The notes below the pieces were generated by a model that saw only the letters and a program-made list of their open reading frames with translations, ran no database searches and was not told the origin of the DNA. A program made the position numbers and the translations under genes. A stretch of 64,000 bases of DNA, taken from assembly GCF_014332515.1 (NCBI RefSeq), contig NZ_VFSD01000009.1:1-64000 (forward strand), in the 5' to 3' direction. Source of the DNA: Pontibacter beigongshangensis. Its GTDB lineage: Bacteria > Bacteroidota > Bacteroidia > Cytophagales > Hymenobacteraceae. Below, piece after piece: positions 1-64,000 of this stretch; the stretch's first letter is position 1, and every line of letters begins with the position of its first letter.

Positions 1-60
1 AGGGAACCCAAGGTGTACGTGGCCCAGATTGTGGACGGCACCAGCCAGGTTTTTGAGTGA
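1..60 (+). CDS. galK: Probable galactokinase, C-terminal end (partial)
   Basis: Frame 1 is open from the window edge to a TGA at 58-60 and gives 19 residues with the segment PKVYVAQIVDGTSQVF. Galactokinases typically end in a strand of the type xYVxxxxDGxxxL, and galT follows on the same strand 238 bp later, as in Leloir operons. The call rests on this short tail plus the neighbour, so another sugar kinase of the GHMP family is possible. The galK-galT gap holds low-complexity tracts rather than a recognisable promoter. Confidence 0.5.
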   Translation, partial: REPKVYVAQIVDGTSQVFE

Positions 61-298
61 GTGATTTTTGAATGGGTGAAAGAGAGATTGAGTAAATTAA
101 TAATGGAAACAAAATTGGCTTCTGTGCCTGTTGCTCTCCTTGTTGCTTGAATCCAGGATCTAAAAAGATACAACCACAATTAATCTTCAGATCACCAAAT
201 TTTCAAATCATTCATTCAAGATTCACCCCTTCAACTAACCTGCAACACAGCATTAGATACAAAACTTTGCCGCAGGAGCGGCAGCAACAGATAAACCT
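61..298. other. galK-galT gap with two opposed low-complexity tracts
   Basis: The first part (61-110) is rich in TGAATG/GAGTGA-like words and the later part (181-240) in CATTCATTCAAGATTCA-like words, which read as the approximate reverse complement of the first. Such a pair could fold imperfectly in the mRNA. No Shine-Dalgarno site precedes galT, as expected in Bacteroidota. Confidence 0.4.
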
Positions 299-1324
299 AT
301 GAGTGCATTTGATTTAGAAGAACATCCGCACCGGCGCTACAACCCGCTTTCGGGAGAATGGGTGCTGGTATCGCCGCATCGGGCCAAAAGGCCATGGCAG
401 GGGCAGCAGGAGGCGGTAGGGAAAGAATCGCGCCCCCCTTACGACCCTACCTGCTACCTGTGCCCGGGCAACACACGCGTTAACGGCGATCAGAACCCCA
501 AATATGAGTCTACCTTTATTTTCCAGAACGATTTTGCAGCACTTCAATCCGATACCCCGTCAGGCTCCTTCACCAAAGGAGGATTGCTGCGTGCAGAAAG
601 CGAAAGAGGACTGGGTAAAGTAATCTGTTTCTCACCGCGCCATGACCTCACGCTCCCCGACATGGAGGTGGCAGATATCCGAAAAGTAGTGGACCTGTGG
701 CAGCAGGAGTACGAGGAACTGGGCAAGCTCGACTTCATCAACTATGTACAGATATTTGAGAACAAGGGGCAGGTAATGGGCTGCAGCAACCCGCACCCGC
801 ACGGGCAGATCTGGGCCCAGAGCACGGTGCCCGGTGAACCAGCCAAAGAAACAGTGCAGCAGGAGGCGTATTACAGGCAAAACGGTCGCAGCCTGTTAGC
901 TGATTACCTGCAGCTGGAGTTGGAGGAGCAGAAGCGTATGGTGTATCAGAACGACCACTTTGCCGTGCTGGTGCCTTTCTGGGCCATTTGGCCCTTCGAG
1001 ACCATCATCATCAGCAAACGCCACTTTCAGCACATCGGCCAGATGGAAAGTACAGAGAAAGATGCTTTTGCCGATGCCATTAAAAACCTGACAATGGCCT
1101 ACGATAAAGTGTTTAATGTGTCGTTTCCGTACTCTGCAGGCATTCACCAGAAGCCAACCGACGGGCAGGAGCACCCAGGCTGGCACTTCCACATGCACTT
1201 TTACCCGCCGCTGCTGCGCTCGGCCTCTGTAAAGAAATTTATGGTAGGCTACGAAATGCTGGGCGACCCCCAACGCGATATCACCGCAGAGGCAAGTGCA
1301 GAAAGGTTAAGGAACCTGGTGTAG
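299..1324 (+). CDS. galT: Galactose-1-phosphate uridylyltransferase
   Basis: A 341-residue enzyme of the HIT superfamily that swaps UMP between UDP-glucose and galactose 1-phosphate in the Leloir pathway; it should be cytosolic. The active-site motif HPHGQIW sits at 166-172, with His168 as the expected uridylylated nucleophile. Likely zinc ligands Cys52 and Cys55 (CYLC) and His115 (SPRH) fall at the same places as in the E. coli enzyme. The C-terminal half has the usual [11 protein letters not shown] segment. Length is normal for the family. It follows a probable galK and is closed by a strong hairpin at 1339-1387, so it looks like the last gene of a gal operon. Confidence 0.97.
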
Positions 1325-1338
1325 AATTGATAGTTTCC

Positions 1339-1387
1339 CCTCTAACAAAAGCGGCTGTCCAGAAAGGGAGGCCGCTTTTGTTAGAGG
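1339..1387. terminator. Bidirectional terminator between galT and the kinase gene
   Basis: A perfect 17-bp inverted repeat (1339-1355 with 1371-1387) surrounds a 15-nt loop. Each arm holds an A4 or T4 run next to a GC-rich base, so the stem can work in both directions. It starts 14 bp after the galT stop. Confidence 0.85.
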
Positions 1388-1420
1388 ATACCTTGAAGAG
1401 AATCTGTTACAAAGCCATCG

Positions 1421-1472
1421 GAGCAGCAGCAACAGCAGAGGTCTCCGGAGGGCATTTTTCATTAGAATAATT
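1421..1472 (+). repeat. Intergenic CTCCGGAGG repeat, copy 1 (forward)
   Basis: CAG-rich head, core TCTCCGGAGGGC, tail TTTTTCATTAGAATAATT. It lies between the convergent ends of galT and the kinase gene, beyond the galT terminator. Confidence 0.85.
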
Positions 1473-1541
1473 CGCAGCTAGTGCCACCACGTGACTTTGT
1501 TCTTTTTAAGTATTGAAGGAAAAGAGTCAGCTTCTGAATAG

Positions 1542-3230
1542 TTATAGCCACTTGTTCAGCAAAACGATCAGGTCTTCCTGCGTAAAGGGCTTGCAGAGGT
1601 GGTCGTTCATGCCCGCTGCCAGGCTTTTATGAATATCTTCTTTATAGGCGTTGGCAGAAAAGGCAATAATCGGGGCTGTGAAGGCAGCTTTTCGGAGTTG
1701 GGCAGTAGCTTCCAGCCCATCAATCCCAGGCATCTGGATGTCCATGAAAATAAGGTCGAAAGCTGTTTCCTGGGCCAGCCGGATGGCTTCGTGCCCGCTT
1801 ATGGCTGTCGTTACTTTAGCGCCGAAGCCTTCCAGGATGTCCTGCATCAGGTACATGTTTATTTCGTTGTCGTCTACGACCAGAATCTGCTTTTCGACCT
1901 GCAGTTTAAAGTTGGGGTCGTTGGCCGGGCTTTCTGGCTGAGCCATGGTTTGCTCAGTTGCTTTTAGCTTAATGCTGAACCAGAACGTGGCGCCATGCTC
2001 TTGCCCCGGCAAAGGGCTGATGACGCCCAACTGGCCCTCCATCTTTTTGACCAGGTTCCGGCAAATGGCGAGCCCCAGGCCAAAGCCCCCATAGCGGCGG
2101 GAGGTGGACTGGTCTGACTGGGTAAAGGAATCAAAAATAAGGGCCTGTTTTTCGTCCGGAATACCTACACCCGTATCGGTTACTGTACAGGTGAGCAGAT
2201 AAGTGTTTCCCTCTGCTTTTTCCGCCCGATGGTGCACGGCAATCTCTCCCCGCTCCGTAAACTTAATGGCATTGCTTACCAGGTTAATAAGAACCTGGTT
2301 AATCCGGTTTGAGTCTCCGATGGCGATTTCGGGAACAGAATCATCGAAGGAGTAGGTAAAGGAGATGTTTTTGCCAGCAGCCAGGTACTTATAGGGCTCC
2401 AGGTTGGCGGCAGCCGTACTTCTGATATCAAACGGTATCAGCTCCAGGCTGATCTTGTCTTGTTCGATCCGGTGCAGGTCCAGAATGTCGCTGAGCAGTT
2501 TGGAGAGTGCGGTGCCGGAGGTTTTGATCAGGTGCAGATACTGTTGCTGAGACTTGTTCAGGTCGGTTTTCATGAGCAGGTCCGTAAAGCCCATGATCCC
2601 GTTCAGGGGCGTCCTGATCTCATGGCTCATGCTCGAGAGGAAATTGGTTTTGGCCTCGTTGGCTGCCTCGGCTTTGTTCTTGGCCTCTTTCAGCTCCAGT
2701 TCCGTGCGCTTTATCTCCGATATGTCTTTGGCAACAATGAGAATACCGTCTATTTCTTTCCGGCTGTTCATCAGGTAAGAAAAAGAGCAGGAGGCAGGCA
2801 GGACAACATGATCCCGCTTTGCCTCCAGAAGCAACTCCACGTTCAGGCATTTGCCCTTCTGCCTGAACTTTGCCATGGCCGTTTCCAGGGCGGCCGCATT
2901 GCTGCTGTGCACCAGCTCCGAAAAATGGTGGCCGGTGAGCTCATCTCCACTTATTCCCAGCAATTCCTCGAAGGCCTCATTTACCGTGCGCACGGTAAAG
3001 TCATTGTTCAGAATGAGCAGCATGTCTACCACTCCCTGGTAAATGCTTTTCATAAAATCTCTGGACACAGTGGAGCTTTTCAGCTCCTGCCCCAACATAC
3101 TGATGCCGGCAATGATGGCATCCATCTCATCTCCAGTTTCAGAGGCTTCTATCTCATAATCGAAGTTGCCGTTGGCTACCTCCGCAATCAGCGTCATGAT
3201 TTCCTCTATTCTATCTTTTAGAACTTTCAC
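1542..3230 (-). CDS. Cytosolic HAMP-PAS hybrid histidine kinase
   Basis: A 562-residue hybrid sensor kinase. In order: a HAMP-like segment (about 1-55) with no membrane helix, a PAS domain (60-175), HisKA with the phospho-acceptor His203 in SSMSHEIRTPLNGI, HATPase_c with Asn316/Asn320, DTGVGIP at 352 and GFGLGLA at 382, and a receiver domain (448-562) with Asp497 in MDIQMPG. The GTG start at 3230 follows an in-frame TAA directly, so the protein cannot extend further; an ATG at 3197 (codon 12) is the alternative. It starts 32 bp behind the oxoamine synthase-GNAT gene and probably shares its transcript. The missing transmembrane sensor suggests it detects an intracellular or membrane-diffusible cue. 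No separate response regulator lies nearby. Confidence 0.93.
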   Translation of the reverse strand: MKVLKDRIEEIMTLIAEVANGNFDYEIEASETGDEMDAIIAGISMLGQELKSSTVSRDFMKSIYQGVVDMLLILNNDFTVRTVNEAFEELLGISGDELTGHHFSELVHSSNAAALETAMAKFRQKGKCLNVELLLEAKRDHVVLPASCSFSYLMNSRKEIDGILIVAKDISEIKRTELELKEAKNKAEAANEAKTNFLSSMSHEIRTPLNGIMGFTDLLMKTDLNKSQQQYLHLIKTSGTALSKLLSDILDLHRIEQDKISLELIPFDIRSTAAANLEPYKYLAAGKNISFTYSFDDSVPEIAIGDSNRINQVLINLVSNAIKFTERGEIAVHHRAEKAEGNTYLLTCTVTDTGVGIPDEKQALIFDSFTQSDQSTSRRYGGFGLGLAICRNLVKKMEGQLGVISPLPGQEHGATFWFSIKLKATEQTMAQPESPANDPNFKLQVEKQILVVDDNEINMYLMQDILEGFGAKVTTAISGHEAIRLAQETAFDLIFMDIQMPGIDGLEATAQLRKAAFTAPIIAFSANAYKEDIHKSLAAGMNDHLCKPFTQEDLIVLLNKWL

Positions 3231-3262
3231 TTATATAGCTTGATACTGTTCTTTAAATGCCG

Positions 3263-5701
3263 TCACTCCTTATCTAGCGCTATGGTAGCCTGCAGCATCT
3301 CCATGGTATAGTTGTCTTTAGCCTGGTAGTAGCCCACCTTAGGGTATAGGGTAGCGCCCAGCTTTTTCTTTTCTATGGAAGCCGAGATGCCAAAGTTAAC
3401 TTTTTTGCATGTAAGCGCATTGGCTCTTCTTATAACCTGGTAAAGTGTCTGCCTGTAAACCCCATACTCCTTCAGGTAGGCGTAGTTCATGCCGATCAGG
3501 GCCGGGCTGTATATATTGTCGTTGTTGATGTGGCAGAAGCATACCGAAACAGGCATTCTGGTGGCTGCAGGGTCGTCTTTTAAGTACAGAACAACAAACT
3601 CCCACGAACTGTTTTCATTCATCAGGTAGAACAGTTTGTCGGGGTACAGAAAGTTGTTGATGCCGTAGTTGTTCTTTTTTACGTTTGCGAAGAGCTGTAT
3701 GGCATACTCCAGTTCATCAGTGCCGAGTTGCTGCTTTACTTCCACGTCGAACAGATGCTCGTTCCGTTTTACTTTTGCTGCAAACTGCTCCCGGCTCTTC
3801 CGGCTTAGGGTTTTCCTGTATTCTTCTTCTGTCGTCCAGTTCAAATGCTCCACCACCCCGGATTCCGGCAGGTCTATTTTCACGAAATCCTGTTCCAGCA
3901 TAAAGTCCTCCATTTCCTTGTCTCCGGCGTCCAGGTCGCGGAGCAGAATGTTGGCGGCGTTCTCTTTTTCCTGATCTTTGTAGAACCCGCCTATCAATGT
4001 CTTCAGGGCTTTTTTCCAGTGTGGACTCTTCCTGTCCAGGAACAGGTGGTTGCCTTCTGTAAACAAAGTGCCCATGGTCAGCCCCACAGAGGTCAGGTAA
4101 TAGGGGTTTAGTTCGCGCTCCTTCTCCAGCACCTTAGAGATAGAAACCTCTGAAAACATGTCGTCTTTTTGCAGGGCTATCACGGCAAAGGTCATCAGAA
4201 CGATCTTACCTTCCGGGTCTTCCACCACATAGTACCTGAAAGCCCAGTTATTCTCTTCTTCCTCGTTGTTGGCAAACGTTTCTTCCAGGAACCGGAGCCC
4301 TTCCCAGTCAAAGATCCCTCTGTTACCCAGGTGCTCGTTCCAGGTGGCAGGATCGAGGTCGGCAATGGTGTTAAAGCATAGCAGCTTCAGCGGGTTTTGG
4401 GCAGCCGGCAGGGGAGAGAGGGCAGGTTCAGAGGGGGGAGTCATTTTAAAGGCTTTCCTTATCTTTTCGAGGGTCTGGTTGGTGGCGGTCAACGCCTTCC
4501 CGAAATGCAGGCACAGCTTATCCACAAGCACTTCTATGTCGTCGTAAGTGTTGTTGAGGGAGATCGTAATGCGGATGCCTATATTTTTGGCAGGCACGGC
4601 CGGAAAGGTAGCCAGGTTTACATACAGGCCATCCTGCAGCAGCTCCTGCACCAAGTGGTTGCCCATATCCATGGTGCCGGTGCCGATAAAGAAGATCGGG
4701 CTCTGGCTCTCGTGCACCAGCGGCAGGTTGGTTTTTTTGAGCAAGGCGTTAAAGTAGGCGATCTTCTTCTGCAACTCCTCCTGGTACGCATAAATTCGAT
4801 TGCTTCTATGAATCCTGGCCGATGCCAGCGCAGCGCCAAGCGTGGCAGGTTCTATCTGCACCGAAAAGGTGAGCGGGCCTCCGAAGTTGTTCACTTTGTT
4901 GTACCACTCCTCGTTGGGGAACAGCGACAAGCCGCCGCAGGCACCAAAGGCTTTGCCGAGGTTGGCCGTCAGCACCATCTTGCGGTAGAGCTTGTTGTCC
5001 ATCTGGCTCATAACATACCCTGTGCCGTGCTTGCCGGCCCAGCTCATGCCATGGGCATCGTCTACATACAAGTGCAGCTGTTCATATTTTTCGGCCAGAG
5101 CTATCATTTCTTTGATAGGTGCAAAATCGCCGTACATAGAATACACCCCATCGGCCATGTACCAGATGCGGTCGAAATTGCTGCGTTGCTTCTTGATCCG
5201 GTCTTCCAGCATCTCCAGGTTGTTGTGGCGGATCATCTCTACGGTCACGCCCTGGGTCAGCATCTTCTTTACCGCCTCCTGCACACTGGCATGCACCTGG
5301 TGGTCCAGAATTACCAGGTCGGTTTGCCTGATCAGGCTCGGAATGGTGGTAAGGTGCGAGAGTGTGCAGTTCTTTGATATAACTACCTGAGCCTGATACA
5401 TCTCCTGAATCATAGTTTCGAGTTCGCGGTAGAGCGGATTCGAAATATAGGTTCTCGACATAGGAAACTGGGTGCCAAACCGCTCAATTGCATCGATGGC
5501 TGCCCGCTTAACTTCGGGGTGGTGCTCCAGGCCCAGATACCCACACGTTCCGAAATGTAGCACTTTGCTGCCATTGAGTATAAGGGATCTTCCATCCAAG
5601 GATTCGTCCTCTGCGTGAAGGTGAATGATGCCTTTTTTTCTTGACATGGAAAGTACAGAATCAACTGTATCGAGGAGGTTGTTGTGTCTTATTTTAGCCA
5701 T
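3263..5701 (-). CDS. Alpha-oxoamine synthase fused to a GNAT/FemAB-like acyltransferase domain
   Basis: An 812-residue two-domain protein. Residues 1 to about 410 form a PLP-dependent alpha-oxoamine synthase, the family of BioF, Kbl, serine palmitoyltransferase and CqsA: VDDAHGMSW (Asp214-His217 region) and Lys250 in TANLGKAFGACGG are the expected cofactor residues. After a Pro/Ser-rich linker (about 420-440), residues 450-800 resemble BioF2/FemAB-type GNAT acyltransferases. Members of the first family condense an acyl thioester with an amino acid. A fused N-acyltransferase could acylate the amine of the product, as in ceramide or sulfonolipid synthesis; the substrate is unknown. It heads a two-gene unit with a hybrid kinase and is divergent from a STAS-like gene 61 bp away. 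The length is about twice that of single-domain homologues. Confidence 0.85.
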   Translation of the reverse strand: MAKIRHNNLLDTVDSVLSMSRKKGIIHLHAEDESLDGRSLILNGSKVLHFGTCGYLGLEHHPEVKRAAIDAIERFGTQFPMSRTYISNPLYRELETMIQEMYQAQVVISKNCTLSHLTTIPSLIRQTDLVILDHQVHASVQEAVKKMLTQGVTVEMIRHNNLEMLEDRIKKQRSNFDRIWYMADGVYSMYGDFAPIKEMIALAEKYEQLHLYVDDAHGMSWAGKHGTGYVMSQMDNKLYRKMVLTANLGKAFGACGGLSLFPNEEWYNKVNNFGGPLTFSVQIEPATLGAALASARIHRSNRIYAYQEELQKKIAYFNALLKKTNLPLVHESQSPIFFIGTGTMDMGNHLVQELLQDGLYVNLATFPAVPAKNIGIRITISLNNTYDDIEVLVDKLCLHFGKALTATNQTLEKIRKAFKMTPPSEPALSPLPAAQNPLKLLCFNTIADLDPATWNEHLGNRGIFDWEGLRFLEETFANNEEEENNWAFRYYVVEDPEGKIVLMTFAVIALQKDDMFSEVSISKVLEKERELNPYYLTSVGLTMGTLFTEGNHLFLDRKSPHWKKALKTLIGGFYKDQEKENAANILLRDLDAGDKEMEDFMLEQDFVKIDLPESGVVEHLNWTTEEEYRKTLSRKSREQFAAKVKRNEHLFDVEVKQQLGTDELEYAIQLFANVKKNNYGINNFLYPDKLFYLMNENSSWEFVVLYLKDDPAATRMPVSVCFCHINNDNIYSPALIGMNYAYLKEYGVYRQTLYQVIRRANALTCKKVNFGISASIEKKKLGATLYPKVGYYQAKDNYTMEMLQATIALDKE

Positions 5702-5762
5702 TTTTGTTATATTTGCCTGGATTTCTAGCTAAACAGTCCAAGCTGGAATAAATTCAATTTAG

Positions 5763-6224
5763 ATGGCAAATCTCGGCAGAAAAAATGATGTTGAAACAAA
5801 AGATTCGAAATATGTTTATTTTCGATGTGAAAACGGCATTTTAGAGTGTTATGTAAAGGAGATTGAGCTGCTTGATTTGCCTATTGCCAAAGCTTGTGTA
5901 CAAGATCGGCTGGAGTTTATTCAGTCTGACTCTTATCCCAGCATGTTCGATATCACCAAAGTGAAGAAATCGACGAAAGAAGCCCGGGACTTTATGGCGA
6001 ATGAGGGCAATGAGCAGGTGACGGCAAGCGCCATTCTGGTAACATCGCCAGTGCTCCGGATGATGGCCAATTTCTACATTTCCGTGAACAAGCCAAAAAA
6101 CCCTTCCCGTATGTTTACCGATAAGCGAGAGGCGCTGGAGTGGCTGGCCCAGTTTAAAGGCAGCCTCTGCCTGCTGCTGTTGAGCTTTCTTTCAAAAACG
6201 AACCTCTTGTTTACCTGCTGCTAG
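5763..6224 (+). CDS. STAS/SpoIIAA-like (DUF7793-type) protein
   Basis: A 153-residue soluble protein. The stretch covering residues about 15-133 matches the small STAS-like family that is common beside Bacteroidota signalling genes: a SYPSMFDITKVK strand, the KSTKEARDFMA helix and the closing FTDKREALEWLAQF. In related STAS folds such proteins work as phospho-switch partners, but no conserved phospho-serine can be assigned here. It is divergent from the oxoamine synthase-GNAT gene with a 61-bp shared promoter space. The last 20 residues are hydrophobic and unlike the family end; they are encoded by CTGCTG-rich sequence resembling the head of the local repeat element, so the original stop may have been lost. 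Confidence 0.75.
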   Translation: MANLGRKNDVETKDSKYVYFRCENGILECYVKEIELLDLPIAKACVQDRLEFIQSDSYPSMFDITKVKKSTKEARDFMANEGNEQVTASAILVTSPVLRMMANFYISVNKPKNPSRMFTDKREALEWLAQFKGSLCLLLLSFLSKTNLLFTCC

Positions 6225-6525
6225 CCGGCTACTGCTGCGGGTCTTGCGGCTTGCCTTTGATTATTCAGAATCAATCTTGCCGATCCGCAGGCAGCAGGAA
6301 CAGAAAAAGCTACGTATTTTTTTTGGCAGCTCCGGGCTAATCTAACCGTCGCAAGCAGAGCTAAAGATCGCTTTACCTGCAGCAGGGAAAAAGCCTCCGG
6401 AGGGCCCTTTTCATTCAAATAATTGCTGGTAGGTAGTTGTTGATTGGTTAATGAAATATTATTCCCGAATTTAAAGCTGAACAACTTTGAATTATTAAAT
6501 AATCACGGCCCTTAACTACACACCG
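6225..6525. other. Convergent gap after the STAS-like gene
   Basis: The gap between two convergent genes holds CTGCTGCGGG-rich sequence near 6230, repeat copy 2 at 6379-6424 and an AT-rich stretch. No open reading frame with family features is seen. Confidence 0.6.
6379..6424 (+). repeat. Intergenic CTCCGGAGG repeat, copy 2 (forward)
   Basis: Short CAGCAG head, core CCTCCGGAGGGCCC, tail TTTTCATTCAAATAATT. It lies between the convergent STAS-like and LacI-type genes. Confidence 0.85.
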
Positions 6526-7542
6526 CTATCTGGCTGTTGATTGCCGCATCATGAGCAGGGGTTCCAGCACTATTTTCTCCGGCTCTGCTTCATAGAACTT
6601 TTTGCCCTTTGAGAGCTTGAGGTACAGGTTGGCTACTTCCTCGCCCATTTTTACGGTCTGCTGATCGATGGTGGAGAGGGTAGGGGTGATGTAGGCTCCG
6701 AACGCCTCGTTGGCAAAACCAATTACTCCCACCTGCTCCGGCACCGTAATGCCGTGCGCCAGCAGCTGATGGATAGCGCCCATCGCCATGTAATCCTCCA
6801 GCGAGAAAATGGCATCGAACTTCACCTTTTGCTCCAGCAGCTGATCTACGCAGGCTTTGCCATACTCCATCGAAATGTTGCCCCTGAACACCAGGTTCTC
6901 ATCATAAGGCAGATCGTAATAAGCCAGGGCGTCGATGTACCCGCGCAGCCGCTCCCTGAAAATGGGCAGGTCCCGCTCCGAGGAGATGTGCACAATTCTT
7001 CTGTAGCCTTGCCGGATCAGGTGCTCCGTTGCCATAAACCCGCCTTTGTAGTCGTTGATGGTAACAGTAGGCACGTTCAGTTCGTCTATGGTGCGGTCAA
7101 AGAAGAGCAGGGGCACATTCCGTTTCTTAATTTCGGCATAGTGCTCATACTGCAGGGTCTCGGCCGTTACGGAGGCGATAATGCCATCTACCCGGGAGGC
7201 CAGAAAAGTGGCGATCCCTTTGGTTTCCTGCTTCAGCGACTCATTCGACTGGTAGAGCAGGATGCTGTATCCATTCTCGTGCATGACCCGCTCAATACCA
7301 TGCACGACCGAGCTGAAAAACGAGACATCGAGGCTGGGCACCACCACCCCGATAATGTTGGTTCGCCCGGACCGTAAGGAGGAAGCCACTTTGTTTTGCC
7401 GGTAGCCCAGGCGTTTGGCTGTTTCGCGAACAGCTTCTTTGGTGGAGATGCTGATGGCCGGATGGTCGTTCAGTGCCCGGGCCACTGTAGAGAAGGTGAT
7501 GTTGAGTTCCCTGGCAATATCGTGTATGGTTACTTTTTGCAC
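6526..7542 (-). CDS. LacI-type regulator of the xylose operon
   Basis: A LacI/GalR repressor with the N-terminal helix-turn-helix KVTIHDIARELNITFSTVAR followed by the hinge helix (KVASSLRSG) and a periplasmic-binding-protein-like sugar domain. I prefer the GTG at 7542, which places VQKVTIHDIA at the N-terminus as in the family; an upstream in-frame GTG at 7572 would add ten residues. It is divergent from xylB, and the 24-bp perfect palindrome at 7680-7703 in the shared space is the probable operator. The natural inference is xylose- or xylulose-responsive control of xylBA and of itself. The exact ligand is not shown by the sequence. Confidence 0.9.
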   Translation of the reverse strand: MQKVTIHDIARELNITFSTVARALNDHPAISISTKEAVRETAKRLGYRQNKVASSLRSGRTNIIGVVVPSLDVSFFSSVVHGIERVMHENGYSILLYQSNESLKQETKGIATFLASRVDGIIASVTAETLQYEHYAEIKKRNVPLLFFDRTIDELNVPTVTINDYKGGFMATEHLIRQGYRRIVHISSERDLPIFRERLRGYIDALAYYDLPYDENLVFRGNISMEYGKACVDQLLEQKVKFDAIFSLEDYMAMGAIHQLLAHGITVPEQVGVIGFANEAFGAYITPTLSTIDQQTVKMGEEVANLYLKLSKGKKFYEAEPEKIVLEPLLMMRQSTAR

Positions 7543-7679
7543 GTAGATTGAGTTTGTTTGGCAATTTCCCACTGATTTCTGAGCAAAGCCAGCAGGGAAA
7601 GAAAGGGTTTAAACGATAAAGTAAAATTATTTTAAACATAATTGCAGATAAATTTTTGGATTTCAAAACTTTCTTTTAT

Positions 7680-7703
7680 GTTTATGCCAACGTTGGCATA
7701 AAC
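7680..7703. promoter_or_regulatory. LacI-family operator in the regulator-xylB space
   Basis: A perfect 24-bp palindrome with the centre ATGCCAACGTTGGCAT and a central CG step, typical of LacI/GalR operators. It lies 138 bp from the regulator start and 75 bp before xylB. A near-match to the Bacteroidota -7 element (TATTGTTTG) follows at 7705, so a bound repressor would block the xylB promoter. Confidence 0.85.
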
Positions 7704-7777
7704 TATTGTTTGTTCACTCCGGAAATGGCGGCCACGAGCGGTTACCAGGGTGAAGCTGATGCTAAAAAGAATCAAAT

Positions 7778-9265
7778 ATGCTCTTATTAGGAATAGATGT
7801 TGGCACTTCGTCCATTAAAGTGTCGGTTGTGGAGGCAGCTTCGCAGCAATGTGTGGCCTCGGCGCAATACCCAGAGGTAGAGTCCGGCATTATATCGCAT
7901 CAGTCGGGCTGGGCAGAGCAGTCGCCTGATATGTGGTGGGAGCACGTGCAGGCTGCCATCAGCAAGGCAAATGCCAGCGGCAGGTACAACCCGAAAGATA
8001 TCGGCTCCATCGGCATCGCCTACCAGATGCACGGGCTGGTGGTTGTAGACAGGGAGCAGCGCGTGATCCGCGATGCGATTATCTGGAGCGACAGCCGGGC
8101 CGTGGAAATCGGCAGAGGTGCCCTGGAAGCCATAGGCGAGGAGCGAAGCCTGACGCACCTGCTTAACTCACCGGGCAATTTCACCGCCTCCAAGCTGGCC
8201 TGGGTAAAGCAGCACGAGCCTGAAAAATTCGGACAGATCTATAAAGTGATGCTCCCCGGCGACTTTATCGCCATGAAGCTCACCGGCTACATCACCACCA
8301 GCATTTCGGCACTGTCGGAAGGGGTTTTCTGGGATTTTAGGGAAGACCAGCTGTCGGAGGATGTGCTCAACTACTTCGGATTCGACAAGGAACTGATTCC
8401 GGAGATAAAGCCGGTGTTTTCGGAGCACGGCCAGCTGAAGCGCGACATCGCTGCAGCGCTGGGCCTGACGGAAGGCATTCCGGTGACCTATAAATCAGGC
8501 GACCAGCCCAACAATGCGCTTTCGCTGAACGTGCTCAAGCCTGGAGAGGTGGCGGCCACGGCCGGTACCTCCGGGGTGATCTATGGCGTGAGCGACCAAC
8601 TGGTGTACGATCCGCAGTCACGGGTAAACACTTTTGCCCACGTGAACTATGCCAGCGAGGAGAAGCGCGTGGGGGTACTGCTATGCATCAACGGCACCGG
8701 CATTATGAACAGCTGGACCAAAAATATGATCGGCACCGGCATCAGCTACCCCGAGATGAACAGGCTAGGCCAGCAGGTGGCCATCGGCAGCGATGGCCTG
8801 CGGGTGCTGCCTTTCGGAAACGGGGCCGAACGCATGCTCAGCAACAAAATAGTAGGAGCCCATGTCGAGAACATCGACCTGTACAAACACACCCAGCCGC
8901 ACATTTTCAGGGCGGTGCAGGAGGGCATTGCCTTTGCCTTCCGCTACGGCCTGGACATTATGCGCGAGAACGGCATGAACCCGACGGTGATCAGGGCGGG
9001 CAGGGCCAACATGTTCCTGAGCGAGCTGTTTACAGAGGCTTTTGTAAATGCCACCAACGTGCCGGTGGAGCTCTACCCCAGCGATGGCAGCGTGGGAGCG
9101 GCCCTGGGCGCAGGCATCGGTGTGAAGACATTTGCTTCCGGCGACGAGGCCTTCAGCAAAACGCAGCCCCTGCAATTAGTAGAACCACGGGCCGCTGCCG
9201 CTTACGAGCCGGTGTACCAGGAGTGGAAAGCTCTTTTAGAAGAAAAACTGAATAGAAAAAAATAA
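7778..9265 (+). CDS. xylB: Xylulokinase
   Basis: A 495-residue FGGY-family kinase that phosphorylates D-xylulose with ATP, the second step of xylose use. Visible signatures are the N-terminal phosphate loop GIDVGTSSIK, the substrate segment QMHGLV, the SGDQPNNAL motif carrying the catalytic Asp, the ATAGTSGVIYG nucleotide loop, and DGSVGAALGAG near the end. Length is normal. It is the first gene after the divergent regulator and lies 30 bp before xylA; the xylB-xylA order is usual in Bacteroidota. No xylose transporter gene is in the window. Confidence 0.96.
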   Translation: MLLLGIDVGTSSIKVSVVEAASQQCVASAQYPEVESGIISHQSGWAEQSPDMWWEHVQAAISKANASGRYNPKDIGSIGIAYQMHGLVVVDREQRVIRDAIIWSDSRAVEIGRGALEAIGEERSLTHLLNSPGNFTASKLAWVKQHEPEKFGQIYKVMLPGDFIAMKLTGYITTSISALSEGVFWDFREDQLSEDVLNYFGFDKELIPEIKPVFSEHGQLKRDIAAALGLTEGIPVTYKSGDQPNNALSLNVLKPGEVAATAGTSGVIYGVSDQLVYDPQSRVNTFAHVNYASEEKRVGVLLCINGTGIMNSWTKNMIGTGISYPEMNRLGQQVAIGSDGLRVLPFGNGAERMLSNKIVGAHVENIDLYKHTQPHIFRAVQEGIAFAFRYGLDIMRENGMNPTVIRAGRANMFLSELFTEAFVNATNVPVELYPSDGSVGAALGAGIGVKTFASGDEAFSKTQPLQLVEPRAAAAYEPVYQEWKALLEEKLNRKK

Positions 9266-9295
9266 GATCATCTACCGTAGAAAACACAGTACAAC

Positions 9296-10627
9296 ATGGC
9301 AAACATAGTATTAGGAGACAAAGAATATTTTAAAGGAATAGGTCAGATTCAGTTCGAGGGGCTGGAGTCAGATAATCCGCTTGCATACCGCTGGTACGAC
9401 GAGAACCGCGTAGTGGCCGGCAAAACCATGAAGGAGCACCTGCGCTTTGCGGTTGCCTACTGGCACTCTTTCAATGGAAACGGTTCGGACCCTTTTGGTG
9501 GTGCCACCCACATTTTCCCTTGGGATGAAAAGTCGGATGCCGTAGAAAGAGCCAGAGACAAAATGGACGCAGCCTTCGAGTTCCTCACCAAAATCAACAT
9601 GCCGTATTACTGTTTCCATGATGTGGACGTGGTGGATTATGGCGATGATATTGTAGAGAACGAGCGCAGGCTACAGACGCTGGTGGAGTACGCACAGCAG
9701 AAACAGCAGGAAAGCGGTGCCAAGCTGCTTTGGGGCACGGCCAACCTGTTTTCGCACAAGCGTTACATGAACGGCGCCTCTACCAACCCTGATTTCCATG
9801 TACTGACGCATGGTGCCGCCCAGGTTAAAGCTGCTTTGGATGCCACCATAGCTCTGAACGGCGAGAACTACGTGTTCTGGGGCGGTCGCGAAGGCTACAT
9901 GAGCCTGCTGAACACCAACATGAAGCGCGAGAAAGAGCACTTTGCGCAGTTCCTGCACGCTGCTAAAGACTATGCCCGCAAGCAGGGCTTTAAAGGCCAG
10001 TTCTTCATTGAGCCGAAGCCGGCAGAGCCCTCCAAGCACCAGTACGATTTCGATGCCGAGACCGTGATCGGGTTCCTGCGCCAGCACGACCTGCTCAACG
10101 ACTTCAGCCTGAACCTGGAAGTAAACCACGCCACGCTGGCCGGCCACACCTTTGAGCACGAGCTGCAGGTGGCTGTAGATGCCGGCCTGCTCGGCTCCAT
10201 AGATGCCAACCGCGGCGATTACCAGAACGGCTGGGACACCGACCAGTTCCCGGTGAACATCAACGAGCTGACAGAGGCCATGCTGATTATCCTGCAGGCA
10301 GGTGGCTTTAAAGGAGGCGGCATCAACTTCGATGCCAAGATCAGGAGAAACTCTACCGATCCGGCTGATCTGTTCTACGCCCACATTGGCGGTGCTGACG
10401 CTTTTGCCAGAGCCCTGGTAACAGCCGACAACATCCTGCAGAAGTCAGATTTCAAGAAAATCCGTGAAGAGCGTTACGCCTCTTTCGACAGCGGCAAAGG
10501 CAAAGAATTTGAAGAAGGTAAACTGACGCTTGAGGACCTGCGCGCCTATGCCATAGAGCACGGCGAGCCGGAAACCAGAAGCGGCAGACAGGAATACCTG
10601 GAGAACCTGATCAACCGATATATTTAA
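9296..10627 (+). CDS. xylA: Xylose isomerase
   Basis: A 443-residue class II xylose isomerase that interconverts D-xylose and D-xylulose with two divalent metal ions. The catalytic His segment [15 protein letters not shown], the metal-ligand motifs FIEPKP and [10 protein letters not shown], and DANRGD are all present, and length is normal for the long, class II form. It forms an operon with xylB (30 bp apart) and is closed by a hairpin with a T-run at 10648-10681. Confidence 0.98.
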
Positions 10628-10647
10628 TTCTGTTCAATAATTGCTGG

Positions 10648-10681
10648 AAGGCTTCGTGGGTAACTCACGGAGCCTTTTTTT
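10648..10681 (+). terminator. Rho-independent terminator after xylA
   Basis: The arms AAGGCTTCGTG and CACGGAGCCTT pair with one mismatch around a short loop and are followed by a seven-T run. It lies about 20 bp after the xylA stop. Confidence 0.85.
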
Positions 10682-10715
10682 GTTGCAGCTGGTTTACCTT
10701 TTATTCCTGGATATA

Positions 10716-10772
10716 CAGCAGCAGTAGAAGCAGCAGTAAATACCTCCGGAGGGGCTTTTTCATTGAAATAAT
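10716..10772 (+). repeat. Intergenic CTCCGGAGG repeat, copy 3 (forward)
   Basis: Long CAG-rich head (two CAGCAG blocks), core CCTCCGGAGGGGC, tail TTTTTCATTGAAATAAT. It lies between the xylA terminator and the promoter of the next gene. Confidence 0.85.
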
Positions 10773-10841
10773 CTGCGTCGTAACCTGTGCAGGATGGAAG
10801 GGGTTTTCTATGCTTTTCAATACAAATAATGTATAAACATA

Positions 10842-10849
10842 TATCTTTG
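10842..10849 (+). promoter_or_regulatory. Bacteroidota -7 element before the old yellow enzyme gene
   Basis: TATCTTTG is an exact match to TAnnTTTG. It would start RNA near 10857, inside the longest possible reading frame, which supports the ATG at 10921 as the true start of the following gene. Confidence 0.55.
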
Positions 10850-10920
10850 CCCAGAGTTTGCCCGTAAAGATACTGATGCAAGCTTTTAAGAAGCAGCTAA
10901 TCCAGAAACAAAAGATAGAC

Positions 10921-11988
10921 ATGTCAGCGTTATTTAGTCCACTTACCATAAGAGAAATCACTTTAAAGAACAGAATTGCCATGTCGCCCATGTGCATGTA
11001 CAGCAGCGAAGACGGGTTTAGCAACGACTGGCATTTTGTGCATTATGGCAGCCGTGCGGTAGGAGGTGCCGGTTTGGTGATAGTAGAAGCGACGGCAGTA
11101 GCCCCCGAAGGCAGAATCACGCCCGATGACCTCGGAATCTGGAAAGATGAACATATCTCCGGCCTCCAGAAAATCACCGGATTTGTAGAAAACAACGGGG
11201 CCGTTCCTGGCATACAGCTGGCTCATGCCGGCCGGAAAGCCAGTCACCAGAGCCCCTGGAAAGGTGCAGCCGCCCTGGAGGCAGCGAAGGGTGGCTGGCA
11301 GACGGTGGCGCCCAGTGCCATTCCTTTCTCCGGCACAGAGCCTGCCCCGCATGCCCTTGCGGAGCAGGAGATACAGGAGGTGGTCGCAGATTTTAAGGCG
11401 GCCGCTGTTCGTGCCCTGGCAGCCGGCTTTAAGATCGTGGAGATTCATGCGGCCCACGGCTACCTGCTGCACGAGTTCTTGTCGCCGTTGAGCAATACCC
11501 GCACCGACAGGTATGGCGGCTCTTTTGAAAACCGGATCAGGCTGGTGCAGGAAGTAACCGAGGCTGTCCGCAGTGTGTGGCCCGAAGAGTACCCGCTGTT
11601 TGTGAGAGTATCGGCCACCGACTGGACCGACGGAGGCTGGACCGCTGAAGATGCCGCCGCCCTGGCGGCAGTGCTGCGGGAGCAGGGCGTGGACCTGATC
11701 GACTGCTCTTCGGGGGGCAATGTGCCTGCCGCCAAAATTCCGGTGGGGCCTGGTTACCAGGTGCAATTTGCCGAGCGCATCAAAAACCAAACCGGCATAC
11801 TGACCGGCGCCGTCGGGCTGATAACGGATGCCCAGCAGGCACAGGAGATACTAGCTGCCGGAAAGGCCGACCTGGTGCTACTGGCAAGAGAGTTTCTGCG
11901 CGACCCGTACTTCCCGCTGCATGCCGCCCACGAACTGCAGCAGGAGCAGGCGTGGCCTTTACAGTACGAGCGGGCAAAACCGAGGTAG
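10921..11988 (+). CDS. Old yellow enzyme, NamA/YqjM type
   Basis: A 355-residue flavin (FMN) oxidoreductase that reduces activated C=C bonds with NAD(P)H. The YqjM-class signature MSPMCMYS carries the redox-sensing Cys, and HAGRKA, HAAHGYLLHEFLSP and NTRTDRYGGS are the usual flavin and substrate segments. I start it at the ATG at 10921 (MSALFSPL), where the family begins; an in-frame extension to 10858 would need a TTG start and overlaps the promoter. It stands alone. The following 622 bp carry two copies of the repeat in the same orientation. Confidence 0.93.
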   Translation: MSALFSPLTIREITLKNRIAMSPMCMYSSEDGFSNDWHFVHYGSRAVGGAGLVIVEATAVAPEGRITPDDLGIWKDEHISGLQKITGFVENNGAVPGIQLAHAGRKASHQSPWKGAAALEAAKGGWQTVAPSAIPFSGTEPAPHALAEQEIQEVVADFKAAAVRALAAGFKIVEIHAAHGYLLHEFLSPLSNTRTDRYGGSFENRIRLVQEVTEAVRSVWPEEYPLFVRVSATDWTDGGWTAEDAAALAAVLREQGVDLIDCSSGGNVPAAKIPVGPGYQVQFAERIKNQTGILTGAVGLITDAQQAQEILAAGKADLVLLAREFLRDPYFPLHAAHELQQEQAWPLQYERAKPR

Positions 11989-12166
11989 TGCACTTTCAAC
12001 TTAGAAAATAGAAATGATCATGGCGTGGGCATCCAGTGTTGTGAGGATGATTTGTGGCCTCCGGCACCAGGGAGCTTCCGGTTCAAAATAAATTGGAGGA
12101 GCACTAAATATATTCACCTAAATATTGCCGGGTAAGATGGAGAGGAGAAAAAGGTCTATATTTAGG

Positions 12167-12205
12167 AATTATTCTAATTAAAACGGCCCTCCGGAGGTGC
12201 TGCTG
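12167..12205 (-). repeat. Intergenic CTCCGGAGG repeat, copy 4 (reverse)
   Basis: Reads AATTATTCTAATTAAAA, then GGCCCTCCGGAGG, then TGCTGCTG on the plus strand. It sits between two co-oriented genes. Confidence 0.85.
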
Positions 12206-12386
12206 TTTAGAGTGTAGATGTTTTGTCAGAATCTTTTTAAAGGGCCCCTACTCCGGGGAACTTCGGGATATTCTCGTAACTTTTCTTCCAGGCTTATCGC
12301 CCACAAGTTCCTTCAGCATGACAGCAAAGGCTGAGACAGTTACCAAATCAAGCATTTAACCATTGCTTCATTGGCACATTAATCAG

Positions 12387-12434
12387 ATTATTCTAATGAA
12401 AAAGCCCCTCCGGCGGCGCTGCCAGTCCTGCTGC
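12387..12434 (-). repeat. Intergenic CTCCGGAGG repeat, copy 5 (reverse)
   Basis: Tail ATTATTCTAATGAAAAAG, core CCCCTCCGGCGG (one core change) and a CTGC-rich head. It has the same orientation as copy 4. Confidence 0.85.
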
Positions 12435-12610
12435 GGCAGAACACCTGCAAATATTTTCATGTTAAAGATCGGGTAGCAGGAGAAAAAGGAGGCCAGCCGA
12501 ATATTTTGGCTTTCGAATATAAATCTTTGTGCACAATTCCCGTAAACACCTGAAAAGTTGTAAGGCTACCGACTTACAGCCATTTCAGCCTAACACATAC
12601 GATACGACCT

Positions 12611-13960
12611 ATGCTTACTTTCGACAAGCTTTCATTGAACATTCCGGAAACCACCAAACCAAGAGTAGTCATTATCGGCGGCGGATTTGGGGGGATAAAC
12701 CTGGCTAAGAAATTATCTAATAAAGACTTTCAGGTGGTGATGTTCGATAAGCAGAACTACCACGGCTTCTGGCCGCTACTCTACCAGGTGGCAACCGCCG
12801 GCCTTGAGCCCGATGCCATTGCCGAGCCGCTGCGCAAAATGTTTGGCAGCGACGACTACGAGGATTTCCATTTCCGGCTGGTGCGCGTAACGGGCGTTTA
12901 CCATGCCTCCAACACCGTGGCCACCCTCATCGGCGACCTGCCATACGATTACCTGGTAATCGCGACCGGCACCAAGCCAAATTTCTTCGGCAACGAGCAG
13001 ATCAAGCGCTACTCATTCCCGCTCAAGCATATTCCGGATGCCCTTAACCTGCGCAGCCAGTTGCTGCAGAGTTTTGAGCAGGCCAACATGACCAAAGACA
13101 TGGAGATTCGCCAGAGCCTGCTCAATTTTGTAATTGTGGGAGGAGGGCCTACCGGGGTGGAGTTGGCAGGGGCGCTGGCCGAAATGCGCACCCACATACT
13201 CCCGACCGATTACCCCGGGCTGGATTTCAGTATCATGAACATTTACCTGGTAGAGGGCCTGGACCGGGTGTTGCCACCCATGGATCCTAAATCCAGCGAG
13301 AAGACACATCGCTACCTCGAAAAACTGGGCATCAGCATCAAGGTCAACACCTTGGTGGAGTCGTATGACGGCCTGACCGTGATGCTGAAGGGCGGTGAGC
13401 AGATAAAGGCACACACACTGATCTGGGCAGCAGGCGTGTCGGGAGCGCTGGTAGACGGCTTGCCTGAGGAGTCGGTGGAGCGGGGCCGGATTCATGTAAA
13501 CACCTTTAACCAAGTCAGAGGTTTCAACAATATTTTCGCTATCGGCGATATCGCCTTCATGAAAACAGAGAAATTCCCCAAAGGACACCCGGGGGTGGCT
13601 CAGCCCGCCATGCAGCAGGGGAAGCTGCTGGCCAAAAATTTAAAGCGCCTTGTCCGGGGGGAGAAGATGGAGCCATTTGAGTATGTCGATAAAGGCTCGC
13701 TGGCTATTATCGGGCGAAACCGGGCCGTGGCCGACCTGCCTGGTAATTTGCGCCTGAGCGGGTTTGTGGCCTGGGTTATCTGGCTGTTTGTGCACATCAT
13801 GTACCTGGTCGGTTTCCGCAACAAGCTCGTGGTGATCAGCAACTGGATGTACCGGTTCTTTACTTTTGAGCGTGGCACCCGGCTCATCATCAGGCCATTT
13901 GTGCGCAAAGGCGACAAAAGCGCCCGCGACTTTTTCAGGAAATATAACCCTGATACCTGA
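12611..13960 (+). CDS. ndh: Type II NADH:quinone oxidoreductase
   Basis: A 449-residue non-proton-pumping NADH dehydrogenase. The FAD-binding Rossmann motif VVIIGGGFGGINLAKKL is at about 19-35, the NADH-binding motif VIVGGGPTGVELAGAL at about 175-190, and the FAD-closing NIFAIGDIA near 310. The C-terminal third has hydrophobic and amphipathic segments (VAWVIWLFVHIMYLVGF) that anchor such enzymes to the inner membrane and quinone pool. Length is typical. It stands alone and a long hairpin lies downstream at 14224-14284. Confidence 0.95.
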   Translation: MLTFDKLSLNIPETTKPRVVIIGGGFGGINLAKKLSNKDFQVVMFDKQNYHGFWPLLYQVATAGLEPDAIAEPLRKMFGSDDYEDFHFRLVRVTGVYHASNTVATLIGDLPYDYLVIATGTKPNFFGNEQIKRYSFPLKHIPDALNLRSQLLQSFEQANMTKDMEIRQSLLNFVIVGGGPTGVELAGALAEMRTHILPTDYPGLDFSIMNIYLVEGLDRVLPPMDPKSSEKTHRYLEKLGISIKVNTLVESYDGLTVMLKGGEQIKAHTLIWAAGVSGALVDGLPEESVERGRIHVNTFNQVRGFNNIFAIGDIAFMKTEKFPKGHPGVAQPAMQQGKLLAKNLKRLVRGEKMEPFEYVDKGSLAIIGRNRAVADLPGNLRLSGFVAWVIWLFVHIMYLVGFRNKLVVISNWMYRFFTFERGTRLIIRPFVRKGDKSARDFFRKYNPDT

Positions 13961-14389
13961 TACCTTATTTCATACTTTGGTGCAGCAAGGCATAAAGAAG
14001 CCTATCGCTCCATCTAGTCTGAAATTGAGGCTCAGTAGAGCAGTCAAAACCCGGGAAGCCATTACCCTGGTAAAAATTGTGGCGCCTTTGTGCTGATGGC
14101 TTTCCAGTTTATTTTCCGGCATCACACCAACTTTTGTAAACCACCGCAATCTTAGGGAAACACCACTTCTTATTTTTAACCGGACCAGGCAAAAGCGGCA
14201 GATTTACAGAGCAGTGGCCCACTGTAGAGCCGGCTTACAAAGGGGAAAAGCTTGTAGCTTTTCCCCTTTGTAAGCCGGCTCTACCTTTGCGTGGCTTTCC
14301 TGTGCCGGGGGAAGGAATTGAGGCTAACGCTGGTTATTTTTGCCATTTATGCTTAATTTTGGCTTTTTGGTTAATAAAATTGAAATAGT
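13961..14389. other. ndh-mscS gap with a long hairpin
   Basis: No gene is seen; a short open frame at 13866-14096 only overlaps ndh in another frame. The region holds the perfect inverted repeat at 14224-14284 and an AT-rich leader before mscS. Confidence 0.55.
14224..14284. terminator. 29-bp perfect inverted repeat with a 3-nt loop
   Basis: The left arm 14224-14252 and right arm 14256-14284 are fully complementary, with TGT between. The stem contains A4/T4 and G4/C4 blocks. No T-run follows outside the stem, so the role as a terminator is inferred from its place 264 bp after ndh and its likeness to other long hairpins in this window. Confidence 0.5.
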
Positions 14390-15499
14390 ATGCCGGATTT
14401 ATTAGGTGATTTTAGCAGTATCTTAGAAAAAACTTACTTCAACAATACTGTACTCGAATACTTGCTTGCGTTTGCCTTTCTGCTCATAGGCTTTGGCTTG
14501 ATTAAAGCCTTTAAAAGCGTGTTTCTTAAGCAAATAAAGAGGTTTACAAGTAGGAAACAGAACAGCCTGCAGGACTTCCTGGTAGAAAGCGTCGAGCGGT
14601 TTGGCCTTCCCGCTCTTTTTATAACCATCGCCTATCTTTCCCTCACTTCGCTTACGCTGCCTGCCAAGCTGTTGCGCGTGCTGGAAATAAGCTTAACCAT
14701 AAGCATCACCATTCTGGCCATTCGGTTTCTGTCTACTACTATTCAGCTCCTGCTGCAGTCTTTCTTAAAAAGCCGGACCTACAGCGAAGAGAAAGTAAAG
14801 CAGCTGGGCGGGATCATGCTCATCATCAACATCGTGATCTGGTTTGTCGGCATCATTTTTCTTTTCGACAACATGGGCTACAACGTCACCACGGTGGTGG
14901 CTGGTCTGGGCATCGGCGGTATTGCCGTGGCCCTGGCTGCACAGAACATCCTGGGCGACTTGTTCAACTACTTCGTTATTTTCCTGGATCGCCCGTTCGA
15001 GGTCGGCGACTTCATTATTATTGACGATAAGCTGGGGGTAGTGGAGAACATCGGCATCAAGACTACCCGTGTCAAGAGTCTTTCGGGGGAGCAGCTGGTC
15101 TTTTCGAACAGCGACCTGACCAATTCGCGTATCCACAACTACAAGCGTATGGAGCGGCGCAGGGTGGTCTTTAAAATTAAAGTGACTTACCAGACGCCAT
15201 TCGATAAAATACAGCTGATTCCGGGGCTGTTAAAATCTATTGTGCTGGAGCAGCACCGGGTAGAGTTCGACCGGGCGCATTTTGCTGCCTACGGCGACTC
15301 CAGCCTCGACTATGAGGTGGTGTACTATGTGCTGAGTTCCGACTATACTGCCTACATGGATGTGCAACAGGCCATTAATTTCAGGATTTTTGAACAGTTT
15401 CAGAGCCTGGGTATCAAATTTGCCCATCCGATACGTACACTGTACATCGCCAACGGAAAGCAGGACAGGGTAAACGAAGACGCATACATACATGCCTGA
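14390..15499 (+). CDS. MscS-family mechanosensitive channel
   Basis: A 369-residue small-conductance mechanosensitive channel. Four hydrophobic helices are visible before the pore helix VVAGLGIGGIAVALAAQNILGDL cut short here as AGLGIGGIAVALAAQN, which lines the channel in MscS. The cytosolic beta domain follows with DRPFEVGDFI, and the alpha/beta vestibule fills the last 150 residues. It should release solutes on hypo-osmotic shock. A weak AGCAGGC/GCCTGCT hairpin at 15508-15558 follows and may end the transcript. Confidence 0.95.
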   Translation: MPDLLGDFSSILEKTYFNNTVLEYLLAFAFLLIGFGLIKAFKSVFLKQIKRFTSRKQNSLQDFLVESVERFGLPALFITIAYLSLTSLTLPAKLLRVLEISLTISITILAIRFLSTTIQLLLQSFLKSRTYSEEKVKQLGGIMLIINIVIWFVGIIFLFDNMGYNVTTVVAGLGIGGIAVALAAQNILGDLFNYFVIFLDRPFEVGDFIIIDDKLGVVENIGIKTTRVKSLSGEQLVFSNSDLTNSRIHNYKRMERRRVVFKIKVTYQTPFDKIQLIPGLLKSIVLEQHRVEFDRAHFAAYGDSSLDYEVVYYVLSSDYTAYMDVQQAINFRIFEQFQSLGIKFAHPIRTLYIANGKQDRVNEDAYIHA

Positions 15500-15586
15500 G
15501 ATAGGACAGCAGGCAATTGAAAAGTATGCCCGTGTTGGCTCTTTTTATCGGGCCTGCTACCTGTTTTCATAAAAAAAAGCATCTAT

Positions 15587-16483
15587 ATGAACTATCGGCA
15601 ACTGGGCAAATCAGATTTACAGGTTAGTGAGATCGGCTTCGGGTGCATGTCGCTGGGAGATGACGATGCCGCCAACAGAGCATTGCTGCACCAGGCGCTT
15701 GACCATGGCATAAACTACTTCGATACGGCTGACCTTTACCAGCATAGCCGCAACGAAACTACCCTTGGCAAAGCCTTTAAGGGCATGCGTGCTAAAGTGT
15801 TGTTGGCCACCAAAGCCGGCAACCAAATGCGCCCTGATGGGAGTGGCTGGGACTGGAACCCCTCCAAAGCCTACATTCTCCAGGCCGTGGAAGAGAGCCT
15901 GAAGCGTCTGCAGACAGATTACATAGACCTGTACCAGCTCCACGGCGGCACCCTGGATGACCCTATGGACGAAACCATACAAGCTTTTGAGACGCTGCAG
16001 CAGCAGGGCAAGATCCGCTTTTATGGCATCTCCTCCATCAGGCCGAATGTGATCCGGGAATACGTGAAGCACTCGAGCATGGTGAGCGTGATGATGCAGT
16101 ACAGCCTTCTGGACCGTCGCCCTGAGGAAGAGGTTCTGGCGCTGCTGCAGGAGCACCAGATAGGCGTTTTAACCCGTGGTACGTATGCGCAGGGGCTGCT
16201 GCTGGGCAAGCCATCCAAACCTTATCTTGGATTTGGTGAGGCTCAGGTTGCCAAAGCCGCCAGTGCCATCGCAGCAGTGGCAGGAACCACCGGAATTGCA
16301 GCCGAAGTGGCGGCACGTTTCGTGCTGCACCACCCGGCTGTTACGTCGGCGGTATTGGGCATCCGGAACCAGGCGCAACTTGGGGAGGCGCTGCAGGCAG
16401 CAGCTTCTGCTGCGCTCACGAAGGCAGAAATCGAGCAGCTTGCTACAGCAGTAGAAGCCAAAACATATGAGCAGCACCGGTAA
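15587..16483 (+). CDS. Aldo/keto reductase
   Basis: A 298-residue NADPH-dependent oxidoreductase with a TIM-barrel fold. The catalytic tetrad can be read as Asp46, Tyr51 (FDTADLY), Lys76 (ATKAG) and His119 (YQLHGG). The C-terminal part has the usual LHHPAVTSAVLGIRN cofactor segment. The family acts on many aldehydes and sugars, so the substrate cannot be assigned. Its stop lies 11 bp from the end of the convergent cytochrome gene. Confidence 0.93.
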   Translation: MNYRQLGKSDLQVSEIGFGCMSLGDDDAANRALLHQALDHGINYFDTADLYQHSRNETTLGKAFKGMRAKVLLATKAGNQMRPDGSGWDWNPSKAYILQAVEESLKRLQTDYIDLYQLHGGTLDDPMDETIQAFETLQQQGKIRFYGISSIRPNVIREYVKHSSMVSVMMQYSLLDRRPEEEVLALLQEHQIGVLTRGTYAQGLLLGKPSKPYLGFGEAQVAKAASAIAAVAGTTGIAAEVAARFVLHHPAVTSAVLGIRNQAQLGEALQAAASAALTKAEIEQLATAVEAKTYEQHR

Positions 16484-16494
16484 CTACCGGCCCT

Positions 16495-16905
16495 TTATTT
16501 CTTCTGCTGCCTCACCGCCTTTACCTGCTCCGGCGTAAGGGCCCTGGCTTTGTTACCCCAGTTATTCTGTACAAAGTTCAGCACATCGGTCACCTCCTGG
16601 TCTGTGAGGTAGTTCATGGGGGGCATGTCCATGTTATACGTTTCACCGTTCACCATCATTTCGCCGCTTGCCCCATGCAGCACCACGCCTATGGCCCGCT
16701 TCTGGTCCTGGAGCAGGTAATCTGATTTGGCCAGAGGAGGGAAGGTGCCGGCAATGCCTTCGCCTGCCGGCATATGGCAGCTCTGGCAGTTGGTGGCGTA
16801 AACCTGCGCACCTCTTTTCATGCTGGCAGAGAGGGTGTCTTTCTGAGGCGAAGTAACAAAGAAGCCTGTGGTAACAACAAGAGCGATTATACAACTTTTA
16901 AGCAT
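16495..16905 (-). CDS. Small secreted monoheme cytochrome c
   Basis: A 136-residue protein with an N-terminal signal helix (LKSCIIALVVTTGFFVTS), one heme-binding CQSCH motif at about 40-44 and a candidate axial Met in MPPMNYL. It resembles the class I cytochromes of terminal oxidases and dehydrogenases. It should act in the periplasm as an electron carrier. No oxidase gene is near, so the partner is unknown. Confidence 0.9.
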   Translation of the reverse strand: MLKSCIIALVVTTGFFVTSPQKDTLSASMKRGAQVYATNCQSCHMPAGEGIAGTFPPLAKSDYLLQDQKRAIGVVLHGASGEMMVNGETYNMDMPPMNYLTDQEVTDVLNFVQNNWGNKARALTPEQVKAVRQQKK

Positions 16906-17222
16906 ATGCCGGATTCTGATATTTTGCTGTCTAAGATAGGCAGTAGGAAGAAAAAAGGAAAACCTGAGCTCTGTTAATTTAAATGTCTGGATCAGAAACC
17001 GGAGTAACCCGGCAGCAGCAGCAGAGGCTCAGGAGGGGCATTTTGATTGAAATAATTTGGTGTTGCGCCTGCTAAAGTGGCTACTGGTCCCTCGCAGGCT
17101 GCGCACTTAAACATACAGGACAGCAGTAGGGGCAGAAGAAATATATTCCGGGAATTAAAATTTCTGGGCAGCTGTGCTTAATCTTAGTAATGAATTAGAA
17201 ATGCTGCGGCAGGAGCCACCCG
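16906..17222. other. Gap between the cytochrome and metallo-hydrolase genes
   Basis: Contains the cytochrome upstream region and repeat copy 6. No other gene is supported; the open frame at 17155-17487 is out of frame with the metallo-hydrolase. Confidence 0.5.
17012..17057 (+). repeat. Intergenic CTCCGGAGG repeat, copy 6 (forward)
   Basis: Head GCAGCAGCAGCAG, core CTCAGGAGGGGC (one change), tail ATTTTGATTGAAATAATT. Confidence 0.8.
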
Positions 17223-18359
17223 TCAGTTTTCCCACCAGCGGGTGCTGGGGGCGGTGCTGAGGTTCAGATCGATAGGTTCGCCAATTCTGGGTGTAGCCAG
17301 CGGCACATTCAGTTCTTTTGCTTTGGCGGCAACACGCTCTATCGGGTCGGTCCAGGAGTGGAGGGCCAGGGAAAAGGCGCCCCAATGGATGGGCATCAGC
17401 AGGCGGCCCTGCACATCCTGGAAGGCCTGCACGGTTTGTTGCGGAAACATATGAATGTTTTCCCAGCGCTCGTTGTACTGGCCGCACTCCATCATGGCAA
17501 TGTCAAAAGGACCATACTTGTCGCCTATTTCCTTGAAATGAGGGCCATAACCGCTGTCGCCACTAAAGTAGAGGCTTTTTTCTGCAGATTTTATGACCCA
17601 GGAAGCCCAAAGCGTGGAGAAGCGGTCGAACAGGCCTCTGCCGGAGAAGTGGCGGGCGGGTGTGCAGATAAACGTCAGGCCTTCGTGTGTCGCCTCGTCG
17701 CCCCATTTCAGCTCGTGGATCTTTGCCTCGTCTACGCCCCAAGCAGCCAGGTGCGCCCCCACGCCCAGGGGCGTGTAAAAGGCATCGACCTTATCTTTCA
17801 GTTGCCGGATGGAGCTATAGTCGAGGTGGTCGTAATGGTCGTGGGAGATGATGACGGCGTTGATGTGAGGCAAACTGGCCACATCGATGGGTAGTTCATT
17901 GGCGTAGCGTTTAGAGCCGAACAGCGGGAGCGGAGAGGGCGACTCCCCGAGCATGGGGTCCAACAGAATGTTTTTGCCATCGATCTCGAGCAGGAAGGCC
18001 GAGTGCCCGAACCAGGTCAGGCGCGCTATCCCGTCAGGCTTGTTGGCTATGTCCAGCGAGTCCAGGCGCTGCACCGGCAGTTGGTGGTGGGGCTGCCGGG
18101 TGGAGTCGCCTCTCATAAAATCGCGCATGGTGCTGAGCATATCCCCGAAGCTCATGTCCATGGAAGTTGGGACCAGGTTCTGGAATTTGCCATCCTGGTA
18201 ATAGCTCAGGGTTTGGTAAGACTCTTTCTGGGCCTTGGTCGGGCTCCCTCCAAACTGAGGGCTCGCGTTCATGAAAATAGCGCCGCCCAGCAATATGGCT
18301 CCAAAAAGGCTGCCGATTATTATTCCGATCATTTTAAATGTTTTTTTGAACAGTGGCAT
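17223..18359 (-). CDS. Membrane-anchored metallo-beta-lactamase fold hydrolase (NAPE-PLD/UlaG-like)
   Basis: A 378-residue protein with one N-terminal membrane segment (MIGIIIGSLFGAILLGGAIF). The metal site HDHYDHLD is at about 173-180; further ligands are seen in CTPARHFSGR, YFSGDSGYG and MPIHWGAF. The order and spacing are those of the N-acyl phosphatidylethanolamine phospholipase D and UlaG-like group, so a lipid or phosphodiester substrate is plausible but not proven. An ArsR-family gene lies 121 bp upstream on the same strand and may regulate it. Confidence 0.88.
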   Translation of the reverse strand: MPLFKKTFKMIGIIIGSLFGAILLGGAIFMNASPQFGGSPTKAQKESYQTLSYYQDGKFQNLVPTSMDMSFGDMLSTMRDFMRGDSTRQPHHQLPVQRLDSLDIANKPDGIARLTWFGHSAFLLEIDGKNILLDPMLGESPSPLPLFGSKRYANELPIDVASLPHINAVIISHDHYDHLDYSSIRQLKDKVDAFYTPLGVGAHLAAWGVDEAKIHELKWGDEATHEGLTFICTPARHFSGRGLFDRFSTLWASWVIKSAEKSLYFSGDSGYGPHFKEIGDKYGPFDIAMMECGQYNERWENIHMFPQQTVQAFQDVQGRLLMPIHWGAFSLALHSWTDPIERVAAKAKELNVPLATPRIGEPIDLNLSTAPSTRWWEN

Positions 18360-18480
18360 AAAGTAAGTAGCTGTAGCAGCATGGCAGCCTCAACAAAACC
18401 AGGTTTTAGAGATGAACCTGAAAGGCTGGTTTAATGAGTGTTTTATAATTTGATAAGGTTCGAATTGTTCGGGCAAATTT

Positions 18481-18771
18481 TTACAGGCTGAACGCTTCCC
18501 GCAGGTAACGCTTCGTTTCGTCGTTTATGGAGGCCGTTAGCTGCTTTCCCACCTTCTGCACCCTGATCAGGCCGGCAGATTCCAGCTCTTTGATGTGATG
18601 CGAGATCGTGGGAGCCCCAATATTCATCTTGGCCGCGATATCACTTACAAAGCAATCGCTTTCGGGAACAGCCACCTTCTTCTGCTGCCATATCTGCAGA
18701 TACAGTTCCAGCCTGTTCTCATTGGCCAGCGCCTTCATAATGCGGGTCATTTTATTGATATCGTGCCTCAT
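18481..18771 (-). CDS. ArsR/SmtB-family transcriptional regulator
   Basis: A 96-residue winged-helix protein. The recognition helix IGAPTISHHIKELESAGLI is clear, preceded by the ANENRLELYLQIW helix. Typical metal-binding Cys pairs of ArsR or CadC are absent; only a single Cys (SDCFVSD) lies before the helix-turn-helix, so a metal inducer is not evident. It is the first gene of a probable two-gene unit with the metallo-hydrolase and has a good promoter at 18788-18817. Confidence 0.9.
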   Translation of the reverse strand: MRHDINKMTRIMKALANENRLELYLQIWQQKKVAVPESDCFVSDIAAKMNIGAPTISHHIKELESAGLIRVQKVGKQLTASINDETKRYLREAFSL

Positions 18772-18787
18772 CTCTCAAACTTCGCCA

Positions 18788-18817
18788 CAAATATACGATA
18801 ATTCGATAAGCGTCAAA
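18788..18817 (-). promoter_or_regulatory. Bacteroidota promoter of the arsR-type gene
   Basis: On the minus strand a TTTG (-33) is followed after 18 bp by TATATTTG, an exact TAnnTTTG -7 element, 17 bp before the start codon. The spacer holds two CGATAA words (plus strand) that could be a regulator site. Confidence 0.7.
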
Positions 18818-19401
18818 GTGTTTTCCAGGCGGGGAGCAGCAGTGTTTTAATTGTTGATTGCTGGTTGTTTAGTGTTTAATGGATTAATTGTTAAATGGTT
18901 GATTTGAAGATTTGAAGAATTGGAATGTTTTTTTTCTGTGAATAACAGAGCCGGCAAGTTTCAAACAAAGCATCCTTAAGATTCTTGGATTCTCTAAATT
19001 CTGTTAATTCTTTAAATTCCTGGGGGTAGTGGCCCTTTAGAAAGATTCAGACAAAAAAGTCTTGTGTCTTAAAAAAAACTCTGGAGGGCCTTTTTCATTA
19101 GAATAATTTACCGGGCCTGTTCCTGGCATGATATGGCTTAGCCTATGGTATGGCTGCGGGCCGCCTGAGCGCGTAAGTTCTGCCAAAATGGCTCTCTTGC
19201 ACGAAAATCAAATCAGGCCCCAATTTTGTAGCGAAAAACAAGTATATTGTATCAAATAAGTGGGACCAGCCAGAGAGGGGTGCGTGACATGCTCCGGTCG
19301 TTTTTCAAGCTCCTGAATTGTTGCAGGCAATGTCTGACCGGCTGGCAGCGTTCCGCGTATATACAGTTAGATATTTTTAAAAAGTAAAAATCAGAATACT
19401 C
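18818..19401. other. Divergent gap with low-complexity tracts and repeat copy 7
   Basis: Positions 18850-18925 are a low-complexity tract with a rough 7-bp period of TTGTTGA/TTAATGG-like words. A further AT-rich stretch with TTCTT/AATTC words runs to 19020. Repeat copy 7 is at 19079-19108. No gene is seen. Confidence 0.5.
19079..19108 (+). repeat. Intergenic CTCCGGAGG repeat, copy 7 (forward, headless)
   Basis: Core CTCTGGAGGGCC and tail TTTTTCATTAGAATAATT with no CAG-rich head. This is the only copy in a divergent gap, away from any gene end. Confidence 0.8.
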
Positions 19402-19836
19402 ATGGCAATTTTTTTGACGTTTGTAATCGCCCTGGTGCTGGGGTACATCTATGGCCATCATATACGCCCGAACCAGCGTCTGCGAAAGACTATTACCGAG
19501 GTCCGGCAAAAATGCATCGCGGCGCTCGAGGAGGGCAACAGAGGCGTGTACAAAACCATCGTGACGGATAACAATAAATCGTCTGAGCTGGTGGTGGAGG
19601 TGCAGGAGCTGGCCGTGACCCAGCACGGGCAGGTGAAGGTGCAGTACATCAGCGCATTTTATAAAAACCCTGAGTTCAGGACCAAAAAAGGCGAGGCCCT
19701 GCTGAAAGAGGTGCATGGTCTGCTGGGAGAGTACCTGCCCCTGAACGAGATTGAGTGGTACGAAACCACGGAGCGGCATGAGAACATAAAAAAATACCTC
19801 AACTCCGTTACCCTTACGCATCACAACCTTCTTTAG
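19402..19836 (+). CDS. Membrane-anchored protein of the telA operon, unknown
   Basis: A 144-residue protein that I do not recognise. It starts with one membrane helix (MAIFLTFVIALVLGYIYG), then a basic patch and a soluble alpha/beta domain with a VKVQYISAFYKNPEF strand pair. It lies 12 bp before telA on the same strand and appears to be the first gene of the operon. It may hold a telA-associated complex at the inner membrane; this is inference from position only. Confidence 0.75.
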   Translation: MAIFLTFVIALVLGYIYGHHIRPNQRLRKTITEVRQKCIAALEEGNRGVYKTIVTDNNKSSELVVEVQELAVTQHGQVKVQYISAFYKNPEFRTKKGEALLKEVHGLLGEYLPLNEIEWYETTERHENIKKYLNSVTLTHHNLL

Positions 19837-19848
19837 CCCCTTATAACC

Positions 19849-20934
19849 ATGGACAAACCCCAGATAACGATTGCCGAAAACAGAGAGCTGATTCAGCAGA
19901 AAGCAGTGGCCATCTCTAAAACCATAGATCCGACCAAGCCTGAGACTCTCAGCAACTTCGGGGTGGAGACGCAGCGCAAGCTTGGCTACTATTCCAACGA
20001 GCTGCTGACCAAGGTAAAGGTGAAAGATTCGGGCGATGCCGGCGCGGCCATAAACGAGCTGCTGCACCAGATCAACATGGTCAAGATAGATGAGGCCGAG
20101 AAGCCGGGCATGCTGTCGCGCATCCCGTTCATGAAGAAGTTCGTGGACAAGTCGAAGCGGATCGCCAGCCAGTACAATACCATCTCTGAGAACGTAGACG
20201 ATGTAGTGATCAAGCTGGAGAAGACCCGGCAGAGCGTGCTCAAAGACACCACCAGTCTGGAGGTAATGTTTAACCAGGCAGTGGAGTATATCCACGAAAT
20301 CCGGGCCGTGATCGCTGCCGGCAAAATAAAGATTGAGGAATTAGAGACGCAGACCATTCCGAAGCTGCAGGCCGAAGTAGAGAACAGCGAGCAGGACGAG
20401 CTGGCCGTGCAGCGCCTGAGCGATATGATCGCCTTTAAGGAACGCCTGGAGAAGAAGGTGCACGACTTTACACTCTCCCACACCATCGCCACGCAGTCTA
20501 TGCCGCAGATCCGGATGATCCAGACCACCAACGATGTGCTGGCGCAGAAAATCCAGAACTCCATCGTAACGGTTATCCCGGTATGGCGGCAGCAGGTGGC
20601 CATTGCGCTGGGGCTGGAAAAGCAGCGCAAAGCCCTCGAGATCCAGAAGAAAGTGACCGACACCACCAACGAGATGCTGCTCAAAAACTCGCAGCTGCTC
20701 AAAACCAACGTGGTAGTGGCCGCCCAGGAAAACGAGCGGGGCATTGTGGATGTGGAAACGCTGAAGAAGGTGAACCGCGACATGGTGGAAACACTGGACG
20801 CGGTGATGAAAATATCGGAAGAAGGCAGCAAAAAGCGCGCAGAGGCCGTAAAAGAACTGGCCGCCGTACAGGAAGAACTCAACAGCAAAATAATAGGCAC
20901 CTTCGGCAAGTCTAAGCAGATCGAAACTGAGTAA
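19849..20934 (+). CDS. telA: TelA-family toxic anion resistance protein
   Basis: A 361-residue, almost entirely helical cytosolic protein matching the TelA/KlaA family: the RIPFMKKFVDKSK segment, the long coiled region, the QRLSDMIAFKERLEKKVHDF segment and the TNDVLAQKIQNSIVTVIPVWRQQ motif are characteristic. Plasmid members are linked to tellurite resistance, but chromosomal members often sit in operons of unknown stress function. The stop overlaps the next start (TAATG), so translation is coupled to the 59-residue gene behind it. Confidence 0.9.
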   Translation: MDKPQITIAENRELIQQKAVAISKTIDPTKPETLSNFGVETQRKLGYYSNELLTKVKVKDSGDAGAAINELLHQINMVKIDEAEKPGMLSRIPFMKKFVDKSKRIASQYNTISENVDDVVIKLEKTRQSVLKDTTSLEVMFNQAVEYIHEIRAVIAAGKIKIEELETQTIPKLQAEVENSEQDELAVQRLSDMIAFKERLEKKVHDFTLSHTIATQSMPQIRMIQTTNDVLAQKIQNSIVTVIPVWRQQVAIALGLEKQRKALEIQKKVTDTTNEMLLKNSQLLKTNVVVAAQENERGIVDVETLKKVNRDMVETLDAVMKISEEGSKKRAEAVKELAAVQEELNSKIIGTFGKSKQIETE

Positions 20935-21113
20935 TGAGGGAGAGTGACAATAAGAAAGCATCTCAGCAGCGGCGCGTCCTGACACAGGAGCAGGATGCCC
21001 TGCTGGATCTTTATACCCAGAACCTCGATAATTACTTCGAAGCCGTTAAAGCCTCCGAAAAGATCCAGGTCGAGATTGAAACCCTGCACCTTAAAAGGAT
21101 TTTATCGAAATGA
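20934..21113 (+). CDS. 59-residue protein coupled to telA
   Basis: A small gene whose ATG at 20934 shares a base with the telA stop and whose TGA at 21111-21113 overlaps the next start (ATGA). It encodes a charged helical protein with a coiled-coil-like segment (ALLDLYTQNLDNYFEAV) and a helix rich in Glu/Lys/Ile. I do not know the family. Overlap on both sides and the lack of any frame disturbance support a real gene, perhaps a small subunit of a TelA complex. Confidence 0.75.
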   Translation: MRESDNKKASQQRRVLTQEQDALLDLYTQNLDNYFEAVKASEKIQVEIETLHLKRILSK

Positions 21114-21937
21114 TAAAAATGTTGCGTTCCTTTTTCGGTCTTCAGGGGGAGTCTGGCAAGCGCATGGTGGTGGGGCAGCCGGTGCAGGTCGATCTAAAGG
21201 ATATCCAGCACATCCGCAACTCCAACACCAGGCTGGCGGCGCTGCTCAACCTCCAGAACCGGTACAAAGGCACCATGCATGAACCCAAGTTCCGGGCCGT
21301 GTACGAAAAAACCAAACGCATCCACAACTACCTGGTATCCAAAAAAAGAATTCATGAGCTGGAGCTGTTTCATCTGCAGCACACCGACCATTTTATCAGT
21401 ACCTTTACCGTGATCATGGAGGTGCACCAGCGGCACGAAACGGGTGCTCCCGTTCCTCCTGAGCAGGCGGAGGCGGCTTCTGAGAGACGGGTACAGGAGC
21501 CTGCCCCCGAAAAAGCGAGACCAGCCAAATACGTAGCAGACCTTGCCCGGCGCGTTCGGAGCCAATCTGCCGGAGCCACGGCAGCTGCCACCAGCGGAGA
21601 GGCGCCAAAAATAGCCATCCCCATCCTTGCCATAGACCATTTTTCCAGCATCGTATATGCCAGGGAGAACGATGGTGCGGGAACGGTGGTGAAAGAGATC
21701 AGTTATTCTTCTACCGACCAGGATAAAGCGGCTTTTCTCACGCATATTTCTGGCCGGCTTGGGATAGGAGCAGGCAGCTTAACGTACGTCGGGAATGCGA
21801 TGCTCTCCGCGCCCTCCCGCGATGGTGTCGCAACTACCGGCTATTTGCCTGTTGTAAACTGGATCGGCTTCAGCTATGCCCTGAACCTGATCGATTACCG
21901 CCTGTTCCCAATTACCATCAGCAGGGAGAGCCTCTGA
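21110..21937 (+). CDS. Unknown protein, last gene of the telA operon
   Basis: A 275-residue protein without a recognised family. Residues 1-110 are helical (QHIRNSNTRLAALLNLQNRY, KTKRIHNYLVSKKRIHELEL), residues 115-170 are a low-complexity Ala/Pro/Glu linker, and 170-275 form a beta-rich domain (IPILAIDHFSSIVYA, YLPVVNWIGFSYALNLIDY). No signal peptide is seen. Its start overlaps the stop of the 59-residue gene by four bases. With telA it probably forms a multi-protein unit of unknown role. Confidence 0.75.
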   Translation: MIKMLRSFFGLQGESGKRMVVGQPVQVDLKDIQHIRNSNTRLAALLNLQNRYKGTMHEPKFRAVYEKTKRIHNYLVSKKRIHELELFHLQHTDHFISTFTVIMEVHQRHETGAPVPPEQAEAASERRVQEPAPEKARPAKYVADLARRVRSQSAGATAAATSGEAPKIAIPILAIDHFSSIVYARENDGAGTVVKEISYSSTDQDKAAFLTHISGRLGIGAGSLTYVGNAMLSAPSRDGVATTGYLPVVNWIGFSYALNLIDYRLFPITISRESL

Positions 21938-21947
21938 TGAGTGAGCC

Positions 21948-21994
21948 AATTATTCTAATGAAATAGACCCTCCGGAGCTTTTGTTGCTGCTGCT
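21948..21994 (-). repeat. Intergenic CTCCGGAGG repeat, copy 8 (reverse)
   Basis: Tail AATTATTCTAATGAAA, core CCCTCCGGAGC, head GTTGCTGCTGC on the plus strand. It starts 10 bp after the end of the telA operon. Confidence 0.85.
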
Positions 21995-22136
21995 TATTTT
22001 GTCTGAATAAGAAATTTAGGAAGAGCAGGATGATTCTTGTCTGAATCGAAATTTACAGAATTAAAGAATGTTCAGAATTCTTACGTCTATATGTTAACAG
22101 AAACTTGTAGGTCCCATTATTCTCATCCATTCAATC

Positions 22137-22194
22137 CATCTCCAAATTTTCAAATCGAACAATTAGCACATCAGCACATTAAACAATCAGCACA
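22137..22194. repeat. Low-complexity tract of CACATTA/TTCAAATC words
   Basis: Words such as TTCAAATC, AGCACATCAGCACATTAA and a repeated CAGCACATTAAA follow each other without coding sense, directly before the end of the release-factor gene. The same word set recurs at 47935-47990, 48070-48120 and 60776-60855. Confidence 0.6.
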
Positions 22195-22869
22195 TTAAAA
22201 GTCCTCTCCCAGCAACTCATCAATAAGTGGCTGCCGGCTTTCGTCGTAAATCAGTTCGCCCTGGAGCAGGAACTTGTTTGTCTGCATCATCACCTCGTAA
22301 ATGGGCGTGTGGATGTGTTTGGGGATCTTGTAAATGCGCTCGTCCCGTTTATCGAAAGGCGTGGCTACTTTAGAACCAAAGAAGTAGGGGATCAGAATTT
22401 TGGAGCAGCTCATGGCAATACGGTGCACCTCGTGCTCCCCGAAATACGCCTGCAGCCGCTCGTTTATGTTTTCGAAGAACTCTTCCGTTTCCCCGAGCCG
22501 CACCCGGGAGCCTGCCCTTGATTTGCCCTTGGTCTTGAGGTATTTTACCTGGCTCGTGCCCTGCTTTTTCCGTACCATGTAGGAGCGGAACACCTTATGG
22601 TCGAGGTTTTGGCCATTCTCGAAATAGCCTAGGGCGCAGTTCCCCGATTGTATGAGCAGGAGCACGTAGTTTACCTGGCCGGCTGTGCCATTGAGTTGCC
22701 TGCCCGGGGGAGGCAGCACCAGGGGGAGCCTGAAATAGGCGAGGTCATTGCCGGTCTGGTCCTGCAGCACCATCCGATGTTTCTCAAATTCGTATGTAGC
22801 AGGGTAGCGCCACGCCTCGATTTTCTGAAGCAACTGCTGGGAGGAATCCCGTGGTAAAAAACGGTTCAT
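22195..22869 (-). CDS. VLRF1-like release factor (bacterial Vms1/ANKZF1-type)
   Basis: I start this 224-residue protein at the ATG at 22869 (MNRFLPRD); the frame runs on to 23142 but the extra part is Cys-rich and unlike a domain. Residues 66-140 carry the VLRF1 pattern: a hydrophobic strand (NYVLLLIQSG), LDHKVFRSYMVRKKQGTSQ and the GKSRAGSRVR segment. Gln107 in KKQGTSQ takes the place of the catalytic glutamine that eukaryotic Vms1/ANKZF1 uses to cleave peptidyl-tRNA on stalled 60S subunits. Bacterial members are predicted ribosome-rescue or quality-control factors. It stands alone, with an exact -7 element at 22906-22913. Confidence 0.75.
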   Translation of the reverse strand: MNRFLPRDSSQQLLQKIEAWRYPATYEFEKHRMVLQDQTGNDLAYFRLPLVLPPPGRQLNGTAGQVNYVLLLIQSGNCALGYFENGQNLDHKVFRSYMVRKKQGTSQVKYLKTKGKSRAGSRVRLGETEEFFENINERLQAYFGEHEVHRIAMSCSKILIPYFFGSKVATPFDKRDERIYKIPKHIHTPIYEVMMQTNKFLLQGELIYDESRQPLIDELLGEDF

Positions 22870-22905
22870 ATGGTTCTGGTGCCGGATGGTAGCCTGTAAA
22901 ATAAG

Positions 22906-22913
22906 CAAAAATA
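22906..22913 (-). promoter_or_regulatory. -7 promoter element of the VLRF1-like gene
   Basis: On the minus strand TATTTTTG matches TAnnTTTG exactly, 36 bp before the ATG at 22869. It supports that start over the longer frame. No clear -33 TTTG is seen. Confidence 0.5.
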
Positions 22914-23600
22914 CCCGGAAATGGCTGTGCGTGTCTGCCTTCTCCCCGAGTACTTCATCTTGGGGAGAGCGGGAGCCACGTGGCTGCTCCTCCTGCCGCA
23001 CCTGGAAGCCTGCACGGAGAGTTCCGAAATCAGGTGAAAATTTGCAGCATAAAATATAAGCCATTTTGAATTTAAAATATTTAAATGATGTTTGGGAATT
23101 AGCCGCCTTATGCCCGATAACTTTAAGGCTTAATTTTTGCACTCATTCATTTTAGTTCAGATTAAGGGAGGTAGCCAGCAACTAAATCGGGCATATATAG
23201 TAACATAGGGTATAGCGATGGCCGTATGAGGATGTAATCAGTAGCTTCCGGTTGCGCTATGCCAGGCTTTATGAAGCAAAGAATTGCTCGAAAAAGCAAT
23301 CAGGCTTCAGAAAAGGCTATTATAGGAGTTGTTACAGACAGCTTCCTATACTTATTTTGATGATTAAGACGCCGACGGACAGAAAAGCAGGGACCACAGG
23401 GGAGTATAGTTTTATACAGGCGCCGCACAAGAAAGTCTCATTTTTTCTGTTGTAAAAGTAGGGGAGCCCCTTTGCACCCACTTCATTTCCTTTGATAACA
23501 CACGTTCCGTAGCAGTTGCCCAGACGCACGGCTCATTTTGAGGTCCAGCCACTGCTCTCAGAAAAATAATGACGCTGATCATGTTATAACATTGCACCCT
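22914..23600. other. Gap before prkA
   Basis: About 690 bp without a supported gene. The frames at 22870-23142 (minus) and 23252-23455 (plus) lack family features. A 12-bp palindrome is present just before prkA. Confidence 0.5.
23581..23592. promoter_or_regulatory. 12-bp palindrome ahead of prkA
   Basis: ATGTTATAACAT is a perfect palindrome ending 8 bp before the prkA ATG at 23601. It could be a small operator; no partner site is seen. Confidence 0.3.
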
Positions 23601-25529
23601 ATGAACATTCTAGAAAAGATCAAGACAAATTACAGTGCCTCCATGAACGAGATGACAGTAGCTGCCTATCTCGAGGAGTGTAAGAAAGACCCGAAAGTTT
23701 ATGCTAAGCCGGCAGAGCGGATTCTCGATGCCATTGGGGAGCCTGAAATACTGGACACCCGCCAGGACCCCGTGCTTAGCCGCATTTTCTCCAACAAAAG
23801 AATTAAGATTTACCCTGCCTTTAAAGATTTTTATGGCATGGAAAGCACCATTGAGCAGATTGTGTCTTACTTCAGGCACTCGGCGCAGGGGCTGGAAGAG
23901 AAAAAGCAGATCCTGTATTTGATGGGCCCTGTGGGTGGTGGCAAAAGCTCGCTGGCCGAAAAGCTCAAGCACCTGATGCAGCAGCACCCGATTTATGTGC
24001 TAAAGGCTGGCGACCAGGTAAGCCCGGTATTTGAGAGCCCGCTGGGGCTGTTTGCCGATTATACCGAAGAGCTGGAGGCGGAGTATAATATTCCGGCCCG
24101 CTATGTGCCGGGCTGCATGAGCCCCTGGGCCTCTAAAAGGCTGCGGGAGTTTGATGGCGATATCAACCGGTTTAAAGTAATCAGGCTGTTTCCCTCCATA
24201 CAGGAGCAGGTCGCCATCTCTAAAACAGAGCCTGGCGATGAGAACAACCAGGATATATCTACGCTGGTAGGGAAAGTGGATATCCGCAAGCTGGCAGAAT
24301 ACCAGCAGAGCGATCCGGATGCCTATTCTTATACAGGTGGCCTTTGTTTGGCCAACCAAGGCTTGCTGGAGTTTGTGGAGATGTTTAAGGCACCGATAAA
24401 GGTGCTGAACCCACTGCTTACTGCCACCCAGGAAAAAAACTACAAAGGCACCGAGCCCATCGGCGCCATTCCTTTCGACGGCATTATACTGGCGCACTCC
24501 AACGAGTCGGAGTGGGCGAAGTTTCTGAACGACAAGAAGAACGAAGCCTTTCTGGACCGTATTTACAAAGTGCAGGTGCCTTACTGCCTGCGCGTGAGCG
24601 AGGAGATTAAAATCTACGAAAAGCTGATCAGGGAGAGCTCTCTGAAAGATGCGCCATGTGCTCCTAAAACCATTGAGCTGCTGGCCGAGTTTTCGGTTAT
24701 GTCGCGGTTAAAGGAGCCGGAGAATTCGCATATCTACTCTAAAATGCGGGTATATAATGGGGAGACGCTGCGCGAAACCGACCCGAACGCCAAATCCATA
24801 CAGGAGTATCGCGACGATGCCGGCATAAACGAAGGCATGCAGGGTATCTCTACCCGGTTTGCGTTCAAGATCCTTTCCAAGGTGTTTAACTTCGACAGCG
24901 AAGAAATTGCCGCCAACCCGGTGCACCTGCTGTATGTGCTGGAGCAGGAGGTGATCAAAATGATGCTTCCGCCCGAAACCGAAACCAAGTACCTGCACCT
25001 GATCAAATCGGTGCTGGTGAGCAAGTACGCTGAGTTTATTTCTGATGAGATCCAGAAAGCCTACATTGAGTCGTACAGCTCTTACGGACAGAACATCTTT
25101 GAGAAATATGTGGTATATGCCGACCATTGGATGCAGAACAACGATTACCGCGATCCGGACTCCGGAGAGATATTTGACAGAAGCATTCTGAACGACGAGC
25201 TGGAGAAAATAGAGAAACCGGCCGGCATCGCCAACCCGAAAGATTTCCGGGCCGAGGTGACCAACTTCTTCCTGCGCCACAAAGCCAACCATGGTGGCAA
25301 GAGCCCACGCTGGGATTCTTATGAGAAGATCAAGAACGTGATCGAGAAAAAAATCTTCACCAATACCGAAGATCTGTTGCCAGTGGTCACCTTCACCGTG
25401 AAAACCAACGAGGAAGACGAGAAGAAGCACAGAGATTTTACCAAAAGGATGAAGCAACGCGGCTACACCGAAAAGCAAATCCGGATTCTGGTAGACTGGT
25501 TTATGCGGGTGCGGAAAACGATGGCCTAA
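23601..25529 (+). CDS. prkA: PrkA-type serine protein kinase
   Basis: A 642-residue cytosolic AAA+/kinase protein of the PrkA (YeaG) family. The Walker A motif GPVGGGKSS lies near residue 109, the PrkA AAA region continues with YVPGCMSPWA and PFDGIILAHSNESEW, and the C-terminal PrkA domain ends with KQIRILVDWFMRVRKT. I use the ATG at 23601 (MNILEKIKTNYSA); a longer frame from 23538 adds 21 non-conserved residues. It leads the conserved prkA-yeaH-spoVR set, which in enterobacteria acts in starvation and stress adaptation. Confidence 0.96.
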   Translation: MNILEKIKTNYSASMNEMTVAAYLEECKKDPKVYAKPAERILDAIGEPEILDTRQDPVLSRIFSNKRIKIYPAFKDFYGMESTIEQIVSYFRHSAQGLEEKKQILYLMGPVGGGKSSLAEKLKHLMQQHPIYVLKAGDQVSPVFESPLGLFADYTEELEAEYNIPARYVPGCMSPWASKRLREFDGDINRFKVIRLFPSIQEQVAISKTEPGDENNQDISTLVGKVDIRKLAEYQQSDPDAYSYTGGLCLANQGLLEFVEMFKAPIKVLNPLLTATQEKNYKGTEPIGAIPFDGIILAHSNESEWAKFLNDKKNEAFLDRIYKVQVPYCLRVSEEIKIYEKLIRESSLKDAPCAPKTIELLAEFSVMSRLKEPENSHIYSKMRVYNGETLRETDPNAKSIQEYRDDAGINEGMQGISTRFAFKILSKVFNFDSEEIAANPVHLLYVLEQEVIKMMLPPETETKYLHLIKSVLVSKYAEFISDEIQKAYIESYSSYGQNIFEKYVVYADHWMQNNDYRDPDSGEIFDRSILNDELEKIEKPAGIANPKDFRAEVTNFFLRHKANHGGKSPRWDSYEKIKNVIEKKIFTNTEDLLPVVTFTVKTNEEDEKKHRDFTKRMKQRGYTEKQIRILVDWFMRVRKTMA

Positions 25530-25728
25530 GGCGGATAAGTGAGTTTTGAATGAATGAATTTTGAATGAGTGAATGGATGGATGAGTGGTTTTCTAACAGG
25601 TTAATCATTGAGTTATTCACGTAACCATTCATTTTATATACAAAATTCACTTATCCTCTCAATCAATCATTCATCTTTCACTCATTCAAAATTCACTTAA
25701 TCACTCAATCACTCCTTCAAAATTAACC
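25530..25728. repeat. prkA-yeaH gap: paired complementary low-complexity tracts
   Basis: The left part (25538-25595) is built of TGAATGAA/TGAGTGAATGG words and the right part (25640-25722) of CATTCATC/CACTCATTCAAAATTCAC words. The right reads as the approximate reverse complement of the left, so the transcript can fold into a long imperfect stem between the two genes. The basic period is 4 bp. Confidence 0.6.
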
Positions 25729-27000
25729 ATGAGTCATATTGTTGATAGAAGAAAAAATGATAAAGGGAAATCTACCGGCAACCGGCAGAAGTTTCTGAAG
25801 CGGGTGGAGAGCCAGATCAAAAAAGCGATACCGGACATCCTCAGCCAGGAGAGTATTAAGGACAGCAAGACGGGCGGCAGCGTGAAGGTGCCGGTACGTG
25901 GCCTGGATGAGCCCGCTTTCCGGCATGACCCTAAAACCGGGAAAAAACAGATCGTGAAGCCAGGCAACGACCGCTACAACGAAGGCGACCGGGTGCCAAA
26001 ACCAAAGGCTGGAGGTGGCGGCGGTGGCCGTGGCAAGGGTTCCAATAGCCCGGAAACATCAGAAGATGAGTTCACGGTAGTGCTGTCGCGGGAGGAGTTT
26101 CTGCAGTATTTCTTCGATGACCTGGCCTTGCCCAAGATGGTAAAAAAGCTGATGGACAGCACCGAGACCTTCGAAATGAAGCGGGCCGGCTATACCCGTG
26201 ACAGTGTGCCTTCGCGGTTAAACGTAAAAACCAGCTTTCAGCAGTCGCTGGGGCGGCGGCTGGCGCTAAAAGGTGTGTTCGACAAGAAACTGCAGCTCCT
26301 GGAAGAGCAGCTTGCCCTGATCACCGATCCCGAAGAGCGGGTAGGGCTGGAGCTGGAAATAGAAAAAGTAAAGCGGCAGGCCAACACCATACCGTTCTTC
26401 GAAGACATAGACCTGCGCTATAATAACTTTGAGCGGGTGCCTGTGCCGGTCACCTCGGCCGTGATGTTCTGCATCATGGACGTGTCGGCCTCGATGGGCT
26501 ACCATGAGAAAGATATTGCCAAACGGTTCTTCACGCTCCTCTACATCTTCCTGACGAGGCTTTACAAAAATGTGGAGCTGGTGTTTATCCGGCATCATAC
26601 CGAGGCCAAGGAGGTAACCGAGGAGGAGTTCTTCAATTCCCGAGAGAGTGGCGGCACGGTGGTAGCCCCATCGCTGAAACTCATGGACAAGATTATGCGG
26701 GAAAGGTACGATGAGAACTGGAACATCTACTGCTGCCAGGCCTCCGATGGGGACGTGTGGTCGAAGGAGGATGCCAAGGAATGTAAGAACCTGGTGCTGG
26801 AAACGATTCTGCCCGCCATACAATACATGGCCTACATCGAAATAAACAACAAGAACCGCGAAAGCGACCTTTGGCAGGCCTACAACCGCATCAGCAACGA
26901 CGAGGACTTCTCTATCCGGCACATCAACGAAGTGTACGAAATATGGCCGGTTTTCCAGGGCCTCTTCCGGAAACGGAACGACTCTGATTCCGGTAGGTGA
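25729..27000 (+). CDS. yeaH: YeaH/YhbH-family protein (DUF444) with a VWA-like fold
   Basis: A 423-residue member of the DUF444 family. It has the N-terminal IVDRRKNDKGKSTGNRQKFL signature, a glycine-rich stretch (about 91-105), and a C-terminal von Willebrand A-like domain whose metal site reads MDVSASMGYHEK. It always partners PrkA and SpoVR and is a possible adaptor or substrate of the kinase. It lies 199 bp after prkA, across a long tract able to form a stem, and 130 bp before spoVR. Confidence 0.95.
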   Translation: MSHIVDRRKNDKGKSTGNRQKFLKRVESQIKKAIPDILSQESIKDSKTGGSVKVPVRGLDEPAFRHDPKTGKKQIVKPGNDRYNEGDRVPKPKAGGGGGGRGKGSNSPETSEDEFTVVLSREEFLQYFFDDLALPKMVKKLMDSTETFEMKRAGYTRDSVPSRLNVKTSFQQSLGRRLALKGVFDKKLQLLEEQLALITDPEERVGLELEIEKVKRQANTIPFFEDIDLRYNNFERVPVPVTSAVMFCIMDVSASMGYHEKDIAKRFFTLLYIFLTRLYKNVELVFIRHHTEAKEVTEEEFFNSRESGGTVVAPSLKLMDKIMRERYDENWNIYCCQASDGDVWSKEDAKECKNLVLETILPAIQYMAYIEINNKNRESDLWQAYNRISNDEDFSIRHINEVYEIWPVFQGLFRKRNDSDSGR

Positions 27001-27130
27001 GGAGGTTGATTCTTGGTTGTTAATTGTTAACTGATAGGGTATAGGAACAGCATTCGAAATGGTGCTGACTCCGTGGTATTCTGGAAAAGTCTTCATCTAC
27101 TATCTTACACTTACCATTTCAAAAACTGCC

Positions 27131-28645
27131 ATGAAGGATATAGATAAATACAGAGCGATGTTCACTAATCCGAACTGGGATTACGATACCTTGGAGGCGG
27201 CAGACCAGGTGATAGGCAGGATTGGGCGGGAGTACCTGAAGCTGAAGACCTACCCGAACCAGATCGAGATCGTGACTTCGGAGCAGATGCTCGATGCCTA
27301 CGCCCTCACCGGCCTGCCCACTTCTTACCCGCACTGGAAGTTCGGGAAAGACTTTGTGCTCAACCAGAATAACTATACCAAAGGGCGCATGGGGCTGTCG
27401 TACGAGCTGGTCATCAACTCTAACCCCTGCATCAGTTACAACATGGAGAACAACTCCACCTGCATGATGCTGCTCGTGATTGCCCATGCCTGCCAGGGAC
27501 ATAACGCCTTTTTCGCCAACAACTACATGTTCCTGGACTGGACTTCTGCCGACTCTATTGTAGATTATATGGTGTTTGCCAGAGACTACATCCTTAAGTG
27601 CGAGGAGGAGTTTGGGGAAGAGGAAGTGGAAAAGGTGCTGGATGCATGCCACGCCCTCATGAACCATGGGGTAGATAAATATAAAAAGCCTTCTAAAATC
27701 TCGGCCATGCAGGAGAACGAAAGGTTGAAACGTCTCACTGCCATTAAACGCGAGAACTACAACGAGCTCTGGCGAACCTTGCCCCCTTCAGCCGACCTGC
27801 CCGAGCCTGGTTCCAAAGAGGAGCACCGCTTCCCAAAAGAGCCGGAAGAGAACATTCTGTACTTTATCGAAAAATATGCACCGGCACTGCCGGTCTGGAA
27901 ACGTGAAATTATACGGATTGTGCGCAAGGTGGCGCAGTATTTTTACCCGCAAGGTGCCACCAAGGTCATGAACGAAGGCTTTGCCACTTTTACCCATTAC
28001 CACATCATGAATAAAATGTTTGAGGAGGGCTACGTGAACGATGGCTTTATGCTGGAGTTTATCAAGAGCCATAGCGGGGTGCTGTACCAGCCGGAATACA
28101 ACAGCAAGTACTATTCGGGCCTGAACCCTTACACACTCGGCTTCAATATTTTTATGGACATCAAGCGCATTTGCCAGGAGCCTACCGCCGAAGACAGGGA
28201 ATGGTTCCCGAACCTCGTGGGCAAGGACTGGCTGGAGCAGGTGCACTATGTGATGGAGAACTTTCGTGACGACAGCTTTATACTCCAGTATCTTTCGCCC
28301 AAGGTTATCCGCGACATGCGGCTGTTTACCATTGTAGACAACGAACTGGAGACAACCTACGAGATTGGCGCTATCCATAACGAGCGGGGCTACAGAAAAG
28401 TGCGGGAGCAGTTGAGCAACCAGTACGACCGCTCGTCTTATATCCCTAACATACAGGCTACCAAGGTAGACCTGTACAAAACCAGCAAACTGTACCTGAC
28501 GCACACCATCCAGAGCGACCGACGCCTGGAAGCCGAAACGGCCAGGGCCACGCTAAAACACATCCGTTATCTGTGGGGGTTTCCGGTTGAGCTCCATTCT
28601 AAAAACAAGCTCGGCATAAACGAGAGCACCTTTGAGATAAAGTAA
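27131..28645 (+). CDS. spoVR: SpoVR-family protein
   Basis: A 504-residue SpoVR/YcgB-family protein. I start at the ATG at 27131 (MKDIDKYRAMF); an in-frame extension to 27059 adds 24 residues that are not typical. Family segments include LPTSYPHWKFGK, the AHACQGHNAFFANNYMF region, and GFATFTHYHIMNKMFEEG. It completes the prkA-yeaH-spoVR operon. The molecular activity is unknown; in Bacillus the protein is needed for the spore cortex, whereas here it is likely tied to stress. Confidence 0.95.
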   Translation: MKDIDKYRAMFTNPNWDYDTLEAADQVIGRIGREYLKLKTYPNQIEIVTSEQMLDAYALTGLPTSYPHWKFGKDFVLNQNNYTKGRMGLSYELVINSNPCISYNMENNSTCMMLLVIAHACQGHNAFFANNYMFLDWTSADSIVDYMVFARDYILKCEEEFGEEEVEKVLDACHALMNHGVDKYKKPSKISAMQENERLKRLTAIKRENYNELWRTLPPSADLPEPGSKEEHRFPKEPEENILYFIEKYAPALPVWKREIIRIVRKVAQYFYPQGATKVMNEGFATFTHYHIMNKMFEEGYVNDGFMLEFIKSHSGVLYQPEYNSKYYSGLNPYTLGFNIFMDIKRICQEPTAEDREWFPNLVGKDWLEQVHYVMENFRDDSFILQYLSPKVIRDMRLFTIVDNELETTYEIGAIHNERGYRKVREQLSNQYDRSSYIPNIQATKVDLYKTSKLYLTHTIQSDRRLEAETARATLKHIRYLWGFPVELHSKNKLGINESTFEIK

Positions 28646-28733
28646 GAGCAGCTGACCAAAATGTTCACTACTCAAATTGAAAAGTTCTTTTCCAGGTTCT
28701 TCAGCTTTAACGGCAGTAATATCTCCAATTAAT

Positions 28734-28787
28734 CAGCAGCAGCAACAGTACCTACCATCTCCTGAGGGCCATTTTCATTAGAATAAT
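28734..28787 (+). repeat. Intergenic CTCCGGAGG repeat, copy 9 (forward)
   Basis: Head CAGCAGCAGCAACAG, core TCTCCTGAGGGCC (one change), tail ATTTTCATTAGAATAAT. It lies after spoVR. Confidence 0.85.
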
Positions 28788-28865
28788 CAGGCGAGCCAGT
28801 GGAGCTAAAAATTCTGGGTATTTTACTGGTACAATGCTGTGTACGGAAACGAAAGAGCATTCTAA

Positions 28866-29311
28866 AAGCTCATCTATGAATCTGGCTTAGCTGGTGAACC
28901 TGTCAGAACAAGTCCAGTGCTCACTAATGCGTTCTCAGAAAATACCGTGGAAGCTGGAAAGCAATTGTTTGCAGCACACACCTGCCTGGTTTGTTACGCC
29001 GTGGACGGTAATATGGAGATGTTAGGAGACAACCTGAAGGATGTGGGGAGGCGCCTGTCCAGAGAAAAAATTCTGGAGAAGATTCTCGAGCCGTTCAATC
29101 GGATAAAACCCAGCATGATGGCGATCCGGGTAATTAAAAAAACGGGCAGGTGTTAAGTGGAAGGGTAGTGAATGCCAGCGAACAGCAGCTCTCGCTGATA
29201 CTGGTGGGCAACCACGTGGTGCAGGTGCCCCGGCACGAATTAGAGAGGGCCGAAGACATGCCTGAATCGCTGCTGTATGCCGGGCTCCTGACGGGGTTAA
29301 CGGAGCCATAA
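28866..29311 (+). pseudogene. Remnant of a cytochrome c-type domain of a dehydrogenase-like protein
   Basis: The frame from 28866 gives GKQLFAAHTCLVCYAVDGN, a heme site in which the His of CxxCH is Tyr, then LGDNLKDVGRRLSREKILEKIL. The frame breaks at a seven-A run near 29135. Adding one A restores a continuation (NGQVLSGRVVNAS... QVPRHELE... MPESLL) to the TAA at 29309-29311. This is the C-terminal layout of PVC/Bacteroidota-type heme-binding dehydrogenase proteins. Two independent lesions and no start support decay. A sequencing error could explain the run but not the lost His. Confidence 0.75.
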
Positions 29312-29384
29312 ACAGCTGCTCTGCTGGATTACATGGTGAGTCGAAGCCAATGTTGGCAACATTTTAAAACAAACCCAACAGCCT

Positions 29385-29858
29385 TTATTTATTCTGATCC
29401 CAGGGTTCGAAGGTGCCCGTTGGGGTGTCGTGGCTGAAGATCTTTTTAAGAGGCAGCGTTTCTCCTTTTTTTATCTCGAAGTAGGTGTACGAGTACATAA
29501 GGCCCCCGTTTCCGGCCGATTTTGGGAGAAGCACATACACAAAATACCTGCCCGGCAAAACCTTTTCATTCATAGTAGACCCGATTGCCCCGTAATCAAT
29601 TGTATGAAAAGAAGCCGTATTTTTATCGTACACATTGCCAACCTGTATATCGGGCGATAAGGCCAGGTCAAAGTCTTTGTTTTCTGCCTGCCATACATGG
29701 ATAATTGCCATTTTCGATCCAATTGTAATTTCACCGCTTGAGGACTTTTTCTTTTTAAAAATCTCAAGCTTCATTCTGGTATCAGGTTCTGGCTCGTCTT
29801 TTTTACAGGATGTTAGCAGCAATAGCACTGCCATGCATAAAAGTATTTGTACTCTCAT
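29385..29858 (-). CDS. Lipoprotein of unknown function
   Basis: A 157-residue protein with a lipoprotein signal (ILLCMAVLLLLTSC, Cys18). The mature part is a single compact beta-rich domain with a GRYFVYVLLPKSAG strand and a MYSYTYFEIKKGE strand near the end, like a small transthyretin-type or binding domain. It should sit at the outer membrane or face the periplasm. No neighbour suggests a role; it converges on the cytochrome-like pseudogene. Confidence 0.8.
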   Translation of the reverse strand: MRVQILLCMAVLLLLTSCKKDEPEPDTRMKLEIFKKKKSSSGEITIGSKMAIIHVWQAENKDFDLALSPDIQVGNVYDKNTASFHTIDYGAIGSTMNEKVLPGRYFVYVLLPKSAGNGGLMYSYTYFEIKKGETLPLKKIFSHDTPTGTFEPWDQNK

Positions 29859-30317
29859 GAAAACAGGTGTTGAAGGTGAATTTTTTAAAAAAACCTGAAG
29901 TATATGATTGGTATAGTTCTATAATTTACAGAATACTTCTTATACGAGCAAGAGACTCTATAGTTAATTGCAGTTTATTGGTATTTAGGCCCCCATAAGC
30001 TACTAACTCGTCAGTATAGCATAAAAATAATCTTACCTGATTTCTGGTATAATACAACCTGTTGATATAAAGCGATTTACGATATTTGTCTCTTGTTAGG
30101 GAGTAAAAAGCAGGCTTAAAAATTATTCTATTTTATCTAAAAATATTTTTTAAATCCTGGGTAGGGTCACGAATTGCTAACACGATTGTGAAATTTTTAG
30201 GGCTACTTATTAGTGCATCATCCCTTTGCCCTTGCTTCGCCAAATTAAAGATTAGAAATTCAGAAGTACTGGGGAAAATGCTTAAATTTTAGCTCTTATG
30301 CATTAAACACCAATTCC
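29859..30317. other. AT-rich gap before the esterase gene
   Basis: About 460 bp between divergent genes, clearly richer in A and T than the flanks (for example 29920-30190). No repeat copy and no gene are seen. Confidence 0.5.
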
Positions 30318-31397
30318 ATGAAACTTGACATGTTTTATAGCAGCATAACAGCCTTGATGGCTGCCTTTGTTTTGCTCACATCTTTCCCGGTTCAGGGCCA
30401 GAAAGGAACCAGGCGCACAGGTACGGTAGAGCGAATTATGGTTCATGGCAAGGGGCTGGAAGGAAACTTGTCCGGAGACTCCCCTGACCGGGAGGTGGCC
30501 GTATACCTGCCTCCCGGCTACAAGGAGAACCCGAAGCGGCGGTTCCCGGTGGTGTACCTGCTGCACGGTTTCACCGACAGCGCATCCAAGCTTTATGGCT
30601 TCGAGCAGCACTGGATGAACCTGCCTAAGGTGCTCAACAAAGCGTTTGCAGATGGCAAGCGACCAGAGATGATCTTTGTCACGCCCAATGCCTATAGCCG
30701 TTTCGGGGGCAGCATGTATTCCAGGTCCGTGACGACCGGTAACTGGGAAGAGTTTATAGCGCGGGAGCTGGTAGCCCACATCGACAAAAAGTACCGCACC
30801 ATTCCTAAGGCTGAGAGCCGGGGGCTTGCCGGGCACTCGATGGGAGGCTATGGTGCTCTACGGATTGGGCAGCAATACCCGGAGGTGTTCTCGAGCCTGT
30901 ACCTGCTGAGCCCCTGCTGCCTGGAGGCCAACAGCAATGTGCCGCAGGACTCCGCCGCCAGCGCCAGGCTACAGGCCATCCGGACGCAGGCCGACCTGAA
31001 CCGGGCCGATTTTTTCACGAAGGCGATGTTTGCCTCGGCAGCTGCCTGGTCTCCTAACCCCACAAAGCCACCCTTCTTCCTGGATCTGCCACTGGAGAAG
31101 GGGCAACTGCAACCCTCTGTGCTGGCCAGGTGGAATGCTAACCGCCCCCTGGCCACAATCGATCAAAACATTTACAATATCCGGAAGCTGCGGGCCCTGG
31201 CCTTCGATGCAGGCTCCCAGGACAAAAGCATTGCTGCCAGCATCCGGGAGTTAAATGAGATATTGAATAACTACGGCATCAGGCACAGGTACGAAGAGTA
31301 CGAAGGAGACCATATAAACCGCGTAGCGGAGCGTATTGGCACTCTGCTTCTTAATTTTTATGCAGAGAACCTATCGTTTGAGCAAGAGAGAAAATGA
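30318..31397 (+). CDS. Secreted esterase of the EstD/antigen 85-like family
   Basis: A 359-residue alpha/beta hydrolase with an N-terminal signal peptide (ALMAAFVLLTSFPVQGQ). The oxyanion and nucleophile motifs VVYLLHGFTD and GLAGHSMGGYGA (Ser174) are clear, and the catalytic His lies in YEGDHINRVAERI near the end. The family includes S-formylglutathione hydrolases, feruloyl esterases and mycolyltransferases, so the substrate is open; secretion argues for an extracytoplasmic ester. Confidence 0.9.
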   Translation: MKLDMFYSSITALMAAFVLLTSFPVQGQKGTRRTGTVERIMVHGKGLEGNLSGDSPDREVAVYLPPGYKENPKRRFPVVYLLHGFTDSASKLYGFEQHWMNLPKVLNKAFADGKRPEMIFVTPNAYSRFGGSMYSRSVTTGNWEEFIARELVAHIDKKYRTIPKAESRGLAGHSMGGYGALRIGQQYPEVFSSLYLLSPCCLEANSNVPQDSAASARLQAIRTQADLNRADFFTKAMFASAAAWSPNPTKPPFFLDLPLEKGQLQPSVLARWNANRPLATIDQNIYNIRKLRALAFDAGSQDKSIAASIRELNEILNNYGIRHRYEEYEGDHINRVAERIGTLLLNFYAENLSFEQERK

Positions 31398-31574
31398 GCA
31401 CCGAGGTACCGTGTATGTAGTTTGATTAATCCAGGTTGTTGGCTTCGTCGATAATTTTTAGCTGTATAAAACAGCTTTGGGAGTGTTTATCTAAAAGATC
31501 AGCAAAAACTGTTTAATAGTCTTTAAATTGACAGACTATGTTGATCTTTTATGTAAACGCTAACCCCAAAAACT

Positions 31575-31904
31575 ATGAAAAATGGAGTCATCAAAACTGC
31601 TTTAGCTGCCGCTGTATTAGTGGGCGCGGTTATGTCGGCTAGGGCGCAGACCCTTCCAGCCGATGCAGGTAACTGGGTGGTAGAAACCAACCTGAACCAG
31701 AAAAACTACTCTGTTGTCAGGTTCTACGACCAGCAAGGTGCCTTGCTTTATGAAGAAAAACTGCAGGGGGTTTACCTGGATGTCAGCAAGCCCAAAATAA
31801 GGAAAATCCTGAACAGGAGCCTTGCCAGCTTCAGGAGCAATACGTTGATAGCCGGCCGCTATTTCAGGAGCAAACTGCCCCCAAATAAGCTGGCACACCG
31901 TTAA
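31575..31904 (+). CDS. Small secreted protein, unknown
   Basis: A 109-residue protein with a signal peptide (KTALAAAVLVGAVMSARAQ, cleavage near 25) and a short beta-rich mature part with WVVETNLNQKNYSVVRFYD and ALLYEEKLQGVYLDVS. Small proteins of this kind are frequent in Hymenobacteraceae; no function is known to me. Confidence 0.75.
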   Translation: MKNGVIKTALAAAVLVGAVMSARAQTLPADAGNWVVETNLNQKNYSVVRFYDQQGALLYEEKLQGVYLDVSKPKIRKILNRSLASFRSNTLIAGRYFRSKLPPNKLAHR

Positions 31905-32279
31905 TACGCTTTTGTCCTGTAAAATCAGCATAATGGCAGTCTTATATCGTTAATAGAAAAACCGGCCACTGCAAGTCTGAAAATTTAATTAGTGCGCAGG
32001 AAGTACGATCAAGAATCTTTGAGTAAGTGCGGAGTAATTGTTTTACAGCAGATAAGTCAAATTATTTGAATGAAAGCTGCCCTCCGGAGCTGCTACTGCG
32101 GAATCGACTTAGGCAAATAGATTTTACCTGAATGTAATTCATGCTGTTTGAGGTTAAAAAGGTGGGGCAATGCTGGCACACAGCGTCAGGTAAGTTCCCG
32201 GAAGGCGATAGGGCAGGGCTCCGGCACATAACAGGTGGCGCATTAGCTCATTTGTGTTAAGTATTAGCAACGGAATAAC
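31905..32279. other. Convergent gap with repeat copy 10
   Basis: Contains the reverse repeat copy at 32060-32099 and mixed sequence otherwise. No gene is supported. Confidence 0.5.
32060..32099 (-). repeat. Intergenic CTCCGGAGG repeat, copy 10 (reverse)
   Basis: Tail AATTATTTGAATGAAAG, core GCCCTCCGGAGC, short head TGCTACTGC. Confidence 0.85.
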
Positions 32280-33032
32280 CTAAAAAGGGGACGGGCTGAT
32301 GCAGGTCCAGCCGCCATCTATCACCAGGCTCTGGCCTGTAATGTGCCTTGCCTCTTCCGATACCAGGAACAAGGCCGCCCTGGCAATATCGGTAACAGCG
32401 GCTGGCCGGCCCATGGGGGTAATGGCAGACCAGGTAGCTTCATACCCGGGCTCCTGCATGGTCCTTTCAGTAAGGGTAGCTCCTGGGGCAAGGGTATTCA
32501 CATTAATCTTATAGGGCGACAGTTCAATTACCAGGTTTTTAGCCAGCATTTCGATGGCGGCCTTGCTCATGCTATAGGCCGCCAGGTTTTTGTGTGCCTG
32601 GTGCCCCGTAACAGAAGACATAAATAGCAGGGAGCCTCCGGATGCCTGCCGTATCATTTGCCGGGCTGCCGCCTGAGCCAGAAAGAAGGTTGCACCCAGA
32701 TTTACCTGCATTACTTTGCTAAAGGCTTCTGGGGTGTAATTTAAAAAATCGCCGAAAAGGGTTATCCCGGCATTAGCAACAATAATATCAACTGACCCAA
32801 ACTCTGAAACCGCTGTCTCAATCAGTTGCTCGATAAACATTGTGTCGCTGGCGTCGCCTGCCAGGGGCATGCAAGATCCGTTTTCCTTCCTGATTAGCCT
32901 GCTGGCGCTCTCAGCAAGGCCGGACTGCAGGTCGTTCAGAAGCACGTTTGCGCCGGCATTTGCCAGCTGGCGGCAAATCTGGAGCCCGATACCCTGGCCA
33001 GCACCCGTCACGATAGCCACTTTGTTCCTCAT
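32280..33032 (-). CDS. Short-chain dehydrogenase/reductase
   Basis: A 250-residue classical SDR. The cofactor loop TGAGQGIG, NAGI at 87-90, and the catalytic residues Ser140, Tyr153 and Lys157 (YSMSK) are all in place; the end LVIDGGW is typical of the glucose 1-dehydrogenase/FabG-like group. Substrate is unknown and no operon partner is near. Confidence 0.92.
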   Translation of the reverse strand: MRNKVAIVTGAGQGIGLQICRQLANAGANVLLNDLQSGLAESASRLIRKENGSCMPLAGDASDTMFIEQLIETAVSEFGSVDIIVANAGITLFGDFLNYTPEAFSKVMQVNLGATFFLAQAAARQMIRQASGGSLLFMSSVTGHQAHKNLAAYSMSKAAIEMLAKNLVIELSPYKINVNTLAPGATLTERTMQEPGYEATWSAITPMGRPAAVTDIARAALFLVSEEARHITGQSLVIDGGWTCISPSPF

Positions 33033-33398
33033 ATCCCTCTACTTTTTGATGGAGCCTTTGCTGTTCCGGTATAGGTACACAGCTAGCAGGATATAGGTTG
33101 CCTGACTAAGCAATTTGCAGAATGTTGATCGGGAGCGGCTGGTGTCTTGCTTTGGCTTTAAGCGTGCTTTTACCTCACCCTGTTCTGCTACTCAGTAAGC
33201 TACTAAAGCTCTTCTAAATTAAAATCAGAAATTAAAAATTAGGAATGACGGCATAAAAAGCGTTTAACCTTGCTACAAATCAAAGTGGGCAGCACTAGTT
33301 AGAGTAGGAAGGATGTGGAGCCGAAAGCAGCCTCTATACCGGTTTTGTTCATAACCCCGAAGGAAGAACCAGCTACAGGAAGGTAACGCAGCCGGCAC

Positions 33399-33437
33399 CA
33401 GCAGAGGCTCCGGAGGGCCTTTTTCATTAGCATAATT
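33399..33437 (+). repeat. Intergenic CTCCGGAGG repeat, copy 11 (forward)
   Basis: Short head CAGCAGAGG, core CTCCGGAGGGCC, tail TTTTTCATTAGCATAATT. Confidence 0.85.
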
Positions 33438-33537
33438 GCCCTCGCACCCGTATGGCCAGTTTTTTGGAAGCTACGGCTTTTCAGGCCAGGCAGTAAATAG
33501 GGGCAACCGTATGTGGTGGAGCAGCGGCAGAACCCAG

Positions 33538-33575
33538 TACCAAAGCTCCTGGTTTGAATGACAGGAGCTTTGGTA
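33538..33575. terminator. 14-bp perfect hairpin
   Basis: TACCAAAGCTCCTG pairs with its exact complement across a 10-nt loop. There is no T-run on either side and no adjacent gene end, so its role is uncertain. Confidence 0.35.
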
Positions 33576-33663
33576 TAGACTGCCAGAAATGATTTCAAGT
33601 TTGTGATTCGTTCTGTAAAAATTTCAGCTTCAGGAAGGCGGCAGGAACAGCTCTAAAACAAAA

Positions 33664-33693
33664 CGTCTGCTATGGTCATTGCCATAGCAGACG
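33664..33693 (-). terminator. Probable terminator of the htrA-type transcript
   Basis: A 12-bp perfect stem with a 6-nt loop (arms 33664-33675 and 33682-33693). On the minus strand it is followed by TTTTGTTTT. It lies 285 bp beyond the htrA-type stop and is the first such signal there. Confidence 0.55.
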
Positions 33694-33978
33694 CCTGCCC
33701 TTAATAATTGGAGCTAATTTCCAGTAAGCTTCTGAAAGCTTAAACCAGGCTTCTCGCCTGTCTGTATAAAAACCCGCAATGTCAAAAGTACTTTATTATA
33801 CGGTACTGATGGCCGAGGGTTTTATGTTTGGAGCTTGTTCAAATTAAAAATTAGTAATTCTGGACACTGTGCTTTAAAGGCCTTTAGAAAAGCATAATCA
33901 TCTATTTATTGTTTGTGATTTTCTGAATTCATTCCGATAGTTTAACTCTACTGCTCAGGCACCAATTATTTGGCCGGG

Positions 33979-35472
33979 CTAGGTGCCAAGCGGGAAACTG
34001 AAGACGAACCCGGTGCCGTCGGGGGTGATGCCATCTATGCGAACGCTCCCGCTACGGGAGGCGTTCAGGGCATTGTTAAGGTCGGCGAGGCTGTCGACGG
34101 GTTTGCCGTTCACATTGGTGATGATGGTGCCCCTCGGTATTCCGGCAGAATCGAAGAAGCCTCCTTTCTGAAGCTCCGTGATGTATAGGCCCGACTTCAG
34201 CCGGTAGCGCTGTTTCACATTGTCGGGAACAGGGGCAAAGGAGGCGCCCAGGCGGGCTTCCAGGCCGGTGCTGGCAACAGCGGTGGCAGCTTCTTCCCCT
34301 TTCAGTACAACGCCGGCATTGGCCGTGCGGCCATTGCGCAGGTAAGACAGCTGCACTTTATCTCCGGGATGGTGACGGGCAACCCTTTCTGATAGCTCCG
34401 CTGAGGAGGTAACCCGGGCCCCGTCGATGCTCTGAATAATATCGCCTTCTTTTAAACCGGCAGCCGCGGCTCCGCTTCCGGGCTCAACGCCTAGAATATA
34501 AACGCCACGTACTGAGGCAGGGTCGATTCCCCGCTCCCGTAGTATCTGATCTTCTACGGCGGGAGCCGGGAAGCTTACGCCTAAATACCCCCGCCTTACT
34601 TCGCCATACTTTCTGAAGTCGCCCACCACTTTTTGCATCAGGTTAGCAGGAATGGCAAAGCCATAGCCGGCATAGCTTCCGGTTTGAGAGGCGATGGCAG
34701 CATTTATACCAATCAGTTGCCCAGCCGTATTCACCAGGGCGCCACCGCTATTGCCCGGGTTAATGGCGGCATCTGTCTGTATAAAAGACTCAATGGCGGT
34801 GTTGGCGGCAGTTTCGGAAGGGTCTGCGTAACTGTCCTGGCTGGGCCGGTTCAGAATACCGATACTGCGGCCTTTGGCACTGATAATGCCGGCCGTAACC
34901 GTTGAGTTGAGCGATAAAGGATACCCCACGGCCAGTACCCATTCCCCTACCTGCACATTGTCTGAGTTTCCGATAGGCACCACGGGCAGGTTTGTGGCTT
35001 CTACTTTTACCAGGGCCAGGTCCGTGCTGGGGTCACGGCCAATCAGTTTGGCCTCATAGCTTCGTTTATCGGGCAGCGTCACTGCTATGGCAGAGGCATT
35101 TTCTATCACATGGTTATTGGTCACAATATATCCGTCTGGGGTAATAATTACACCTGAACCTGAGCCTCGGGCGGGTGCAGAGTTTTGAGGCATGCCAAAA
35201 AGCTCGAAGAATGGGTTGCCAGCCCCGGAGGAAGCCCTTGTATACAGGGTTTTGATGTGTACCACGGCAGGCGTAACGGTGGCCGATGCCTTCACAAAAT
35301 CGAGGTTTGCCGCCGGGGAGCCCGGTCTGACAGGGCTATCTGAAAAGTTCAGGCTCAGGTTGCCGGCAGATGAGTCCGGTTCATTTTCTTTGTTGTCGAT
35401 ATAGCGGTAGCCTGCTATGGCCAGAGCTACCGAGATCAGCATAGTGAGTAATAAGAGGCTGGCTTTCTTCAT
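33979..35472 (-). CDS. degP: Periplasmic serine protease, DegP/HtrA (Do) family
   Basis: A 497-residue protein from the ATG at 35472 (MKKASLLLL); an upstream GTG at 35490 would add six residues. An N-terminal signal/anchor is followed by a trypsin-like domain with His121 (TNNHVIE), Asp151 (PSTDLALVK) and Ser242 (NPGNSGGAL), then two PDZ domains (the first with RGYLGVSF and GDIIQSIDG). This layout is that of the envelope quality-control protease DegP, which degrades misfolded periplasmic proteins. It stands alone on the minus strand. Confidence 0.95.
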   Translation of the reverse strand: MKKASLLLLTMLISVALAIAGYRYIDNKENEPDSSAGNLSLNFSDSPVRPGSPAANLDFVKASATVTPAVVHIKTLYTRASSGAGNPFFELFGMPQNSAPARGSGSGVIITPDGYIVTNNHVIENASAIAVTLPDKRSYEAKLIGRDPSTDLALVKVEATNLPVVPIGNSDNVQVGEWVLAVGYPLSLNSTVTAGIISAKGRSIGILNRPSQDSYADPSETAANTAIESFIQTDAAINPGNSGGALVNTAGQLIGINAAIASQTGSYAGYGFAIPANLMQKVVGDFRKYGEVRRGYLGVSFPAPAVEDQILRERGIDPASVRGVYILGVEPGSGAAAAGLKEGDIIQSIDGARVTSSAELSERVARHHPGDKVQLSYLRNGRTANAGVVLKGEEAATAVASTGLEARLGASFAPVPDNVKQRYRLKSGLYITELQKGGFFDSAGIPRGTIITNVNGKPVDSLADLNNALNASRSGSVRIDGITPDGTGFVFSFPLGT

Positions 35473-35989
35473 GTCATGTAAGTTTTTCACCTTATTTACT
35501 TATTTGTTTACCAGCAGTTACAAGCTAACATAGCTGCTGGCTGGTAAGCCTTTCCGCAAAAGGATACAAGATTCAGGAGACCACGCGCGCTGGCCCTGAC
35601 TGTTGGGCTATGGTGTAGAAAACAGCCGTGCCTCACACAGGATTTTCTTCTGCCTTGTTTCGTTTCATCTTCGGATACTCACCTTTGAAGCAGAGGTTTA
35701 TGCCGCAATTTACTGGGCCATTATCTACTAAACGGTTAGTTTTTTTGAATGTTTTCTGCTGCTTCAATACAGGTGGGGAGCCTGCCGCCGCTAGGCACAC
35801 CCTCTGCAAAACATTAGGCAAGATCCGGGCTTACCGCTGGCAGCTGGGTTATGTGGCAGGCCTTCACAGCCGCTACTCCTGCGGGGCAGGGCCAGATGCC
35901 CGGAGAGCACAGCGGCGGGAACCCATATCGGCCGGGCTCCTTCCGCTATACAAGTTTATTGTGTATATTGGTCACTAAAAGTCTGCCTA
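35473..35989. other. Divergent gap between degP and a quinone oxidoreductase gene
   Basis: About 517 bp. The frame at 35628-35978 lacks a signal peptide or family features and I do not call it. A GTATATTGG word near 35965 may belong to the promoter of the next gene. Confidence 0.4.
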
Positions 35990-37021
35990 ATGATCGAACG
36001 CCAGGTGTACCGCATGCATAAAGCAGGTTCCATCAAAAACCTGAAGCTGTCCGTTGAAGCTCTCGGCCACCCCAAATCTGATGAGGTTTGCGTGAAAGTG
36101 AGAGCCATAGGGTTAAATTTTGCCGATATTTTTGCCATGCAGGGCCTCTATAGCGCCACACCCGCCGGCTCGTTTATTCCGGGGCTTGAATTTGCGGGGG
36201 AGGTGGTGGCGGTAGGTGCCGGTCTGGAAGAATGGAAGGTGGGAGACAAGGTGATGGGGGCGACGAAGTTTGGCGGCTATGTTTCGCATATCAACATCCA
36301 CCACCGCTACGTTATTCCGCTGCCTGACGATTGGAGCTTTGAAGAAGGTGCCGGGTTTCTGGTGCAGGGACTCACGGCCTATTATGCCCTGACAGCGCTG
36401 GGCAACCTGCAGCGCGGCATGACGGTGCTGATCCATAGTGCGGCAGGCGGTGTTGGAATTCTGGCTAACCGGATCTGCAAAAAGTACGGCGCCTATACCA
36501 TCGGCACCGTAGGGCAGTCCGGCAAAGTAGATTTTCTGCAGCGGGAAGAAGCCTATGACGCTGTGATTCTCCGGGACCGCAATTTCTACTCTAAACTGAA
36601 ACATGCGCTCGGTGACCGGCCGCTCCGCCTGATTATGGAATGCATAGGAGGGGAGATTCTGATGCAGGGCTGGAAAGCGATGGCTCCCATGGGCCGGATG
36701 GTCGTGTATGGCAATGCCAGCTTCACTAGTCACGGCGCTAAGCCCAATTACCCCAGGCTCGTTTATAAATTTCTGAAACGCCCCAAAATAGATCCTTTGC
36801 GTTTACCCACCCAGAACAAGTCGCTCATGGGCTTTAACCTCATCTACCTTTACGAGCAAACCGATATGATGCACGAGATGCTCCACGGCCTGCAGAAACT
36901 TGAACTCAGGCCACAGCATATAGGCCATGTGTTTGATTTTAAGGAGATGCAGGAGGCGATACGCTTGTTTCAGCAAGGCAAAACGGTGGGTAAGGTTGTG
37001 GTGCGGGTGAATAATTTGTGA
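35990..37021 (+). CDS. Zinc-independent quinone oxidoreductase (MDR family, VAT-1-like)
   Basis: A 343-residue medium-chain dehydrogenase/reductase. It has the LNFADIFAMQGLY segment, the PGLEFAGEV motif and the NADPH-binding GGVGILANRICK loop. The Cys/His zinc ligands of alcohol dehydrogenases are missing, which places it with quinone oxidoreductases; the PKIDPLRLPTQNKSLMGFNL region is typical of the VAT-1-like branch. Substrate unknown. Confidence 0.9.
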   Translation: MIERQVYRMHKAGSIKNLKLSVEALGHPKSDEVCVKVRAIGLNFADIFAMQGLYSATPAGSFIPGLEFAGEVVAVGAGLEEWKVGDKVMGATKFGGYVSHINIHHRYVIPLPDDWSFEEGAGFLVQGLTAYYALTALGNLQRGMTVLIHSAAGGVGILANRICKKYGAYTIGTVGQSGKVDFLQREEAYDAVILRDRNFYSKLKHALGDRPLRLIMECIGGEILMQGWKAMAPMGRMVVYGNASFTSHGAKPNYPRLVYKFLKRPKIDPLRLPTQNKSLMGFNLIYLYEQTDMMHEMLHGLQKLELRPQHIGHVFDFKEMQEAIRLFQQGKTVGKVVVRVNNL

Positions 37022-37358
37022 GGATTAGCTATGGAAGGCAAGCCCCACCGTGTCTGTATGGGCACTGAGGTTATTTTATGGCCTCTACAGGCCGTTGAGC
37101 AAGTTTTGCCGGCTCAGCTAGCTTATAGCCAATGACTGAACTTACCGGCATTCAACATTTGATTTATTCTGATTTTGAAAAACCTTGTGTCCTGTAGCAG
37201 ATAGCCGTACAAGTTCGATTTCCGGGTTTTAAGCCGCCGTCTATAGCAGGAAGCATTCCGGTGTAGGCATTATGCTAAGCAAAAGCGCCCTCCAGAGCTT
37301 TTTGCTCCTGCTGCTGTGTTGCTGCTCCTGTTCCGGCTGGGAACGAACCCGTATTGCC
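37022..37358. other. Convergent gap with repeat copy 12
   Basis: No gene is seen. The reverse repeat copy at 37269-37330 is the main content. Confidence 0.5.
37269..37330 (-). repeat. Intergenic CTCCGGAGG repeat, copy 12 (reverse, diverged)
   Basis: Tail ATTATGCTAAGCAAAAG, core GCCCTCCAGAGC and a long CTGCTG/CTCCTG head. The core and tail carry four or more changes, so this is an older or weaker copy. Confidence 0.7.
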
Positions 37359-37919
37359 TCAAATCAGCCTTAATATCCTTCCTATTAGGAGCAGGGCTAT
37401 CAGTAAGCCCAGGGAGACACTAAACCAAATCCAGGCAATTTTCATCTTCCGCTCTTTCTCTTTTTCCTTCTGGGTTAACCGGTGCGACGATTTTTCCCGT
37501 AACAGCTCCTGCTGTGCCTCCTTGTACCGATCTCTGGCTATCTCAAGTGCACCTGCAAACTCCTGTGTCTTCAGCTTTAGCTGGGTTATGGCTTTGGTAT
37601 AATAAGAAACGTCGGGCTGTTTCGAAATGGGAATGTATTTCGTGATGGTTCCTGGCCTGGTGGCTTCCGGGCAGGGAGCACAATCTGCTTCTACCGCAAC
37701 AGGTACTTCTACCGTATCTGTTTTCATGCTGGCGGGATGTTTTTCTTCCGGAGGAAACCATTCGGCAAATTTTCTTGCTGCTAAGGCAGGGTATTTCGCC
37801 TTAATCGTGTCCTGTGTGGCTGCTGCTCTCTCCTCTGTTTGCGTGGCACGATGAACCGACTTCTCCAGGGAGCAGTTAGAAAGCAGCAGTGTCATGAACA
37901 GGAAGTATAGAAGTCTCAT
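37359..37919 (-). CDS. Lipoprotein with a C-terminal membrane helix (u-spanin-like)
   Basis: From the ATG at 37919 the protein has 186 residues. It begins with a lipoprotein signal (LLYFLFMTLLLSNC, Cys15) and ends with a single membrane helix (IAWIWFSVSLGLLIALLLIG). Between them are a DTVEVPVAVEADCAPCP segment and a charged coiled coil (about 105-150). A lipid anchor at one end and a helix at the other is the layout of unimolecular spanins, which phages use to join inner and outer membranes in lysis. No phage gene is nearby, so it may be a cargo remnant or a host envelope tether. Confidence 0.65.
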   Translation of the reverse strand: MRLLYFLFMTLLLSNCSLEKSVHRATQTEERAAATQDTIKAKYPALAARKFAEWFPPEEKHPASMKTDTVEVPVAVEADCAPCPEATRPGTITKYIPISKQPDVSYYTKAITQLKLKTQEFAGALEIARDRYKEAQQELLREKSSHRLTQKEKEKERKMKIAWIWFSVSLGLLIALLLIGRILRLI

Positions 37920-38734
37920 CAAAGCAGACAAATTATGATCTATCGCAGGCACTTGCCGTGGCTCTTAATGGTTTTTTATGCTGAAAAATTGCTCTCATGC
38001 TTTCGAATGGACCGGGAAAATCATCCTGAAGATTTTTATACGTTTACCTACAAGCCTTTCATTGCCTACTCATAGGGGCAGCTTTACCTGTGGGTCCTCC
38101 TTCTGTGTATATTTTTTCATCAACCATTTTACAAGATCATCCTGCCATATCCGGGATCAAGCACAGGTAGCTTACAAACGCTGATATAGTTTACAGCTTA
38201 TAAATTATATCAGGTTCTGCTAATATAGAGGTACCAATTTGCTTGTACGCTTAATTGGCTTAAATAGGTCTACTTTATCCCGGCTGCTGGTATTAACTTC
38301 TTCCTGTTGTTGCTCTTTACCTTTCACGGTTATAGCTAAAGCAATTCCGTTTGCAGATGCTGTTAAAGAATGAAATCTTAAGGCCCTTAATGTTACTTTT
38401 TAACCTTTTGTTGGTACAATTTAGATGAAGAAACCCTGTTCAGCTTCTACAGTAAACTAAGTATTAATAATTAAGGGTTCTTTATAATATAATAAGCATG
38501 TTACCTGGAGTACGAGATATTCCTTTTTATTCTGTTATAAAAAATGCATTTTTAATTATATTTATAGTACTTCTTACTGTGCTATACTTCCATTATCAGC
38601 TGAATTTTTTGCTCTAATACTTTTAAGTAGAGTACATACCACGCGATACGACCTCCAACGAGCCATTTTTATGGTTAATAAAATCTGAGATCCTATAAAT
38701 ATATTAAATAGATGAAAACATAGCTACCTTCCAT
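37920..38734. other. AT-rich 815-bp gap before the PAS-LuxR gene
   Basis: Much richer in A and T than its surroundings, especially 38380-38730. It holds no repeat copy and no gene with family features. It may be a long promoter region or acquired DNA. Confidence 0.5.
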
Positions 38735-39553
38735 ATGCAACCACCAACGAAGATTTCTTTAGATAAAACCTTAAGTACTCATTATCCGGAAGAATATGTG
38801 GCGTTAATAAAGATATGGCAAACTCAGGTTTATGAACAGGTTCTGCCGGGTTATGGTGATAATATTGGAAATAACCCGGCTTTGCTGAAGGTATTGAACA
38901 ATTCTCCATGTGTCACCATGATCCTGAACCTGAGTACGCAACGGTTTGAGTTTGTAAGCAGCAATGCCTCAGATTTGTTTGGGTACGGAAATGGATATTT
39001 TCTGGAGCAGGGGTTGCCTTTCTGTAACAGCATTGCCCACCCTGAAGACCTGCAGAATAGCTGGAAATTGATAAAAAGCATCTGGGATTTTATATTCAGT
39101 GTGCCTCCTGCCGATCAGGCACAGTACAAATTTACCTATGATTTTCGGACTTTGAGGCCTTCCGGCAAAGTGGTAAGGGTATTAGCCCAGAATTCTATTT
39201 TACAGACAGACAACAAGGGCACTATAACCCACGTGCTGTGCGTATATTCTGATATTTCCCACTGGAAGAAGAGTAATTATCAGCTAGCCTCCATTGTTTC
39301 GACTGTTGCCAAATCCTGTTTGTTCTTTAGCCAGACTGAATCAGATTCTTTTAATCCTTCTACTTGCTTAAGTAAACGGGAACTGGAAATTGTAAAACTG
39401 ATGGCAGAGGGTTTTAGCAGCAAGCTCATCGCTGATAAGCTATTTATAAGTTTTCATACGGTGAACACACACCGGCAAAAAATCATGGAGAAAACAAAAA
39501 CGCGAAATACCGGAGGGCTGGTGCAGTTCGCGGTGTCTCATGGACTTATATGA
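38735..39553 (+). CDS. PAS-domain LuxR-type transcriptional regulator
   Basis: A 272-residue protein. Residues about 50-180 form a PAS fold (MILNLSTQRFEFVSSNASDLFG, closing with THVLCVYSDISHWKK). Residues 208-272 form a LuxR/FixJ DNA-binding domain: LSKRELEIVKLMAEGFSSK and the recognition helix SFHTVNTHRQKI. It is a one-component regulator with an internal sensor; no cofactor ligand can be read. It follows an AT-rich gap and has no operon partner. Confidence 0.9.
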   Translation: MQPPTKISLDKTLSTHYPEEYVALIKIWQTQVYEQVLPGYGDNIGNNPALLKVLNNSPCVTMILNLSTQRFEFVSSNASDLFGYGNGYFLEQGLPFCNSIAHPEDLQNSWKLIKSIWDFIFSVPPADQAQYKFTYDFRTLRPSGKVVRVLAQNSILQTDNKGTITHVLCVYSDISHWKKSNYQLASIVSTVAKSCLFFSQTESDSFNPSTCLSKRELEIVKLMAEGFSSKLIADKLFISFHTVNTHRQKIMEKTKTRNTGGLVQFAVSHGLI

Positions 39554-39744
39554 TCGTAGTAACTTTTCAGAAGAGTGTGAGGCGGAATGATCAGTCTTCG
39601 GAGCGTGGTTGTACAGATGATGCACTATTGCTTCATAAATAATTCTTCGTCGGCTCTTCCTTTTGCTGTTACCGTGTGTTTTCACCGGCAACTCTAGTTG
39701 CTTTGAAGCACATACAAGTAATTTCTGACGGATACGGACCGTAT

Positions 39745-39793
39745 CAGCAGGAGCAGAAAAGGCTCCCGAAGGGCTGTTTTGATTGGAATAATT
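39745..39793 (+). repeat. Intergenic CTCCGGAGG repeat, copy 13 (forward)
   Basis: Head CAGCAGGAGCAG, core CTCCCGAAGGGC (two changes), tail TTTTGATTGGAATAATT. Confidence 0.75.
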
Positions 39794-39802
39794 GACAAAA
39801 TT

Positions 39803-39834
39803 TACAGGTATGCACTTTCTGGTGCATACCTGTA
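39803..39834. terminator. 13-bp perfect hairpin after repeat copy 13
   Basis: TACAGGTATGCAC and its exact complement enclose a 6-nt loop. On the minus strand it is followed by AATTTTGTC. It may end transcripts from either side. Confidence 0.45.
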
Positions 39835-40121
39835 GGTAATAAAAGCATTAAGCTTGCTGAACCCTATTAACATAGAAGGGTGGGATTGGTTAACTTAGGA
39901 GTTCAGATTCTTTGATCACCTGTCCTTTTTACCTTCGTTTATTGGCTTTTTTGGCACAACTGGTGTTTTTGCAACAAACGGTTTTCCACAATACTGGCAT
40001 TTCCGAGTGATTCTAGTATTGCTGCCCATGATGATGGACTTCTAAGGTCTATAAAGGTCAGCAACAGACAGGTGTGGACTGTAGTGTACATAATCTCCCT
40101 ACCATAAAGCATAAAAATGAA

Positions 40122-40163
40122 AAAGGAAGAATTCGTAACAAATTCGTCATAAATTCTTCCTTT
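40122..40163 (-). terminator. Probable mnmE terminator
   Basis: The arms AAAGGAAGAATT (40122-40133) and AATTCTTCCTTT (40152-40163) pair fully around an 18-nt loop. On the minus strand the stem is followed by TCATTTTTA. It lies 75 bp past the mnmE stop. Confidence 0.65.
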
Positions 40164-40237
40164 AAGACAGATATTAAACCTGTCGAATTCTTCTTAAATC
40201 GTGTCATACGCTTCAAAAATGCCGTTTTTAAGGCAAT

Positions 40238-41617
40238 CTATTTGCCGATGCAGAACTTAGTGAAAATATTATCCAGCAGATCATCCGTTGTAATCTCGCC
40301 GGTAATCTGCCCCAAATGATGCAGCGCCCTGCGGATGTCTGCGGCCACCAGGTCGTTGCTGATGCCGAGGTCGAGGCCGGAGAGGGTATCGTCGAGGGCC
40401 TCGTAGGTTTTATTCAGGCTGTCGACGTGGCGGAGGTTGGTGACGATGGTTTGCTCGCGGGTATTGAGTTTGCCCAGGTTCACTTTTGCTACCAGCGCCT
40501 CTTTCAGGCCATCCATATTTGCACCTTCGGCTGCTGAGATCTGCACCAGATTTTCTACCTCCGCAAAAGCCGTCAGTGTAGTAGGAGAGGCTTCATCTAT
40601 CTTGTTGGCTACGGCCATTATCGGAAGTTTCTTCGGGTTAATTTGTCTCAGCTCTTCCCGGAGTTCTTCGGGCGTGGTGGTGATAATATCAAACAGGTAA
40701 ATAATTAGCGACGACTCGCTGAGCTTCTGAAGGGTGCGTTCCACCCCAATGGCTTCTACCTTATCGGTGGTTTCGCGGAGGCCGGCCGTGTCGATAAACC
40801 GGAAGCTGATGCCTTCGATGTTGATTTCGTCCTCGATAAAGTCCCGCGTGGTGCCAGGCACGTCCGACACGATGGCTTTTTCCTCGTTCAGCAGCTTGTT
40901 GAGCAGCGTGGATTTTCCGGCATTGGGTTTGCCCACGATTACGGTAGGCACCCCGTTCTTAATCACGTTGCCCAGCTCAAACGACTTGAGCAGCTCCCGT
41001 ATAATGCGTTGGATGTTGGCAATGAGCAGGCGCAACTGTTCCCGGTCGGCAAACTCCACGTCTTCCTCGCCAAAGTCCAACTCGAGTTCGATCATAGAGG
41101 CAAAGTGCACCAGCTCCGCCCGCAGCTTTTTGATCTCCTGCGAAAAACCTCCCCGCATCTGCTTCATGGCCACTTCATGCGAGAGGGCGGAATCGGATGA
41201 GATGAGGTCGGCCACAGCTTCGGCCTGTGCCAGGTCGAACTGACCGTTCAGGAAGGCCCGCTTCGTAAACTCCCCGGCCTGCGCCAGCCGCGCGCCCTGC
41301 TTCAGGAACAGCTGCATAAGTTGCTGCACTATAAAGTCGGAACCGTGACAGCTTACCTCCACTACATCTTCTTTGGTATAGGAGGTTGGTGCCCTGAACA
41401 ACGATACCAGCACCTCGTCCAGCACCTTGTCGCCATCACGGATGGTGCCGAAATGGATCGTGTGCGATGGCTGTTGCAGCAGGTCCTTGCCACGGAACAC
41501 TCGCTGCACAATGGCAACAGCCTCCGGACCAGATAGTCGGATAACAGCAATAGCGCCTACACCCGATGCGGTGGCAACGGCTACAATAGTGTCAGAAGAG
41601 GAGAAATGGTTGATCAA
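40238..41617 (-). CDS. mnmE: tRNA modification GTPase MnmE (TrmE)
   Basis: A 459-residue GTPase that with MnmG installs the aminomethyl-type group on wobble uridine 34 of certain tRNAs. It has the N-terminal tetrahydrofolate-binding domain (TIVAVATASGVGAIAVIRLSG), the GTPase domain with GKPNAGKST, DVPGTTRD, DTAGLRET and NKID, and the C-terminal CIGK tail with the functional Cys. Length is normal. It stands alone. Confidence 0.98.
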   Translation of the reverse strand: MINHFSSSDTIVAVATASGVGAIAVIRLSGPEAVAIVQRVFRGKDLLQQPSHTIHFGTIRDGDKVLDEVLVSLFRAPTSYTKEDVVEVSCHGSDFIVQQLMQLFLKQGARLAQAGEFTKRAFLNGQFDLAQAEAVADLISSDSALSHEVAMKQMRGGFSQEIKKLRAELVHFASMIELELDFGEEDVEFADREQLRLLIANIQRIIRELLKSFELGNVIKNGVPTVIVGKPNAGKSTLLNKLLNEEKAIVSDVPGTTRDFIEDEINIEGISFRFIDTAGLRETTDKVEAIGVERTLQKLSESSLIIYLFDIITTTPEELREELRQINPKKLPIMAVANKIDEASPTTLTAFAEVENLVQISAAEGANMDGLKEALVAKVNLGKLNTREQTIVTNLRHVDSLNKTYEALDDTLSGLDLGISNDLVAADIRRALHHLGQITGEITTDDLLDNIFTKFCIGK

Positions 41618-41709
41618 AATTAAATTTTAAGTTAAAAAGGGAAACGTTATAAAGTTCGAAGTACCTCCATATTTAAGGGTTCAGGACGCTGGCAAGTATA
41701 GCACAGGCA

Positions 41710-41739
41710 CCTCCGGAAGGGCTTTTCATTAGAATAATT
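41710..41739 (+). repeat. Intergenic CTCCGGAGG repeat, copy 14 (forward, headless)
   Basis: Core CCTCCGGAAGGGC and tail TTTTCATTAGAATAATT with almost no head. It lies between mnmE and the thioredoxin-like gene. Confidence 0.85.
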
Positions 41740-41836
41740 CTGCCTGACTTGCTTTTCTCTGATTGTCCAGGAAGCCTCTCTTTGTATTAACTATGGAGAG
41801 AAGGACTCCACTCAAGATTGTAAACGCCCATCAACT

Positions 41837-42391
41837 TTATTTTTTAGGCTTTTCATATTCCTGCCAGGAACTGGTTTTATAGTGGTTGTCGCCGAAGTAG
41901 CGGAGTATTTTGCTGAAGGCAGCTGCATCGAGGTAACCGGGCACAGGCGAGAGCATCTCCATTTTCTCGTTGAGGTATACAGTTGTAGGGTAGCTCATCT
42001 GGCCCTGCAGCAGTGCCACCGCCAACTCATGCGATTTGTAGGCAGGGTTGTAGTTGTAGGTGTGGCCGTTCAGGGTAATAGGCTGTTTGCTTTCGGCATC
42101 CAGTTTTACGGCATAGTAGTTTTTGTTGATGTAAGCTGCCACAGCCGGGTCTGCAAAAGTGCTTTTATCCATTTTCCTGCACCAGCCGCACCAGTCGGTG
42201 TACACGTCTATGACTACTTTGCGGGGCTCCTTTTTGAGTTTGGCGGCAGCCTCTTCTATCGTAAGCCACTGAATGGCCTCAGCAGGAGCGGCCGGTGCTT
42301 CGGCGGTGGCAGGCGGTGTAGCTACGCCTGTAAATCCTGAAAACACCATAAACAAGGGCAGCAATGCCAGGATGTAATATCTGTTCTTCAT
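41837..42391 (-). CDS. Secreted thioredoxin-fold protein
   Basis: A 184-residue protein with a signal peptide (YYILALLPLFMVFSGFTG) and a thioredoxin domain whose active site reads DWCGWCRKMD. The cis-Pro segment MSYPTTVYL and the strand VVIDVYTDW fit the DUF255/SoxW-like group of periplasmic thiol-disulfide proteins. It probably reduces disulfides in the envelope. The ATG at 42391 is used; the TTG before it would add one residue. Confidence 0.88.
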   Translation of the reverse strand: MKNRYYILALLPLFMVFSGFTGVATPPATAEAPAAPAEAIQWLTIEEAAAKLKKEPRKVVIDVYTDWCGWCRKMDKSTFADPAVAAYINKNYYAVKLDAESKQPITLNGHTYNYNPAYKSHELAVALLQGQMSYPTTVYLNEKMEMLSPVPGYLDAAAFSKILRYFGDNHYKTSSWQEYEKPKK

Positions 42392-42868
42392 CAATTGTTC
42401 TTTTTATTTTGCCTCATTTCAGGTAAGCCTGCAAATTTAACAAAATCCGGTGGTTTAATAATTCCAACGACTTTTTCGAACCAGCAACCGATCGCCGGTT
42501 TTTAATTGTGATAATCTACATTCTGATTTTCTTGATCTCGGTTTGTGAAACGTCGGGGAAAAGCACTATAGTCTTTCCGTTAGTAAAAAATCAGAGTTAA
42601 GAACTGATGTTAGGCAGGTAGTTTATTTGTCCCTCTTTGAAGGGGGTAAGGATGATTTACACCTGAAGATAGGGATTCTTGATTCTACTGCTTTGCTTCT
42701 CCGGAATTTCTGCAGCCCTTGAAACATCCCCCTCACCCTCTTCAAAGGCGGACTTTTCCTGCTTTAGCGATATGGTATGGAACGGTTGTTCTTAATTTAA
42801 GCTACCTCTATTGATTAATATCTTTCTTTTACAACAATTTAACCATTAAGCTATTTAACAATCAACTA
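42392..42868. other. Gap with an imperfect inverted repeat
   Basis: No gene is seen. It holds an imperfect inverted repeat of 33-35 bp arms (42626-42658 and 42722-42756) and, near 42825-42868, AACAATTTAACC-type low-complexity words. Confidence 0.55.
42626..42756. repeat. Imperfect inverted repeat with CTCTTTGAAGGGGG arms
   Basis: The left arm contains GTCCCTCTTTGAAGGGGGTA and the right arm is close to its reverse complement (ACCCTCTTCAAAGGCGGAC). About 63 bp separate them. Sequences of this type occur in many Bacteroidota genomes as dispersed, unexplained repeats. Confidence 0.6.
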
Positions 42869-43750
42869 TCAATTAATAGGCGCAGGCACTATTTTGCGGC
42901 GGTTCATCCAAATGCCGCGTGAGGGCGAGAACAGGAAGGCCAGCACAAACTCGATGCCGGTTACGGTGGCAATGGCGCCGGCAATGGAGCCATCGAGCCA
43001 CACCGCTAGGTAATAACCTGCCGCAGAAGCCAGAATACCCAGCAGTGCCGACAACACCAGCATGGTCTTAAAATTGTCGGTGAGGAGGTAAGCGGTGGCA
43101 GGAGGAGCCACCAGGAAGGCCACCACCAGGATGGCGCCAACCGATTCGAAGGACGCCACGGTCGTTAGCGACACCGCCGACATCAGCAGATAGTACCACA
43201 ACGAGGTAGAGATGCCAATAGAAGCAGCATAGGCCGCATCAAAGGCGGTTAAGTAAAGTTCTTTATAGCTCAGGCAGATAAATAAGATAACCAGAACCGT
43301 GACTGTACCTACTGTCCAGACGGCCCTGGGACCGAGAATCCAGCCATCTTCACTGATCCAGAGGTCGATGGGGGTGTAGGCAATCTCGCCGTACAGCACA
43401 CAGTCCTGGTCGAGATCTATCTGGCCTGCAAAAACAGAGATCAGGATAATGCCGATGGCAAAAAGCCAGGTAAAGGTTACGCCGATGGCTGCATCCGACT
43501 GTACCCGCGCTACCCGATGGAAGAACTCGATCAGGAAGGTGGTCAGGACGCCCAGTAGTCCGGCTCCGATCAGCATCGGCACAGAGTCGCGGGAGCCGGT
43601 CACCAGAAAAGCGATCACAATGCCCGGCAGCACGGCATGCGAGATGGCATCGCCCACCATGGCCATGCGCCGCAGAATCAGGTAGCACCCCAGCAGACTA
43701 CAGCAGGTGGCCACCAGAGAGCCGGTAAGTATGATCCAGAATGCGTTCAT
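42869..43750 (-). CDS. Metal ABC transporter permease (ABC-3 family), last gene of the operon
   Basis: A 293-residue inner-membrane protein with eight to nine hydrophobic segments. It has the ABC-3 signature MVGDAISHAVLPGIVIAF near 30-47 and VGAILVVAFLVAPPATAYLL later. It would pair with the ATPase and the second permease to import Mn(II) or Zn(II). The C-terminus is short and has no regulatory domain. It lies 237 bp behind the permease-DtxR gene, with a repeat copy between. Confidence 0.93.
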   Translation of the reverse strand: MNAFWIILTGSLVATCCSLLGCYLILRRMAMVGDAISHAVLPGIVIAFLVTGSRDSVPMLIGAGLLGVLTTFLIEFFHRVARVQSDAAIGVTFTWLFAIGIILISVFAGQIDLDQDCVLYGEIAYTPIDLWISEDGWILGPRAVWTVGTVTVLVILFICLSYKELYLTAFDAAYAASIGISTSLWYYLLMSAVSLTTVASFESVGAILVVAFLVAPPATAYLLTDNFKTMLVLSALLGILASAAGYYLAVWLDGSIAGAIATVTGIEFVLAFLFSPSRGIWMNRRKIVPAPIN

Positions 43751-43800
43751 GTTTTAATTTTGAATGAATGATTGAGTGAATGAGAGAATATATGTTGATA
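43750..43800. repeat. Low-complexity TGAATGAATGATTGAGTGAA tract
   Basis: A short 4-bp-period tract (TGAATGAATGATTGAGTGAATG) shortened here; it lies directly upstream of the permease start and uses the same words as the prkA-yeaH gap. Confidence 0.5.
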
Positions 43801-43916
43801 GACAAATAGTTGTGATGTCGAATGTGCCTCTGCTTTAGAGTCGTTTTTCCAAACGCTCACAGGTCTGAAAGGCACTGTGAGGTTAAGTTGGCAACAGGTG
43901 CATCAGGCGTGGTACT

Positions 43917-43947
43917 GCCTCCGGAGGGCCATTTTCATTAGAATAAT
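43917..43947 (+). repeat. Intergenic CTCCGGAGG repeat, copy 15 (forward, headless)
   Basis: Core GCCTCCGGAGGGCC and tail ATTTTCATTAGAATAAT. It lies inside the metal transport operon, between the two permease genes. Confidence 0.85.
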
Positions 43948-43987
43948 CGGGACTTTCCTTCACATTTCTTAACAACCAGCAACCAAC

Positions 43988-45271
43988 CTAAGGTATCCTG
44001 TTGTTGTGCGGGTCCAGCACCGGGTATTCCAGTTCCTGCATCAGTTTTTGCTCCAGTTCCGGGGTAATGATGTGCTCAATGGTTTCGGCGTCTTCGTGCA
44101 CGTGGTCGGAGGCGAGCTCCAGGAACTGGGTCAGGTAGAGCTCCCATAACCTGTGCAGGCGCACCACCCGCATGCCGCGTGTCTGCCCTTGCCTGGTGAG
44201 CATCCACGATTGCCTGTCTTTCTGCACATAGCCCTCTCGTCTAAGTTTATTTAAACCCCTGCTGATCGCTCTTTTAGGGATCTGACGCCTTTCCATAATA
44301 TCGGTTATATTGCGGGAGGTGAAATAATCCTGGTTTGGCTCGCCCAACTGGTACATCACTTTCAGGAGGTTCTCTTCCAGCACCCGCGACTTGTTGCGGC
44401 GCTGCTTCCACATGCGCGAAACCCAGCCTTTGCCGGGGGCAAAGGCGAAGGACGTAATGGCGATCATAGAAATGATGAGCACGATCCAGGGCCCGGTGGG
44501 CATTGCCGGAGCGGTATAAGACACGAAAGCTCCTGCCATGCCGGAGAAAGCACCCATCAGGGCCGCCAGCACCAGCATCAGTCGCAGGTTCTCTGTCCAG
44601 AAACGGGCGGCCGCAGCCGGTGTGATCAGCATGGCCGCCATCAGCACCACGCCGACCGCCTGTATGCCCACCACTACCGCAAACACGGTAAGAGTGGTCA
44701 GCAGCAGCTCCAGTGCCCGCACCGGGTACCCGATGGTGTGGGCATAGGCTTCGTCGAAGCAGAGCAGCATCAGCTCTTTGTAGAATACGATGGTGCACAC
44801 GAGCAGGAGCAAAGCCACAACGCTGAACACGATCAGGTCTTCGCCGATCAGGGCGGCGGCGTTTCCGAACAGGAACTTGTCGAGGCCGCTTTGAGCCGCG
44901 TTGCCGGAGTGCTGTATGGATGTAAGCAGCAAAATGCCGATTCCGAAAAAGACGGAGAGCACCAGCCCGATGGCCGTGTCTTCTTTGATGCGGGAGCGGG
45001 AGGTGATCACATCGATCACGACCAGCGACAGCCAGCCGGTGATGAAAGCGCCCAGCAGCAGGATGAGCGGGTTTTTGGTGCCAGACAGCATAAAGGCCAG
45101 GCAAACTCCCGGCAGCACGGCATGCGCCACCGCATCGCCCACCAGCGCCCGCTTGCGGAGCAGGCTAAAACAACCCACCACCGCCGAGCTACTGGCCAGC
45201 AGCACCGACCCAATCGTCACATACCGGACGTTGGCATCCGTAAACGAGAAGAACTCTGTAAAGTCACTCAT
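43988..45271 (-). CDS. ABC-3 metal permease fused to a DtxR/MntR-like regulatory domain
   Basis: A 427-residue protein. Residues 1-275 are an ABC-3 permease with LVGDAVAHAVLPGVCLAF and GVVLMAAMLITPAAAARF. After a basic linker, residues 295-427 form a cytosolic winged helix (FTSRNITDIMERRQIPKRAI, LNKLRREGYV) and the DtxR-type dimerisation helix region (LHRLWELYLTQFLELASDHVHEDAETIEHI, cut here to LHRLWELYLTQFLELASDHV). The second half could sense metal and gate transport or bind DNA at the membrane. This domain pairing is known in Bacteroidota Mn/Fe/Zn permeases. Confidence 0.9.
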   Translation of the reverse strand: MSDFTEFFSFTDANVRYVTIGSVLLASSSAVVGCFSLLRKRALVGDAVAHAVLPGVCLAFMLSGTKNPLILLLGAFITGWLSLVVIDVITSRSRIKEDTAIGLVLSVFFGIGILLLTSIQHSGNAAQSGLDKFLFGNAAALIGEDLIVFSVVALLLLVCTIVFYKELMLLCFDEAYAHTIGYPVRALELLLTTLTVFAVVVGIQAVGVVLMAAMLITPAAAARFWTENLRLMLVLAALMGAFSGMAGAFVSYTAPAMPTGPWIVLIISMIAITSFAFAPGKGWVSRMWKQRRNKSRVLEENLLKVMYQLGEPNQDYFTSRNITDIMERRQIPKRAISRGLNKLRREGYVQKDRQSWMLTRQGQTRGMRVVRLHRLWELYLTQFLELASDHVHEDAETIEHIITPELEQKLMQELEYPVLDPHNNRIP

Positions 45272-45536
45272 TGGTGTTGGTCGTTAATTGTTGGTTGATG
45301 ATTGTTAAAGGGTGCTTTTTGTGCTATTAAAAAATCAAATAAGCATCACGAGCGAGGACGCTTGCGCCATATTTACCTAAATTTATCCTTGTCTACCAGA
45401 ATTATTCTAATGAAAAAGCCCCTCCAGAGTAACTGCGAATCCTGGTACTGCTCCTTCTCTGTCTTAAGTTGCTATTTACATCCATCCCCAAAAGCCCAAT
45501 TTCTAATTTTGAATTTCTAATTTTGAATTTAAAAAA
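45272..45536. other. Intra-operon gap with repeat copy 16
   Basis: 265 bp between the ATPase gene and the permease-DtxR gene, with GTTAATTGTTGG-type words near 45280-45310, the reverse repeat copy 16 and an AT-rich end. No gene is seen. Confidence 0.45.
45400..45429 (-). repeat. Intergenic CTCCGGAGG repeat, copy 16 (reverse, headless)
   Basis: Tail AATTATTCTAATGAAAAAG and core CCCCTCCAGAG. It is the second copy inside the metal operon, opposite in orientation to copy 15. Confidence 0.8.
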
Positions 45537-46325
45537 CTACGCCTCCCGGGAAGGGAACTCCTGCTTGCGCAGCAGGTCGCCTACTTTGGAGAGTACGGTT
45601 AGTTTGCCACCGTAGGTCTTCTCGAGCAGCTCCTGTGTCAGCACCTGATCGGTGGGGCCGGAGGCTACCAGGCGCATGTTCAGCAGAATGACCCAGTTAA
45701 AATAAGCCGCCGCCGATTGCAAATCGTGGTGAACGACCACCACCGTTTTGCCTTCGTCGCGCATGGTGCGCAGCAGTTCTATAATGGCTGTTTCGGTGGC
45801 GATGTCGACACCCGCAAAAGGCTCATCCATAAAATAGATGTCGGCATTCTGGGCCAGGGCCCTTGCCAGGAACACCCGTTGCTGCTGCCCGCCGGAGAGT
45901 TGCGATATCTGCCGTTCGGCATAAGCCTGCATGCCCACTTTCTGCAGCGCCTCCATGGCGGCATCTTTGTCGGCCCTTCGGGGCCTGTTAAAAAAGCCAA
46001 GTTTGCCGTAGCGTCCCATCAGCACTACATCAAAAACGGAGGCCGGAAAATCCCAGTCTACCGACTCGCGCTGCGGCACATAGCTGATACGCTTGCGCAC
46101 CTCTTTTATCGGCTGGTCAAAGATCCGGATGTAGCCGCTGCTGACGGGCAGCAGGTCCATGATGGCTTTGATGAGGGTAGATTTTCCGGCGCCATTAGGT
46201 CCGATCACACCTACCAGCGCACCGGCTGGCAAGGTCAGGTCCACTCCCCACAAAACAGGCTTTCGGTCGTAACTCACTGTCAGATCGTGCACCTCCACCA
46301 CCGGATTCTCTACTTGAAGTATCAT
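45537..46325 (-). CDS. Metal ABC transporter ATP-binding protein
   Basis: A 262-residue ABC ATPase of the MntB/ZnuC/TroB type: Walker A GPNGAGKST, the Q-loop VPQRESVDWDFP, which is characteristic of Mn/Zn importers, the signature LSGGQQQR, Walker B IYFMDEPF and the switch His in VVHHD. It follows the binding-protein gene by 12 bp and would energise both downstream permeases. Confidence 0.96.
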   Translation of the reverse strand: MILQVENPVVEVHDLTVSYDRKPVLWGVDLTLPAGALVGVIGPNGAGKSTLIKAIMDLLPVSSGYIRIFDQPIKEVRKRISYVPQRESVDWDFPASVFDVVLMGRYGKLGFFNRPRRADKDAAMEALQKVGMQAYAERQISQLSGGQQQRVFLARALAQNADIYFMDEPFAGVDIATETAIIELLRTMRDEGKTVVVVHHDLQSAAAYFNWVILLNMRLVASGPTDQVLTQELLEKTYGGKLTVLSKVGDLLRKQEFPSREA

Positions 46326-46337
46326 GCTTTAATTATT

Positions 46338-47261
46338 TCATTTTAAGGCTGCTACAATATGGTTGACGTTATGGCGCACCATGCCTTCGTAAGTGCCCTC
46401 CGGCGTACCATCATCCCCGAGTGCATCAGAGAAGAGCGTGCCACCAATTCGTATTTCGTGCCCCTTCTGCCGGACACCCACCATAACGGCCTCAATGGCT
46501 TTAGGCGAGACGGAGGACTCAACAAACACCGCCTTAATTTTATTATCGGCGATGAAGTTGACAAGCGAGGAAACGTCCTGCAAGCCAAACTCCGACATGG
46601 TAGAGATACCCTGCAGGCCCCGCACCTGTATACCGTAGGCATCTCCGAAGTAGCCAAAGGCATCGTGCGCCGTGATGAGGATGCGCTGCTGCTCCGGAAT
46701 GGAACCGATCGCGTTGCTGGCAAACTGATCCAGTACCGCCAGCCGCTTCAGGTAGGCCGCCGCGTTTTGCTGGTACTGCGCCGCATGGGCCGGGTCTTTC
46801 TCCTGCAGCTGCTGGCTTATGTAGGCTACCACTTTCTGCCACAGCGCCACATCGAACCAGACGTGCGGGTCGTAGCTCCCCGGGAAGTCGGAGGATGCCC
46901 GCATGTCGGCAGGGGTGAGGCCATCAGTGGCGGCCACCACACTTTTAAAGCGGCTCAGCCGCTCCAGCACCTCACCCATTTTGCCTTCCAGGTGCAGCCC
47001 GTTGTACACTATCACGTGCGCCTCCGTTAGCAGCTCCAGGTCGCCCTGGGTCGCCTTGTAGAGGTGCGGGTCTACGCCAGAGCCCATAATGGCCTGCACA
47101 TCGGCCACATCGCCGGCTATGTTCTGCACAGCGTCTTTCAGGATGCCAGTGGTGGTTACCACCCTGAGCCGCTCCCCGGGCGCAATCTTCCCCCTGGTAT
47201 CGACCTGTTTGCACGAAAGGCAGAACATCAGAAGCAGTAAGAGGAGAGGAGTTTTCATCAT
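46338..47261 (-). CDS. Metal-binding lipoprotein of the ABC importer (TroA/MntA/ZnuA family)
   Basis: A 307-residue cluster A-I solute-binding protein with a lipoprotein signal (LLLLLLMFCLSC). Metal ligands typical of the family can be read in GVDPHLY, YNGLHLEGKM, VFVESSVSPK and LFSDALGDDG, which gives two His, one Glu and one Asp: the set found in Mn(II)- and Zn(II)-binding members. No long His-rich loop is present, which leans to manganese. Two ATGs (47261, 47258) are possible starts. Confidence 0.93.
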   Translation of the reverse strand: MMKTPLLLLLLMFCLSCKQVDTRGKIAPGERLRVVTTTGILKDAVQNIAGDVADVQAIMGSGVDPHLYKATQGDLELLTEAHVIVYNGLHLEGKMGEVLERLSRFKSVVAATDGLTPADMRASSDFPGSYDPHVWFDVALWQKVVAYISQQLQEKDPAHAAQYQQNAAAYLKRLAVLDQFASNAIGSIPEQQRILITAHDAFGYFGDAYGIQVRGLQGISTMSEFGLQDVSSLVNFIADNKIKAVFVESSVSPKAIEAVMVGVRQKGHEIRIGGTLFSDALGDDGTPEGTYEGMVRHNVNHIVAALK

Positions 47262-47270
47262 AAGATCAGC

Positions 47271-47927
47271 TCAGGCAGATAAAAATATGTTTTTGGTTAC
47301 CTCGCCGGATACCACTGTATTGCGCAGGTTATCGATGCTGATTTCCAGGGAATTGTCGTACGGTACCCGATCCAGTACTTTAATTTTTACACCCAGCCGG
47401 ATTCCCATCTTATCGAGGTACTGCAGGAACAGGGGCTGTGAAGCGTTTACGCCCACTACAATACCCGCCTCGTTCATTTCCATCTCTGCCAGCAGCTTCT
47501 GAGCTTTCGGGTTTATTTCTCCTGATTCAGTCGGGATAGGGTCGCCATGCGGGTCGAACTTGGGGTGGCCCAGGAACTCATCGAGCCGCTTTACCAGCAG
47601 GTCGGAGGTAATGTGCTCCAGTTCCTCCGCCACCTCGTGCACTTCGTCCCAGTTAAACTTGAGCTTCTCTACCAGGAATACTTCCCAGAGCCGGTGTTTC
47701 CGAATAATTTTCAGGGCTATCCGGTTGCCTTCTTCTGTAAGCGTCACGCCTTTGTACTTGACGTAATTGACTACACCCTTGGCACTCAGCTTCCGAAGCA
47801 TATCCGTTACAGAGGCCGCCCTGGTATCCAGTACATCCGCAATGGCATTCGTGTTTACGTCTGTTAACCCGCTGTCTGACAGCTTATAAATGGCTTTAAT
47901 GTAATTCTCTTCTGTAAAGCTATGCAT
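47271..47927 (-). CDS. DtxR/MntR-family metalloregulator
   Basis: A 218-residue iron/manganese-dependent repressor, first gene of the metal operon. It has the N-terminal helix-turn-helix (NTNAIADVLDTRAASVTDML), the dimerisation domain with metal ligands in the RKHRLWEVFLVEKL and EVHEVAEELEHI segments, GHPKFDPHGDPIP, and a C-terminal SH3-like (FeoA) domain. It ends 10 bp before the binding-protein gene. It should repress the operon when metal is plentiful. Confidence 0.95.
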   Translation of the reverse strand: MHSFTEENYIKAIYKLSDSGLTDVNTNAIADVLDTRAASVTDMLRKLSAKGVVNYVKYKGVTLTEEGNRIALKIIRKHRLWEVFLVEKLKFNWDEVHEVAEELEHITSDLLVKRLDEFLGHPKFDPHGDPIPTESGEINPKAQKLLAEMEMNEAGIVVGVNASQPLFLQYLDKMGIRLGVKIKVLDRVPYDNSLEISIDNLRNTVVSGEVTKNIFLSA

Positions 47928-47934
47928 TTCTAAT

Positions 47935-48118
47935 GTACTAATTATCTAATGTGCTGATGTGCTAATGGATTAATGTAATGGTTTGGAAATAAAATAATGT
48001 TAAGCTATGACCCTGGCATAAAAGGCGAAATTCAAAGGACGATACTGCTTTAACTAGCTGCTCAATCCGAAAATTAAAAAATTAGCACATCAGCACATTA
48101 ATCCATTAGCACATTAAC
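47935..48118. repeat. Paired complementary CACATTA tracts between dtxR and fabH
   Basis: The left tract (47935-47985) contains GTGCTGATGTGCTAATGG and the right tract (48078-48118) contains the complement (TTAGCACATCAGCACATTAA). The shared word GTGCTGATGTGCTAAT is identical in both when one is inverted; the unit repeats with an 8-bp period. The loop between them is about 90 bp. No gene is in this gap. Confidence 0.7.
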
Positions 48119-48121
48119 GAG

Positions 48122-49126
48122 CTACCACCTGATCAGCGCTGAAGCCCAGGTGAAGCCGCTACCGAAGGCGGCCAGGCAGACAAGGTTGCCTTCCTGGATG
48201 CTGCCCTGCTCTACGGCCTCGCTCAGCGCGATTGGGATTGAGGCAGCGGTGGTGTTGCCGTATTTATGGATGTTGCTGAATACTTTCTCTACCGGCAACC
48301 CCATCTTTTGTTGTATAAAGGACGTAATGCGCAGGTTGGCCTGATGTGGTATAAGCATGTCTATATCAGAGGGTTGGTAATTATTGGCTTTAAGTGCTTC
48401 TTCAATTACTTCGGGGAAGCGGGTAACGGCATGCTTGAACACCACATTGCCGTTCATCACCGGGTATATGGTTCCTTCATCAATCATTTCGTGCGTCAGG
48501 CGCTCCTGCTTGTTGCTGCCGGGGTCCAGTGTGGCCAACTCCTCTGCAAACTCACCATCGGCATGTAAATGCGTGGACAGGATGCCTTTGTCGTTGCTCT
48601 CGGATGGTGTCAGGACAGCAGCACCGGCACCGTCGCCAAAAATAACCGATACGTTGCGGCCCCTTGTCGTGAAGTCCAGCCCGCTGGAGTGGATCTCGGA
48701 GCCCACCACCAGCACATTGTTGTACATGCCCGTCTTAATGAACTGGTCAGCCACCGAAAGGGCATAGATAAAGCCAGAGCACTGGTTCCGCAAGTCTAGG
48801 GCCGGTATCTCCTTTATGCCTAACTCGCGCTGCAGCAGCACGCCGGAACCCGGAAACACATAGTCCGGGCTGAGGGTGGCGAACACGATCATGTCCAGTT
48901 CTTTGGCTTCCAGTCCTGCCATCGCAAGGGCCTTGCGGGCGGCTTTGGCGGCCATGTTAGCCGTGGTGTCTATTCCTTCCTGGAAGTAATGCCGCTCCAC
49001 GATGCCCGTTCTTTCCCGTATCCACTCGTCGGAGGTGTCCATCAGTTTCTCCAGATCCTTGTTGGTGACCACCCTCTCCGGTACATAATGGCCTACTCCT
49101 GAAATCTTAGAATTGCGCATAGTCAT
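48122..49126 (-). CDS. fabH: Beta-ketoacyl-ACP synthase III
   Basis: A 334-residue thiolase-fold enzyme that starts fatty acid synthesis by condensing an acyl-CoA with malonyl-ACP. The triad is Cys116 (RNQCSGF), His261 (IPHQANLR) and Asn291 (KYGNTTAAS). An ATG at 49120 (MRNSKISGVG) is an equally good start. It is not next to plsX or other fab genes. A palindrome overlaps its likely promoter (49141-49180). Confidence 0.95.
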   Translation of the reverse strand: MTMRNSKISGVGHYVPERVVTNKDLEKLMDTSDEWIRERTGIVERHYFQEGIDTTANMAAKAARKALAMAGLEAKELDMIVFATLSPDYVFPGSGVLLQRELGIKEIPALDLRNQCSGFIYALSVADQFIKTGMYNNVLVVGSEIHSSGLDFTTRGRNVSVIFGDGAGAAVLTPSESNDKGILSTHLHADGEFAEELATLDPGSNKQERLTHEMIDEGTIYPVMNGNVVFKHAVTRFPEVIEEALKANNYQPSDIDMLIPHQANLRITSFIQQKMGLPVEKVFSNIHKYGNTTAASIPIALSEAVEQGSIQEGNLVCLAAFGSGFTWASALIRW

Positions 49127-49140
49127 AGTTTTTAATGGTT

Positions 49141-49180
49141 CAAATATACACTTATTTTTTTTAATTTAGACTAATCTAAA
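49141..49180 (-). promoter_or_regulatory. fabH promoter with a palindromic site over the -33 region
   Basis: On the minus strand TATATTTG (49141-49148) is an exact -7 element 15 bp before the first ATG. Sixteen bases further upstream lies TTTAGACTAATCTAAA (49165-49180), a palindrome with 6-bp arms covering the place of the -33 box. Its form recalls DtxR-family operators. Confidence 0.6.
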
Positions 49181-49191
49181 AAATATTTTCG

Positions 49192-50325
49192 TTAGTTGGT
49201 TTTAAGCAAAGCTATGGCTGCCAGTAGTCTCTGTTCTTCAACGTCCCAAAAGGTAGCAGGGGGTATTCCTTTACGGTAAAATTGCTGTCCCTGTAAACTA
49301 TTTTTTATAGCCGTGGCGTCTGCCTTCCTGAAATCTACCGAGATGCCCGCCTCTGCTGCTTGTACCAGTGGCTGCCAGAGCGGGTTTTGCTGGATGACCA
49401 TGGGCAGGGCATGGGCCATATACTCATATATTTTGGTAGGTATGCAGGTGAAGGTGCTGGCATGGGGCAGGTATGGCAGCAGGCCTGCATCGCTGCACTG
49501 GATCTGCCTGATGATCTGCTGGTGCGGCACCAGGGTTTCTCCTCCGATCAGGGTAATGTAGGGTTTGTCTTTTAGCTGCTCCCTCAGCCGCGTCAGCGTT
49601 TGCCCCTGTGCACAATAGCCAATAATGGTCAGCGTGGTGCCGGGCTGCAGTTGGTGCAACTGAGCAGCCAGCTCCACGGCCTCAAAAATACCATACATGT
49701 CGGCAATGGTGCCGGAATACAGCAAACGCAGAGGTTTGTCGGCAGATAGCTTTACGGGTGTGGCAGGTAATTGGTAAGTTGGAGCGGGTTTGTATTTGTT
49801 TTCGAGGAGGGTGGCGCGCTGCTTCAGAAAGGGCAGCTCCTGCAGATATGTTTTCTCAGCTACCAGAAAGTGGGCTATGCGCGGTGCCAGCAGCCTTTCT
49901 GTGCCACGCACTAGTGTGGCCATCAGCAGCTTCAGGAGCGGGGGGTAGTTCTGTTGCGATCTTAAGTTCAGGGCATAGTTTTCCTGTACGTCGTATATTA
50001 GTTGGCAGGGATAGAGTAGGCAGTAGAACCAGCTAACGAGCAGTAACTCATGGGTGCTGGCTATCAGGAAGTGAGGTTTTACTTGAAGTAGCAATTTGTA
50101 GAAACGAACTTGCGCCGCTGCTCGCCCTGGCGACAATCGCCGGAACCGGAAGATGGGGTGGAAGCAGATGTTGTCAGGCGCATCAGCCGGTGGCGGGGCT
50201 GCAAAACCGGCCAGGTGCACCGTGGTATGAGCAAGCTTGCCAAGCGACAATGCTAGCTTTTCATACATCCGGGTGTCATTTACTGGCTTCAATAGCGAAG
50301 CAATTAATATTCTCTTTTCAGACAT
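49192..50325 (-). CDS. Glycosyltransferase, GT4-like
   Basis: A 377-residue GT-B fold protein. The N-terminal domain has ASLLKPVNDTRMYEKLALSL, and the C-terminal domain has LLYSGTIADMYGIFEAVEL, TLTIIGYCAQG and the donor-binding region CIPTKIYEYMAHALPMV with the usual conserved Glu. It probably adds a sugar to a surface glycan, but it lies outside any polysaccharide cluster. It ends 66 bp from the fabH start and is divergent from dapD. Confidence 0.88.
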   Translation of the reverse strand: MSEKRILIASLLKPVNDTRMYEKLALSLGKLAHTTVHLAGFAAPPPADAPDNICFHPIFRFRRLSPGRAAAQVRFYKLLLQVKPHFLIASTHELLLVSWFYCLLYPCQLIYDVQENYALNLRSQQNYPPLLKLLMATLVRGTERLLAPRIAHFLVAEKTYLQELPFLKQRATLLENKYKPAPTYQLPATPVKLSADKPLRLLYSGTIADMYGIFEAVELAAQLHQLQPGTTLTIIGYCAQGQTLTRLREQLKDKPYITLIGGETLVPHQQIIRQIQCSDAGLLPYLPHASTFTCIPTKIYEYMAHALPMVIQQNPLWQPLVQAAEAGISVDFRKADATAIKNSLQGQQFYRKGIPPATFWDVEEQRLLAAIALLKTN

Positions 50326-50370
50326 CGGCTAAATTTAATACATTTACGCAGCAAGCATAACAACATTAAA

Positions 50371-51183
50371 ATGGAATTTAGAGACATTATTGAAAAGGCC
50401 TGGGACGACCGGTCTTTATTAAAGGAGAACGAGGCTAAGGAGGCCATCCGCGCCGTAATCGAGGAACTTGATAAAGGGCGCATCCGGGTGGCTCAGCCAA
50501 ATGGCGATGAGTGGCAGGTAAATGAGTGGGTAAAGAAAGCGGTGCTGCTTTACTTCCCAATTCAAAACATGAACACCATTGAGGTAGGTCCGTTTGAGTT
50601 TTATGACAAGATTGGCCTGAAGCAGGACTATGCTGGCCTGGGAGTACGTGTGGTGCCTCACGCAGTAGCACGATACGGCTCGTTCCTGGCCAGAGGTGTG
50701 GTCATGATGCCATCTTACGTTAATATCGGAGCCTATGTAGACGAAGGCACGATGGTAGACACTTGGGCTACCGTAGGCAGCTGTGCCCAGGTGGGTAAGA
50801 ATGTGCACCTGAGCGGTGGTGTTGGCTTAGGGGGTGTACTGGAGCCGCTACAGGCTGCCCCGGTTATCATCGAAGACGGTGCCTTTGTAGGCTCCAGAAG
50901 CATTCTGGTAGAAGGATGCCGGGTGGGCAAGGAGGCTGTGATCGGAGCAGGTGTGACTATTACCGGCAGTTCCCGCATTATAGATGTGACCAGCAGCGAG
51001 CAGAAAGAGTACAGAGGCTACGTTCCTCCGCGCTCTGTGGTTATTCCTGGTTCCTACACCAAGAAATTCCCTGCAGGCGATTTCCAGGTGCCTTGCGCCC
51101 TGATCATCGGGCAGCGTAAAGAAAGCACTGATCTGAAGACATCGCTTAACGATGTGCTCCGTGACCATGCGGTAGCTGTTTAG
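50371..51183 (+). CDS. dapD: Tetrahydrodipicolinate N-succinyltransferase
   Basis: A 270-residue trimeric enzyme that transfers succinyl from succinyl-CoA to tetrahydrodipicolinate in lysine and diaminopimelate synthesis. It has the left-handed beta-helix hexapeptide repeats (MPSYVNIGAYVDEGTMVDTW, SCAQVGKNVHLSGGVGLGG) and the C-terminal RGYVPPRSVVIPG segment. A near-consensus -7 element (TACATTTA, 50339-50346) precedes it. A terminator-like stem follows at 51377-51422. Confidence 0.97.
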   Translation: MEFRDIIEKAWDDRSLLKENEAKEAIRAVIEELDKGRIRVAQPNGDEWQVNEWVKKAVLLYFPIQNMNTIEVGPFEFYDKIGLKQDYAGLGVRVVPHAVARYGSFLARGVVMMPSYVNIGAYVDEGTMVDTWATVGSCAQVGKNVHLSGGVGLGGVLEPLQAAPVIIEDGAFVGSRSILVEGCRVGKEAVIGAGVTITGSSRIIDVTSSEQKEYRGYVPPRSVVIPGSYTKKFPAGDFQVPCALIIGQRKESTDLKTSLNDVLRDHAVAV

Positions 51184-51271
51184 TTAAGATATTAGACCTC
51201 CCGATTTGTAAAGGAAAGATTGTACTGAGTAAGGCAACTGCTTAGGTCATAGGTTTTTAGGTTAGGAAAGG

Positions 51272-51321
51272 AATTATTCCAATCAAAATGCCCCTCCGGA
51301 GGCAAAGGCTGCTACTGCTGC
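51272..51321 (-). repeat. Intergenic CTCCGGAGG repeat, copy 17 (reverse)
   Basis: Tail AATTATTCCAATCAAAATG, core CCCCTCCGGAGG, head GGCTGCTACTGCTGCC. Confidence 0.85.
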
Positions 51322-51376
51322 CTGGTACGTCGGACCCAATTCTGCCAGGAGCCGGAGTTTCTATTCCCTATCAAGT

Positions 51377-51422
51377 AAAATAAGAAAGCCTTTGCCTTAT
51401 CTGGCAGGGGCTTCCTTATTTT
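51377..51422. terminator. Interrupted stem in the dapD-hbd gap
   Basis: AAAATAAG pairs with CTTATTTT, and inside it AAGCC pairs with GGCTT and GCC with GGC. The T-rich right flank suits termination of dapD transcripts; the A-rich left flank suits the other strand. Confidence 0.6.
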
Positions 51423-51622
51423 ATGTTTTCAAGACAACTCCTTTTGCCTGCGGAAGTGTAAGTAATGAAAGAATGGAATTAGTGCTCGCTCATAAGATCG
51501 TTACAAGATAGCCAAAACGGGAGGATCCAAATGGATGAAGCTTTATGCTATTCCATGTTACACCTTACACATATTGCTCTTTAACAATTAAACCTCCCAG
51601 CAATCAACAACAAACCATCACC

Positions 51623-52510
51623 CTATCGGAACCTTTCGGCTACGACCAGGTCTTTGGTGCCGTGACTGTAGGAGTAGAAGCCCTGGCCCGACTTGGTTCC
51701 CTTGTGGCCGGCCTGCACCATGTTTACCAGCAGGGGGCAGGGCGCGTATTTGGGGTTTCCGAAGCCCTCGTGCAGCACCTGCAGAATCGAGAGACAAACA
51801 TCCAGGCCAATAAAATCGGCCAGTTGCAGGGGGCCCATCGGGTGTGCCATGCCTAGTTTCATAATAGTGTCTATCTCTTCCACGCCTGCCACACCCTCAT
51901 AAAGCGCAAAAATGGCCTCGTTGATCATGGGCATCAGGATGCGGTTGGCAACAAAGCCGGGGTAGTCGTGGCAGGGGGTTGGCACTTTGCCTAACTGCCG
52001 CGAGAGCTCTTCGATCTTTGCCGTCACGGCATCGGAGGTGGCATAGCCTCTGATCACCTCCACCAGTTTCATGACCGGTACCGGATTCATAAAGTGCATG
52101 CCTACTACTTTATCAGGGCGGTTGGTAACGGATGCGATTTTGGTGATGGAGATGGAGGAGGTGTTGCTGGCCAGAATGGCTTCCGGTTTTGTGAACTCAG
52201 AAAGCTGGCTGAAAATCTTTAATTTAAGCTCCTCCTGTTCTGTGGCAGCCTCTACTACCAGGTCTGCTTCTCTTACGCCCTCCTCCAGGCTGGTGAGCGT
52301 GGTGATGCGCTGTAGCGTCTGCTCTTTCAGGGCATCCGTCAGGGTGCCTTTGGCCACCATTCTATCGAGGTTCCGGGCGATGGTGCCAAGTGCTTTTTGT
52401 AAGGCCTCTTCGTTAATATCGACTAGTGTGACAGAAAAACCGTGTTGGGCAAACACATGTGCTATACCATTGCCCATGGTGCCGGAACCAATTACTGCTA
52501 CTTTTTTCAT
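51623..52510 (-). CDS. 3-hydroxybutyryl-CoA dehydrogenase
   Basis: A 295-residue NAD-dependent 3-hydroxyacyl-CoA dehydrogenase. The Rossmann motif VAVIGSGTMGNGIAHVFAQ is at the N-terminus, the catalytic His lies in GMHFMNPVPVMKLVEVI, and PGFVANRILMPMINEA plus GPLQLADFIGLDV fill the C-terminal helical domain. The size is that of the stand-alone hbd type. It acts in short-chain acyl-CoA metabolism; no partner gene is adjacent. Confidence 0.95.
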   Translation of the reverse strand: MKKVAVIGSGTMGNGIAHVFAQHGFSVTLVDINEEALQKALGTIARNLDRMVAKGTLTDALKEQTLQRITTLTSLEEGVREADLVVEAATEQEELKLKIFSQLSEFTKPEAILASNTSSISITKIASVTNRPDKVVGMHFMNPVPVMKLVEVIRGYATSDAVTAKIEELSRQLGKVPTPCHDYPGFVANRILMPMINEAIFALYEGVAGVEEIDTIMKLGMAHPMGPLQLADFIGLDVCLSILQVLHEGFGNPKYAPCPLLVNMVQAGHKGTKSGQGFYSYSHGTKDLVVAERFR

Positions 52511-52966
52511 ATAGGTAATTTAAAGGTTTTAATACGACATACTCCTATACACAAAACTATCATATTTTGGAAGGAAAAAGCAGGGTGCCAGATTATTGTG
52601 GGTATAGTGCAAAATCAGAGATAATTATCCTAAGTTCGCTGAGGAGCCAGGGTTTTTAGCTTAAATTATTTTCCCCTGACAGGATTTTTTCTGCCAACAT
52701 GCAAAAATTACTTTCAATAAGTTGTGATTCAGCTTTCTAAAGCAATTGATAGGTCAAGGGGACGGCTGTTTAAAGGCAAAAAAGATCATTTATTAGAAAA
52801 AAGACAGCTCTATATAAATCTTTTGAAATATATATCCGTAGAAACCATAAAACAAAAAAGTACAACTAGCGCGACTAATAGCTGATCGGGTTGCTCTCGG
52901 GCTCCGGCAGCCAAAAGAGGTGGTAGTAGTACATAAACCAAACTGAATTATAAAAAAATTAACACT
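52511..52966. other. AT-rich gap before the tandem small membrane genes
   Basis: No gene is seen. The AT-rich segment at 52790-52860 with TTTTGAAATATATATCC words is the likely promoter region of the small membrane genes. Confidence 0.4.
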
Positions 52967-53119
52967 ATGGGAAATTTATTGTATTTAATAGCAGTAGTAC
53001 TAGTGATTTTCTGGCTGATCGGTTTCTTAGGATTCCCTGATGCCGTAGGCGGTATTATTCACATATTGCTTGTTATTGCAGTTATAGCTGTCGTATTACG
53101 TTTAATACGGGGAGTTTAA
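52967..53119 (+). CDS. Tiny membrane protein, lmo0937-like (copy 1)
   Basis: A 50-residue protein with two membrane helices (LLYLIAVVLVIFWLIGFLG and IHILLVIAVIAVVLRLI) joined by FPDAVGG and ending in a basic RLIRG tail. The layout matches the lmo0937 family, common near stress genes. A second copy with almost the same sequence and the same start context follows at 53184. Confidence 0.85.
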   Translation: MGNLLYLIAVVLVIFWLIGFLGFPDAVGGIIHILLVIAVIAVVLRLIRGV

Positions 53120-53183
53120 CTTCTACAGGTAAATCACGTTAAGAGAAGAAAAACGTATTTCGTCAAATTAAACTAACAAAACT

Positions 53184-53333
53184 ATGGGAAATTTATTGTA
53201 TATAATAGCTGTGGTTCTTGTAATCTTCTGGCTGATAGGATTTCTAGGATTTCCTGATGCTGTTGGAGGGTTAATTCACATCCTGCTTGTTATTGCCGTG
53301 ATCGTGGTGCTGCTGCGCCTGATACGGGGCTGA
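53184..53333 (+). CDS. Tiny membrane protein, lmo0937-like (copy 2)
   Basis: A 49-residue paralogue of the preceding gene. The proteins differ at about four or five positions, while synonymous codon changes are more frequent, so both copies seem to be kept under selection. Start contexts (ACTATGGGAAATTTATTGTA) are identical. Its TGA lies within the left arm of the 44-bp inverted repeat behind it. Confidence 0.85.
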   Translation: MGNLLYIIAVVLVIFWLIGFLGFPDAVGGLIHILLVIAVIVVLLRLIRG

Positions 53334-53417
53334 TAAGCACCATATAGAACACAAAAAAAGAGGTTGCCATACTTATGGCAACCTCTTTTTTTGTGTTCTA
53401 TATGGTGCTTATCAGCC
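53328..53417. terminator. 44-bp perfect inverted repeat between convergent genes
   Basis: The arms 53328-53371 and 53374-53417 are fully complementary with a 2-nt loop (CT). A7 and T7 runs lie inside the arms, next to GAGGTTGCC/GGCAACCTC. The left arm contains the stop codon of the tiny membrane gene and the right arm that of the outer-membrane gene. It should terminate in both directions. Confidence 0.85.
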
Positions 53418-54092
53418 TTTTAACGGAATATTGAACCCAAACCGGATAATCGGGTTCCGGTAGGGAGTGTAGGGGCTGTTGCTCAGGTTGTAGAGCACAT
53501 ACAGATCGGCCGTAGCGCGCCCGCCTATGCTCTGCCTATAACCTAAGCCCACCATGGGCGTCGTCTCCACCCGGTTGGTTTTATAAGACTGGCCACTGGG
53601 GTCCTGCTCCGTGTACTGCATGTTGAGCAGCTCGTACTCGCCATGGGCCAGAATTTTGCCGCCTAAGTTAATCGCCTCCAGATTGAATAGCTCTTGCTGC
53701 GCAAAAAACTTCATGCCGTAGCTCTGCAGTGTAATGGCCCCTAACCGGTTACCAAATCTGTCGTAAATTCGCCCACGCTGATACTGGTAAATAAAGCCGG
53801 TGCCAAACCAGAATTTCTCTGTGGCCATAAATCCCAGGATCGGAGAAACCGAAATGTTGGTAACTGTTCCGAACTGCAGCCCAAACCCGCCACCCGTATA
53901 GAGCCTGTCCATCAGTGTAGGACGTTCTTCCTGCACCCGCGGCGACATGGGCTGTTGCCCTGCAGGAGGGCCTGCCGGTGGCATGGGCTTGACATAAGAG
54001 GTATCCGACTCGGTCTGAGCAAGTGCCGCAGAGGCTGAGAGCAGACATAATATAGCTGCTACCACACAGGTAGCCCGAAAATTTATGCGCAT
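53412..54092 (-). CDS. Outer-membrane beta-barrel-like protein
   Basis: A 226-residue protein from the ATG at 54092, with a signal peptide (VVAAILCLLSASAALAQ). After a Pro-rich stretch the rest alternates in beta-strand pattern: GGGFGLQFGTVTNISVSPIL, FWFGTGFIYQYQRGRIYD and a closing NPIIRFGFNIPLKG, as in small outer-membrane barrels of Bacteroidota. A longer frame to 54182 overlaps the ABC-F gene and is not preferred. Confidence 0.75.
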   Translation of the reverse strand: MRINFRATCVVAAILCLLSASAALAQTESDTSYVKPMPPAGPPAGQQPMSPRVQEERPTLMDRLYTGGGFGLQFGTVTNISVSPILGFMATEKFWFGTGFIYQYQRGRIYDRFGNRLGAITLQSYGMKFFAQQELFNLEAINLGGKILAHGEYELLNMQYTEQDPSGQSYKTNRVETTPMVGLGYRQSIGGRATADLYVLYNLSNSPYTPYRNPIIRFGFNIPLKG

Positions 54093-54123
54093 ATGTTTAT
54101 AATAGGTACAACCAATGCTTACT

Positions 54124-56088
<1,965 letters not shown>

Positions 56089-56559
56089 ATGGCATCTGAA
56101 AATATTTCTTACCAGAAAGTTTCTATCAAATATGGAATTTTAGTTGGTCTCGCGCACATTGTGTATTTCCTGCTGATGCGGATATTCGGAGTTCTGCACA
56201 TTGTGGAGCTGTCGTTTCTGAGCGGCATATTTTTAGTGATAGGCATTGTGGTGGCTATCTCCAACTTTAAGCGGGCCCGTGGCGGCGAAATTAATTACTT
56301 TCAGGGGCTGGCTATTGGCGCCACCACTGGTGTCGTCTCTTCTACTGTGCTTGGGCTGTTCCTGGTGGCGTTCATCACCCTGTTCGACTCCAGTTACATG
56401 GCCAACCTGCAGGCGAGCTCACTGTTCCCCGAAAGCCTGTCGGTGCTGGCGCTATTCGTATTAACCATAATTTACGGCTCCTGGCCGGGCTTCTGGCTGG
56501 CCTTTATTGCCATGCAATGGTTCAAAACATCAGACCATACCGTGCCGGAGCGCGTCTAA
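56089..56559 (+). CDS. DUF4199 membrane protein (copy 1)
   Basis: A 156-residue inner-membrane protein with four hydrophobic segments: YGILVGLAHIVYFLLM, ELSFLSGIFLVIGIVVAI, the LAIGATTGVVSSTVLGLFL helix and the closing FVLTIIYGSWPGFWLAFIA. The INYFQGLAIG motif after the second helix is the DUF4199 signature. Function is unknown. A paralogue follows 59 bp later. Confidence 0.88.
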   Translation: MASENISYQKVSIKYGILVGLAHIVYFLLMRIFGVLHIVELSFLSGIFLVIGIVVAISNFKRARGGEINYFQGLAIGATTGVVSSTVLGLFLVAFITLFDSSYMANLQASSLFPESLSVLALFVLTIIYGSWPGFWLAFIAMQWFKTSDHTVPERV

Positions 56560-56618
56560 TTCAAGAATTTAAAAAAACAGATTCAGATTACACACCTAGC
56601 ACCTTTACTACTTACACT

Positions 56619-57071
56619 ATGGAGAAAACTGGCCTAAAATATGGCATATTCACTGCCATTGCCCTTATTGCTTATTTCCTTTTAATGAAACTGCTTGGCT
56701 TTGCCCACATCATAGAGCTTCGGTTCCTGAACGGGCTAATTGTGGCTGTCGGTATCGTGCTGGCCATCAAAAACTATAAGCGGAGTGTTGGTGGAAAGAT
56801 CGGGTATTTTAAGGGGCTTGGGGTAGGTACTATTGCCTCCATTACGGCCACCGTCCTGTTTGCCGTTTTTATGCTGATTTATATTAAGATTTTTGATACT
56901 TCCATGATCGAAGTATTGTCGGCTGAGAGGTACTTTGGCGAGCGCATGACGGTGACGCCGGGTGTGGTGGTCTTTATGGTGCTGATGGTGGAGGGAGTGA
57001 TATCTGGTTTCCTGATTTCGTTTATCGCCATGCAGTATTTTAAACGCCAGGACCAGAAAGGGATTTTTTAA
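56619..57071 (+). CDS. DUF4199 membrane protein (copy 2)
   Basis: A 150-residue paralogue of the preceding gene with the same four-helix layout and IGYFKGLGVG in place of INYFQGLAIG. I start it at the ATG at 56619 (MEKTGLKYGIF), which aligns with copy 1; the frame from 56517 overlaps copy 1. Similarity is moderate, so the duplication is old. A strong terminator follows at once. Confidence 0.88.
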   Translation: MEKTGLKYGIFTAIALIAYFLLMKLLGFAHIIELRFLNGLIVAVGIVLAIKNYKRSVGGKIGYFKGLGVGTIASITATVLFAVFMLIYIKIFDTSMIEVLSAERYFGERMTVTPGVVVFMVLMVEGVISGFLISFIAMQYFKRQDQKGIF

Positions 57072-57072
57072 C

Positions 57073-57125
57073 CTGCAAAAAAAGCCTGCTCCTGTTGTAG
57101 CAACAGGAGCAGGCTTTTTTTGCAG
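57073..57125. terminator. 25-bp perfect terminator after the DUF4199 pair
   Basis: The arms 57073-57097 and 57101-57125 pair fully around TAG. Each arm ends in an A7 or T7 run. It begins 2 bp after the stop codon. Confidence 0.9.
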
Positions 57126-57197
57126 CATATTTCCCGGGCTATGGGTCTTATGCCCGAACGTGTTTCCGGCTGGCTTCTATCCCTGAGCCGGGATGAG

Positions 57198-57236
57198 CAG
57201 CAGCCCCTCCGGAGGGGCTTTTTTATTGGAATAATT
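57198..57236 (+). repeat. Intergenic CTCCGGAGG repeat, copy 18 (forward, fully palindromic core)
   Basis: Short CAGCAG head. The core AGCCCCTCCGGAGGGGCT (57202-57219) is an 18-bp perfect palindrome, followed by TTTTTATTGGAATAATT. This copy alone looks like a terminator. Confidence 0.85.
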
Positions 57237-57340
57237 CCTCCCTTAAAAATACAAACAGGCGCCGTTTAGGTGTAATCCATTCTAAGTACAATCAACTAAT
57301 CTCTGGCGGAGGAAGGACCAAGGCATAAGGGTTAAAAGAT

Positions 57341-57369
57341 GCTGGAGGGCCTTTTTTATTCCAATAATT
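57341..57369 (+). repeat. Intergenic CTCCGGAGG repeat, copy 19 (forward, headless)
   Basis: Half core CTGGAGGGCC and tail TTTTTTATTCCAATAATT. The left half of the palindrome is lost. Confidence 0.7.
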
Positions 57370-57637
57370 GCTCCCCGGGCCAAAGAGGAAAAAAACAAGC
57401 CATTGGGCATTTTCTTATCAGCCTTTGCAGGTGCAGATATATATGGCAGGCAGGTATAAAGACCGATTGAGAGCCAGGAATTAATATATAACAAAATTAA
57501 TATATAAGGGTAGTCTGATATGTGGATGTTAGAACGGTAAAAATTAAAAAATCGTGTTAACTTGTTGCCCGTTATTACGTTCTAAGGAGGGTGAGGAAAT
57601 TAACAGTTACTCGGGAAGTTGATCATATCTAAGTAAA

Positions 57638-58027
57638 ATGAAAAAATATATACTAGCAGGCTTGTTCGGCCTTATTACTATTTCAGGATTTGGACAGCAG
57701 TTAAAAGTTACAGACGACAGGCTGGACAAGGCCGTATTAAGCGTAAATCTGGAGGGGTATGAAATGGCTTCTATCGAGATGAAGCAGGAGCTGAACTTAA
57801 CACAGGAGCAGTACGCCCAAGTGGAGCAACTGAACAAAGAGCGCTATCAGCAGCTGATACAGGCGCAGATGGTTGAACGCCCGGAGGAAGTGCAGAAAAT
57901 TTATTACAGGATCAAGACCTCTACCGACAATGCCCTGGCAGGAATTCTGTCAGAAGACCAGCTGCAGAATTACCTGGAGCTGGAAGGGCAGCAGCAAAAA
58001 TCTTACATGACCGATATGGTAGAGTAA
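57638..58027 (+). CDS. Small secreted helical protein, Spy/CpxP-like
   Basis: A 129-residue protein with a signal peptide (YILAGLFGLITISGFGQ). The mature part is helical and contains MKQELNLTQEQYAQVEQLNK and ILSEDQLQNYLELEG, a paired LTxEQ/LSEDQ pattern seen in periplasmic Spy-like chaperone and sensor proteins. The match is by pattern only. Confidence 0.75.
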   Translation: MKKYILAGLFGLITISGFGQQLKVTDDRLDKAVLSVNLEGYEMASIEMKQELNLTQEQYAQVEQLNKERYQQLIQAQMVERPEEVQKIYYRIKTSTDNALAGILSEDQLQNYLELEGQQQKSYMTDMVE

Positions 58028-58039
58028 ATACCTGTCGTG

Positions 58040-58092
58040 CCCTCTCTAACTAAAAGAACCCGCCCGGAGCGGGTTCTTTTAGTTAGAGAGGG
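58040..58092. terminator. 24-bp perfect bidirectional terminator
   Basis: The arms 58040-58063 and 58069-58092 pair fully with a 5-nt loop (CCGGA). A4/T4 runs are inside the arms. The right arm contains the stop codon of the convergent lipoprotein gene. Confidence 0.85.
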
Positions 58093-58465
58093 GCCGGAGG
58101 TAGGTTATTTCGCTGACTCTGTTCAGGGCATTAAACCTTACCTCGGCTCTGTTAGCCTCCGACAGGTTGTTCTTCTGCTCGCACTGGCTGCCGCTTTCCA
58201 GGTAGTAGTAAAAAATGCGCTGGCCTCTGGCCATCAGCTGCTCACCGTCCGGCTTTCCTAGTATGTCAATAATTTCGGGCTCTTCTTTGCCATAGAGCTT
58301 GCGCCTTACCTGCTCAAAATCTACCTGCATGCCCTGCCTTACACTGGCACAGCCAGCCTTGTCAGATTTCCAGCTATCGCTGTCGAAACCCTCCATGCGG
58401 GCTGGCTCAGAGCAGGAAGCCAGTAGCAGGCTGCCTACTAGCGGTACCAAAAATCTTATGCTCAT
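58079..58465 (-). CDS. Lipoprotein with a SmpA/OmlA-like fold
   Basis: A 128-residue protein with a lipoprotein signal (LVPLVGSLLLASC, Cys18). The mature part has IDILGKPDGEQ followed by a IFYYYLES strand and RAEVRFNALNRVSEITY: the alternating pattern of the small BamE/SmpA-like beta fold. It likely faces the periplasm from a membrane. A direct role in outer-membrane assembly is not shown. Confidence 0.75.
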   Translation of the reverse strand: MSIRFLVPLVGSLLLASCSEPARMEGFDSDSWKSDKAGCASVRQGMQVDFEQVRRKLYGKEEPEIIDILGKPDGEQLMARGQRIFYYYLESGSQCEQKNNLSEANRAEVRFNALNRVSEITYLRPLSN

Positions 58466-59054
58466 AGGTTGCTTTATAATTTCACAAAGTTGCGCCTTAC
58501 GGGCTTGCTTTACAAGTTAATGTTGAAAAAATCCGGACCTGTAGTGGGTTTAACTGGCTTCATACCTTTTAGCCAGGGGGACTTCCGATAATTCGTGAAA
58601 TCTAAACCCTGGTGTGCAGTATATCTGGTCCTTTAAGTGTGAGGCCGCCGGCAGCAGATGCAAAAAACGGGAAGATTTGTATAAATATCATAAGCTGACC
58701 TTTAAAATTACTGCCTGCCGAATTATTGTTGGCAGCCAGAAGAAACTCAGGACAGAACCAGGCTAGAGCTAGGTGAGTGTAGTTTGGTGGCACTGCCTGG
58801 CAGGAAAGGAGCTGTCAGAAAAGCTTCGCTCTATTTCAGCTGAAAACACAATAATGGAATAGGAGCCACTCGTTTAACAGGTGATCTCGCCTCCTGCAAA
58901 AAACCATAATTGATTTGTGTGGACTGGTGTAGGATTTGGCAAATCATTGTGTAGCTTTAGGTGTCGGAAATTGAACTTTTCAGCACGAAAGGGAACAATA
59001 ACACTTGCCAAACCTGTTGTTTTTCTAAATGCGTAAATCACTTAGCATACTCCT
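58466..59054. other. Divergent gap before the L,D-transpeptidase gene
   Basis: About 590 bp of mixed, rather AT-rich sequence. The frame at 58602-58793 has no family features. No repeat copy is present. Confidence 0.45.
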
Positions 59055-59873
59055 ATGATAAAAACAGCCTTAACTTCCTTAGCCTTATGCCTGTTTTCTG
59101 TTAATACACCTGTTGCCAGTAGTAATATGGCCAGCCTGATGCCAACCTTAGAGGTTAATGCTCCCCTGGCTTCGGCTTCGGCCGCCATAAGCTTTACAGA
59201 AAAACAAATGCTGTTTGATGATTATGTGCTGGGCGTGTACGAAGATGCAAAGCTTAAGAAAGCAGGCTTGTCGTTAGAGGTTTTTAAAAAGGCAATCATC
59301 GGCTACCAGAACTTTAAGCAGCACAACATGCTGGCCCCTGCCAAGTCTATTATCACGGTAATAGATTTCACCAAAACCAGCCGCGACAAGCGCCTCTGGA
59401 TCATCGACCTGAAATCAAAGAAGGTGCTGTTCAACACGTTGGTGGCTCATGGCAGAAACTCCGGCGAGGACAAAGCCGTGGAGTTCTCTAATGAGTTCAA
59501 CTCCTACAAAAGCAGCATGGGCTTCTATATTACTAACAAAACGTATTTCGGCAAGCATGGCCTGTCGCTGAGACTTACGGGCATGGACGAGAACTATAAT
59601 TCCAACGCCATGGAGCGTGCCATTGTGATGCACGGCGCCGACTATGTAAGCGACTCTTTTATTAAGCAGTATGGCCGCCTGGGCCGCAGCCTTGGCTGCC
59701 CTGCCCTGCCAACTGCCGTTACCAAAGAAGTGGTAGAACTCATCAAAGACAATACCTGCCTGTATATTCATACAGCAGACAAAACCTATGCCTCCAACTA
59801 TCTGGACCCAACAGTGGCCGTGGAGATGTATGCATTGGAGATGCCCGTACTGGAAATGCACGCCAGCAATTAA
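59055..59873 (+). CDS. Murein L,D-transpeptidase-like (YkuD_2) protein
   Basis: A 272-residue secreted protein with a short signal peptide (TALTSLALCLFSVNTPVAS). The catalytic region contains IVMHGADYVSD and the Cys motif RLGRSLGCPALP, with the catalytic Cys in GCPAL. The AHGRNSGEDKAVEFSNE segment is typical of the YkuD_2 group. Such enzymes act on peptidoglycan crosslinks in the periplasm. It ends in a strong terminator. Confidence 0.92.
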   Translation: MIKTALTSLALCLFSVNTPVASSNMASLMPTLEVNAPLASASAAISFTEKQMLFDDYVLGVYEDAKLKKAGLSLEVFKKAIIGYQNFKQHNMLAPAKSIITVIDFTKTSRDKRLWIIDLKSKKVLFNTLVAHGRNSGEDKAVEFSNEFNSYKSSMGFYITNKTYFGKHGLSLRLTGMDENYNSNAMERAIVMHGADYVSDSFIKQYGRLGRSLGCPALPTAVTKEVVELIKDNTCLYIHTADKTYASNYLDPTVAVEMYALEMPVLEMHASN

Positions 59874-59909
59874 ATTTATGGCCCGCACACAGGCCGGCAA
59901 TATAGCAGA

Positions 59910-59941
59910 AACGCCCCTTCACGAAGCAGTGAAGGGGCGTT
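59910..59941 (+). terminator. Terminator after the L,D-transpeptidase gene
   Basis: AACGCCCCTTCAC pairs with its exact complement around a 6-nt loop and is followed by TGTGTTTT. It lies 36 bp after the stop. Confidence 0.85.
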
Positions 59942-60011
59942 TGTGTTTTAGAACCTGTTGTACCTCCGGATTCAGATCAGAACGGGCCAATAAGTTTTTT
60001 TGAAAAAATAA

Positions 60012-60209
60012 TCAAGTCTGATCTTTGGTGGTCTTAACAAGGCCAATGCCCGAGAAGAAGAAAATCAGTCCCACTAAAAAAGGAACCAGGGCGGTGTACC
60101 GGCCAATAAATCCTCCATCTCCTCCCATTACAAAGGCATAGGCCCCCCAAATGATGCCAATAATCCCCAGGATTGTGAGAATGGCACCGAATGCTCGTTT
60201 CATATTCAT
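60012..60209 (-). CDS. Small two-helix membrane protein
   Basis: A 65-residue protein with two membrane helices (AILTILGIIGIIWGAYAFV and ALVPFLVGLIFFFSGIGLV) joined by a Gly-rich loop. The codon pattern and hydrophobic layout are those of a real gene. I know no function. ATGs at 60209 and 60203 are both possible starts. Confidence 0.7.
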   Translation of the reverse strand: MNMKRAFGAILTILGIIGIIWGAYAFVMGGDGGFIGRYTALVPFLVGLIFFFSGIGLVKTTKDQT

Positions 60210-60346
60210 GATATATCACCTAATGTTTAGTACAAATTTTAAATATAGTTTTTTTACGGAATCCAGGTAAATAAGTCTGGTATCCTGGCCTCTGATTTTG
60301 AAGTTAGAAGTTTAGTGGCTGCAGGTTTTTTGCCATCGGGGCCTGT

Positions 60347-60733
60347 ATGATTATTCCCAACATCCGGTTGCCCGCCAATCTGCACGCCCCGTTGCCGCAA
60401 CTACAAGTGCCTGCTGCACGTTTCCTTATTGCCGGAGGCTCATATGCAGCAGCCTTCTCTCTAAAAATAGCAGGCGCCATGATCAGAAAGCTCATAAACA
60501 GACGGCTTGGCCGGGAAGACGAACCGGAGGCAGACAGGCTGGCGCTGCACCTGACGACGCAGGCCAGCTATGACCCGCGTGCCTCCTTGGAAGTAATGCG
60601 CATGCTGGAAAAGGTAAGCGGTTGGGAGCCGAAATATACACAGACACTCCCCGGCCCTGATAATAGAATTGCTGAGATCGAAAGGGCCATACAGCAGGAA
60701 AACGCGAGCGGCTTGACTGACAAAAAGAGGTAG
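60347..60733 (+). pseudogene. C-terminal remnant of an M48-family peptidase
   Basis: The 128-residue frame carries the second half of an M48 (Oma1/LoiP-like) protease: EDEPEADRLALHL with the third zinc ligand region, YDPRASLEVMRMLEKVSG and LPGPDNRIAEIERAI. The HExxH motif that must precede it is missing, and the upstream 130 bp show no trace of it. The first 45 residues look like a degraded helix region. It cannot be an active protease as it stands. Its stop TAG is at the border of repeat copy 20. Confidence 0.75.
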
Positions 60734-60775
60734 CAGCAGCAGCGTCTCTGGAGGTCCTTTTTGATTGGAATAATT
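60733..60775 (+). repeat. Intergenic CTCCGGAGG repeat, copy 20 (forward)
   Basis: Head GCAGCAGCAGC, core TCTCTGGAGGTCC, tail TTTTTGATTGGAATAATT. It starts at the stop codon of the peptidase remnant. Confidence 0.8.
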
Positions 60776-61306
60776 TAATTTAATATGCTGATGGGTTAAT
60801 GTGCTGATTATTCAAATTGGAAATTTGAAGATGAGAGGATTTGGAAATGAAGGACCTGCGCAGGCTATCAGAAAAATCACGGTCCCTGTACACGCAGGCA
60901 AATGGGCGCATCGGTAGACAGGGGGGCAGGTGTCTGTTTATCATATATTCCGATTTACCGGGAGCATAGGAGACTTTGCCACTTTGGCCAAAATCCCCTT
61001 AATCCAGGTCTTACTAACAAATTATTTGAATGAATTTGCCCCTCCAGAGGCTTTGCTGCCGCTGCCTTTATAGGATCTTTTTCATGCCAGATGCAGCCTG
61101 TAGCCTGATGTAAATCTGCCCGATGGATGTAGTGCAAGCTGGCAACTCGCCTGCCTTTTACCGGCTTGCCGGAAACTATCCGGTTCATAAAAAACTTTTT
61201 GATGACCGAGGCCTTCTTGCAGTGCTATAACTCGTAAAAAGCTATGCTATCTGTTGATTTAAGGATCGATTAAACAAATTTGTAAAGGGCCGTAAGGCTT
61301 GAAAAA
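60776..61306. other. Gap with a low-complexity tract and repeat copy 21
   Basis: Positions 60776-60855 consist of TTAATGTGCTGATTATTCAAA-like words, shortened here to TAATGTGCTGATTATTC. Repeat copy 21 lies at 61020-61066. No gene is supported. Confidence 0.5.
61020..61066 (-). repeat. Intergenic CTCCGGAGG repeat, copy 21 (reverse)
   Basis: Tail AATTATTTGAATGAATTTG, core CCCCTCCAGAGG, head TTTGCTGCCGCTGCC. It is opposite in orientation to copy 20, 245 bp away. Confidence 0.8.
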
Positions 61307-62212
61307 ATGGACAAAGCGAAAGAAGAACGTTTCTATATATTTGTGATTAACCCGATTGCCGGCGATATTGAAAAAGAAGACCTGGAGGAGGATATAGCCT
61401 CGATATGCCATGAGCATCTCATCACCTACCAGATCATAAAAACTACGGGGCAGGACGATCAGCAGCAGATACGGGAGCAGCTGGAGAAAAGGAAGCCAGA
61501 TGCCATTTTTGCCGTGGGAGGAGATGGCACTGTGAACCTGGTGGCTTCCCTGATTATCGGCAAGCAGATCCCGATGGGCATCATTCCGCTGGGCTCCGGC
61601 AATGGATTGTCCAAAGACCTCCACATTCCGCAAGACACAGAAGCGGCCCTGCAGCTCATTCATACCCACCAGGCAGTAGCCATCGATACGCTGGACCTTA
61701 ACGGCTACCCATCCATACACCTAAGCGACCTTGGCTTTAACGCATTGGTTGTAAAACGATTTTGCGAAGGCGAAACCCGTGGCCCGGGCTCCTACGCCTG
61801 GATTGCACTGCAGGAGTACATGTCGTACGAGCCAAAGCAGTACCGCATCGAAACAGATGTGGAGAACTTTGAGGGGCCCGCCTTTATGGTGACCATTGCC
61901 AACGCCAACGCTTTTGGCAGCAACGCCAGCATTAACCCTACCGGTATTCTGAACGATGGCCGCTTTGAGATTTGCCTGATAGAGCCGTTCCCCAAGGCAG
62001 CAGGAATCGGCATCCTGTACAAACTCTATACCGACAGCATCGACAGTTCCGTGTTTACCCGCCGCATTAGCTGTAGGCAGGCCACCATCTATAATCTGCA
62101 CGGAGAAGTGGTGCACGTAGATGGCGAGCCGGTGGAGCTGGGGGAGAAGATACAGGTGAGCATGCACAAGGAAAGCCTGCTGGTGCTACTGCCGCTGCCG
62201 GAGGCAGAATAA
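61307..62212 (+). CDS. Diacylglycerol kinase-family lipid kinase
   Basis: A 301-residue protein of the DAGK/sphingosine-kinase catalytic family. The nucleotide motif FAVGGDGTVN is near residue 69 and the substrate loop PLGSGNGLSKDL near 95; the C-terminal beta domain ends with EVVHVDGEPVELGE. YegS/DgkB-like proteins phosphorylate diacylglycerol or related lipids at the inner membrane. It is convergent with the phosphoesterase gene, one base apart. Confidence 0.93.
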   Translation: MDKAKEERFYIFVINPIAGDIEKEDLEEDIASICHEHLITYQIIKTTGQDDQQQIREQLEKRKPDAIFAVGGDGTVNLVASLIIGKQIPMGIIPLGSGNGLSKDLHIPQDTEAALQLIHTHQAVAIDTLDLNGYPSIHLSDLGFNALVVKRFCEGETRGPGSYAWIALQEYMSYEPKQYRIETDVENFEGPAFMVTIANANAFGSNASINPTGILNDGRFEICLIEPFPKAAGIGILYKLYTDSIDSSVFTRRISCRQATIYNLHGEVVHVDGEPVELGEKIQVSMHKESLLVLLPLPEAE

Positions 62213-62213
62213 G

Positions 62214-63440
62214 CTACTCCACCAGTTGCTGCGGTGCCGGCTGCAGGATGCTTTGCAGCTCCTTCCGGAACACGACAGGGTTGTTTTCCTGCGCTTCTCC
62301 ATTCGTCACAACACGTACCTCCATCCATACTTCGCCGCTTCTGTAGTAATTTAAAACTACCAGGCCAAGCTCCTCCAGCGAAAATGTGGCTTTGCCTCCT
62401 TTTTTCACAAAGGCAGTTTTGCTGCCCGAGCCGCTTACAATATAATGGTTTTGCCTTACCTCGAAATGCTGCAGGTTATGGTCGTGGCCCGCTGCGTAAA
62501 TTATGTTGCTGTACCGATGGAAGATGCGGAGCAGCCGCCTGCGCAGGCGCTTGTACCTGCCATGCGACATGTCTTCGTAGGCACCAAACATTTTGCGGTA
62601 AAAAGGGTAGAGCGATCCGAAGATAGGCAACGGGATGTAGAAACGTCTGTGGGCAGCGGTAAGCGGAAAGATATGTTGCTTTAGCGTGAATTTGCCGCCA
62701 TGTAGTGCATTGCTGTAAAGTGGGTGATGGGCTGCTATCAGTATGCGCTGGTGGCGGTTCTCCCGCAGTATCTTTTTCAGCTGCTGAAAGAACTCCTCTA
62801 TGTTTTCCAGGCCGCAGCCATGTTTGGCCCCGATTGGTTTTTCGCCCCGTTGTACCCACCATTGCGTGTTAATGATCAGGAGCAGGAGCCCCTCAGCCAG
62901 TTGCATGGTAACAGGGCCCGGACAGCCCTGCCGCGGCAGGTAAGCAGCCTCATCCTGCAGGTAGTTTACAACATAGTTCTCCTGTCGCAGCATCTGGTTG
63001 TAGCCGCCTTTGCGCCCTTTGTTCCAGTCGTGGTTGCCACTCAGGAAAATACTTTTGCCCCGAAAATCCTTGAACGTTTCCAGCAGCGTGTTCAGCCGCA
63101 GCAGGGAGGTAGTGTGCAGCACGCTTCCTTCGGGTGGCAGCCCTACCGGGTACACTATATCCCCGAGCAGCAGGGCAGTTCCCCGCTGCCCTGCCTCCTG
63201 CTTCCATTGCTCCACCAGGTGCAGCACAGGGTCCGACCCATCAGTGGCCACTGCCCCCGGATCGCCTAGCAGGGCAACAGAGTGCAGCAGTTCGTCGGGA
63301 GGGGGGAGTGTGGACTTGCGCCAGCCTATATCTGCCAGTTTATAATAAGGCTTGCGGCGGTATTTACGTTCCTGCCAGTAGCTGAACCCCAGGTAAACAA
63401 GCGCAATAGTAGGGATGATGATTAAAAAATAGGTTAGCAT
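62214..63440 (-). CDS. Membrane-anchored metallophosphoesterase
   Basis: A 408-residue protein with an N-terminal membrane helix (TYFLIIIPTIALVYLGFSYW). The two-metal calcineurin-like site is seen as VALLGDPG, LLLGDIVYP, LSGNHDWNKG, LIAAHHPLYS and AAGHDHNLQ, in the normal order. The insert KRLRRRLLRIFHRY is very basic. Substrate is unknown. It follows the LON-domain gene by 24 bp and probably shares its transcript. Confidence 0.9.
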   Translation of the reverse strand: MLTYFLIIIPTIALVYLGFSYWQERKYRRKPYYKLADIGWRKSTLPPPDELLHSVALLGDPGAVATDGSDPVLHLVEQWKQEAGQRGTALLLGDIVYPVGLPPEGSVLHTTSLLRLNTLLETFKDFRGKSIFLSGNHDWNKGRKGGYNQMLRQENYVVNYLQDEAAYLPRQGCPGPVTMQLAEGLLLLIINTQWWVQRGEKPIGAKHGCGLENIEEFFQQLKKILRENRHQRILIAAHHPLYSNALHGGKFTLKQHIFPLTAAHRRFYIPLPIFGSLYPFYRKMFGAYEDMSHGRYKRLRRRLLRIFHRYSNIIYAAGHDHNLQHFEVRQNHYIVSGSGSKTAFVKKGGKATFSLEELGLVVLNYYRSGEVWMEVRVVTNGEAQENNPVVFRKELQSILQPAPQQLVE

Positions 63441-63464
63441 AGCTGTTCTGTCTCCTGGCAGGGC

Positions 63465-64000
63465 CTAAAATGCTGGTGGTGTCAGGTGTTTAAAATGGCC
63501 GTTCATTTTTACCTTTTCCTTAAGCCGCTCTGTTTCGTGCACAACAGGCACAATGGCCCTTAAATGCTGCAGAATCATTTCCTGCCGGTCTGTTTCGCTC
63601 TGGCATTGCAACAGCAGGTACTCCTGTTCCAGCGAAAGACCCAGGTGGTGAGCCACGTCAAAAGACTTGAAATCCTGGGGCAGCGACATGAGCAGGCTGT
63701 TCAGGTGCAGAGCCTCGTACAACTGCCGGAGCAGCTTCTCTATCTCCACCCTGAAGAGCACGTCCCCGGCCAGGTCCGTCTCCAGTTGCTCCACTTCTCC
63801 GCCCGGGTACAGCCTGCCGGGTGCCTGTTTATCGAGCCGGATTACTCTGAAAACTCCTACTGCCTGGGTCTTAATATCCATCTCTCCGTTGTCGTACTTC
63901 TTTTCTATGCGCAGCACTTTCAGTTCTGTGCCATATTCGCCGATGCCATTCTGGAGAAAAGACGGAATTCCAAAGGTAGATTTATTGGCCACACTCTCCT
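63465..64000 (-). CDS. LON-domain (substrate-binding) protein, N-terminus beyond the window
   Basis: The frame continues through the window edge; a GTG at 63992 is not a likely start because the LON domain would normally begin about 45 residues earlier. Visible are STFGIPSFLQNGIGEYGTEL, VGVFRVIRLDK and a helical C-terminal half (QEMILQHLRAI). There is no AAA+ or protease domain behind it, so this is a stand-alone LON N-terminal-like protein, usual length about 200-220 residues. Confidence 0.8.
   Translation of the reverse strand, partial: ESVANKSTFGIPSFLQNGIGEYGTELKVLRIEKKYDNGEMDIKTQAVGVFRVIRLDKQAPGRLYPGGEVEQLETDLAGDVLFRVEIEKLLRQLYEALHLNSLLMSLPQDFKSFDVAHHLGLSLEQEYLLLQCQSETDRQEMILQHLRAIVPVVHETERLKEKVKMNGHFKHLTPPAF

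What the first reader, a model, noticed from the sequence alone, without database searches (positions are those of the whole stretch)
1421..61066. A dispersed intergenic repeat family with at least 21 copies in 64 kb
Copies share a CAG-rich head of variable length, a core near CCTCCGGAGGGCC and a conserved tail close to TTTTCATTAGAATAATT. Thirteen read forward and eight reverse. Twenty of 21 lie behind at least one gene end (many in convergent gaps) and none interrupts an intact gene. Three pairs lie within 140-250 bp of each other (12167/12387, 57198/57341, 60733/61020), recalling REP/BIME clusters. The tail is better conserved than the palindromic core, and changes in the core are often one-sided (CTCTGGAGG, CTCCAGAGG), so the stem is not strictly selected. 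That is unusual for a plain terminator and suggests either a mobile unit moved in trans or a protein- or RNA-binding tail.
Basis: seen in the sequence. Interest (0 to 1): 0.78.

Follow-up and report, generated by a model that had tools for sequence, protein, structure and literature searches.

The report
Dialect-switching DNA signal behind genes
A bacterium carries more than a thousand copies of a 57-base DNA signal, mostly behind its genes; a sister species shares the right half of the signal at many of the same places but usually has a different left half, as if a genome-wide signal had changed its dialect.

Summary
In detail: 21 copies in the window, and 1,339 tail matches in the 5.75-Mb genome against 2 for a reversed control. 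Among 50 genus and 204 family genomes only this genome and its sister (matched to Pontibacter qinzhouensis) carry the family. The unit is about 57 bp: a left head, a palindrome CTYCGGARG and the tail TTTTNATTNNAATAATY. The tail is shared; heads differ: CAG-like in 161 of 212 units here, ACCCTTGG-like in 259 of 313 in the sister, each at background in the other species. No folding signal, no target duplication, no RAYT link. Three aligned gaps show net inserts of 81-117 bp, one polarised by 14 outgroup loci. Yet many copies keep place and orientation in both species, with constant tail sites 94% identical while four-fold sites are 55% identical, and non-neighbouring motif sites are almost unlinked. 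I read it as a short unit that enters by insertion and is then kept as a protein-binding DNA signal with species dialects. It behaves like DNA uptake sequences but fails one defining test (those are not inserted). The binding factor and the benefit are unknown. REP/BIME membership fails; replacement of terminators is not supported.

The parts
1416..1472 (+). 57-bp unit (head, palindromic core, tail); convergent gap
   Evidence: 46.9 bits; absent from the sister gap
6368..6424 (+). 57-bp unit; convergent gap
   Evidence: 46.5 bits; sister gap has one in opposite orientation
10717..10773 (+). 57-bp unit; tandem gap
   Evidence: 45.0 bits; sister gap has one in opposite orientation
12167..12223 (-). 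57-bp unit; tandem gap, first of a pair
   Evidence: 45.7 bits; sister gap has one unit in opposite orientation
12386..12442 (-). 57-bp unit; tandem gap, second of the pair
   Evidence: 44.8 bits
17001..17057 (+). 57-bp unit; tandem gap
   Evidence: 43.9 bits
19052..19108 (+). 57-bp unit; divergent gap, the one copy not behind a gene end
   Evidence: 48.3 bits; absent from the sister gap
21948..22004 (-). 57-bp unit; convergent gap
   Evidence: 44.8 bits; putative positional partner in the sister
28732..28788 (+). 57-bp unit; tandem gap
   Evidence: 42.8 bits
32060..32116 (-). 57-bp unit; convergent gap
   Evidence: 39.7 bits
33381..33437 (+). 57-bp unit; tandem gap
   Evidence: 48.0 bits
37268..37324 (-). 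57-bp unit, weaker copy; convergent gap
   Evidence: 26.3 bits
39737..39793 (+). 57-bp unit; convergent gap
   Evidence: 36.2 bits
41683..41739 (+). 57-bp unit with core shifted by one base; tandem gap
   Evidence: 19.8 bits, exact tail; sister gap has one in opposite orientation
43892..43948 (+). 57-bp unit; tandem gap
   Evidence: 48.3 bits; putative positional partner in the sister
45400..45456 (-). 57-bp unit; tandem gap
   Evidence: 48.1 bits; putative positional partner in the sister with a different head
51272..51328 (-). 57-bp unit; convergent gap
   Evidence: 48.4 bits; putative positional partner in the sister
57180..57236 (+). 57-bp unit; tandem gap, first of a pair
   Evidence: 47.1 bits
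57313..57369 (+). 57-bp unit; tandem gap, second of the pair
   Evidence: 33.8 bits
60719..60775 (+). 57-bp unit; tandem gap
   Evidence: 42.9 bits
61020..61076 (-). 57-bp unit; tandem gap
   Evidence: 40.0 bits

Best explanation
Each copy is a composite double-stranded binding site of about 57 bp: a left part that differs between the two species, a central palindrome CTYCGGARG and a shared AT-rich right part. Shown: it can enter a 3' gene gap as a unit (one insertion of 81 bp polarised by outgroups, two more aligned gaps with net differences of 92 and 117 bp), without a detectable target duplication. Shown: many copies lie at the same place and orientation in two species whose four-fold sites differ by 45%, and they resemble the motif, not their positional partner. 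Shown: the left part follows the species (about three quarters of copies here, about four fifths in the sister), with the other species' head at background level. Inferred: a DNA-binding protein of this lineage recognises the site, and selection or biased recombination keeps the sites fit for it; when its preference changed, the left parts followed. Inferred and weaker: because copies gather behind genes and two thirds of those in tandem gaps face the way of the genes whatever the GC skew, the benefit or tolerance is linked to transcription at the ends of transcription units (a roadblock, insulator or topology site), next to ordinary terminators rather than in place of them.
For: Restriction to two sister genomes. 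Hardly any folding signal on either strand as RNA or DNA (mean z -0.17 to -0.57); A-tracts and T-tracts interchange at two places in the sister's units. Insertion. Shared place: 33 of 52 element-bearing orthologous gaps have it in both species; orientation agrees in 11 of 14 single-single and 6 of 8 double-double gaps; in 23 concordant pairs the distance to a gene end differs by a median of 11 bp against 66 bp for shuffled partners, none of 2,000 shuffles as low. Constraint: 0.940 identity at 11 tail sites and 0.869 at 5 core sites in 32 positional pairs against 0.551 at 20,780 four-fold sites. Motif rather than descent: variable motif sites agree no more between partners than between shuffled partners; mean z 0.03-0.10 over 378 non-neighbouring site pairs. 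Few half-decayed copies. Orientation bias 88:43 and 129:66, the same with and against GC skew.
Against: No protein was identified. Partner pairs were found by their motif score and the constant sites were chosen for being constant, so the 94% is biased upward; the scarcity of half-decayed copies is the independent support. Sharing of gaps may partly reflect a preference for long convergent gaps. Four gaps in the window carry elements in opposite orientation in the sister and 19 of 52 gaps have the unit in one species only, so turnover is not small. Nearest-neighbour distances are somewhat lower than after column shuffling (57-mer 14.3 against 17.6 here, 11.5 against 13.5 in the sister, with a few near-identical heads in the sister), so some descent or duplication is present. 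48 and 47 units show neither head. A mobile unit with fast turnover and strict sequence demands could imitate constraint. A 57-bp site with a triplet-rich half is odd for one DNA-binding protein. The transcription link is a bias, not a rule.
Confidence: 0.5

Rival explanations
1. Uptake-sequence-like drive: the site favours uptake of self DNA in a naturally competent cell, and recombination of taken-up DNA keeps the sites at consensus; dialect change follows a change of the receptor.
For: Locus-by-locus consensus with near linkage equilibrium, species dialects with a shared part, A/T tracts flanking a core, copy number like that of known systems (1,465 core sites in H. influenzae and 1,892 in N. 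meningitidis per a passage of PMC7811141), dialects described in PMC3630211 (passages).
Against: A passage of PMC7811141 says USS evolve by point mutation and are not inserted elements; here whole-unit insertion is seen. Orientation is biased to transcription. Almost no copies in genes (2 of 212 and 0 of 313). The unit is far longer. Competence in these species was not looked at here.
Confidence: 0.2
2. Short selfish mobile unit moved in trans by a recombinase, with copies homogenised by gene conversion or repeated insertion at old sites; no benefit to the host.
For: Unit insertion, limitation to two species, longer gaps and lower coding fraction than in a relative without it (0.76 and 0.73 against 0.83), nearest-neighbour distances somewhat below shuffled ones.
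Against: Conversion of whole units would leave linked variants; non-neighbouring sites are almost unlinked (6 and 4 of 378 pairs with z above 4). No TSD or inverted-end signal. No mobile gene tied to it: Y1 transposases occur in 43 of 50 genomes of the genus and are not flanked by it above background; RVT_1 gives no match in this genome. Other transposase families were not searched.
Confidence: 0.25
3. A head-first or bidirectional transcription terminator that replaces ordinary intrinsic terminators.
For: Position behind genes, presence in 43 of 49 convergent gaps over 200 bp here (43 of 64 in the sister), gene ends with a head-first unit within 60 bp outnumber those with a tail-first one 134 to 55, T-run after a GC-rich palindrome, and up to 25% of head-first units in a class score as terminators in a simple scan.
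Against: Hardly any folding signal. In convergent gaps ordinary terminators are found at 45-69% of gene ends in all four element classes, before or after the unit, against 38-44% without a unit; in tandem gaps they are not rarer with a head-first unit (31 of 61 and 42 of 101) than with a tail-first one (8 of 30 and 15 of 47) (scores inside the unit included). In the polarised insertion the unit sits between the stop codon and an ordinary terminator.
Confidence: 0.12
4. REP/BIME family moved by a RAYT.
For: Intergenic, 3'-end placed, high copy number, six Y1_Tnp matches in this genome.
Against: No stem, no RAYT flanking above background, more same-oriented than inverted pairs. Bacteroidetes RAYTs of subclass 2.6 go with atypical structures (PMC6006769, passages), so an atypical case is not wholly excluded.
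Confidence: 0.05

Closest known systems
DNA uptake sequences (DUS of Neisseriaceae, USS of Pasteurellaceae)
   Same: High copy number, permissive sites, conserved copies, dialects around a shared part, A/T-rich flanks to a core (passages of PMC3630211, PMC2397512, PMC7811141).
   Different: Here units of about 57 bp with insertion of the whole unit seen, transcription-linked orientation, almost none in genes, only two sister species, uptake untested.
REP/BIME sequences with RAYT (TnpAREP) transposases
   Same: Short, intergenic, many downstream of genes, many copies (passages of PMC3733652 and PMC6006769).
   Different: No hairpin with a tetranucleotide foot, not at more than background density near the Y1 genes, no excess of inverted pairs.
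HIP1 palindrome of cyanobacteria
   Same: A genome-wide iterated palindromic motif (search listing and abstract start of PMC4390886).
   Different: HIP1 is 8 bp; that it is not an inserted unit and how it is kept are recalled, not read here.
MITEs and other miniature insertion elements
   Same: Short non-coding unit found as presence or absence at orthologous places.
   Different: No terminal inverted repeat and no target duplication signal; the definition is recalled.

Membership tests
REP/BIME (RAYT-mobilised) | Palindromic unit able to form a hairpin | tested here: not met
   Mean folding z -0.17 to -0.57 over the first 150 units of each species, both strands, RNA and DNA parameters
REP/BIME (RAYT-mobilised) | RAYT gene flanked by the repeat | tested here: not met
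   5 units in the 19.3 kb around six Y1_Tnp matches, about 5.7 expected from 212 per 716 kb; three of six loci have none
REP/BIME (RAYT-mobilised) | GTAG or related tetranucleotide at the foot of the stem | tested here: not met
   Position table shows no GTAG; GGAG occurs only inside the core palindrome, with no stem beside it
DNA uptake sequence (DUS/USS) | High-copy conserved motif, with dialects between related species | tested here: met
DNA uptake sequence (DUS/USS) | Arises by point mutation, not by insertion | tested here: not met
   Net inserts of 81, 92 and 117 bp in three aligned gaps, the first polarised by outgroups; definition from a passage of PMC7811141
DNA uptake sequence (DUS/USS) | Raises uptake of DNA by competent cells | not testable with these tools
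   Needs an uptake assay
MITE | Terminal inverted repeats and target site duplication (recalled) | tested here: not met
   Best z 3.5 among 3,430 direct settings per species, about what so many settings give by chance; inverted ends reach 3.3
Intrinsic terminator | Stable hairpin before a T-run | tested here: not met
   A T-run is there, a stable hairpin as a rule is not; 0-25% of units per class score as terminators
Retrotransposed (SINE-like) element | Reverse transcriptase in the genome | tested here: not met
   RVT_1: no match in this genome, one fragment under the cut-off in the sister; other RT models not searched

The most novel reading that the evidence does not exclude
A self-DNA signal system of a new kind in Bacteroidota: a 57-bp site, spread by insertion and then kept by biased recombination or by selection through one lineage-specific DNA-binding protein, whose left half was rewritten at most of its more than a thousand places when the protein's preference changed after two species parted.
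Probability: 0.25. Interest if true: 0.88.

Novelty: new variant of a known kind. Interest (0 to 1): 0.66.

Why it matters
Repeats that enter by insertion normally decay, and signals that are held at consensus are known (for uptake sequences) to arise by point mutation. This family seems to do both, and its left half changed across the genome between sister species while the right half stayed. That makes the pair of species a direct test case for how a genome-wide signal and its reader change together, and for whether drive or selection keeps such sites.

Tried and rejected
Rejected: chance; restriction to this window; REP/BIME; MITE ends and target duplications; terminator replacement; orientation by replication strand (GC skew as proxy); retroposition through an RVT_1 reverse transcriptase; a known RNA family (no Rfam match over the gathering score in the window). 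I first read the sister comparison as independent insertions, because both single-single gaps then seen were opposite; with more sequence this turned round to 11 same and 3 opposite. The hit in G079 lies in what reads by eye as coding sequence and was taken as chance. A relic of the sister's head in this genome was looked for and is at background. Viral contigs hold no exact match to a core-plus-tail pattern. A search for larger source sequences gave other intergenic repeats of 100-250 bp near the units, not a parent element. No paper in the held library holds both 'Pontibacter' and 'intergenic repeat'; two hold Pontibacter, repetitive, intergenic and genome and are unrelated by title; none names Pontibacter qinzhouensis; three hold natural transformation, Bacteroidetes and uptake sequence and look unrelated by title. 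Papers were seen as passages only (PMC3733652, PMC6006769, PMC2397512, PMC3630211, PMC7811141) or as listing and abstract start (PMC4390886).

Weak points: genes were called by my own ORF script; 716 kb of 5.75 Mb and 1,076 kb of about 6.2 Mb were examined in detail; the outgroup gap was read in 14 of the 48 other genomes that matched; of 19 one-sided gaps accepted 3 units as alignable on both sides, the 117-bp one with a weak right side (score 16, threshold 14); the output was cut.
Full report
OBSERVATION. The window holds 21 copies: 13 forward and 8 reverse, 20 behind a gene end, none inside a called gene. The tail alone gives 19 matches with up to 3 mismatches where shuffles give 0.21. In the whole genome (5.75 Mb, 75 contigs) it gives 1,339 matches with up to 2 mismatches against 2 for the reversed pattern. 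By weight matrix there are 212 copies in 716 kb here and 313 in 1,076 kb of the sister, which would scale to about 1,700 and 1,800 per genome (my arithmetic).

DISTRIBUTION. A 31-position sequence model from 73 copies was run over 50 genomes of the genus: two saturate the search (145 of 145 scored places match), G000 and G068; four others have one borderline hit each (E 0.004-0.01), 44 none. Over 204 family genomes only those two stand out, a third single hit lying in apparent coding sequence. In a sample of 390 genomes of the order only G000 matches (the sister cannot have been in that sample). Searches of more than 40 genomes use stricter filters that lose weak matches.

ANATOMY. Counted from the first T of the tail as 0, the shared part runs from about -14 to +16: CTCCGGAGGGSC here and CTTCGGAAGGSC in the sister, then TTTTNATTNNAATAATY. 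In the sister the unit begins at -40 with ACCCTTGGC, followed by A- or T-tracts at -28 to -25 and -19 to -16; here the same stretch is CAG-rich in register with the tail. Single-strand folding is only slightly better than shuffles (mean z -0.17 to -0.57), so this is read as a double-stranded site.

PLACE. In gaps over 200 bp the unit is present in 43 of 49 convergent, 86 of 161 tandem and 13 of 58 divergent gaps here, and in 43 of 64, 140 of 248 and 29 of 90 in the sister. In tandem gaps it faces the same way as the genes 88:43 and 129:66 (p 1e-4 and 8e-6). The bias is the same where genes agree with GC skew and where they do not (51:26 and 37:17 here, 27:15 and 18:8 in the sister), and there is none in convergent gaps relative to skew (28:31 and 17:16) (contigs of 60 kb or more), so it follows the genes, not the skew. 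Ordinary terminators remain in these gaps, before or after the unit.

ENTRY. Of the units in 19 one-sided orthologous gaps, three could be aligned on both sides by the script's limits, with net inserts of 92, 81 and 117 bp; the last has a weak right side. The 81-bp case lies directly behind a stop codon in the sister; this genome and all 14 outgroup loci read have the stop followed by a short spacer and, in nearly all by eye, a hairpin with a T-run, and no unit; the best matrix scores in those 15 loci are below 0. It is therefore a gain in the sister. No target duplication stands out in the whole set.

UPKEEP. Among 139 orthologous gaps 33 have the unit in both species, 11 only here, 8 only in the sister, 87 in neither. 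Orientation agrees in 11 of 14 single-single and 6 of 8 double-double gaps. In 23 concordant pairs distances to a gene end agree to a median of 11 bp against 66 bp after shuffling. In 32 putative positional pairs the tail's constant sites are 94.0% and the core's 86.9% identical, while four-fold sites of orthologous genes are 55.1%, heads 29.2% and right flanks 30.3% identical. The near right flank is slightly more alike in partners than in random pairs (0.310 against 0.264), the head hardly (0.291 against 0.276). Sites that vary within the motif agree no better between partners than between shuffled partners. Non-neighbouring motif sites show almost no linkage (6 of 378 pairs with z above 4 here, 4 of 378 in the sister), while neighbours do (14 of 87 in each), and nearest-neighbour distances are somewhat below shuffled ones. 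By and large copies match the motif, not a parent copy, with some local duplication.

DIALECT. Counted per unit in the 32 bases left of the core: GCAGCAG exact in 98 and with one mismatch in 161 of 212 units here, in 2 and 14 of 313 in the sister, against 16 and 16 by flank control for one mismatch. ACCCTTGG with one mismatch in 220 and with two in 259 of 313 units of the sister, in 1 and 11 of 212 here, against 12 and 8 by control for two mismatches. Neither form is seen in 48 units here and 47 in the sister. Each species' head is thus at background in the other.

READING. A unit that can be inserted and is then kept near consensus place by place, with a left half that changed in concert at most copies, is best read as a binding site of a lineage-specific protein; what the protein does is open. 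A link to transcription ends, uptake-like drive, and selfish spread with homogenisation remain; their weights are in the fields above. The nearest known kind by behaviour is the uptake sequence, but one defining feature (origin by point mutation, PMC7811141 passage) was tested and is not met, so membership is not claimed.

Noticed in passing
L188:14470-14520 (sister, contig C1) and many places in G000: A second dispersed repeat of about 45 bp with a CTCGCAG...CTGCGAG palindrome; the rows list more than twenty G000 places matching this stretch, several at 100% over 36-38 bases.
   Followed up: no
Sister contigs C15 near 560-740, C79 near 20440-20640, C20 near 7690-7870, C210 near 27960-28130, C151 near 5300-5540: A GC-rich intergenic repeat of about 200 bp, roughly 79-94% identical between the aligned copies; Rfam gave no match to it in the three loci scanned (the only match was a SAM riboswitch in L206).
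   Followed up: partly
window 43988-45271 (-): One gene joins an ABC-3 metal permease with an iron-dependent repressor C-terminal domain.
   Followed up: no
G000 contig C1 227608-228519: A duplicated stretch with a tRNA-like gene (not checked with ARAGORN); both copies carry the unit just behind a hairpin, with different heads.
   Followed up: no
G000 and G068, stretches fetched: Lower coding fraction (0.76 and 0.73) than in 400 kb of the relative G020 (0.83), with longer gaps (own gene caller).
   Followed up: partly
window 12083-12412 and G000 contigs C21, C74, C75:127865-128145: The gap with the pair of units shares stretches of up to about 250 bp at 68-79% identity with other gaps, so other repeat families are nested there.
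   Followed up: partly
G002 contig C1: Fourteen RVT_1 matches, several with the same score and spaced in pairs, which looks like a multiplied retroelement in this relative.
   Followed up: no
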